Shown here: positions 1 through 32,618 of the stretch, piece by piece
Numbering within the stretch: the stretch's first letter is position 1
How the letters are laid out: the number at the start of each line of letters is the position of its first letter
Assembly (NCBI RefSeq): GCF_002835995.1
Contig: NZ_PJBZ01000084.1
Span: 1 to 32,618, forward strand
Reading direction: 5' to 3'
From: Psychromonas sp. Urea-02u-13
GTDB lineage: Bacteria; Pseudomonadota; Gammaproteobacteria; Enterobacterales; Psychromonadaceae
DNA: 32,618 nucleotides
Notes under the pieces: model-generated
The model's input: only the letters and a program-made list of their open reading frames with translations
Told to the model about the DNA's origin: nothing
The model's database searches: none
Translations under genes and position numbers: made by a program

Positions 1-511
1 GAAAATAACATCAGGCTGGATACGTACAGGTGTTGATAAAACAATTGAAACGACCGGTAGCAGAACCCGATTAAATGTAGTCGGAGCCATTGAGTTAAAT
101 AATTTATCGAATGCAGTTACTGCACAATATAAGACTATTAATGGTGACAGCATTATTGATTTTCTAGATAAAATAAAACAACGTTATAACACTCAAAAAA
201 GTATTCACTTAGTGCTGGATGGTGCTGGTTATCATCGCTCTCATCTGGTAATTGAGAAGGCAATAGAGCTTAATATAATACTCCATTATCTTCCTCCCTA
301 CAGTCCAAATCTCAACCCTATTGAGCGACTGTGGAAGGTAATGAATGAACATGCGAGAAATAACCGTTATTTCGCTACTGCCAAGGCCTTTCGAGAAAGC
401 ATCAATCACTTTTTTGATGCAACTTTGCCTGTAATTGGTGCTGATTTAAATACGAGAATTAACGATAACTTTCAGAGATTTTAACCTGCAAGTTGAAGTG
501 TGTCAGGTATA
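1..511 (+). mobile_element. IS630-family insertion sequence, 3' part
   Basis: The window opens inside an insertion sequence whose transposase reading frame runs to 484. After the stop there is about 25 bp of non-coding DNA ending in CTGCAAGTTGAAGTGTGTCA followed by GGTA. This is the expected place for the right terminal inverted repeat next to a TA, the dinucleotide that IS630 elements duplicate. The left end lies outside the window, so the terminal repeat cannot be confirmed and the right boundary is approximate. Confidence 0.55.
2..484 (+). CDS. IS630-family transposase, C-terminal part (5' end outside window)
   Basis: The open frame continues from base 2 with no start codon in view, so about 160 C-terminal residues are visible. 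The DDE_3-type catalytic core is clear: the second aspartate is in LVLDGAGYH (about base 210-236), followed by LPPYSPNLNPIERLW, where the glutamate of IERLW is the third catalytic acid. The first aspartate would lie upstream of the window. No frameshift is seen in the visible part, so the element may be intact. It catalyses cut-and-paste movement into TA targets. It is unrelated to the polysaccharide genes. Confidence 0.9.
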   Translation, partial: KITSGWIRTGVDKTIETTGSRTRLNVVGAIELNNLSNAVTAQYKTINGDSIIDFLDKIKQRYNTQKSIHLVLDGAGYHRSHLVIEKAIELNIILHYLPPYSPNLNPIERLWKVMNEHARNNRYFATAKAFRESINHFFDATLPVIGADLNTRINDNFQRF

Positions 512-589
512 GTCATCTACTTTCAAGCTCTTATTTGGATTTTTGAGATTGAATTACGATCACTTTGAATCGCATGATGAGGCAGTACA

Positions 590-808
590 ATGAGACAAGT
601 ATTAAGAGATAAGGCCATCGCGGTGTGCGATAAAAAAATTTTAATGAAAGGGGATAATGTAGGCCTTTCATTTTATGCTTTTTTTGCCAATAAAAACGAG
701 ACACCTGAGCTATTGATGGAAGCGGCCACTTGGTGGATTGAAACGCATCAATTAAATCATTTTGTCAAAGCACACAAGATTAAAGAGATGATTGAAAAGG
801 GCCTGTAA
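590..808 (+). CDS. Small conserved-looking protein of unknown function
   Basis: A 72-residue protein preceded by a GAGG-type ribosome site (GATGAGGCAG) 6-7 bases before ATG. It has no signal peptide or membrane segment. The sequence is rich in charged residues and aromatics (KGDNVGLSFYAFFANKNETP, then EAATWWIETH) and looks like a compact globular domain. It resembles a family of small uncharacterised proteins, perhaps DUF6500, but that is from memory and uncertain. It sits between the IS end and a palindromic repeat and is convergent with the lipoprotein gene at 939-1457. Function is unknown. Confidence 0.7.
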   Translation: MRQVLRDKAIAVCDKKILMKGDNVGLSFYAFFANKNETPELLMEAATWWIETHQLNHFVKAHKIKEMIEKGL

Positions 809-828
809 TAGCGGTTCGTTAAACAAGA

Positions 829-907
829 GCACCAAGAAACCAAGAGCAAAAAGTTGAGTTTACTCTTTAACCTTCTTTTTCTTCGTGCCTTCGTGGTTAA
901 TGGCTTT
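829..907. repeat. Interspersed palindromic repeat, copy 1 ('accacgaaggcacgaag' type)
   Basis: Read on the minus strand, this begins ATTAACCACGAAGGCACGAA and continues to CTTGGTTTCTTGGTGCT, giving an imperfect long stem-loop. The core at 869-907 matches, in inverted orientation, the sequence at 10801-10841 with very few differences. It lies between two convergent genes, where such elements often sit and may act as a bidirectional terminator. Similar AACCACGAAGG...CTTCGTGGTT elements are widespread in gammaproteobacterial and other genomes. Confidence 0.75.
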
Positions 908-938
908 TGAATTTACAAATGTCGCTTATGTAATGCGC

Positions 939-1457
939 TTACCAAAGTAACTTATTATCACTTAGCGTAAGCTCTTTTTGTAAAGCATCTTGGCCATCAT
1001 ATAACCATACTTCGACAAGGTAAGTTGACTGATTAGTTAAGCTGACAAAGGTATTATCAAATTGTCCCTGCTGTAAATCACCCGCCACAGTACGGCTACT
1101 TGAGTCAGGATAAAAACGACCTGAAGGTAATTGTTGGTAATCACCATAAACAGAAATATAAGCGCGTTGTAATTGATATTCTGAAAGTGAAACGCTGACT
1201 TGTACTGCCTGTTTACTGGTGAATAAAAACTTAGGTGACGCGACTAAATCTTGCATTTCGATAGCCGTTTGTGTGCTCTCCGCTGCGCCACTATTATTGG
1301 CGATTGTGATTAATGGGATTGCGCTATCGGTATTAGTATCCGTTGCATTGCTATCTGAGCCTGCAGCGCTTCCGCCACCACCGCCTCCGCCACCACAACC
1401 AATCATTAATACACTCATTGCCAACAAGCTTGATCTTTTTATATTTAAAAAAAACAT
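939..1457 (-). CDS. Glycine-rich lipoprotein, unknown function
   Basis: A 172-residue protein with a lipoprotein signal peptide: charged start, hydrophobic stretch and the lipobox LMIGC at about residues 18-22, followed directly by a run of eight glycines and a Ser/Asp/Thr-rich linker. The rest (about residues 50-172) is predicted beta-rich and ends in LTLSDNKLLW. ATG is preceded by GGAG at good spacing. It lies 28 bp downstream of the LruC-domain gene on the same strand, so the two are probably co-transcribed. The Gly run and linker suggest an outer-membrane anchored protein reaching out from the surface. No known family is recognised. Confidence 0.75.
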   Translation of the reverse strand: MFFLNIKRSSLLAMSVLMIGCGGGGGGGGSAAGSDSNATDTNTDSAIPLITIANNSGAAESTQTAIEMQDLVASPKFLFTSKQAVQVSVSLSEYQLQRAYISVYGDYQQLPSGRFYPDSSSRTVAGDLQQGQFDNTFVSLTNQSTYLVEVWLYDGQDALQKELTLSDNKLLW

Positions 1458-1485
1458 AATATTACTCCACTGATTAGGTTCAAGA

Positions 1486-3747
1486 TTAAAATAGGTGTTG
1501 TTGTGCTGCTTGTTCTGTTTCGTGCCAGTTACTTTTGTTTAGACCTTGTGATTCAACAAATTCTTGAAAGTGCGGGTAAGCGAGAATGATTGCTTTTCTT
1601 TCCGTTGGCCATTGCCATTGGTCACTGACTTCTAAAGCCCAAGGCAAGTTGTTAGCTGTACGGAAATAACGTCCTATCTCTGGATTACTATCATCATCAC
1701 CTAAACCCCAAAAATCGGCGTTGAATTTTTCGGTGGGCGCTTGATCCACCAAATGAATTTCTAGGCCTCGACCAGGATGACTGGTGAATATTTCACCATG
1801 ATAAAGTCCTTCCGTGGCAAAAATAAACGGGTCAAAAGGGGATGCATCCATGCTATCTAAAGCAATGGGAGTAATAAGGGGAATGCTAACTTCAAAGTCA
1901 AAAGAGGTATTCTGATTACAACCTGTTTCGCTACGGTAATGTTTACAGATACTGCTGACTTGCTTCCATAGGTCTTGGCTAATGACGACCACTGCATTTG
2001 CATCATTAGTGCTATTATCGGCTTCTAAAATGTCATAGGTAGTTGCCCCATTTTGGCCACTATATTGCTGTTTTATATCGTTATGTAATAAACGTAAGGT
2101 TTGTGCATTGACATTGGATGTTGCAATACTTGGGAAATGAACGGCAAAACCATTGTGGTAATAGCCACCTAAGGCTTGTAACTCACCTAAAATATCAATA
2201 CGTACGACGGCATTATCACGTATCACTTCAACGGTTCTGTAACGCATCACCACATCATTCATATCGTAGTCATCACTGATTGGCCATTGGTCTTCATAGG
2301 CTAAAGTTAACCAGCTACCTTCACTTGGGTGGTAGCGGTAACTTAATCCTGATTCACTGATGTTGATTGGGTGATCTTCTACTTCGCCACTGGTGCTGCC
2401 ACCAAAAAATGATAAACCACTTTGTTGGCTAAAACGGAATCGACTCCAGCTACTACTGGCAACTGCATCGGTAGGCACACGTAAAATTAAGTTATTGTTG
2501 CCAGCGACTAAAGTGACATCTGCAAAAATGTGTTCATTGGCATCATTAAAATCACCGTCATTATTCCAATCAAACCACGCATTTAATATACCGCTATTAG
2601 AGGCGTAAACGCTGACCACTGAATCGAGGCCGATTTCTAACGCGGTAACAAAGTTAACGCCATCTTCATCGTCAAAACTGGTGTTATTAACTTCACTGCT
2701 ATCATCGGAATCTGCACCTGTGTAACCATCGTAATCACCATCGGGAGCAGTGATGCCTAAATAGGTAGTGCCATCTAATAAATGACGTGGCCCGTTGCTG
2801 TCTAATGACGTCATATAGCTACTCGGCGCATCACCAAAATCGATAGTTGAAGCAATATCGACATCGATTAATGGCGCGCTTGCACAACGTGCTCCATCAT
2901 TTTGGCTAGAGCTAGGCCCATCGGCAAACTTGACCGCTGCCACGCTTAAATTCTCATCGACTGGCAGCGTGGCCGCCTCGGTTAAGCTCGATAAATCGAT
3001 ACGATAAATTTTACCATCTTGATTACGTGATAAATAAAAGTAACCGTTAACATCAAAATACATCGCACCAAAGGTCCCTGTTTCACCACTATTCCCCAGT
3101 GCAATAGCGCTGCCATTTTCAGGATTAATTTGATAGAGAATACCGCTGCCATTATCTACGCCGTAAAGCTGGCCCGTTGTAGGATGAAATGCAAAATCCG
3201 TTAGGTTAATGCTACTGCTGGTGGTTATTTTTATCGCCGTGAGCTGCGCGTTTACATCGTTATCTAAAGGCGTTAAATCAACGCGGTATAAACCTTTTCC
3301 TTTACGATAAAGGTAATAATAATGGTCTGCGACATCACCAACAAAAAATGTAGTATCTGCGGGTAATCCTGATAGGTTGAGTGTGATAACTTGAAAGTCA
3401 CTGCCCATACGCACCATTTGTAGGTTGGAGGTATCAAAGCCATATAAATATCTGTCTTGCTCATCAAACCCTAAACCGTTGATGTTGGCATTAATGCCGG
3501 GATCATCTTCGATTAAGTCATAGTTGCCTGTGACCAGATTGATGCCGTAACTGGCAACGGGATTACCCTGGAAGAGAAACGCTTTACTTGGGCAGGTTGA
3601 AAACGCCTCTGCTTTGCTTGCGCCACTAAATAAAAGCAAACACAAAATACAGGCCAGTAACAGGATCTCGACAATGATTGACTTAAGTCCTGTTGAGCTC
3701 AGCGTGTTAAAGCGCTGGTTGATGTTGTTATGATAGTTATCGTTCAT
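1486..3747 (-). CDS. Secreted LruC-domain protein with beta-propeller-like N-terminus
   Basis: A 753-residue secreted protein. A long N-region, a hydrophobic segment at about residues 24-42 and an AEA cleavage motif near residue 48 form the signal peptide. Residues 50-280 hold YWTD/DUF6923-like repeats of the form LYGVDNGSGILYQI and YLYGFDTSNLQMV. A linker follows with FGDAPSSYM (about 303) and many acidic, possibly Ca-binding residues (DGDYDGYTGADSDD), then a GEVEDH motif (about 457). The C-terminal third is an LruC domain with the typical YEDQWPISDDYDMNDVVM signature (about 480-500). LruC-domain proteins are extracellular or surface proteins of unknown biochemistry. GGAG precedes ATG. The gene is divergent from the polysaccharide locus and likely shares its upstream activator site; a matrix or surface role is inferred. 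Confidence 0.85.
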   Translation of the reverse strand: MNDNYHNNINQRFNTLSSTGLKSIIVEILLLACILCLLLFSGASKAEAFSTCPSKAFLFQGNPVASYGINLVTGNYDLIEDDPGINANINGLGFDEQDRYLYGFDTSNLQMVRMGSDFQVITLNLSGLPADTTFFVGDVADHYYYLYRKGKGLYRVDLTPLDNDVNAQLTAIKITTSSSINLTDFAFHPTTGQLYGVDNGSGILYQINPENGSAIALGNSGETGTFGAMYFDVNGYFYLSRNQDGKIYRIDLSSLTEAATLPVDENLSVAAVKFADGPSSSQNDGARCASAPLIDVDIASTIDFGDAPSSYMTSLDSNGPRHLLDGTTYLGITAPDGDYDGYTGADSDDSSEVNNTSFDDEDGVNFVTALEIGLDSVVSVYASNSGILNAWFDWNNDGDFNDANEHIFADVTLVAGNNNLILRVPTDAVASSSWSRFRFSQQSGLSFFGGSTSGEVEDHPINISESGLSYRYHPSEGSWLTLAYEDQWPISDDYDMNDVVMRYRTVEVIRDNAVVRIDILGELQALGGYYHNGFAVHFPSIATSNVNAQTLRLLHNDIKQQYSGQNGATTYDILEADNSTNDANAVVVISQDLWKQVSSICKHYRSETGCNQNTSFDFEVSIPLITPIALDSMDASPFDPFIFATEGLYHGEIFTSHPGRGLEIHLVDQAPTEKFNADFWGLGDDDSNPEIGRYFRTANNLPWALEVSDQWQWPTERKAIILAYPHFQEFVESQGLNKSNWHETEQAAQQHLF

Positions 3748-3794
3748 GGTGTGACTCCATTTGCTATGATTTTTCAGAGATAACTAAGCTATAC

Positions 3795-3810
3795 ACAAGT
3801 TGTATGCCAA
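3795..3810 (-). promoter_or_regulatory. Candidate sigma-54 promoter of the LruC gene (weak -12)
   Basis: On the minus strand the sequence is TTGGCATACAACTTGT, with a perfect -24 box and correct 10-bp spacing but GT instead of GC at -12. The predicted start would be near 3784, about 37 bp before the LruC ATG. It is weaker evidence than the four plus-strand promoters. Confidence 0.45.
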
Positions 3811-3910
3811 CCAGGTTTAAATAAATATTAAAGGGCCATGACGGCAATGTTTATAGGCTTGTTGGGTTTTGTTTTTTATTTTAAAAGTAAATAGTGGAAG
3901 GCTCTAAGTG

Positions 3911-3947
3911 TGCAAAATTGCATTTTGCGAAGCGCAATGCATTGCAG
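3911..3947. promoter_or_regulatory. Dyad activator-site cluster A in the divergent intergenic region
   Basis: Two palindromes lie side by side: GCAAAAT-TGC-ATTTTGC (3912-3928) and the perfect dyad GCAATGCATTGC (3933-3944). They sit about 145-178 bp upstream of the predicted sigma-54 start at 4089 and about 127-160 bp upstream of the candidate LruC start, so one site could serve both divergent units. Related GCAAATTGCAA words occur upstream of the other three sigma-54 promoters. The rest of the 3748-4168 gap shows no gene. Confidence 0.6.
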
Positions 3948-4061
3948 CTAAGCGTTATTACTTGCTTTGAGGTGGCGCTTAAAAAGGAATGCTCAGCCGC
4001 ATCATGTTAATAGAGGCTGTGAGGCGTTATTTATAGGGGTTAAAGGGGGGATTGGCTTTGT

Positions 4062-4078
4062 TTGGCATTAACTATGCA
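4062..4078 (+). promoter_or_regulatory. Sigma-54 promoter upstream of the first glycosyltransferase
   Basis: TTGGCATTAACTATGCA matches the -24/-12 consensus, with GG at 4064-4065, a 10-bp spacer and GC at 4076-4077. The predicted start is about 4089, leaving an 80-nt leader before ATG 4169. Confidence 0.75.
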
Positions 4079-4168
4079 GTGCATTGAGTAGAGCGGATGA
4101 ATGAACGCTGCATTGGTTAGCTAAAGGCCGTGTGGAAACAAGCATGGCATAGTGCGATAGGGGGAAGT

Positions 4169-5179
4169 ATGAATGTATCTAAAGTCTGGATCCTGTTAGA
4201 TAGCCGTCACGCAGGTGGCATAGAGTCTCATGTGTTGCAGTTAGCACAGGGGTTAAATGCACATCAGGTAGATGTTTGTGTGGTGTTTTTAAAAGATTAT
4301 GGTGCGCATCCTTTATATCAACATTTACAGGCATTAGGTATTCAATATACAGTGCTCGATGGGCAATATAATAAATTGTATAAGTTACTCAAAACGCAAC
4401 TTCACGCTGTGTTACATACCCATGGTTATAAGGCAGGCATTATTGGCAGAGTGGTCGCGCGTTTATTACATATGCCGGTGATCAGCACTTATCATGCGGG
4501 CGAAATTGGCCATGGAAGATTGGCATTTTATGATTGGTTAGACCGAAGCAGTGCTTTTTTGGCGAATCATGTGTTTGCGGTCAGCCCTAAAATCGCGGCA
4601 CGTTTACCCATTGGCGCAGAGGTGTTTGATAACTTTGTTGATAATAGCAAGCTGTCCCTTGGCCAAGGAAAACAGGTCGCTTTTGTGGGCCGAGTCAGTG
4701 ATGAAAAAGGGCCTGATTACTTTTTACAAATAGCAAAATTGTTGCCTGAAGTAGAATTCCACCTTTATGGTGGTGGCCCTTTATTTACTCAAATGCAACA
4801 AATCGCAACACCAAACATGCACTTACACGGGCAACAAGATGATATGTCACAGGTCTGGTCTAAGGTCGGGTTATTAGTCATGCCATCTCGTTTTGAAGGA
4901 TTACCGATGGCAGCATTAGAGGCAATGGCAAGAGGTATTCCGGTACTTGCCTTTAATGTTGGCGCGTTAAATAAGTTAATCTGCGAGGGTAAAAATGGCT
5001 GGTTAGTCGCACCTCATGATGTGCAAACATTAGCCAATAAAGTTAATTTATGGCTGACGTTTAGCGAACAACAAAAAGAGAATTTTCAGTTAGCCGCCCA
5101 GCAAAAAATTAATCACCAATTCGCTAGCCACGTTGCCATTCCTAAATTAATCGAAAAATATCAAAAACTATATATATGA
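4169..5179 (+). CDS. GT4-type glycosyltransferase (possibly SypH-like)
   Basis: A 336-residue GT-B glycosyltransferase. The N-terminal acceptor domain begins VWILLDSRHAGGIESHVLQL, typical of GT4 enzymes. The C-terminal donor domain has VAFVGRVSDEKGPDYF, LYGGGPL and the E-x7-E motif in SRFEGLPMAALEAMARG. ATG 4169 is preferred over the upstream GTG at 4130 because AGGGGGAA lies just before it and it begins exactly at the family N-terminus. It is transcribed alone from its own sigma-54 promoter and separated by 416 bp from the next unit. V. fischeri sypH is also a glycosyltransferase next to sypI, so this could be its counterpart, but the assignment is by position only. The substrate cannot be read from sequence. 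Confidence 0.88.
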   Translation: MNVSKVWILLDSRHAGGIESHVLQLAQGLNAHQVDVCVVFLKDYGAHPLYQHLQALGIQYTVLDGQYNKLYKLLKTQLHAVLHTHGYKAGIIGRVVARLLHMPVISTYHAGEIGHGRLAFYDWLDRSSAFLANHVFAVSPKIAARLPIGAEVFDNFVDNSKLSLGQGKQVAFVGRVSDEKGPDYFLQIAKLLPEVEFHLYGGGPLFTQMQQIATPNMHLHGQQDDMSQVWSKVGLLVMPSRFEGLPMAALEAMARGIPVLAFNVGALNKLICEGKNGWLVAPHDVQTLANKVNLWLTFSEQQKENFQLAAQQKINHQFASHVAIPKLIEKYQKLYI

Positions 5180-5186
5180 GCGTACG

Positions 5187-5216
5187 GCCTCTTTGATGTT
5201 TCGTTTTATAAGAGGC
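5187..5216 (+). terminator. Possible terminator hairpin after the first glycosyltransferase
   Basis: GCCTCTT (5187-5193) and AAGAGGC (5210-5216) form a 7-bp stem with a 16-nt loop, 8 bp after the stop codon and followed by TATTT. It is a weak stem with a short U tract. From 5220 to about 5400 there is no gene or recognisable element. Confidence 0.35.
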
Positions 5217-5412
5217 TATTTCTACTGTGACTAAACTCACGCTACGCTAGTTTTTACGATGAACCTTCTCTTATTACCCTCAATTCCCCTCAATAGTCCT
5301 CTTTTATAAGCCTCTCTAGACCTGCCTTATAACCCACGCTTGTATGACTTCCTTTTAGGCTATCCCTTAGTGATAAGTCATAAACTCTGCGAGCTATTTA
5401 AAATTTCAAAAC

Positions 5413-5447
5413 GCAAATTGCAAACGCATTTGTTTTTTGCAATTTGC
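5413..5447. promoter_or_regulatory. Dyad activator-site cluster B
   Basis: GCAAATTGCAAA (5413-5424) and its exact inverted copy TTTGCAATTTGC (5436-5447) form a perfect 12-bp inverted repeat with an 11-bp spacer, about 123-157 bp upstream of the predicted start at 5570. The same words recur upstream of 11129 and 18775. Confidence 0.65.
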
Positions 5448-5542
5448 AATGCAGATTACTAGCAAGCGCTTAAATTTATTAACACTTAATACCTTAAATA
5501 AAATTAACTCATAAAAATCAATCAGATAAAAAATTTTAATAG

Positions 5543-5559
5543 TTGGAACAAGGTTTGCT
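5543..5559 (+). promoter_or_regulatory. Sigma-54 promoter of the sypIJKL-like unit
   Basis: TTGGAACAAGGTTTGCT has GG at 5545-5546, a 10-bp spacer, GC at 5557-5558 and a T-rich -12 box. The predicted start is about 5570, 26 bp before ATG 5596. V. fischeri also has a sigma-54 promoter before sypI. Confidence 0.78.
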
Positions 5560-5595
5560 CTATTAACTATATCACTTCCTCATAAGGTTCATTTT

Positions 5596-6834
5596 ATGCA
5601 AACGGAAAATAGAACGGGCACTAAAAACATTTTGTTTACGCATTACGGTGATAACTGGATAAGAGGCAGTGAGCGATGCTTATTAGATTTAATGACAAAT
5701 ATCGATACGAAAAAATACACGCCTATTCTATGGTGCAACCAGCCCATCATGGCGCAGCAAGCCAGAGCACTCGGTATCAAAGTGTTTTGTTCTCATTTTT
5801 CAATTTTATTGGGCTGGCAAGCACCGCGGTTTAATGTGCTTAATTTCCTGCGCTTAATCAAAGAAGCGAAACAATTAATTACCACGTTGCACATTGATAT
5901 CGTGCATGCCAATAGTGCCGTGCCTTGCCAATGGTTAAATATTGCCGCGCGCCAGTTACATGTGCCGCTATTATGTCAGATTCATGCAATCTATCCATTA
6001 CGTGACCGTTTAACGTTTGGGCTTTATCACGTGAGTAAAGTGGTCGGGGTGAGCCAGTATGTGATGAGACCTTTCTACCAAGATAACTTACCCGTATCAC
6101 GTAGACAGGTAATACCTAACGGCATCGATGATAAAAAATTATCTCAGCAAGCCTTAATCGATTTACATCATGGCTTAAATATTAGTTGCGGTACCTTTGT
6201 GATTGCCGCCGTGGGTTCATTGATCAAACGTAAAGGCATGGACTTAATCATTGATGCGTTAGCGCTGTTATTAAAAAAACAGTTGCCGATGCATCTGCTT
6301 ATTATTGGGGACGGACCCGAAAAAGAAGCACTTACAGCTCAAATAGCGTCACTGGGTTTACAGCAACAAGTCACCTTATTAGGTGAGCAGGATAATGTTA
6401 TGGGCATTCTGCGTGGTACTGTGAATCTATTTGTTTCTGGGGCTCGCGAAGAAGCGTTTGGCTTGGTATTTGCTGAGGCAAGTTTAGCTGGGCTCGCTAT
6501 CGTGGGCCCCTACATTGGAGGAATACCTGAGGTTGTCAAAAACAACGAAACAGGTTTATTGGTGAGTCCTGAAAACAGCTTTGCATTAAGTATTGCGATT
6601 GAAAAGCTCTATCAGTCACCCTCATTAGAGTATCGATTAGCAAAATCAGGGCAGAAACATATCTTGGAAAATTTTACCATTCGCCATAATGCCCAACAAT
6701 TTGAACAAACCTACCAAACATTATTACAAACCCCTGAAGTATTCTCGCCTTGGTATACCAATACATCTTGGATGACATCACTTGTACATGGTTGTCAGCG
6801 ATTCATGAAAAGAGGGCAACACCATGAAGCATAA
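5596..6834 (+). CDS. sypI: GT4-type glycosyltransferase, SypI-like
   Basis: A 412-residue GT-B enzyme. The N-terminal domain begins with ILFTHYGDNWIRGSERCLLDL. The donor domain carries VIPNGIDDKK, IGDGPEKEAL and the E-x7-E motif in REEAFGLVFAEASLAG, followed by GGIPEVV. It presumably adds one sugar of the repeat unit to the undecaprenyl-linked intermediate on the cytoplasmic face of the membrane. It is the first gene of a unit with its own sigma-54 promoter and overlaps the next gene by 11 bp. The symbol rests on order: two glycosyltransferases, flippase, polymerase, then acetyltransferase, as in sypI-sypM. Confidence 0.82.
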   Translation: MQTENRTGTKNILFTHYGDNWIRGSERCLLDLMTNIDTKKYTPILWCNQPIMAQQARALGIKVFCSHFSILLGWQAPRFNVLNFLRLIKEAKQLITTLHIDIVHANSAVPCQWLNIAARQLHVPLLCQIHAIYPLRDRLTFGLYHVSKVVGVSQYVMRPFYQDNLPVSRRQVIPNGIDDKKLSQQALIDLHHGLNISCGTFVIAAVGSLIKRKGMDLIIDALALLLKKQLPMHLLIIGDGPEKEALTAQIASLGLQQQVTLLGEQDNVMGILRGTVNLFVSGAREEAFGLVFAEASLAGLAIVGPYIGGIPEVVKNNETGLLVSPENSFALSIAIEKLYQSPSLEYRLAKSGQKHILENFTIRHNAQQFEQTYQTLLQTPEVFSPWYTNTSWMTSLVHGCQRFMKRGQHHEA

Positions 6835-7954
6835 AACCCATATTGTTGTAATTGATCCTATTCCCTTTAATGGCGGCTCAAAAGTAGCCACTGCTAATGT
6901 ATTACGCCAGCTTGACCATGAGGAGGTGCGTATCTCGGTATTGACGGCGGACAAGCAAGCCTGGGGCAATGCTAACTTTACCAAAATGTCTTTTTTTGAA
7001 TTTGGATTCTTAGAAAATAAAGAGCAAGGCATCGCTTATTTTTTACGCCATTTAGTGATTGCATTTTATCTCTTATTGTTACGTTTACGCTTCGGTAAAA
7101 TAGATATTACCGTTGGGGCATCGGGTCCCGGTGTTGATTTAGCCATGTACATGGTTAAGCCTTTTTTAAAGCAAAATATCATTCAATTTATTCACGGGCC
7201 TGTTGCTACCTCACGCACGATTGCCCGTTGTTTAAATCATGCGGATCAAGTTTATTATCTGCACAGCACACTTGGCTCAATACATAAAACATTACGTGTA
7301 CTGGGACCGGTGGAGCAGGACTTACCTGCTCATTTTTGCTTATTTGAAAATGGCTTGTGTGATGAAGATTGGCCAACACAATGCCAGATACATTCGCCGG
7401 TTATTTTTTGGGCTGCCTCATTATTAAAATGGAAAGGATTAGATTTATTACTGGAGGCTTTAAAGGGCATTGATACGTTATTGCGCCCGCAAACACATAT
7501 TTGTTATATCAAGCCCCATTCGACTCAATTAGCGATTACCGACGCGCCAGTATCGCTCAATAAAGTGAAATGGTATGAAAGCCCTGCACATATCGACAAG
7601 TTACGCGCCAGTGCCAATATTTTCATTTCAAGCAGTAAAAATGAACCCTTTGGCCTGTCAATTTTAGAAGCGATGGCGGCGGGCATGTGTGTGCTTATTC
7701 CGGCCGATGATGCTTATTGGGATCATATTTTAGAAGACAATATTAACTGCATTAAATACCAACCTGACAATGCACAAGATCTGCAACAAAAAATACTGAT
7801 GCTTAATAAGAATATGCCTACGGTGATAAAAATGGGCCAAGCCGCCGCTCAGTTAGCATTACATTATCGTGCCTCTGTGCAATATCAAGACATTAAAAAG
7901 AACATCGAAATGCTGTGCCGCTGTGCGCCTGATTCTACTTTAGTGAATGGTTAG
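6824..7954 (+). CDS. sypJ: GT4-type glycosyltransferase, SypJ-like
   Basis: A 376-residue glycosyltransferase. It opens with VVIDPIPFNGGSKVATANVL, an acceptor-domain start, and the donor domain shows the E-x7-E motif in KNEPFGLSILEAMAAG at about residues 280-295. The N-terminal half holds a hydrophobic stretch (LVIAFYLLLLRL, about 75-86), suggesting membrane association. It starts inside the end of sypI (ATGAAGCATAA), implying coupled translation, and lies 3 bp before the flippase gene. Its role is likely transfer of a further sugar to the lipid-linked repeat. The specific sugar is unknown. Confidence 0.8.
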   Translation: MKHKTHIVVIDPIPFNGGSKVATANVLRQLDHEEVRISVLTADKQAWGNANFTKMSFFEFGFLENKEQGIAYFLRHLVIAFYLLLLRLRFGKIDITVGASGPGVDLAMYMVKPFLKQNIIQFIHGPVATSRTIARCLNHADQVYYLHSTLGSIHKTLRVLGPVEQDLPAHFCLFENGLCDEDWPTQCQIHSPVIFWAASLLKWKGLDLLLEALKGIDTLLRPQTHICYIKPHSTQLAITDAPVSLNKVKWYESPAHIDKLRASANIFISSSKNEPFGLSILEAMAAGMCVLIPADDAYWDHILEDNINCIKYQPDNAQDLQQKILMLNKNMPTVIKMGQAAAQLALHYRASVQYQDIKKNIEMLCRCAPDSTLVNG

Positions 7955-7957
7955 CCT

Positions 7958-9382
7958 ATGAAAATTATAATAAGTGATAGCGTCAAACAAAGCTGTTTAT
8001 ACGGGGGAAGCATTGCCTTAATGAAAGGGGTGTCGCTATTACTTTTACCCTTTATTGCCGTGCATCTGAGCGCCTCTGAATTTGGTCGACTTGAGGTGAT
8101 TACTAGTTTGGCGATTATCGGTAGCATTATTGTGGGCATGGGCCTACAAGATACCTTATTTCGTTTTGCAGGTTGCGCTAAAGACAAGCAGCAACAACGT
8201 CAGGTGAGCGCTGAAATATTTTCATTAACACTGATTATTGGTGGTTTTGCATTATTGGTCGCTTGGTTTGCTGCCGCTTGGTTTACTACTTTAATCCCCG
8301 GTGAACCGAGTGTTTATGAAGTGCGATTAGTACTGTTGATGCTTGCGCTAGAGGGTTGTATTGCGATTCCACTTGCTTGGTTAAGAATGAATAACAAAGC
8401 AGGATTATTTTTCTTTGTTAGTAGTGGGCGTGCATTGTTACAGGCATTACTGGTCGCTATTTTATTAATCTTCGAACGTGGTGTTGCTGGAATATTAGAG
8501 GCTGCGTTATTGGCTGCTGTTCTGCAGGCGCTAATATTGGGTTATTGGCAAATTAAAGACACGGGGTTGCATTTTAGTCGTCGCACCAGTTACCACTCTT
8601 TTGTCTATAGCTTGCCTATCGTCGGCAGTGGCATGGTGGCCTTTGTTTTGAATGGCTTAGACCGTTGGGTACTCGCGGACTACACCTCGTTAATTGATGT
8701 GGCTGTATTTGGTATTGCAGCTAAATTCGCATTAGCCATGATATTGTTATTACAACCCTTTGGAATGTGGTGGTCTCCACGTCGCTTTGAAGTATTACAG
8801 CGCATTGATGGTAAGCAACAAGTCGCAAAAATGATTGTACTTGGCAGTTGTTTAGCATTAACTATTTCGGTTTTTGTAGCCCTTATTTCTCCTTCATTAA
8901 TTATTGCTTTATTACCCGATAATTATCATCAAGCAAGTGCTTATGTGCTTGCGATTGTATTGGTTTATTTATTCAAAGAGTTAGTTGAGCTGTTTAATAT
9001 TGGCTGTTTTCATGGCAGTACCACAAACAGTCAATTAATCATTAATATCATCGGTGCCAGCGTAGGGTTATTCGCCATGTTATGGCTGACACCTTTATAT
9101 CAAGTATGGGGATTAATTGGTGCTCTGTTATTAGCACAGGTTATTCGTTTTATCTTGTTTTATAAGGTCAGTCAGTATTATTTACCATTAGATTACCCGA
9201 TCATCAATTTATTAATATTCGCGCTAGTGGCTGCCCTGTGGTTATTTGTAGGCACGCAAATAAACGGTTTATTAAGCCTATTTTTTACCTTAATCGCGAG
9301 TATGATCTGTTTATTATTTTGCGCGCATTATTTACATCTATTTCGTTTACCCCGCTTTTCTGGTGAGCAAGTTTCACTATGA
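7958..9382 (+). CDS. sypK: Wzx-type polysaccharide flippase, SypK-like
   Basis: A 474-residue polytopic membrane protein of the MATE/MOP (polysaccharide biosynthesis protein) superfamily with about 12-14 hydrophobic helices across its length. The start is typical: YGGSIALMKGVSLLLLPFIAVHLSASEFGRLE matches the family pattern (helix 1, then 'l...y.L..eeyG.l'). It presumably moves the undecaprenyl-linked repeat unit across the inner membrane before polymerisation. It lies 3 bp after sypJ, and its TGA overlaps the start of the polymerase gene in ATGA. No missing segment is apparent. Confidence 0.85.
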   Translation: MKIIISDSVKQSCLYGGSIALMKGVSLLLLPFIAVHLSASEFGRLEVITSLAIIGSIIVGMGLQDTLFRFAGCAKDKQQQRQVSAEIFSLTLIIGGFALLVAWFAAAWFTTLIPGEPSVYEVRLVLLMLALEGCIAIPLAWLRMNNKAGLFFFVSSGRALLQALLVAILLIFERGVAGILEAALLAAVLQALILGYWQIKDTGLHFSRRTSYHSFVYSLPIVGSGMVAFVLNGLDRWVLADYTSLIDVAVFGIAAKFALAMILLLQPFGMWWSPRRFEVLQRIDGKQQVAKMIVLGSCLALTISVFVALISPSLIIALLPDNYHQASAYVLAIVLVYLFKELVELFNIGCFHGSTTNSQLIINIIGASVGLFAMLWLTPLYQVWGLIGALLLAQVIRFILFYKVSQYYLPLDYPIINLLIFALVAALWLFVGTQINGLLSLFFTLIASMICLLFCAHYLHLFRLPRFSGEQVSL

Positions 9383-10842
9383 ATGACACAATAGAACGTC
9401 CATCAGTATTATTACCCGCACTGAGTTGTACTTTGGTATGCGGGTTGGTTGCAATGCTGTGGCCGTTGATTCCTAATCCGCTTATTTTGGTGGTCATTGG
9501 CTTCGCACCTATTGCGTTGTTAGTGGTATTACGTTTGCCATTTCTGTTTGTTTTACTGTTTATTATTTTTTCATTTTTCCGCATTCATGAAGTTGTGCCG
9601 CAAATTTATAATTTTAAAATTCCGCTTTTATTATCATTGGCTTCCTTAGGCGCACTTGCCTGGCACACGCTGATATCACATGAACTTAAGGTTTATTGGC
9701 GTCCAGAGTTAAGCGTATTAACACTATTTTTTGTGCTGGTATTCATTGGGGTGATACTCGCCAGTAATCGAGGCGTTGCAATAGAGTATTTCAAAATCAT
9801 TTATTGGAAAATTATTATCATGACCTATGCCGTGGCATGGCTTTCGCGTAGTGAAAAAGACTTTGCCTTAAGTTGTCGATTAATCACGCTCTTTGGCATG
9901 CTGGTGGGCCTTGTTGCGCTTTCAAACCAGGTTAACGGCATTGGTTTGGTGGAAGGGACGCGGGTTACTATTGGACGTGCTATTGGCTCGGTATTAGGCG
10001 ACCCGAATGATCTCGCGTTGGTATTAATGTTTCCGGTGGCGTTTGCCTGCAGTTTGTTCTTTACCAACAACATGGGCTGGTTTAATAAAACACTGGGTGC
10101 GGTGAGTTTACTGGTCCTGTTTTTTGCCATTATTGCCACACAAAGTCGTGGCGGGTTATTAGGTATGTTGAGTATCTTTGGCGTTTTTGGTTATCGAAAA
10201 ATCAAATCTAAAACGCTTTTTTTTACTGTGATTATTATAGGGGCCGCCTTGTTATTTATTTTTGCGGGTATTTCGGGGCGTGAATCAGGTGGCGCTGCTG
10301 AAGATGGCATTGATGCCTCGGCAATGGGGCGTTTATATGCCTGGGAGGCCGCCTTTGGTATGGCGGTTGATAATCCATTAACTGGGGTGGGCCTTAATAA
10401 CTTCTATTCTAATTATTATTATTACAGCCAGCATTGGGATGGCTTAAACCATGCGGTGCACAGTACGTGGTTTGGCATATTAGCGGAAACGGGATTTTTA
10501 GGACTCATCGTTTTTATTGCCTGTATTGTATTATTAATTAAAAGTGTCATGACCAGCTTAAAACGGATCGAAACACACTCAGACTTGGTCTCTCCCGCCA
10601 TTTATGGCATGGCGCAAGCGGTGTTTGCAGGGTTAATTGGCACCATTGTCTCTGCGACTTTTCTGACTCAAGGTTTTACTTGGCCTATTTATATTTTAGC
10701 AGCCCTAGTGATTGCGATTGCCCATTGGTGTGATAGCCATTTACCGACTGATGCCATAACCAAGAAATCACCGCTTGATAGAAAATTTCAGAAAAAGACA
10801 AAAGCAATTAACCACGAAGGCACGAAGAAAGAGGAAGGTTAA
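9379..10842 (+). CDS. sypL: O-antigen ligase/Wzy-type polymerase, SypL-like, with repeat-encoded C-terminus
   Basis: A 487-residue protein with about 10-12 membrane helices. The Wzy_C/O-antigen ligase signature is seen: ATQSRGGLLGML at about residue 255 and a periplasmic loop with GVGLNNFYSNYYYYSQHW and LNHAVHSTWFGILAETG, including the conserved His. It likely polymerises the flipped repeat units, though ligation cannot be excluded. ATG overlaps the flippase stop. The last about 13 residues (KAINHEGTKKEEG) and the stop codon are encoded by the interspersed repeat at 10801-10910, so the natural C-terminus was probably replaced or extended when the repeat inserted. Confidence 0.85.
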   Translation: MNDTIERPSVLLPALSCTLVCGLVAMLWPLIPNPLILVVIGFAPIALLVVLRLPFLFVLLFIIFSFFRIHEVVPQIYNFKIPLLLSLASLGALAWHTLISHELKVYWRPELSVLTLFFVLVFIGVILASNRGVAIEYFKIIYWKIIIMTYAVAWLSRSEKDFALSCRLITLFGMLVGLVALSNQVNGIGLVEGTRVTIGRAIGSVLGDPNDLALVLMFPVAFACSLFFTNNMGWFNKTLGAVSLLVLFFAIIATQSRGGLLGMLSIFGVFGYRKIKSKTLFFTVIIIGAALLFIFAGISGRESGGAAEDGIDASAMGRLYAWEAAFGMAVDNPLTGVGLNNFYSNYYYYSQHWDGLNHAVHSTWFGILAETGFLGLIVFIACIVLLIKSVMTSLKRIETHSDLVSPAIYGMAQAVFAGLIGTIVSATFLTQGFTWPIYILAALVIAIAHWCDSHLPTDAITKKSPLDRKFQKKTKAINHEGTKKEEG

Positions 10843-10910
10843 AACCTTAAAACTTAATCCTTTTTAGGATTTTCTTCGTGTCCTCTGTGTAGCGAAGCGC
10901 TTCGTGGTTA
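10801..10910. repeat. Interspersed palindromic repeat, copy 2, overlapping the 3' end of the polymerase gene
   Basis: AACCACGAAG at 10810-10819 pairs with CTTCGTGGTT at 10900-10909, with further pairing between GGCACGAAGAAA and TTTCTTCGTGTCC. An inner small hairpin, AAGGTTAAAACCTT, lies at 10835-10848. The left arm matches copy 1 at 869-907 in inverted orientation. The right arm carries an apparent insertion (TGTGTAGCGAAGCG) relative to a simple palindrome. It could double as a transcription terminator between the sypL-like gene and the next promoter. Confidence 0.75.
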
Positions 10911-10950
10911 TATTTTTAATGTTTCGCTTCTTTCTTTACTGCTTTCCTTA

Positions 10951-10980
10951 ATTGCAATTTGCGAATGTGCTTTGCAAATT
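10951..10980. promoter_or_regulatory. Dyad activator-site cluster C
   Basis: ATTGCAATTTGCG followed by CTTTGCAAATT. AATTTGC (10956-10962) and GCAAATT (10974-10980) form an inverted repeat about 94-123 bp upstream of the predicted start at 11074. The words are the same as in cluster B and the cluster at 18626. Confidence 0.6.
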
Positions 10981-10992
10981 ACTACTCAAATA

Positions 10993-11011
10993 CACTCTCA
11001 AAATGAGAGTG
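10993..11011. promoter_or_regulatory. Palindrome CACTCTCA-AAA-TGAGAGTG in the promoter region
   Basis: A perfect 8-bp inverted repeat with a 3-bp centre, about 63-81 bp upstream of the predicted sigma-54 start. Its TCTCA-N3-TG half recalls the V. fischeri SypG box (TTCTCANNNTGC, from memory) with two mismatches, but it is found at only one of the four promoters. It could be an additional operator. Confidence 0.35.
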
Positions 11012-11046
11012 AATACTTAACTTATTGAATTTTATTAAGATTAAAG

Positions 11047-11063
11047 TTGGCGCGTTCTCTGCA
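11047..11063 (+). promoter_or_regulatory. Sigma-54 promoter of the sypMNOPQR-like unit
   Basis: TTGGCGCGTTCTCTGCA has GG at 11049-11050, a 10-bp spacer and GC at 11061-11062. The predicted start is about 11074. It shares the CTCTGCAAT segment with the sypA-like promoter at 18721. V. fischeri also places a sigma-54 promoter before sypM. Confidence 0.78.
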
Positions 11064-11128
11064 ATACCTCTGCTATGTGGTCATACGATAAATTAAATAT
11101 CAGATTAGCAAATGGGGAGTGGTTATTT

Positions 11129-11863
11129 ATGAAAGCATTTACAATAAACCAAAGTAAACAGTGGTTAAAAACAAGTCCTAATCCCATTGCTAAAGTTATC
11201 TTTAAATCGCTTAAAGCGGTACTGCATCTTGAACTTCCTGCCCCTAAATTTATATTACGTCTTGTCTATTCTGCGTTCATTTTTACGCGCAACCTGATTG
11301 CACATATCATGCGTATTTTATGCTGGACACCTTTGTTTAAAGGGCGTGTTCAATCATTGGGTAAATATCTGAATCTTTATGGCGGGTTACCTTTTATCAG
11401 TGGTCCGGTACAAATTAGCATTGGTGATAACTGCCGCGTTTCTGGACAATCCACTTTTTCAGGGCGTACGACCGGTAACATAGTGCCCACCTTAACCGTT
11501 GGTAATAACGTTGATATTGGTTGGATGACAACGATTGCTGTTGGCAACACTGTGCAAATAGGTAATAACGTGCGTATTGCAGGGCGCACGATATTAGCCG
11601 GCTATCCAGGCCATCCATTAGACCCGACTGATCGCGCTAAAGGTTTGCCTGAATTAGATTCGCAGGTTGGTGAGATTATCCTTGAAGATGACGTGTGGTT
11701 AGCAACAGGCGTTTCGGTGATGGCAGGCGTGCGTATTGGCCAAGGAACGATTGTAGCTGCGGGCAGTGTAGTGACACATGATTTACCGGCAATGGTATTG
11801 GCGGGGGGCATTCCCGCTAAAGTCATTCGCAGCCTCAAAACACACAACAGTGAGGCGAAATAA
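11129..11863 (+). CDS. sypM: Hexapeptide-repeat acetyltransferase, SypM-like
   Basis: A 244-residue left-handed beta-helix acyltransferase. After a basic N-terminal segment (residues 1-75, with a hydrophobic patch near 50), hexapeptide turns run from about residue 95 to 235: SIGDNCRVSGQSTFSG, TIAVGNTVQIGNNVRIAG, GYPGHPLDPTDR with the likely catalytic His, and VRIGQGTIVAAGSVVTHDLP ending in GIPAKVIR. It presumably O- or N-acetylates a sugar of the repeat. The upstream in-frame ATG at 11075 falls on the predicted transcription start, so ATG 11129, with GGGGAG before it, is chosen. It is the first gene of a six- to seven-gene unit. Confidence 0.85.
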   Translation: MKAFTINQSKQWLKTSPNPIAKVIFKSLKAVLHLELPAPKFILRLVYSAFIFTRNLIAHIMRILCWTPLFKGRVQSLGKYLNLYGGLPFISGPVQISIGDNCRVSGQSTFSGRTTGNIVPTLTVGNNVDIGWMTTIAVGNTVQIGNNVRIAGRTILAGYPGHPLDPTDRAKGLPELDSQVGEIILEDDVWLATGVSVMAGVRIGQGTIVAAGSVVTHDLPAMVLAGGIPAKVIRSLKTHNSEAK

Positions 11864-11864
11864 T

Positions 11865-13076
11865 ATGCATCATGATCTGATTGTTTTCGCTGAAGACTGG
11901 CAGGGGCTACCAAGTAGCACGCAGCATTTAATCAAACAGCTGGCTACAACACGTAAAGTCGTGTGGATTAACTCAATCGGTTTACGCCAGCCAACTTTAA
12001 ATTGGCAAGATGCCAAGCGCCTTTGGATGAAATTAAGTGCAAGTCATACTGAAAAGAATAAGAGTGAAAAGAATAATACGATAACAGCAAGTAATGAAAG
12101 CGCTTCTTTAGAGAGTGATCATTCAGAAAGCAAGCATTTAGAGCAAGCTAATTCAAATCATGATTTTTATGTGGTTAACCCACGTACTCTTCCTGCGCCA
12201 CGTAGCCAGTTTGCACGTTTTATCGCCCGCCAATTATTGTTATTACAAATTAAACCAATCATCAAAAAAGCACAATTAGACTCTCCCTTGTTATGGGTTT
12301 CTTTACCGACGGCCGTTGATTTTAGTGGTCACTTAGGTGAGTCCGGTTTGGTTTATTATTGTGGTGATGATTTTTCTGGTTTAGCGGGAGTGGACCATAA
12401 TACGGTCGCATTACGTGAACAAGAGTTATCTGAAAAAGCGGATTTAATATTAGCGGCAAGCCCTAAGTTAGTGACGCACTTTCCTAAACACAATACCCAA
12501 CTATTAACTCATGGCGTTGATTACAAACTATTTTCAACAGCGACTCCACGCGCAAATGATCTACCCGATGATGGGCGTCCTATTGCAGGTTTTTACGGCA
12601 GTATTTCACAATGGTTAGACTTGCCTTTATTACGTGAAACCATTTTAAAACTCCCACAATGGCACTTTGTTTTTATTGGTAAAGCGGTGGTTGATATCAG
12701 CTTAATCAGTGCCTTAGAGAATGTGACTTTATTAGGCGAACGTGAACATCATCTATTACCTAGTTACAGCCAACATTGGACGGCATCATTATTACCCTTT
12801 TGTGATAATGCACAAATTAGAGCCTGTAACCCATTAAAATTAAAAGAATACCTAGCCGCTGGCCGACCTATTATCAGCACCCATTTTCCGGCGATAGATG
12901 CTTATCGTGGTTTAGTGCAAATTGCTAATAACAGTGATGCGATGGTTGAAGCGTTATTAGACAGTCAGCACGTTCAATCGTTAGCTCAATTCTCTACTGT
13001 TTTACGTGATGTGGTGGCGCAAAAAAGTTGGCAAGCCCGCGCGAATAAATTGTCTCACTGGTTGGGTGAATTATGA
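11865..13076 (+). CDS. sypN: Glycosyltransferase, SypN-like
   Basis: A 403-residue GT-B-fold protein of the TuaH-like type. The N-terminus LIVFAEDWQGLPSSTQHLIKQL is followed by VVWINSIGLR. The C-terminal half has GRPIAGFYGSISQWLDLPLL, HFVFIGKA and the donor-site pattern NPLKLKEYLAAGRPIIST, in which KxxEYLAxGxP replaces the usual E-x7-E block. A Ser/Glu/Lys-rich low-complexity insert covers about residues 55-95. ATG 11865 begins one base after the previous stop and is preceded by TGAGGCG. The longer frame from 11778 would overlap the acetyltransferase and is rejected. Confidence 0.8.
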   Translation: MHHDLIVFAEDWQGLPSSTQHLIKQLATTRKVVWINSIGLRQPTLNWQDAKRLWMKLSASHTEKNKSEKNNTITASNESASLESDHSESKHLEQANSNHDFYVVNPRTLPAPRSQFARFIARQLLLLQIKPIIKKAQLDSPLLWVSLPTAVDFSGHLGESGLVYYCGDDFSGLAGVDHNTVALREQELSEKADLILAASPKLVTHFPKHNTQLLTHGVDYKLFSTATPRANDLPDDGRPIAGFYGSISQWLDLPLLRETILKLPQWHFVFIGKAVVDISLISALENVTLLGEREHHLLPSYSQHWTASLLPFCDNAQIRACNPLKLKEYLAAGRPIISTHFPAIDAYRGLVQIANNSDAMVEALLDSQHVQSLAQFSTVLRDVVAQKSWQARANKLSHWLGEL

Positions 13077-14524
13077 ATAACCTCTACTTCCAGTTTTATT
13101 ATCTATTAGCGGGGGCGTGGCGTCGCCGTTATACGATTTTTATTCCGATGCTTATATTGCCTATTTTTGCGGTGTTAATGAGTCAGTTGAGTGATAAAAA
13201 ATACACTGCACATACCAGTATGTTGTTGCAGGAAACCGCTAAGCTAAACCCATTTTTAGAAGATTTAGCCGTTTCAGCGATGCTTAAAGAGCGTATCAAT
13301 TCCTTGAAAATCCTATTACATAGCCGTCATATTTTAGGTTCAGTGGCGTTGCAACAGGGGTTAATCACAGCGCAATCAACACCTCAAAAACATGACCAAG
13401 TGATTAATGAGTTGTCTAACGCATTGACCATCAACATGGTGGGTAAAGACTTAATTCGCATTGATTATCGCGCGGATGACCCAAAAGGTATGAAGTCCAT
13501 GTTAGAGGTGGTCAGTGATCATTTTATTGAACAGGTATTAGCGCCCGAGCGTTCATCAATGACCGATTCCAGTGCCTTTTTAGCTGAGCATCTTAAAAAC
13601 CGTCAGTTAGAGTTAGATAAAGCGGAAACGGCGATGGCGAGATTTAAAGACAAGTATGCAGAAGAGTTACCCGAGTTATACCTCACTAATGTCAATCGTC
13701 TTGCACAAATGAAGCAAGGTTTGGCAGAGAAGCAAGCCGAGTTAGCGGGGGCTTCGCGTAGTTTAGGTAGCATCAATCAACAATTATCAAAAACTAATCC
13801 GGTGTTAAGCCTTATTGAGCAAAACATTGTGCGTCTGCAAGGAGAAATTTCATTATTGCGTGCCCGTTATACCGAGCAACACAGCAAGGTTATTACCGCA
13901 AAAAGAAAATTACAGCGCCTAGAGCAGGAAAGACAGCAATTATTAGGCACAACAGATGAAGCGATTAATATCGACAAACTTTGGGCCATTGGCAGTAATT
14001 ACCAAAGTAGCAACGATCCTAAAAAACAGCCTTTGTTAATTACTCAATTACAAACCATGCAAAAAACCAGTGGCAAGGTAGAAGGGTTACAAGAAGAGGT
14101 TAATAGCTTAATGGTGATGATTAAGTTACTTGAGCAGCAACTTTCTGGTTACGGGGCGAATGCCAGTGAGTTATCAAGATTACAAAGAGAGGTCGCGGTA
14201 AAACGTGACCTTTATGACGACATGTTATTACGTTTTGAGAAAGCCAATATTACTGCGTCATTGAGTGTTTTTGAGCAAGATAAACGTATTAAGATAATTG
14301 ATAGCCCCTTCACGCCTTCTTCCCCTTCAAACCCTCCGCTCATTCTTTTTATTATCAGTGGTGTATTAGGCGGATTATTTTTAGGCGTGAGCCTTGCGCT
14401 AATTCAAGAGTTAAGTGATACCTCGATTTATCGCCGTAGCCAATTAGAAGAACTAACAGAAATCCCAGTATTAACACGTATTCCTTATGTTGCTCTGGCA
14501 ACACGTAATGGAGATATTTCATGA
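13073..14524 (+). CDS. sypO: Wzz/GumC-type polysaccharide chain-length protein, SypO-like
   Basis: A 483-residue inner-membrane protein with two membrane helices (about 17-37 and 427-450) around a long periplasmic part. The N-terminal Wzz domain begins at about residue 40 (KKYTAHTSMLLQE). Strong coiled-coil follows (about 165-390, with many Gln/Glu/Leu heptads), then the proline-rich motif PFTPSSPSNPP just before helix 2. Unlike fused Wzc proteins it has no C-terminal kinase; a separate CpsD-like gene lies at 22095. It likely sets polymer length and links synthesis to export. ATG overlaps the sypN stop (ATGA). Confidence 0.87.
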   Translation: MNNLYFQFYYLLAGAWRRRYTIFIPMLILPIFAVLMSQLSDKKYTAHTSMLLQETAKLNPFLEDLAVSAMLKERINSLKILLHSRHILGSVALQQGLITAQSTPQKHDQVINELSNALTINMVGKDLIRIDYRADDPKGMKSMLEVVSDHFIEQVLAPERSSMTDSSAFLAEHLKNRQLELDKAETAMARFKDKYAEELPELYLTNVNRLAQMKQGLAEKQAELAGASRSLGSINQQLSKTNPVLSLIEQNIVRLQGEISLLRARYTEQHSKVITAKRKLQRLEQERQQLLGTTDEAINIDKLWAIGSNYQSSNDPKKQPLLITQLQTMQKTSGKVEGLQEEVNSLMVMIKLLEQQLSGYGANASELSRLQREVAVKRDLYDDMLLRFEKANITASLSVFEQDKRIKIIDSPFTPSSPSNPPLILFIISGVLGGLFLGVSLALIQELSDTSIYRRSQLEELTEIPVLTRIPYVALATRNGDIS

Positions 14525-15621
14525 AAACGATCATACAAGTTGTGCAACATTTACGCCCCGGCGGCATTGAAAGCATTGCCTTGGACTTAACGCAGTTTGC
14601 ACCGAGCAATGAAGTTACGTTTATTGTTAGCCTTGAGGGCACATACCAACAAGCAGTTAAAAATTGGCCAAAACTGAGCCAATTTAAAGAGCAACTCATC
14701 TTTTTGGATAAACAGCCCGGTTTACAGCCAGCATTAATCAAACAACTCATCGATTTAATTAAACAAAAGAACGTTTATGCCGTGCATACCCATCATATTG
14801 GCCCGCTTGTTTACGCGGGGTTAGCGGCACGCTTGGCGGGGGTTAAACAGCGTATTCATACGGAACATGACGCATGGCATTTAGCGAATACAAAACGCCG
14901 TTTAGTACAGCGAATGGTGATTAAATGTGTGCAACCTATTTTAGTTGCAGATGCAAAAATGGTCGCAAATCATATGCAGCAACATCTGCAATGCAAACAA
15001 ACCATTAATGTTATTCATAACGGTATTGATAGCGATTATTTTTCACCTGGCAATAAAGTCATGGCGCGCGCTACCTTCAGTTTACCTCAACAAATCAAGT
15101 TGATTGGTTGCAGTGGACGTATGGAAACGGTAAAAGGTCAGCATGTATTAATTGATGCATTAAGTCGATTACCCCTTGAGGTGCATGTTGCATTAGCGGG
15201 GTCGGGAAGCTGTGAAAATAGCTTACGCAAATTAGTCATTAAGCATGGCTTGCAGGAGAGAGTGCATTTTTTAGGGCACATAGATGCGATGGCGACTTTT
15301 TATCAATCTTTAGACCTATTTTGTTTACCGTCATTAAACGAAGGTTTTCCTTTGTCATCGTTAGAAGCGCAATCTTGTAACATCGCCACATTAGTCACTG
15401 ATGTGGGCGCTTCTAAAGAAACGTTAAGCCCCGAGAGTGGTCGTTTGGTTAAGGCTAAAGATGCCAATGCAATGGCCTTAGTCTTATTGGAAATGCTTAA
15501 TAATAGAAAACCGGCTATGCCACGTGTTTTTGTACAGCAAAATGCCAATGTAAAAAGCATGGTCAGTGCTTATGTTTCACTGCGTAATGCGTTAACCACA
15601 CAGGGAGTTTGTCATGGATAA
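14521..15621 (+). CDS. sypP: GT4-type glycosyltransferase, SypP-like
   Basis: A 366-residue GT-B enzyme. The start IIQVVQHLRPGGIESIALDL is the GT4 acceptor-domain signature. It is followed by HTHHIGPLVYAGLAARL and IHTEHDAWHL, then the donor domain with VIHNGIDSDYF, GCSGRMETVKGQHVLIDAL and the E-x7-E motif in LNEGFPLSSLEAQSCNIA. It overlaps sypO by 4 bp and the next gene by 8 bp, so translation is coupled. It is likely responsible for one of the glycosidic bonds in the repeat unit; the donor is not predictable. Confidence 0.83.
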   Translation: MKTIIQVVQHLRPGGIESIALDLTQFAPSNEVTFIVSLEGTYQQAVKNWPKLSQFKEQLIFLDKQPGLQPALIKQLIDLIKQKNVYAVHTHHIGPLVYAGLAARLAGVKQRIHTEHDAWHLANTKRRLVQRMVIKCVQPILVADAKMVANHMQQHLQCKQTINVIHNGIDSDYFSPGNKVMARATFSLPQQIKLIGCSGRMETVKGQHVLIDALSRLPLEVHVALAGSGSCENSLRKLVIKHGLQERVHFLGHIDAMATFYQSLDLFCLPSLNEGFPLSSLEAQSCNIATLVTDVGASKETLSPESGRLVKAKDANAMALVLLEMLNNRKPAMPRVFVQQNANVKSMVSAYVSLRNALTTQGVCHG

Positions 15622-16840
15622 TATGATAATAATACTCACGCTGATCAGTGGTTTTTTAGTGATCTATCATCATTTGGGTTACCCACTTATTTTGAAGTTA
15701 TTTAAAAAACAATCTGCGCAGCTGCATCAACATCAACAACAGCAACAACAAACAAACGGACAATCCGTTAACCCACCAGCCGCGCGTCAATATACCTGTT
15801 CAAATAAAGATAACGACTTGCCTAATATCGCGATTGTGGTACCTGCTTATAACGAAGCACAATGGATTGCAGAGAAAATTCGTAATCTAGCCGCCTTAGA
15901 TTACCCAAGCGGACATCTACAGGTGATTATTGGTTGTGATGGATGCCAAGATAAAACCTATGCCATTGCAAAGGCGACAGCTGCTGAACCTGAATGTGCA
16001 GAGCTCGCGATTACCATTATTAATTTTCAGATTAATCGAGGAAAAATAGCACTGCTTAATGAGTTATTACCAACATTAAAGTGTGATTTAGTGGCGTTAA
16101 CAGATACCTCGGCTTTGATTTCAATTGATGCATTAATGATTGCAGCTAACCGCTTTAAAGATCCAAAAATCGGTGTGTTAAATGGACATTATCGGTTATT
16201 AACGCCGGGCTCAGCAGGTGAACAAGCGTATTGGGATTACCAAAGTGAAATAAAAATAAGTGAAGCTGCTCTTGGATCAACACTAGGCGCACACGGGGCT
16301 TTTTATCTTTTTCGTCGTGAGTTATTTGAACCACTTGCTAGCGATACTATCAATGATGATTTTATTTTACCGATGAAAATTGTAGCCGCTGGATACCGAG
16401 CAGATTATGAAAACAGCATTAATGCGTTAGAGCTAGAAAAATCCAGTGATGACCAAGATCATATGCGCCGTCGCCGTATTGCAGCCGGTAATGTTCAACA
16501 ACTCTTACGCCTTAAAATGTTACTTTTACCCCGTTATAAAGGGGTCGCTTTTGCTTTTATTTCAGGAAAAGCTTTACGTGTATTAATGCCTTTTTTAATG
16601 ATTATTAGTTTGCTGGGTTGTTTATTATTAGCCTCGCATTATTTACTGTTTTTAGCGTTAGCCGTAGCGCAACTAATGCTTTATGGCCTAGCAAGCTGGC
16701 AGTTATTAATGAAACCGAAACAGAGCAACAAAGTCAGTCGTTTATTGGGGTATTTAGTGGGCGGTCATGTTGCCGGGTTGATTGGCACAATACGTTATGT
16801 TTTACACCTTGACGGTGATCGCTGGACAAAAATTAACTAA
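15614..16840 (+). CDS. sypQ: Membrane GT2-family glycosyltransferase, SypQ-like
   Basis: A 408-residue processive-type GT2 protein. It has an N-terminal membrane helix (about 4-24), a His/Gln-rich linker, the GT-A domain with VVPAYNEAQWIAEKIRNL and VIIGCDGCQDKT (about 75-120), a TDTSALI metal-site region (about 162) and DDFILPMKIVAAGYR (about 255). Its MRRRRIAAGN replaces the usual Q/RxxRW block. It ends with three C-terminal helices (about 320-400). It resembles cellulose-synthase-like and PgaC-like glycosyltransferases. The linker includes a CAA/CAG-like tract (about 15727-15760), a possible slippage site. Confidence 0.83.
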   Translation: MDNMIIILTLISGFLVIYHHLGYPLILKLFKKQSAQLHQHQQQQQQTNGQSVNPPAARQYTCSNKDNDLPNIAIVVPAYNEAQWIAEKIRNLAALDYPSGHLQVIIGCDGCQDKTYAIAKATAAEPECAELAITIINFQINRGKIALLNELLPTLKCDLVALTDTSALISIDALMIAANRFKDPKIGVLNGHYRLLTPGSAGEQAYWDYQSEIKISEAALGSTLGAHGAFYLFRRELFEPLASDTINDDFILPMKIVAAGYRADYENSINALELEKSSDDQDHMRRRRIAAGNVQQLLRLKMLLLPRYKGVAFAFISGKALRVLMPFLMIISLLGCLLLASHYLLFLALAVAQLMLYGLASWQLLMKPKQSNKVSRLLGYLVGGHVAGLIGTIRYVLHLDGDRWTKIN

Positions 16841-16851
16841 GGGGCATTATT

Positions 16852-17538
16852 ATGAATTCACCTATTTCACAATCCATTAAGTTCACTAGCCGATTAACCG
16901 CTAGCCAGGATAGTTATATTCACCCAGGGGTTAGATACGGGAAACGCGGCTTTGATTTAGTCTTTTCTGTGTGTGCTTTATTCGTATTAGCGCCGGTATT
17001 TGTATTACTTGCCATTGCGATTAAGTTAGATAGCCAAGGGCCGGTATTTTATAAACAAATACGTCTTGGAAAGTCGCCCAAAGGGCAGAACAAATTCTTT
17101 GAAATTATTAAATTTAGAAGCATGGGCACCGATGCAGAAATCGCGGGTAAAGCGCTCTTAGCTTCTAAAGGCGATCCAAGAATAACCCGAGTGGGTCGTT
17201 TTTTACGTAAAACTCGTTTAGATGAAGTGCCACAATTTTTTAATATTATTCGCGGTGAAATGTCGTTAATTGGGCCGCGTCCAGAACGCCCTGAGTTAAC
17301 CACTGAAATTGAAAAGAAAATGCCCTTTTTTACAGAGCGTACTTACCAAGTTTTACCCGGTATCACGGGGTTAGCGCAAACCAATCAAAGTTACCTTGAT
17401 AGTGTTAATGATATCGACCAGAAACTGGCCTTTGACCACGCGTATTCGTTAGCTATTTCTAGCCCTGTTAGTTGGTTAAAAACCGATATTGCGATTTTAG
17501 TGCAAACAGTGATCACTGTGGTTAAGTGTAATGGATAA
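16852..17538 (+). CDS. sypR: Priming undecaprenyl-phosphate sugar transferase, SypR-like
   Basis: A 228-residue polyprenyl-phosphate phosphoglycosyl transferase of the short, monotopic (PglC-like) type. The single membrane-dipping helix follows RYGKRGFDLVFSVCALFVLA (about 24-60), then GPVFYKQIRLGK, FEIIKFRSM, the catalytic-region motif RFLRKTRLDEVPQFFNI and GEMSLIGPRPERPEL. It transfers a sugar-1-phosphate from a nucleotide sugar to undecaprenyl phosphate and so starts repeat-unit assembly. AAGGGGC precedes ATG. Its end overlaps the EEP gene by 8 bp. The length fits the family. Confidence 0.88.
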   Translation: MNSPISQSIKFTSRLTASQDSYIHPGVRYGKRGFDLVFSVCALFVLAPVFVLLAIAIKLDSQGPVFYKQIRLGKSPKGQNKFFEIIKFRSMGTDAEIAGKALLASKGDPRITRVGRFLRKTRLDEVPQFFNIIRGEMSLIGPRPERPELTTEIEKKMPFFTERTYQVLPGITGLAQTNQSYLDSVNDIDQKLAFDHAYSLAISSPVSWLKTDIAILVQTVITVVKCNG

Positions 17539-18514
17539 ACTCAATGTCAATGTTATTGCATTACGCAGTGGTTTTATCTGGGGGGGCAATGCACTGATAT
17601 TAGTTTTATTATCATTACCTTTTTTTAGCGCGCAGCAGTGGTGGCTTGATAACTTGAGTAATTTGCAATGGCAGTGGTCTTTGTGTGCAGGGTTACTGAT
17701 TGTGATTAACATCATCTACCGATTACGTTTTTATACTTTGTTGAGTGGCTTGTTAGTGATGCTTATTATTAACCAACAGTGGTTTTTATATCAACCTCAG
17801 CAAACAAGCTTAGAGGAAGCGCAAACCTTAAATATTGGCCAGTTTAATATTAGTTACACCAATCCCTATTTTAATGAGTTATTACCACAATTAGGCGAAT
17901 CAGATTTAGATGTGATTGTGCTCCAAGAGGCATCTGATAAACAGGGTCTTAATCTAAGCCTCTTATTGCAATATTATCCCTATTCACTAGGCCTTGAATC
18001 ATTAAATGGCACGCCTTCTGGTTTAGCATTATTTTCGCGTTGGCCGATTATTGAAAGTAAAAGCCATCAATTGAATGCAGAAAAAACACATATTTTAGAG
18101 GTGGTGATACAGAGTCCTAAATCACAAACACCGGTACAAATATACGCGATTCACCCCGTTTCCCCACGTAATGAGCAGTTATGGTTACAGCGTAATAAAA
18201 CCTTTGTTTACCTTAGCGAACTGGTGTCTGAGTCTCTATTAGATAATAAAATTATTATTGGTGATTTTAATAGCAGTCATTGGAGTAGCGCTTTTAAAAA
18301 ATTACAACGTAATACAGCCCTTAAAAACAGTGCTGCTGGTTTTGGTTATATCCCAAGTTGGTCTCACGGTGGTTTACATGGTTGGTGGCCAATGCTCAGT
18401 GCTTATGTTGATCATTGCCTGATTAGTCCACAAATGGCGGTGCTCAATAAATACCAACAAATCATGCCCGGTTCAGATCATCGTTTAATAAAGACCTTGT
18501 TAGCGATTCCTTAG
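17531..18514 (+). CDS. Membrane-anchored EEP-family hydrolase (endonuclease/exonuclease/phosphatase fold)
   Basis: A 327-residue protein with about three N-terminal membrane helices (about 12-90) followed by an EEP-domain, probably outside the cytoplasm. Catalytic-type motifs are present in order: LNIGQFNISYTN (Asn), VIVLQEASD (Glu metal ligand), IYAIHPVSP (His), IIIGDFNSSHWS (DxN) and the final GSDHRLI (Asp-His pair). The fold includes nucleases, phosphodiesterases and phosphatases acting on nucleotides, lipids or sugars, so the substrate is open. Overlapping translation with the priming transferase suggests a polysaccharide-related job, perhaps hydrolysing a lipid-phosphate or phosphodiester. 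I know of no syp counterpart. Confidence 0.75.
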   Translation: MDKLNVNVIALRSGFIWGGNALILVLLSLPFFSAQQWWLDNLSNLQWQWSLCAGLLIVINIIYRLRFYTLLSGLLVMLIINQQWFLYQPQQTSLEEAQTLNIGQFNISYTNPYFNELLPQLGESDLDVIVLQEASDKQGLNLSLLLQYYPYSLGLESLNGTPSGLALFSRWPIIESKSHQLNAEKTHILEVVIQSPKSQTPVQIYAIHPVSPRNEQLWLQRNKTFVYLSELVSESLLDNKIIIGDFNSSHWSSAFKKLQRNTALKNSAAGFGYIPSWSHGGLHGWWPMLSAYVDHCLISPQMAVLNKYQQIMPGSDHRLIKTLLAIP

Positions 18515-18548
18515 CTATTTATATCAAAGAGTGTTTGCGTCAATTCAT

Positions 18549-18569
18549 CTGTCATCTGTCATCTGTCAT
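18549..18569 (+). repeat. Heptanucleotide tandem repeat (CTGTCAT)x3
   Basis: Three exact tandem copies of CTGTCAT lie between the EEP gene and the sypA-like promoter. It is short, non-coding and could vary in copy number by slippage. No function is apparent. Confidence 0.7.
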
Positions 18570-18625
18570 TTTTCATTACTGGGCAGTGAGTACTGATCGC
18601 ATAATGATAAAGCGAATTTGTCGTT

Positions 18626-18680
18626 GCAAATCAATTTGCAATTTGCAAATCCAGAAAATAAAGCTTCATGCAAAATGCAA
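18626..18680. promoter_or_regulatory. Activator-site cluster D
   Basis: GCAAATCAATTTGC (18626-18639) runs into ATTTGCAAAT (18641-18650). A further TGCAAAATGCAA lies at 18669-18680. The cluster spans about 68-122 bp upstream of the predicted start at 18748 and repeats the TTTGCAATTTGC word seen in clusters B and C. Confidence 0.6.
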
Positions 18681-18720
18681 CGAAAAACATTAACCTTTTG
18701 ATTTTATTGCGAATTAAAAG

Positions 18721-18737
18721 TTGGCTCGAACTCTGCA
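18721..18737 (+). promoter_or_regulatory. Sigma-54 promoter of the sypABCDE-like unit
   Basis: TTGGCTCGAACTCTGCA has GG at 18723-18724, a 10-bp spacer and GC at 18735-18736. The predicted start is about 18748, 27 bp before ATG 18775. It matches the known position of a sigma-54 promoter before sypA in V. fischeri. Confidence 0.78.
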
Positions 18738-18774
18738 ATATAATATCTGTCTTCAACAATATGGGATGGATATT

Positions 18775-19113
18775 ATGAATATTAAACAAGTTAATAGCAG
18801 TAACGAGCACTTAGTTATTATATTAACCGGCGAAATGGATGCTGACGGTTGTAGTAAAATCCGCCCTGATTTAGAAGCTGTAACTCAACAAACACAAATA
18901 CATATTGTGCTTGATATCAGTGGCATTAGTTTCATTGATTCATCGGGCATTGGTGCGATTGTGTTTTTGTTTAAACGCTTGAAAGAGCAGCAACGCACGA
19001 TGGGCATTATTGGCGTGCAAGGACAGCCAAAAGAGTTAATGACGTTATTACGTATTGATTCCGCGATTCCACTGAATAGTGGCCATGATCAGGAGTTAGC
19101 ATCATGCGTCTAA
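18775..19113 (+). CDS. sypA: STAS-domain regulator (anti-sigma antagonist-like), SypA-like
   Basis: A 112-residue single STAS domain. The phosphorylation loop reads LDISGISFIDSSGIGAIVFL, with serines at residues 56 and 57. In V. fischeri SypA the regulatory serine is residue 56 (from memory), so the position agrees. Dephosphorylated SypA promotes biofilm there, and SypE sets its phosphorylation. The longer frame from TTG 18721 begins in the -24 promoter box and is rejected. ATG 18775 has GGGATGG before it. An in-frame ATG at 18766 is less well spaced. The gene overlaps the OmpA gene by 10 bp. It likely acts post-transcriptionally on the export or synthesis machinery. Confidence 0.85.
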   Translation: MNIKQVNSSNEHLVIILTGEMDADGCSKIRPDLEAVTQQTQIHIVLDISGISFIDSSGIGAIVFLFKRLKEQQRTMGIIGVQGQPKELMTLLRIDSAIPLNSGHDQELASCV

Positions 19114-19940
19114 TAACGGCTCCCATCACAGCGCTGATATTATCTACTAGCTTATTGTTTTTAGCGGGTTGTACAAATAGCGCGCCCAAAGGTTATGGCG
19201 GTGTTGCTGAACATCAATACAGCGAAATGCCTGATCATCCTGTTGGTTTAGAAAATGCTTTGTATTTCGAATTACAAATGACACGTCGCCATTTAGAGTC
19301 ATTGATTCTTTCGGGGGCTAAGATTTGTTTTCCTGCTTCTGTTCGCCTCAGCCAAATTAGAGAAGCGCGCATTGCTCGTGAGTTACAAGGTGGATTAGAC
19401 GGTGATGCCGCTAATGACCTTATTATTCAGCGTGACCAGTTAGAACGTCTACAGCGCCGCCTTAACTATATACAGCAACAAGAAAGTTGTTTACCCCACA
19501 GAGCAAAACCCCTTGAAGACAAAGCGGAAAATACAGAGCAAGCATTAAGCGCCAATAAGATTAAAGAAATCATGTTGTTATTAAACAATAACAATCAGTT
19601 TGTCACGGACTCTGCAGAACTCAATCCTCGTTATATCGGCCAACTAGCTGAAGTGTGCATTTTACTGCGCCCTTATACGCAATATCACCTCAAACTTACC
19701 GGTCACACTGATACCAAAGGCACGGACAGTTATAACTTAAAACTTTCAATGCAACGCGCAGCACAAGTGGAACGTTACTTACAAATCTTTGGTTTAGATC
19801 CAAACAATATTGAGATAGATGGCAGTGGGTCGCTAGCGCCATTGTTTGTTGGTAATGAAGCACAAACAAGATTAGTGAATCGCCGCGTGAGCATTGAATT
19901 AATTACTGTTAATCCGGCTTCAGGAGTAATGACACAATGA
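19104..19940 (+). CDS. sypB: OmpA-family lipoprotein, SypB-like
   Basis: A 278-residue lipoprotein. The signal peptide ends in the lipobox LAGC (about residues 19-22). A helical, charged middle region (about 45-140, with heptad-like QLERLQRRLNYIQQQ) follows. The C-terminal OmpA/MotB peptidoglycan-binding domain (about 150-270) has LTGHTDTKGTDSYNLKLSMQRA and GSGSLAPL, ending NRRVSIELI. It is probably anchored in the outer membrane and bound to peptidoglycan, supporting the export complex. It overlaps both neighbours, including ATGA with the exporter gene, so translation is coupled. Confidence 0.85.
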   Translation: MRLITAPITALILSTSLLFLAGCTNSAPKGYGGVAEHQYSEMPDHPVGLENALYFELQMTRRHLESLILSGAKICFPASVRLSQIREARIARELQGGLDGDAANDLIIQRDQLERLQRRLNYIQQQESCLPHRAKPLEDKAENTEQALSANKIKEIMLLLNNNNQFVTDSAELNPRYIGQLAEVCILLRPYTQYHLKLTGHTDTKGTDSYNLKLSMQRAAQVERYLQIFGLDPNNIEIDGSGSLAPLFVGNEAQTRLVNRRVSIELITVNPASGVMTQ

Positions 19941-22072
19941 AAAACTTAGCGTTCAAGCGAATCATAATGTTGTTCATGTTAGTGCTCAATATTGGCCTAC
20001 TTAACGTGTCAGTTAGCCAGGCACAAGCGACGGACTATATTGTTCAAAATGGCGACCTGTTGCAAATCGCACTGCCGGGTGAGGAAAGCTTACAAGAAGC
20101 CTTGAAAGTAAATAGACAAGGCATGATCCTATTACCTGAAGTAGGGCAAATAAAAGTGAGTGGTTTAACTTTAAAAGCGATTGATGCCTTAGTAGAAGAA
20201 AAACTGAGTAAAGTGTTTATCGATTTAGAAAACCTTAATGTGTATTTATTAAAACAACAATTGATTATCAGCGTACGCGGTTATGTGACCCAACCGGGGG
20301 AGTTTACTTTGCAATCGGATGCCTCTATTCAGCTTGCCATACACGCTGCTGGTGGGCTTCGCTCTGGTGCTCAGTTAGATCGTATGCAACTTATTCGTGA
20401 TAAAAAAACCACGCTTTTTAATTACAAAAAATACCTCGATAGTGGTGATAGAAGTTTATTACCCACGCTGAAATCAATGGATGCGTTATTTATTCCCGCT
20501 TCACCAATGACAGGTAATGTGGAAGTTGAGTTTAATCCATCGGAATTAGTGAATGCCGGTGACGCTGCGAATACACGTGATGCGATTAAAGTCTTTGGTG
20601 AAGTGAACAGCCCGGGTAATTTTACCTTTCGTGATGAAATGGACATTGTGGATTTGTTAATGGGCTCGGGCGGCGTAACACGTTATGCGGGTGTTGAAAA
20701 AATCCGCGTGATTACCGATGGCAGACCGACACTGTTTAATCTTAAAAAATATCTCGACAGTGGTGATGCCAGTTACCTGCCTGAAATTAAGAAAGGTGCG
20801 ACCATTTTTGTGCCTAAACAGGAAGAAGAGATTAAGTCTGGCGCGCAAATGGTTTATATCATGGGGGAAGTGGCTAAACCCGGCGCTTTTGAAAGTAAAA
20901 ATGGCGCGACCTTTATGGATATTTTAGCTAATGCGGGTGGCCCTACACGGTTTGCTGAATCTCGCCAAATTAGGGTAATTAAAGCCAACGGTAGCATTGT
21001 TGCTTTTGATTTAAGTGCTTATACGGAAGGATTAACCAAAGAACAACCACCTAAAATTAGCGCGGGAGATGCGATTTTTGTTCCCGAAAAAACCGATATG
21101 AATGAAAAGTCGTGGTTAAAAATAACCCCTAACCGCGCTGTAAGAGTACTGGGTGCTGTAGAGCACCCTGGGCGAATTGAATGGTCAGATGAGATGTCGT
21201 TATTAGATTTATTAGCCCATGTGGGTGGACCAACCTCAAAAGCGGATACTAATACTATCGAGATTGTTATCCCGCTTAATAATGGTCGTTCAGAAGCTTA
21301 TAATTTTGATTTAAATGCATTTTTAAAAGAAGGGCAAAGTGATAGTTCGCTCCCTGTTATTAAAGCGGGCAGTACCATTATGGTGCATGAGTTACCGATT
21401 GACCCAAAAGACAATAAAGCACAATGGATACGCCAATCATCGGATAAATCGATTTATATCTTTGGCCAAGTTGGCGCGCCTGGGCGTTACATGTTTGCCG
21501 ATGAAATGAATTTCTTAGATATTTTATCGGCAGCCGATGGTCCAACGGATAAAGCCGACCTACGTAACGTGCGTATTAATCATCGCGACAGTAAACAAAA
21601 AGGCGTGAGTAAAGTGGATTTAGCGTTGTATTTTGAAACCGGCGATGACGATTTATTACCTATCGTACGTACTGGCGATACGATTTATATTCCTGAGAAA
21701 GACCGTTTATGGTTAGACCAATCAAAAGAAAGCACGGTACGTGTATTAGGCGCAGTCAACAAACCAGGTCGTTACCGCTTTGATGACACTATGACGGTAT
21801 TAGACTTATTAGCCGAGTCGGGTGGCACCAAAGAAGACGCGCATATTACTAATATTACCGTCGTGAATATGTCATGTTGTAAAGACCAAGCACGTAGTTT
21901 TGATTTAACGCAATTCACCGAAACCGCTGCTTTTGCTGAGTTACCGGTATTACGTGCAGGTGACACGATTTATATTCCTTACCGCAGTGCCAGCGCCTAT
22001 GAGAAATTTCGTAAAGGGTTAACCGATGTGGTGCAAATTGTCGCGCTAGGTGCATTAATTGGGTTGCTTTAA
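19937..22072 (+). CDS. sypC: Outer-membrane polysaccharide export protein with six SLBB domains, SypC-like
   Basis: A 711-residue Wza-related protein. A signal peptide (residues 1-32, ending QAQA) is followed by a Poly_export domain (about 33-110; YIVQNGDLLQIALPGEESL). Six SLBB repeats then start at about 115, 217, 309, 397, 502 and 600, each of the form VLGAVxxPGRYxFxDxMxxLDLLAxxGGPT. Classical Wza proteins have two SLBB domains and about 380 residues, so this is a long form. The C-terminus ends in a hydrophobic or amphipathic segment (VVQIVALGALIGLL) that could be the outer-membrane helix. There is no lipobox. It would form the periplasmic and outer-membrane channel for the polymer. Confidence 0.87.
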   Translation: MKNLAFKRIIMLFMLVLNIGLLNVSVSQAQATDYIVQNGDLLQIALPGEESLQEALKVNRQGMILLPEVGQIKVSGLTLKAIDALVEEKLSKVFIDLENLNVYLLKQQLIISVRGYVTQPGEFTLQSDASIQLAIHAAGGLRSGAQLDRMQLIRDKKTTLFNYKKYLDSGDRSLLPTLKSMDALFIPASPMTGNVEVEFNPSELVNAGDAANTRDAIKVFGEVNSPGNFTFRDEMDIVDLLMGSGGVTRYAGVEKIRVITDGRPTLFNLKKYLDSGDASYLPEIKKGATIFVPKQEEEIKSGAQMVYIMGEVAKPGAFESKNGATFMDILANAGGPTRFAESRQIRVIKANGSIVAFDLSAYTEGLTKEQPPKISAGDAIFVPEKTDMNEKSWLKITPNRAVRVLGAVEHPGRIEWSDEMSLLDLLAHVGGPTSKADTNTIEIVIPLNNGRSEAYNFDLNAFLKEGQSDSSLPVIKAGSTIMVHELPIDPKDNKAQWIRQSSDKSIYIFGQVGAPGRYMFADEMNFLDILSAADGPTDKADLRNVRINHRDSKQKGVSKVDLALYFETGDDDLLPIVRTGDTIYIPEKDRLWLDQSKESTVRVLGAVNKPGRYRFDDTMTVLDLLAESGGTKEDAHITNITVVNMSCCKDQARSFDLTQFTETAAFAELPVLRAGDTIYIPYRSASAYEKFRKGLTDVVQIVALGALIGLL

Positions 22073-22094
22073 GCGTTTAAATAAGGAGAGCATC

Positions 22095-22847
22095 ATGTCA
22101 AATATACCCTATGAAAACATCGAAATTGAACAGATATTCGCACAAGCGTTTACCACCGGACAGCGTTCAATTGCGATTTGTGCTGCAGAGTCTGGAGAGG
22201 GCGTAACAAGTTTGGCCTTAGCACTCGCGCAGCGTCAATTGCTCGCGGGTAATTCGGTATTGCTAGTTGACCTTAATTTATATCGTCCGACATTAACTTC
22301 AATATTAGACATTCATAGTATGACCCCCGCAAGTAACTGCAAGCAAGTGGTGGCTGTTGAAGCCAAATATAGTGATTTATTAAGCGCCCCTACACTCACT
22401 GTTAATGAACAAAATTCAGTGGTATTAACCGGAATTACCGCGCCCAACACACGTGAAAGTGTGATGAAATTGCGCAAAGCAGGGGTGCTGGAAATGTTTA
22501 TTGAGCAATGGTTAAAACAGTATGACTCAGTGATTATTGATACCTCTCCATTAAACAGAATGAATGCACATAATATTCCCCCTGAACGTATTGCGGCTGC
22601 TTGTGATGCTGCTATTTTAGTGGTGTTAGCGGGAAAAACACCGATGGCTTCAATCAGTAATGCACTGAGTAAGCTGAACAATGCCCAAGCACATTTAATT
22701 GGTAGTGTGATTAATGACCGCGACAACCCCAGTTTAAAAGATGAATTGTTACGCGAGACGGATCGTTTTTTTGCTCGGAGTACTAAACTTCAGCAATACT
22801 TCTTCCGTTTATTGAATAAAAGCCGCTTGTTAACTTTGGAAATATAA
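22095..22847 (+). CDS. sypD: CpsD/BY-kinase-like P-loop protein with degenerate Walker A, SypD-like
   Basis: A 250-residue MinD/ParA-type ATPase fold resembling capsular tyrosine autokinases. The Walker A region reads AAESGEGVTSLALALA: Val37 (codon 22203-22205) stands where the catalytic lysine of GEGKS/T should be. The Walker A' segment is LLVDLNLYRP, with Asn for the second Asp. Walker B is intact as YDSVIIDTSPL. The C-terminus has no tyrosine cluster. It may therefore be a pseudokinase or an ATP-binding regulator of the Wzz-like protein encoded at 13073. ATG 22095 is chosen for its AAGGAGAG site; the frame can extend to 22059 inside the preceding gene. Confidence 0.8.
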   Translation: MSNIPYENIEIEQIFAQAFTTGQRSIAICAAESGEGVTSLALALAQRQLLAGNSVLLVDLNLYRPTLTSILDIHSMTPASNCKQVVAVEAKYSDLLSAPTLTVNEQNSVVLTGITAPNTRESVMKLRKAGVLEMFIEQWLKQYDSVIIDTSPLNRMNAHNIPPERIAAACDAAILVVLAGKTPMASISNALSKLNNAQAHLIGSVINDRDNPSLKDELLRETDRFFARSTKLQQYFFRLLNKSRLLTLEI

Positions 22848-22851
22848 TATT

Positions 22852-24435
22852 ATGACTAATGCGCTGCTCACGTTACAAGCTCAATTAACGCCACAAACAC
22901 CGCGTCAAATGCGTCATGCTTTACAGGGCGTGATTGAATTGCAAGTTGCAAAAAAAGAGCTTCAATACAAAATGTTATTGTGTTTATCTGAAGCGTTAAC
23001 CAACCTTTTGGATCACGCCAAACCGACCCCTATTTTTGTGCATTTAACCTTTCAAAAAAATGCAGAGGGCTGGGCGCTGATTTTAAGTGATGATAGCTTA
23101 CCCTGGGATCCCACTTGCCATTTACAAGATGCACCATTAACCGAATTTAGTGATTGTGAAGGTGGCCGTGGGGTGGCGTTAATGCACGCGCAAAGTGATG
23201 CCATTGATTATGTGCCGGCTAATCTTGTAAATAATATGGCGAGAGAGCCGTTTTATAATGTGCCAGGCAATACCAAACCCTTAAATCATCTGAGTTTGCA
23301 CTGGTTATGTCCGATTTTGCAAAGTCAGCGCATCATCTTATTAGTGGAAGATAACCTTTCATTATGTCGATTATACCAAGCATATCTCTCTCAATATTAT
23401 ACTGTGGTCATCGCTAATAGCGGTTATCAAGCGATACAAATTCTGCAGCAACAACCCATTCATCTCGTGTTGTCAGATATTAAAATGCCGCAAATGAATG
23501 GTTTATCGCTGCGCAAAAAAATTAATCAGCAACCCGGTTGTGAACTCATTCCTTTTATTTTTTTAACCGGTGAAAGTAATCAGATGATGCAATCACAAGC
23601 GGCTGAATTAGGCATCGATGATTATTTATTTAAACCCATTAATAAAACCGATTTGTTAACCGCCGTTAAACGTGTTTTTGGGCGAAGTGCACAGGTCTAT
23701 CAACAGCTGACTAATCGTATCGATAAACAAATCACCTCATCATTAACACCTACATTGCCAGAAGCGATTAAAGGCTGGCGTTTACAAGTTGCAAGCCGTA
23801 ATACAGGCGCTGGTGGAGGTGATTTATTACTGCATAAAAGCCACACCAACAGTACTCATTTGTTAGTCACCGATATCATGGGGCATAACGATAGCGCGAA
23901 GTTCTTTTCTCATGCCTACGCGGGGTATTTACATGGTTTGATGTTAGCGATGCCAAGTACGATTGAACCGGGGGATTTACTAGCGCAATTATCTGATTGC
24001 GCGATGAAGGACCAATTATTATCGCAAATCACCTTAACTTGTTGTGCAGTGCAACTTGCTGAAAATGGCCATATTAGTCTAGCCAGTGCTGGGCACCCGG
24101 CGCCGTTATTAATTTCCGATGAGAAGGTGGAAGCGTTGACCAGTGGCGGTGCGTTACCCGGTTTAATCGACCACGCGCAATATGATAGTAACGAGTTTGT
24201 TGTGCAGCGTGGGCAACGTATTGCACTGTTCACCGATGGGTTATTTGAGTCCGCAAAAGATAATATCGGTCGCGATGATTTAAGAGAAAAAATCACCGCC
24301 ACATTACTGGCTACTTTAGCGTTACCTATTAAACAGGCATTACAACAAGTGATGGCGGTCTTTGACCAACTGACCGAATCAAAACCGAATGATGATGCAT
24401 TATTACTGTTAATGGAACCAAGTGCTAACGAGTAG
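22852..24435 (+). CDS. sypE: RsbW-like kinase / receiver / PP2C phosphatase regulator, SypE-like
   Basis: A 527-residue three-domain regulator with the same architecture as V. fischeri SypE. Residues about 15-140 form a HATPase (RsbW-like serine kinase) domain with the N-box in CLSEALTNLLDHAKP and the G-box in GGRGVALMH. Residues about 160-280 form a receiver domain with VEDN, phospho-acceptor Asp209 (LSDIKMP) and Lys261 (FKPI). Residues about 300-525 form a SpoIIE/PP2C phosphatase with TDIMGH, AGHPAPLL, TDGLFES and NDDALLLL. It is expected to phosphorylate or dephosphorylate the SypA-like STAS protein depending on receiver state. It lies 4 bp after the CpsD-like gene, with a poor ribosome site. 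Confidence 0.9.
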   Translation: MTNALLTLQAQLTPQTPRQMRHALQGVIELQVAKKELQYKMLLCLSEALTNLLDHAKPTPIFVHLTFQKNAEGWALILSDDSLPWDPTCHLQDAPLTEFSDCEGGRGVALMHAQSDAIDYVPANLVNNMAREPFYNVPGNTKPLNHLSLHWLCPILQSQRIILLVEDNLSLCRLYQAYLSQYYTVVIANSGYQAIQILQQQPIHLVLSDIKMPQMNGLSLRKKINQQPGCELIPFIFLTGESNQMMQSQAAELGIDDYLFKPINKTDLLTAVKRVFGRSAQVYQQLTNRIDKQITSSLTPTLPEAIKGWRLQVASRNTGAGGGDLLLHKSHTNSTHLLVTDIMGHNDSAKFFSHAYAGYLHGLMLAMPSTIEPGDLLAQLSDCAMKDQLLSQITLTCCAVQLAENGHISLASAGHPAPLLISDEKVEALTSGGALPGLIDHAQYDSNEFVVQRGQRIALFTDGLFESAKDNIGRDDLREKITATLLATLALPIKQALQQVMAVFDQLTESKPNDDALLLLMEPSANE

Positions 24436-24485
24436 AAAACACTTAATCGTAAGCTAATAACTAACACGTATTTAAGGATAATCTA

Positions 24486-25340
24486 ATGAATTCAATATCT
24501 ACTTTTGCTTCTAAGTCAGCGTCTTTTTTTACTGTTTTGTTTATGCTTTTGGGCAGTTTTTTATTACTGCAAAGCAGCGCATATGCGCAACAAAAGGTGC
24601 TCGTTTTTGGCTTTGTGCCCCAGCAATCAGCGAGTAAATTAGTGGCCTTATGGCAACCGATTGTAAATAGTGTTGAGCAACAAACCGGTCTTACAATACA
24701 TTTTGCAACAGCGCCAACCATCCCTATTTTTGAACAGCGTTTAGCCAAGGGGGAATACGATATTGCTTACATGAATCCTTATCATTATGTTGTCTTTAAC
24801 CAAACGGTGGGTTATCAAGCGATTGCCAAGGCCCGCGACAAAAAAATCAAAGGCATTATTGTTGTGCCTAAAAACAGTAAAGTGACCGAGCTACAAGATT
24901 TACAAAACAGTACGTTAGCTTTCCCTGCTCCCGCTGCATTTGCAGCTACAATTATCCCACAATCAGATTTAGCTAATCAGGGCATAAATTATTCACCTAA
25001 ATACGTTTCATCACATGATTCTGTTTATCGGACCGTTGCCAAAGGTATTTATCCTGCGGGTGGTGGTGTGATGCGTACCTTTAAGAGTGTCGCACCAGAA
25101 GTGCGTGCACAGCTACGCATTCTTTGGACAACAGAAGGTTACACCCCCCATGCGATAGCGGTGCATCCACGTGTTGATAAGCTTGAGGTAGAAAAAATTC
25201 AACAAGCGTTAGTATTGGTCGAACAGAGTCCCGAGGGAAAACAGTTATTAAAGAAAATTAGTATCCATGGCTTTGAAGCTGCAGTAGACAGTCAATGGAA
25301 TGATATTCGCCAGCTACAACTTAAACAATTAGATAAATAA
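24486..25340 (+). CDS. PhnD-family periplasmic binding protein, probably a sensory partner
   Basis: A 284-residue protein with a signal peptide (residues about 15-36, ending SSAYA). It has a PhnD/phosphate-phosphite-phosphonate binding-protein fold: VLVFGFVPQQSASKLVALWQPIVN, then FEQRLAKGEYDIAYMNPYHYVVF, LAFPAPAAFAATIIPQSDL and VASHDS-like SSHDSVYRTVAKGIYPAGGG. No ABC permease or ATPase is nearby. Instead, a hybrid histidine kinase starts 2 bp after its stop. This arrangement is typical of binding proteins that present a ligand to a sensor kinase (as in TorT-TorS or LuxP-LuxQ). AAGGATAA precedes ATG, and 50 bp separate it from the sypE-like gene. The ligand is unknown. Confidence 0.85.
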   Translation: MNSISTFASKSASFFTVLFMLLGSFLLLQSSAYAQQKVLVFGFVPQQSASKLVALWQPIVNSVEQQTGLTIHFATAPTIPIFEQRLAKGEYDIAYMNPYHYVVFNQTVGYQAIAKARDKKIKGIIVVPKNSKVTELQDLQNSTLAFPAPAAFAATIIPQSDLANQGINYSPKYVSSHDSVYRTVAKGIYPAGGGVMRTFKSVAPEVRAQLRILWTTEGYTPHAIAVHPRVDKLEVEKIQQALVLVEQSPEGKQLLKKISIHGFEAAVDSQWNDIRQLQLKQLDK

Positions 25341-25341
25341 T

Positions 25342-28300
25342 ATGAGTTTTCGATTAAAAACAATCATTGGTATTGCATTAATTCAAACCGTTTTGTTAAT
25401 AGGTTTGATTGTCAGTGGCATGAGTTATTTAAAACGTACTCATGAATTACACTTACAGCAACGCATAGAAAGTACTTCTATTCTCTATAGCCATGCGCTT
25501 AAAGATGCCGTGTTAAGTACTGATTTAGCGACCATTGAAAGTTTTGTTGAAGACTCCTTAAATATCCCCGATATTGTTTATGTCCGCATTAGTAATAACG
25601 ATCATGTATTTTCTGAAGGCGGTGACCTGACATTATTGTCTGCACTCAAAAATCATGATTTCAGTCTGGCTGATGTTAACGATGGTGTTTTTGATCTTGA
25701 AATTAAAATAAATAATGGCGTGCAAACTTATGCTCAGATTGAGATCGGTTTATCTACACAACATATCGAACGTACATTAGTTGAAGCACAACGATGGGCA
25801 ATTGCACTGGCATTCTTAGTGGTTGTATTAGTGGCTATCTTTTCATATGTCTTAGGCACTTATTTAACACAGAGCTTACAGCGCTTAAAAAACGCATCAG
25901 AAACCATCGCCAGTGCTGGGCCTGGTCATCAAATTGAGATTCAAGGTAATGACGAAATTTCAGAAGTAGGGCATGCCTTAAATCACATGTCATCTACCTT
26001 AGCGGTTAGTTATAAAAAATTATCTCAGAGTATTGAATCAGAAAGAAAAATGGCATCACTGGCACACAGTAATCAAGCTAAAAATCACGCTATTTTAACC
26101 GCGTCTTTAGATGCCATCATCACCATTGATCAAGCGGGTATGGTGGTTGATTATAATAGTGTGGCCGAGAAAATATTTGGTTGGGCTTATGATGAGATTT
26201 TTGGAAATTGCCTTTCTGACTTTATTATTCCTAAGCATAAACGCCATGCACATCATCATGGTATCGAAGCATATTTATTAACTAAAAAATCGGCGGTCAT
26301 TAACCAACGTTTAGAACTGACCGCGCAGCACAAAGATGGTCACCACTTCCCCATTGAAATTAATATTTCTCCGATTGAGTTTGATGGCGGCATTATGTTT
26401 ACTGCTTTTATTCGCGATATTACTACACGTTTGCAGGCGGAAACTGAATTACGTTTAGCGGCCAGTACGTTTGAGTCGAGCGAAGCGATCTTTATTTGTA
26501 ATGCACAGGCCAATATTATTCGTACAAATCACGCGTTTACCGCGATTACCGGTTATACAAATGAAGATGTATTAGGTAAAAATCCAAGTGTTTTATCTTC
26601 CGGGCAATACCCTAATCAATTTTATGAAAATATGTGGGATAGCTTGGCAAAAGAGGGGCAGTGGAGCGGTGAAATTAACAATAAACGCAAAGACGGTGAA
26701 ATCTATCCGGAGTATTTGAATATTTCATCGATTAAAGATGCAAAGGGAGAAATTACGCATTATATCGCCCATTCAATGGATATCAGTGAGCAAAAACAAA
26801 ATGAGGAAAACCTGCGTAAAGCACGCATTGAAGCGGATGCGAGTAATGAGTCAAAAAGCCGTTTCTTAGCGTCGATGAGTCATGAAATACGTACGCCAAT
26901 GAATGCCGTGTTAGGTATTTTAGGTTTATTAAAAGACTCTCCTCTCAATGAAAAACAGCACTCCTTTGTCAGTACTGCCCGTGACTCTGGCGAATTATTG
27001 TTAACCATTATTAATGATATTCTTGATTTTACAAAAATGGATGTCGGTAAATTACAATTAGAAAATAGTCACTTTGATTTACACCTGTTATTAGAAAACT
27101 GCATACAATTATTGCAACACCTTGCGCAGAAAAAGTCCCTGCAATTATCCTTATTATTAGCCCCTGATTTACCGCAATACGTTAAAGGTGACCCCGATAG
27201 AATCCGTCAAATACTGATTAACCTGATCAACAATGCTATTAAATTTACCGATCAAGGGCGCATTGATGTATTGGTTGACCTCAAAAGTACGTCCTTGCAA
27301 GGCTTCACTTTAGTGTGCCAAGTACGTGATACGGGCATTGGCATTCGCCAAGAAAATCAGCATCTTTTATTTGAAGAATTTACTATGGTTGATCAAACTC
27401 ATTCACGTTTATACGAAGGTGCTGGGTTAGGGCTCGCTATTTGCAAGCGCTTAGTGACACTCATGAATGGCGAAATTAGCGTGACCAGCGAGTTTGATAA
27501 AGGCAGCACATTTGAATTCTTCATTGATGTTAATGCCAGCGAGAAAGACGAGATTAACAGTGTGTTACGAGCAGAAAACACCTTACAGATGCCAACGCCT
27601 AATACACGTATTTTATTAGCAGAGGATAATCCCGCTAACCAAATGGTGATTAAAAGCATTCTTGAATTTGCGCAACTGAGTGTCGATGTTGTTTCTAATG
27701 GTTATGAAGCCATTGAGGCCGTGCAGCAAATCCCTTATGACATCGTATTAATGGATATTTCCATGCCCGGTATGGATGGCATGCTTGCCACCCAAGCGAT
27801 TCGTGCTTTATCAACCGAGGTTGCCAATATCCCGATTGTTGCGCTAACTGCCCACTCATTAAATGGCGACAAAGAACGTTTTGTGGCCGCCGGAATGAAT
27901 GATTATTTAAGTAAACCGATTGATCGTATTGCCACGCTTAATTGCATCGCTTTTTGGACTAAAGACAGTTCGCCTGAAAAAGGTTTATCGACATTAAATA
28001 GTGAGGTTAAAGTCCTCTCTAAAAGCTTTTCAGACTATGCCTTAGTTGATGAATCGGTATTGAAGCAACTGGTTATTGATACCAGTGCCAGTACGGTTAG
28101 CGAATTGATCGCGCTTTATATTGTAGAAAGTAAACAATGCCTAGAGGTCATTAAAAAGGCGCTTGAAGAGCAAGATATGACTAGCCTCGCTTTTGAAGTT
28201 CACAGTATTAGTAGCAGCGCCTTGGCCCATGGTAATAGCAGACTCGGAGAACAGGGGCGTTATATTGAACAGCTTTGCCGTACTGATAAAGCGCAACAGG

Positions 28301-28383
28301 CGATCAATAGTACCAATGAATTTGTCATCACGGCGGTCGCCTCTTTCAGTAAGTTACAGCAACGTGCACAACAAGGTTTTTAA
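25342..28383 (+). CDS. Hybrid sensor histidine kinase (periplasmic sensor, HAMP, two PAS, HisKA, HATPase, receiver, Hpt)
   Basis: A 1013-residue kinase. It has membrane helices at about 7-29 and 152-173 around a 120-residue periplasmic domain, HAMP (about 174-225), PAS 1 (about 245-360; LDAIITIDQAGMVVDYN), PAS 2 (about 370-485; SSEAIFICNAQANIIRTN), HisKA with His514 in SMSHEIRTPMN, HATPase (about 615-735; LINNAIKFTD, DTGIG, GLGLAICKRL), receiver with Asp805 in LMDISMPGMDG and a C-terminal Hpt domain with His954 in VHSISSSALAHG. The layout resembles V. fischeri RscS, which feeds the Syp phosphorelay. It probably senses through the adjacent PhnD-like protein and passes phosphate to a response regulator, the likely targets being the SypE-like receiver and an unseen SypG-like activator. 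Confidence 0.9.
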   Translation: MSFRLKTIIGIALIQTVLLIGLIVSGMSYLKRTHELHLQQRIESTSILYSHALKDAVLSTDLATIESFVEDSLNIPDIVYVRISNNDHVFSEGGDLTLLSALKNHDFSLADVNDGVFDLEIKINNGVQTYAQIEIGLSTQHIERTLVEAQRWAIALAFLVVVLVAIFSYVLGTYLTQSLQRLKNASETIASAGPGHQIEIQGNDEISEVGHALNHMSSTLAVSYKKLSQSIESERKMASLAHSNQAKNHAILTASLDAIITIDQAGMVVDYNSVAEKIFGWAYDEIFGNCLSDFIIPKHKRHAHHHGIEAYLLTKKSAVINQRLELTAQHKDGHHFPIEINISPIEFDGGIMFTAFIRDITTRLQAETELRLAASTFESSEAIFICNAQANIIRTNHAFTAITGYTNEDVLGKNPSVLSSGQYPNQFYENMWDSLAKEGQWSGEINNKRKDGEIYPEYLNISSIKDAKGEITHYIAHSMDISEQKQNEENLRKARIEADASNESKSRFLASMSHEIRTPMNAVLGILGLLKDSPLNEKQHSFVSTARDSGELLLTIINDILDFTKMDVGKLQLENSHFDLHLLLENCIQLLQHLAQKKSLQLSLLLAPDLPQYVKGDPDRIRQILINLINNAIKFTDQGRIDVLVDLKSTSLQGFTLVCQVRDTGIGIRQENQHLLFEEFTMVDQTHSRLYEGAGLGLAICKRLVTLMNGEISVTSEFDKGSTFEFFIDVNASEKDEINSVLRAENTLQMPTPNTRILLAEDNPANQMVIKSILEFAQLSVDVVSNGYEAIEAVQQIPYDIVLMDISMPGMDGMLATQAIRALSTEVANIPIVALTAHSLNGDKERFVAAGMNDYLSKPIDRIATLNCIAFWTKDSSPEKGLSTLNSEVKVLSKSFSDYALVDESVLKQLVIDTSASTVSELIALYIVESKQCLEVIKKALEEQDMTSLAFEVHSISSSALAHGNSRLGEQGRYIEQLCRTDKAQQAINSTNEFVITAVASFSKLQQRAQQGF

Positions 28384-28498
28384 TCGCTAAACAACAGAAA
28401 TTGATATCAGAACAGTTTCAGAATACGTTATTTAAACGCGTTATAAAGCGTGATTGTTACCCTAAATTTAAGTAATAAATACAATGAGGAGTATCGCC

Positions 28499-30331
28499 AT
28501 GTGTGGAATCGTAGGTGCAGTAGCACAAAGAGACATCGCTGAAATACTAGTTGAAGGTTTACGCCGTTTAGAGTATCGCGGTTATGATTCTGCGGGTATT
28601 GCGGTGGTTGACGGACAAAGTAACTACCAACGTTTACGTCGCTTAGGCAAAGTGAATGAATTAGCACAGGTAACCAAAAATACCTCTGTGATTGGTGGCA
28701 CGGGTATCGCACATACACGCTGGGCAACACATGGCGAACCCTCTGAAGCTAACTCTCATCCACATGTCTCGGGCGATATTACTATTGTTCATAACGGTAT
28801 TATTGAAAATCATGTGCCATTACGTACATTATTAGAAAGCCGTGGTTATCAGTTTTTATCACAAACAGATTCTGAAGTTATTGCGCATTTGGTTGAATGG
28901 GAATTAAAAAGCGCTACAACATTAATTGAAGCCGTACAAAAAACAGCCGCACAACTTGAAGGTGCTTATGGCGCTGTAGTAATGAATCGACTTGATCCCA
29001 AACGTTTAGTGGTTGCGCGCTCTGGAAGCCCAATTGTGATTGGTTGTGGTGTGGGTGAAAACTTCTTAGCTTCGGACCAATTGGCGCTTTTAAATGTAAC
29101 CCGCCGTTTTATGTTTCTTGAAGAGGGGGACATTGCTGAAATCACCCGTCATGAGATTAATATTTATGATGCCAGTGGAGAGCAAGTTGAACGTGAAATA
29201 ACGGAATCGAATGTTGAACAAGATGCCGGCGACAAAGGTAAGTTTCGCCACTTTATGCAAAAAGAGGTCTACGAACAACCCACTGCCATTATCAATACCA
29301 TGGAAGGCAGAATTAGACCGGGTGAAGTGATCACTGAAAGTATTGGTGTGCACGCCGTTGAAATTTTGAAGAAGGTTGAGCACGTGCAGATTATTGCCTG
29401 TGGTACTTCGTATAATGCTGGCATGACCGCAAGGTATTGGTTTGAATCATTAGCGGGTGTAAGTTGTGATGTGGAAATAGCCTCTGAATTTCGTTATCGC
29501 CAATTTGTAACTCGACCAAATAGTCTGTTGATTACTATTTCACAGTCCGGCGAAACAGCGGATACTTTAGCCGCCCTACGTTTAGCCAAAGAGCGTGGTT
29601 ATATGGGCGTGATGACAGTGTGTAATGTTGCCGGTTCTTCAATGGTACGTGAGTCTGATTTTGCTTTTATGACACGTGCGGGAACAGAAATTGGCGTGGC
29701 ATCAACCAAAGCATTTACCACTCAATTAACCGCCTTGTTAATGCTAGTGACTGCATTAGGTAAAGAGCAGAAACGTATTACACAAGAGAAAGAAAAAGAG
29801 ATTGTTGATGCGCTTTATGCGTTACCGACTCAAATTGAAAAAGCGTTGTCATTTGATAAACAAATCGCCGCACTCGCACCTGATTTTGCAGATAAAGAGC
29901 ATACCTTGTTTTTAGGCCGTGGTGAGTTTTATCCCATTGCAGTGGAAGCCTCTTTAAAACTGAAAGAGATTTCCTATATACATGCTGAAGCCTATGCCGC
30001 TGGTGAATTAAAACATGGCCCGTTAGCCTTGGTGGATGCTGATATGCCTGTTGTTGTGGTCGCGCCAACCAATGATTTACTTGAAAAATTAAAGTCGAAT
30101 ATTGAAGAGGTACGTGCACGCGGCGGTTTACTGTATGTGTTTTGTGCGCCTAAGGCGGGTTTTGAATCAGACCAAAGCATGAAGATAATTACCTTGCCTC
30201 ATGTGAGTGATATTACCGCACCAATCTATTACACCATTCCCATGCAGTTACTTGCATATCATGTGGCTTTAATTAAAGGCACGGATGTCGACCAACCACG
30301 TAATTTAGCCAAAGCGGTCACTGTGGAGTAG
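28499..30331 (+). CDS. glmS: Glutamine-fructose-6-phosphate aminotransferase (isomerising)
   Basis: A 610-residue enzyme making glucosamine-6-phosphate from fructose-6-phosphate and glutamine, the first step to UDP-GlcNAc. ATG 28499 gives [10 protein letters not shown], placing the nucleophilic Cys second, as required. The frame from 28484 would add five residues before Cys and is rejected. The glutaminase domain (about 2-240) shows [12 protein letters not shown] and [18 protein letters not shown]. Two SIS domains follow (about 285-425, with CGTSYNAGM and [14 protein letters not shown], and 455-600), ending in the invariant [17 protein letters not shown] lies before the start. The 115-bp gap after the kinase gene suggests its own promoter. 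It supplies amino-sugar precursors for wall, LPS and possibly the exopolysaccharide. Confidence 0.97.
30290..30331 (+). other. attTn7 target region at the 3' end of glmS
   Basis: The last codons of glmS encode [14 protein letters not shown], the conserved stretch whose DNA is recognised by TnsD of Tn7-like transposons, which insert about 25 bp beyond the stop. The coding sequence is intact. No tns genes are visible in the window. Confidence 0.55.
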
Positions 30332-30359
30332 GTTCAGCGTTATGTCTGTATTGCTGTCG

Positions 30360-30415
30360 GAAGATAAATAGGCCAGAAGAGAAATATGTATGAAGATAAA
30401 TATTTCAGAAGAGAA
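30360..30415 (+). repeat. Direct repeat pair just downstream of glmS
   Basis: Two 24-bp copies (30360-30383 and 30392-30415), each beginning GAAGATAAATA and ending CAGAAGAGAA with a 3-bp difference in the middle, are spaced 32 bp apart. They start about 28 bp after the glmS stop, close to the Tn7 insertion point. They may be a remnant of a Tn7-like transposon end (multiple TnsB-type sites) or simply a local duplication. Confidence 0.5.
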
Positions 30416-30540
30416 TAAAGCTTGATCATTTACAATGAAGTTTGTCTCTTTTGAGCATGTTTGCTGATCAGTTCAATACATTTTTTATCCCTTTTGCTGG
30501 TTGAAAAGCTAGGGCGCTAACGGCCCATTGCGAGTTAGAA

Positions 30541-30678
30541 ATGAATTTTAACTTGAAAAGGCAAGACGCGGCCCCATTGGTAATTTTAACATTGCTATGT
30601 TTATACCCAGTAATTGTGACGCTTTATCTCAATAAATCGAGTTATTACGACATCGTATTGCTTTTGTCGGAACTGTAA
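30541..30678 (+). CDS. Possible small membrane peptide
   Basis: A 45-residue frame in the 641-bp gap after glmS. It has a basic start (MNFNLKRQD) and one strong hydrophobic stretch (LVILTLLCLYPVIVTLYL, about residues 13-30), which would span a membrane once. There is no good ribosome site before ATG. It could be a real small protein or chance. The rest of 30416-30868 shows no other gene. Confidence 0.25.
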   Translation: MNFNLKRQDAAPLVILTLLCLYPVIVTLYLNKSSYYDIVLLLSEL

Positions 30679-30868
30679 AAACCGGCACTGTGAAGGTTAT
30701 TAATGACACTCATTTACTTTTCTAGAGAAAACAAAGTGTTGGGGGTATTTCGAAGATGAGTATAGACAACAGGGTGACGTGTTTTCCTGTTCACTATTTT
30801 AGAAATTTAACTCATAATTTATTGATTTTTTTTGTTTTGTTGATTATTCTGTTTTTTTAAATAATTAA

Positions 30869-30929
30869 TATATACAACATGGCTATTGTGGCGCTAGAAA
30901 GAGCTTTTTACGTCACTGTGTTGTATATA
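30869..30929. repeat. 11-bp inverted repeat before the first cassette gene
   Basis: TATATACAACA (30869-30879) and TGTTGTATATA (30919-30929) are exact inverted copies separated by 39 bp, followed by AAAGCTGTTAG. The GTTAG at 30935-30939 lies 34 bp before the next ORF, resembling the cassette boundary (GTTRRRY) seen after other attC sites, so this may be a degenerate attC-like site. A regulatory hairpin is the alternative. Confidence 0.4.
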
Positions 30930-30972
30930 AAGCTGTTAGTTTTACATCGAGTATAGAGGTCGAATAATTACA

Positions 30973-32043
30973 ATGGATGAGTTACATCAAAAGATTGATA
31001 AGTTAATTGAAGATCAATATAAAACACAAAAAAAGTTTGGAGAGTTAGCTCAACTTGCACAATTGTTTGAATTTGAGTTTTTAAACAAATTATACAATTT
31101 ACTTTCAGATGAATTTACTGGTCATTATAAAAAAAAAGCGATAGAGCTATCTTTAAGTTGGATTGATAAACGGCCACTGGCGTCATTTTGTGATGATACT
31201 TTTGACTATAATGGGAATAAGATTACGCAGAAGGTGGAAGTCGGTGACGTTGCATTTATGTTTCACCATCAGCTAGAAGCATCGGGGACTATTGTACAGG
31301 AAGAGTCGTATTCAATTTTAATGCAAGCTAAACGTTCAAACTCTAACAAAGAGCAAAAAGTCCCCGTCACACCGTCTAAAACTAAAAATAATAGTTCAGA
31401 AAAAGAATTTACATTATTAAGCAAATGGCCAACTTTTGATCTATACAAAACGTCTGCGAATAAAAAGTCTTGTCAAACGAAACTGAAACTAACAGAACTA
31501 GAAGATAACGACTCAAAGTATGCTTGGTATATGGTTTGCCCTCCGAGGAAGTTATGCCAATGGGATACAAGATGGATGTGCGCTCCTCCATTACGAGATT
31601 CAATTTTTGATGTGACTTTAGGTCAAATTTTTGAATCTCTATATCAAAGGAAAAAAATTAAAGGGTATAGCTCTGCTATTGGTAAACGTTTTAATTATAT
31701 TAGAACGTGGAAACACGGTCAGGACTCCTCAGGAATAAGTGCATGGGATACTTTAAATAATGAAATATTAGTGCAATGTAAAGAATCATCTTTACCGAAA
31801 CACTTATTTGGACATAATGCTGGGCAAAGAGTTAGAAGCGTTGACGAATATTTCGAACTGCTAGATGAGTTGTTATTAAAAGGTAAGATCAAGTTAAATG
31901 GATTTGATCGTGAAGAACAACAGAGTTCAAAAACTATTCTGGGTGATATATTAGGAGTAAACAATCCAGATGTTGATATAGAAAGTCTACTCAATGTAAA
32001 TGCAATGCCAGTGTTATCCGTTGCAATTATGTCGGTAGACTAA
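30973..32043 (+). CDS. Cassette-encoded protein of unknown function, PD-(D/E)XK-like signature
   Basis: A 356-residue AT-rich gene with no homology I recognise. The N-terminus (1-60) is helical and highly charged. A segment at about 88-121 reads KVEVGDVAFMF, then SYSILMQAKRSN, where Asp92 and Gln118-x-Lys120 fit the core of a PD-(D/E)XK nuclease (QxK variant) in a beta-strand context. A Cys/Trp-rich stretch follows (CPPRKLCQWDTRWMC, about 190-204), then basic helices (QRKKIKGYSSAIGKRFNYIR). An attC-like hairpin begins at its stop codon, so it looks like an integron gene cassette. Such cassettes often carry phage-defence or toxin genes; a nuclease role is only a hypothesis. No strong ribosome site is seen before ATG. 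Confidence 0.7.
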   Translation: MDELHQKIDKLIEDQYKTQKKFGELAQLAQLFEFEFLNKLYNLLSDEFTGHYKKKAIELSLSWIDKRPLASFCDDTFDYNGNKITQKVEVGDVAFMFHHQLEASGTIVQEESYSILMQAKRSNSNKEQKVPVTPSKTKNNSSEKEFTLLSKWPTFDLYKTSANKKSCQTKLKLTELEDNDSKYAWYMVCPPRKLCQWDTRWMCAPPLRDSIFDVTLGQIFESLYQRKKIKGYSSAIGKRFNYIRTWKHGQDSSGISAWDTLNNEILVQCKESSLPKHLFGHNAGQRVRSVDEYFELLDELLLKGKIKLNGFDREEQQSSKTILGDILGVNNPDVDIESLLNVNAMPVLSVAIMSVD

Positions 32044-32143
32044 AACTAACAAGGCGTTTAAACGGAACAAAAACAGTGGGTTACGTTTCGCTTCGCTACA
32101 CATTTTAACCCACTACTTTTGTCCGCTTAACGCGGCGTTATAA
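32044..32143 (+). other. attC-like recombination site 1
   Basis: Begins AACTAACAAGGCGTTTAA and ends CTTAACGCGGCGTTATAA. Long complementary arms (CGGAACAAAA...AGTGGGTTA with TAACCCACT...TTTTGTCCG) fold with a loop containing TTCGCTTCGC. Outer core-like boxes are AACTAAC (32044-32050, against RYYYAAC) and GTTATAA (32137-32143, against GTTRRRY), each with one or two mismatches. The overall form and the start TAACAA, end GGCGTTA, match Vibrio/Shewanella-type cassette attC sites. Confidence 0.75.
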
Positions 32144-32179
32144 ATCTTATGTGTTAACTATCAACAATGGAGATGTATT

Positions 32180-32500
32180 ATGGGAATTGGTTCAAATTTA
32201 GGTGTGGAAATAGCTGAGCAAGAACATCGCGAGGCTTTATTCGAAGAAGTGATTAATGAAGCGGCTGTTTTAGTAGCTACAAGTGATCATTCAAGAGAAT
32301 CTGCATATCAAGCGGCAAAGGATCTTAGTCTGGCGCAACAAGAGGCTATCGCAAAAGGCGAATATTCAGAAGATGAGGACTCGAACACAATGTCTTTCTT
32401 TGACTCGTCGCTAGAGGGAACTAGCATCCCCAGTGGAAAACACGCTCAGGTAAAAGCTATAGCGCAAGAGCTTAGAGAAAAATTCGAAGACGATTTATAA
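32180..32500 (+). CDS. Small acidic cassette protein, unknown function
   Basis: A 106-residue, strongly acidic, mostly helical protein (EIAEQEHREALFEEVINEAA near the start, LREKFEDDL at the end). A Ser/Asp/Glu-rich middle (about 63-86) is probably disordered. There is no signal peptide or membrane segment. AATGGAGATG precedes ATG at good spacing. It starts about 40 bp after the end of attC-like site 1 and stops inside attC-like site 2, the geometry of an integron cassette. No family is recognised. A regulator or antitoxin-like partner is possible but has no direct support. Confidence 0.7.
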   Translation: MGIGSNLGVEIAEQEHREALFEEVINEAAVLVATSDHSRESAYQAAKDLSLAQQEAIAKGEYSEDEDSNTMSFFDSSLEGTSIPSGKHAQVKAIAQELREKFEDDL

Positions 32501-32583
32501 CAAGTTGCTTAAACGGAAAAATAACAGTTGGCCATCGCTCCGCGATTATAGCCAACTATTATTTTCCGCTTAGCAAGTGACTA
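32495..32583 (+). other. attC-like recombination site 2 (3' core degenerate)
   Basis: TTATAACAAGTTGCTTAAACGG pairs with the 3' half CCGCTTAGCAAGTGACTA. The arms GGAAAAATAA...AGTTGGC and GCCAACT...TTATTTTCC flank a loop with CGCTCCGCG. The 5' core is TTATAAC (32495-32501). The expected 3' core appears as GTGACTA instead of GTTRRRY, so the site may be weakened or the cassette no longer mobile. Confidence 0.6.
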
Positions 32584-32618
32584 TGGTGTCAATTCTTAAT
32601 TCTGATTCATTTCAGGAG

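Follow-up and report, generated by a model that had tools for sequence, protein, structure and literature searches.

Probable takeover of a syp-like sigma-54 polysaccharide regulon by a LuxO-like activator, with retention of the upstream sites, in Psychromonas sp. Urea-02u-13

The analysed window, a stretch of 32,618 nucleotides from the draft genome of Psychromonas sp. Urea-02u-13 (320 contigs, 4,749,264 bases), contains a syp-like locus on the plus strand, in which genes of the sypA (STAS), sypB (OmpA), sypC (SLBB export) and sypD (ATPase) types occur in this order and are accompanied by glycosyltransferase genes. Unit 1 is a glycosyltransferase gene (4171..5179); unit 2 (5596..10842) encodes two glycosyltransferases, a Polysacc_synt flippase-type protein and a Wzy_C ligase/polymerase-type protein; and unit 3 (11129..18514) encodes a hexapeptide transferase, glycosyltransferases, a GNVR/Wzz-type protein, a Bac_transf sugar transferase and an Exo_endo_phos protein. 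These are followed by the sypA-like STAS protein (18775..19113), the sypB-like OmpA-domain protein (19104..19940), the sypC-like SLBB polysaccharide export protein (19937..22072), the sypD-like AAA_31 ATPase (22059..22847), a sypE-like regulator with HATPase, receiver and SpoIIE-type phosphatase domains (22852..24435), a PhnD-like periplasmic binding protein (24486..25340) and a hybrid sensor kinase with HAMP, PAS, HisKA, HATPase, REC and Hpt domains (25342..28383). The sypE-like, PhnD-like and kinase frames are all intact. The start codons are probably the ATGs at 4171 (our choice; the listed frame begins with GTG at 4130), 11129 and 18775 rather than those of the longer listed frames, the latter two being preferred because the listed frames at 11075 and 18721 begin on or adjoining a promoter.

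In all four gaps that precede the plus-strand units, a GG-N10-GC element in a TGGCA/TTGC context predicts a sigma-54 promoter: TGGCATTAACTATGC at 4063..4077, TGGAACAAGGTTTGC at 5544..5558, TGGCGCGTTCTCTGC at 11048..11062 and TGGCTCGAACTCTGC at 18722..18736, all on the plus strand. The first-pass annotation had placed these elements one base earlier (4062, 5543, 11047 and 18721). We estimate that transcription from them would begin near 4088, 5569, 11074 and 18748. The genome also encodes rpoN. Upstream of each -24/-12 element lies at least one dyad, and the boxes end 41-132 bp upstream of the -24 element. The first gap carries TTGCATTTTGCGA (3918..3930), one mismatch from the 13-mer TTGCAWWWTGCAA and with counterparts in six Psychromonas; the second, a perfect copy, TTGCAATTTGCAA (5437..5449), and a weaker dyad, GCAAATTGCAAA (5413..5424); the third, TTGCAATTTGCGA (10952..10964; one mismatch), followed by a conserved TTTGCAAAT stretch at about 10971; and the fourth, a composite box, TTGCAAATCAATTTGCAATTTGCAAAT (18624..18650), which includes a perfect copy at 18636-18648, and a second site, ATGCAAAATGCAA (18668..18680; one mismatch), which is not kept in the other five Psychromonas. 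The first-pass annotation had put the dyads at 3911, 5413, 10951 and 18626; its proposal of a common sigma-54 regulon using sites of the enhancer type is supported.

The first-pass annotation had also described the word as different from the SypG box of V. fischeri. The exact consensus of that box, TTCTCANNNTGMDWN (PMC10162802), is indeed absent, TTYGCA replacing TTCTCA by eye, and the reverse strand of the third gap, TTCGCAAATTGCAAT, is one specified base away from it. The dyad is nevertheless not new: the 13-mer at its core, TTGCAWWWTGCAA, has been published as the upstream activating sequence (UAS) of LuxO, and the gaps hold two perfect and three one-mismatch copies of it 5' of the -24/-12 elements. 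V. fischeri SypG also works through the LuxO UAS at qrr1. It is therefore better described as a UAS of the LuxO/SypG family.

The only two perfect copies of TTGCAWWWTGCAA in the genome are those in the window (5437 and 18636), and the 13-mer read backwards gives no perfect match. Matches with at most one mismatch occur at 49 places (control 40), six of them in the window: the gap sites at 3918, 5437, 10952, 18636 and 18668, and one at 22939 within the sypE-like gene. Five gap sites in 1,287 bases, against 0.013 expected from an even spread (Poisson p about 3e-12), together with the genome-wide counts, led us to reject a chance origin of this pile-up. The scan for dyads paired with a -24/-12 element, which the first-pass annotation had called for, found a sigma-54-like element (score 17 or more, 25-200 bp to either side, with weights that we set from the consensus) near seven of the 49 sites, namely all five gap sites, the coding site at 22939 and a single one of the 43 that lie elsewhere in the genome. 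Since this single outside site lies in coding sequence, no further regulon members are proposed.

Across six Psychromonas genomes, GG-N10-GC together with a box at most two mismatches from the 15-mer TTYGCAWWNTGCRAA was found in 24 of 24 gap/genome combinations, the 15-mer having been derived from the same gap sequences on which it was scored; among 300 random 330-base pieces from the right third of the window, nine reached two mismatches and none fewer. The independent, published 13-mer matched 20 of the 24 gaps with at most one mismatch and all 24 with at most two. Psychromonas that still carry sypG have a box of the same kind, and the box therefore remained unchanged when the activator changed.

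The usual activator of such promoters is SypG, the gene for which follows the hybrid kinase gene in four other Psychromonas. At this position, the 100-base kinase-glmS junction (28384..28483), the kinase is followed by glmS, and sypG was found neither there nor elsewhere in the draft genome, nor in the draft genome of the sister species P. hadalis (about 350 contigs). The junction is contiguous although the assemblies are drafts. With P. marina SypG as a query, orthologues of 81-83% identity were detected in three genomes (G008, G015 and G023), and the best match in both Psychromonas sp. Urea-02u-13 and P. hadalis was a different protein, L008, at 37-39%. Hence, of the two options raised in the first-pass annotation, that the activator had diverged or that another had taken over, we favor the second, given that sypG was not found and that L008 has a matching helix (see below).

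Could sypG have been lost without any replacement, leaving a cluster that is silent or driven by housekeeping promoters and sites that are mere relics? The disappearance of sypE, PhnD and the kinase, besides sypG, from the P. hadalis locus would fit such decay; however, the biosynthesis frames are open, and, counted over aligned columns only, the two sypG-less genomes are identical at 57 of 64 UAS positions and 50 of 60 -24/-12 positions, compared with 394 of 595 elsewhere in the gaps (Fisher p about 5e-6). Such preferential conservation makes this explanation improbable.

L008 is encoded on another contig (C267:18613-20046, minus strand) and has the structure of an enhancer-binding response regulator, with a REC domain, a Sigma54_activat domain with GAFTGA and a Fis-type HTH. 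Its best NCBIfam model is LuxO (NF041946), at 389 bits and far under the equivalog cut-off of 800, so that it does not qualify as LuxO. Since the NtrC encoded by this genome comes close to that score on the same model (378), it is the helix alone, not the model, that singles out L008: the genome's eight strong PF00158 proteins include just one, L008, with the ending ...PKAAALLEVSPSTIYRKK, and the four Psychromonas SypGs end in ...PKAAALLDVSPSTIYRKK. According to our assignment of the helix stretch, the putative recognition helix of L008 equals that of the Psychromonas SypGs. The seven other strong PF00158 proteins (NtrC, a flagellar pair, NorR-like, DctD-like and PAS-type proteins, the names except NtrC being our reading) provide candidates for the idea that one of them was rewired from its usual sites to serve the boxes. 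Their C-terminal helices, however, differ strongly from the SypG/LuxO-type helix, and in the NCBIfam scan, which covered the enhancer-binding proteins other than L004, L006 and L007, NtrC exceeded its own cut-off (766 vs 620) and therefore has its own job; we consider such rewiring unlikely.

In both Psychromonas sp. Urea-02u-13 and P. hadalis, L008 belongs to a module of four genes encoding a periplasmic binding protein, a kinase, the LuxO-like enhancer-binding protein and a response regulator. Among 24 genomes of the genus, with at most the 26 best candidates scored per genome (four in a further search for L008), L008 was found only in our genome and G016. The asd-gpsA spacing is about 0.1-0.4 kb in five of ten relatives without L008; in our genome, the module and a gene that we label DUF1007-like lie between asd and gpsA, and the P. 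hadalis contig ends before reaching the asd flank of the insertion. Two genomes of the Psychrobium family (G166 and G114) have an L008-type gene, a binding protein gene and a kinase gene adjoining a polysaccharide cluster of the same kind, with the same UAS 73 bp upstream of a consensus sigma-54 promoter, TGGCAC-N5-TTGC. In G038, an L008-type gene lies beside sypD, although no UAS with at most two mismatches was found upstream of sypA. UAS matches are also present next to the gene for the activator itself (L029:6178; L118:6204), and no sigma-54 element was found within about 230 bp of them, so that sigma-54 autoregulation was rejected. A search of Rfam gave no match at the gathering score in the window or in 16 kb around the activator.

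Given that the 13-mer, a predicted UAS, is palindromic, simple in sequence and AT-rich, the dyads might bind a regulator of another kind, such as a repressor or nucleoid protein, next to GG-N10-GC elements present by chance. This is very unlikely given the joint occurrence of the two elements in all 24 Psychromonas gaps and in the Psychrobium-family clusters, and the dyad equals the LuxO-type UAS used in genetic tests elsewhere. That L008 is itself a relocated, fast-diverging sypG is hardly credible despite the shared protein family and similar helix, since L008 shares 60-66% identity with proteins from the Psychrobium family, Colwellia and Thalassomonas, as against 35-38% with Psychromonas SypGs, is accompanied by a binding protein, a kinase and a response regulator of its own, and clusters with the former proteins in a tree where 11 L008-type and 15 SypG-type proteins split at 100/100 (Colwellia relatives being the nearest branch; two entries of the tree, the G038 protein and P0087, are near-duplicates, and the tree carries a long-branch warning).

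We therefore regard replacement of the regulator by L008, with the binding sites kept, as likely. The sigma-54 promoters in the four gaps would together serve a single syp-like polysaccharide/biofilm regulon, with a LuxO/SypG-family dyad (TTYGCAWWNTGCRAA; core TTGCAWWWTGCAA) driving each of them from upstream. After loss of sypG in the lineage of Psychromonas sp. Urea-02u-13 and P. hadalis, L008, from an apparently imported module near gpsA, would now most likely bind the same boxes, loop to the sigma-54 holoenzyme and open the promoters once phosphorylated by the kinase of its module. With less assurance, we lean towards the broader proposal that the whole biofilm regulon changed hands, an imported module outside the locus having displaced SypG, with our genome as the intermediate state that keeps the old kinase, PhnD and sypE, and P. 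hadalis as the completed one; the kind of site would have stayed unchanged owing to a recognition helix common to the two activators. Within Psychromonas, the swap is confined to two sister genomes, i.e., one event. Because their frames are intact, the old kinase, PhnD-like protein and sypE-like gene could still be used by another partner.

If true, this would offer a clear-cut example from nature of a paralogous activator taking over a regulon while the sites stay, available in its donor-type, intermediate and finished states, and would bring a biofilm polysaccharide under a new input signal. It would also unite the boxes of SypG and LuxO in a single family, a point of relevance to the qrr1 cross-activation reported in V. 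fischeri.

Broadly the same kind of cluster is represented by the scv locus of V. parahaemolyticus, which, according to the accessible part of its description, has homologues in 28 genera, including Psychromonas, and is activated by ScvE, a SypG orthologue; that part makes no mention of loss or replacement of the activator (PMC8941931). The syp/SypG regulon of Vibrio (Aliivibrio) fischeri likewise has sypA-D-type genes, a SypE-type regulator, a hybrid kinase and sigma-54 promoters with a shared UAS; it differs from Psychromonas sp. Urea-02u-13, which has no detectable sypG in the locus or genome, TTYGCA instead of TTCTCA in the box and a PhnD-like protein beside the kinase. With the LuxO UAS of the Vibrio qrr promoters, our locus shares the 13-mer, in two perfect copies, and a LuxO-like activator, but its targets are polysaccharide operons and L008 is far under the LuxO cut-off. 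Signalling of the LuxP-LuxQ-LuxO type combines a periplasmic binding protein, a sensor kinase and the sigma-54 activator LuxO; the L008 module resembles it in having a binding protein gene adjoining those of a sensor kinase and a LuxO-like activator, and differs in that the binding protein is of the Peripla_BP_6 type and an extra HD-domain response regulator is present.

The first-pass annotation had placed sigma-54 promoters at 4062, 5543, 11047 and 18721, each preceded by TTTGCAATTTGC-type dyads, and both features were recognized in the sequence of all four intergenic gaps of the syp-like polysaccharide cluster. The GG-N10-GC elements were read at 4063-4077, 5544-5558, 11048-11062 and 18722-18736, and the dyads at 3918, 5413/5437, 10952 and 18624-18680, giving distances of 41-132 bp between the upstream activating sequence (UAS) and the sigma-54 element. 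According to the accessible part of PMC10162802, the SypG UAS is TTCTCANNNTGMDWN and that of LuxO is the 13-mer TTGCAWWWTGCAA; genetic evidence presented there, with no binding shown, indicates that SypG of V. fischeri works at qrr1 via sites matching the LuxO 13-mer. This 13-mer was matched by the dyads of the four gaps which, judged by sequence, belong to the known LuxO/SypG box family.

A scan of the whole genome (4,749,264 bases, 320 contigs), with the reversed pattern as control, revealed two perfect 13-mer copies, both in the window (5437 and 18636; control, 0), and 49 sites with at most one mismatch (control, 40). The four gaps, which together make up 1,287 bases, contain five of the 49, against 0.013 expected (Poisson p ~3e-12); a sixth window site, at 22939, lies within coding sequence. 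A sigma-54-like element scoring at least 17 was present 25-200 bp from the UAS-like site in seven cases: all five sites in the gaps, the one at 22939 and a single coding site outside the window. The first-pass observation itself therefore holds.

SypA-like genes (E <= 1e-40) were identified in this genome and in 5 of its 23 genus-mates (G008, P. marina, P. ossibalaenae, the sister P. hadalis and P. aquimarina), and a fragment (E = 2e-7) was found in G021. In the six sypA-bearing genomes, all 24 gap/genome combinations contained GG-N10-GC and a box within two mismatches of TTYGCAWWNTGCRAA, a 15-mer derived from the very sequences scored; among 300 random 330-base pieces, nine reached two mismatches and none fewer. 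The published 13-mer, which provides an independent comparison, was matched with at most one mismatch in 6/6, 5/6, 3/6 and 6/6 genomes for gaps 1 to 4, respectively, and the composite TTGCAAA-N3-ATTTGCAWWWTGCRAA before sypA is nearly invariant among Psychromonas loci. Between our genome and P. hadalis, in neither of which sypG was found, identity over aligned columns was 57/64 in the UAS, 50/60 in the -24/-12 element and 394/595 in the rest, the comparison beginning 20 bp before the UAS and ending at the start (Fisher p ~5e-6); continuing selection on both sites would give this pattern.

Syp-like (scv) clusters have already been published for Psychromonas, according to the accessible part of PMC8941931. 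The window is the entire contig C268, and the closest relatives at the protein level are in Psychromonas. Its cluster comprises glycosyltransferases together with Polysacc_synt, Wzy_C, GNVR/Wzz and Bac_transf proteins; genes resembling sypA, sypB, sypC, sypD and sypE come next, and then a PhnD-like protein, a hybrid kinase and glmS. At the left edge of the cluster lies a large protein with DUF4842, DUF6923 and GEVED domains (1486-3747, minus strand), near the left end of the contig a transposase-like fragment, DDE type as judged by eye (212-484, plus), and to the right of glmS two frames with no Pfam match (30973-32043 and 32180-32500, plus). SypG directly follows the kinase in P. marina, P. 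ossibalaenae, G008 and P. aquimarina, the last three proteins showing an 81-83% match to that of P. marina, and SypG-type genes also occur in the loci of Motilimonas eburnea, G032, G056 and G043. No sypG is present at the kinase-glmS junction of the window (kinase end 28383, glmS start 28484), and the P. hadalis locus also lacks sypE, PhnD and the kinase, sypD being followed by glmS. The best match to P. marina SypG in these two genomes reaches 37-39%.

Which protein, then, could act at these boxes? The genome contains a sigma-54 gene and 13 PF00158 matches, eight of them strong (E <= 4e-62), and among these eight only L008 (C267:18613-20046, minus strand) ends in PKAAALLEVSPSTIYRKK; the C-terminus of the four Psychromonas SypGs is PKAAALLDVSPSTIYRKK. 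The shared SPSTIYRKK is, by our assignment, the putative recognition helix. L008 has a receiver, a Sigma54_activat domain and a Fis-type HTH, and among solved structures LuxO 5ep0 is the closest to it in sequence. LuxO is also its top NCBIfam model (389 bits, below the cut-off of 800); however, this score alone does not single out L008, because NtrC of the same genome reaches 378 bits.

L008 is part of a four-gene module, in which its three partners are a Peripla_BP_6 protein, a kinase of 600 residues and a divergent response regulator carrying an HD_5 domain. Among the best 26 or fewer candidates scored per genome, L008 was found in 2 of 24 genus genomes (E <= 1e-120), ours and P. hadalis, and in both it adjoins all three partners and the gpsA region. 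In our genome the module is flanked by asd and gpsA, a DUF1007-like gene (our label) being situated toward gpsA; the P. hadalis contig ends before the asd flank is reached. Among 10 other Psychromonas, asd-gpsA spacing is ~0.1-0.4 kb in G020, G019, G009, G006 and G003 and ~1.3 kb in P. aquimarina and P. ossibalaenae, asd being outside the stretch covered in P. marina, G008 and G021. With the best four candidates scored per genome, relatives (E <= 1e-170) occurred in 5 of 394 genomes of the order: these two, Alteromonadales bacterium alter-6D02 (G038), the Psychrobiaceae assembly G166 and a second Psychrobium-family genome, G114. All four module genes in G114 (covered stretch excluding sypA-D), and the binding protein, kinase and activator in G166, border the glycosyltransferase end of a similar cluster; in G166 sypD is followed by a 41% relative of the response regulator (L102 and L116, a single contig). 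In G166 and G114, TGGCAC-N5-TTGC is preceded at a distance of 73 bp by a UAS, which is perfect in the former and has a single mismatch in the latter. In G038 the activator adjoins sypD, and no UAS with at most two mismatches was found upstream of sypA. In a 29-protein tree, L008 grouped with Colwellia, Thalassomonas and Psychrobium-family proteins (11 rows, 100/100), the Psychromonas sp. Urea-02u-13 and P. hadalis proteins being on the Colwellia branch (92/88), and 15 SypG-type proteins formed a separate group (100/100). We infer that the module was imported from a source of this Colwellia/Thalassomonas/Psychrobium-family kind.

Two further features of the module were observed. The divergent gap between activator and response regulator carries a one-mismatch UAS in both genomes (L029:6178 and L118:6204), with no sigma-54 element there. 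In the response regulator (L029:6313-7608, C267), YETGK and GLP are presumably degenerate HD and GYP motifs; therefore, the protein is perhaps not an active c-di-GMP phosphodiesterase.

The first-pass annotation had left open whether the activator of the regulon diverged or was replaced. A diverged activator is the less well supported of the two, given that sypG was not found and that L008 carries the same helix; a change of activator fits better. It is probable that SypG was lost and that L008 now acts at the same boxes. Once phosphorylated, L008 would occupy the dyad as a dimer, form an assembly on the boxes and reach the sigma-54 holoenzyme by looping, with which the 41-132 bp distances agree, and so activate the promoters. 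We also lean, less firmly, toward displacement of SypG by the imported sensor-kinase-activator module with the kind of binding site unchanged, our genome being an intermediate and P. hadalis the completed stage. Confidence in both readings is slightly reduced, because the test of site conservation loses strength when restricted to aligned columns and because the LuxO score is unspecific. In the mostly non-subscription literature covered on SypG/LuxO replacement and on sigma-54 rewiring of exopolysaccharide, no title or abstract opening described this swap, so its novelty is provisional.

Across 41 sypA loci (the window and 40 others), GG-N10-GC scoring at least 15 was present from -95 to -30 of the matched sypA start in 34, and the 13-mer with at most one mismatch in 10. 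The four Moritella loci (L097, L099, L101 and L103) possess sypA-, sypC-, sypD- and sypE-like genes, yet neither a strong sigma-54 element nor a UAS was found in them, nor, in the stretch covered, a complete enhancer-binding protein; they are possibly under another kind of regulation. In the 12 aligned Enterovibrio/Grimontia loci (L080, L081, L084-L087, L090, L093, L095, L096, L098 and L100), box and helix are both unlike those of Psychromonas: the conserved box before sypA is roughly TTTCYCA, TCA, TGMRAAA, and the SypG helix, where the gene was seen, is, e.g., GNVLKAAVLLQISPSTLYRKK. Both differ again in eight aligned Oceanospirillales-type loci; thus, judged by eye, box and helix seem to vary together across genera. 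The Oceanospirillales-type boxes, such as TTCGCAAAATGCGAA or TTCTCAAAATGAGAA before sypA (L094, L105, L106, L108, L109, L111 and L112), accompany helices like GNIPTAAHYLQISAATIYRKRNSW and are close to the V. fischeri SypG box.
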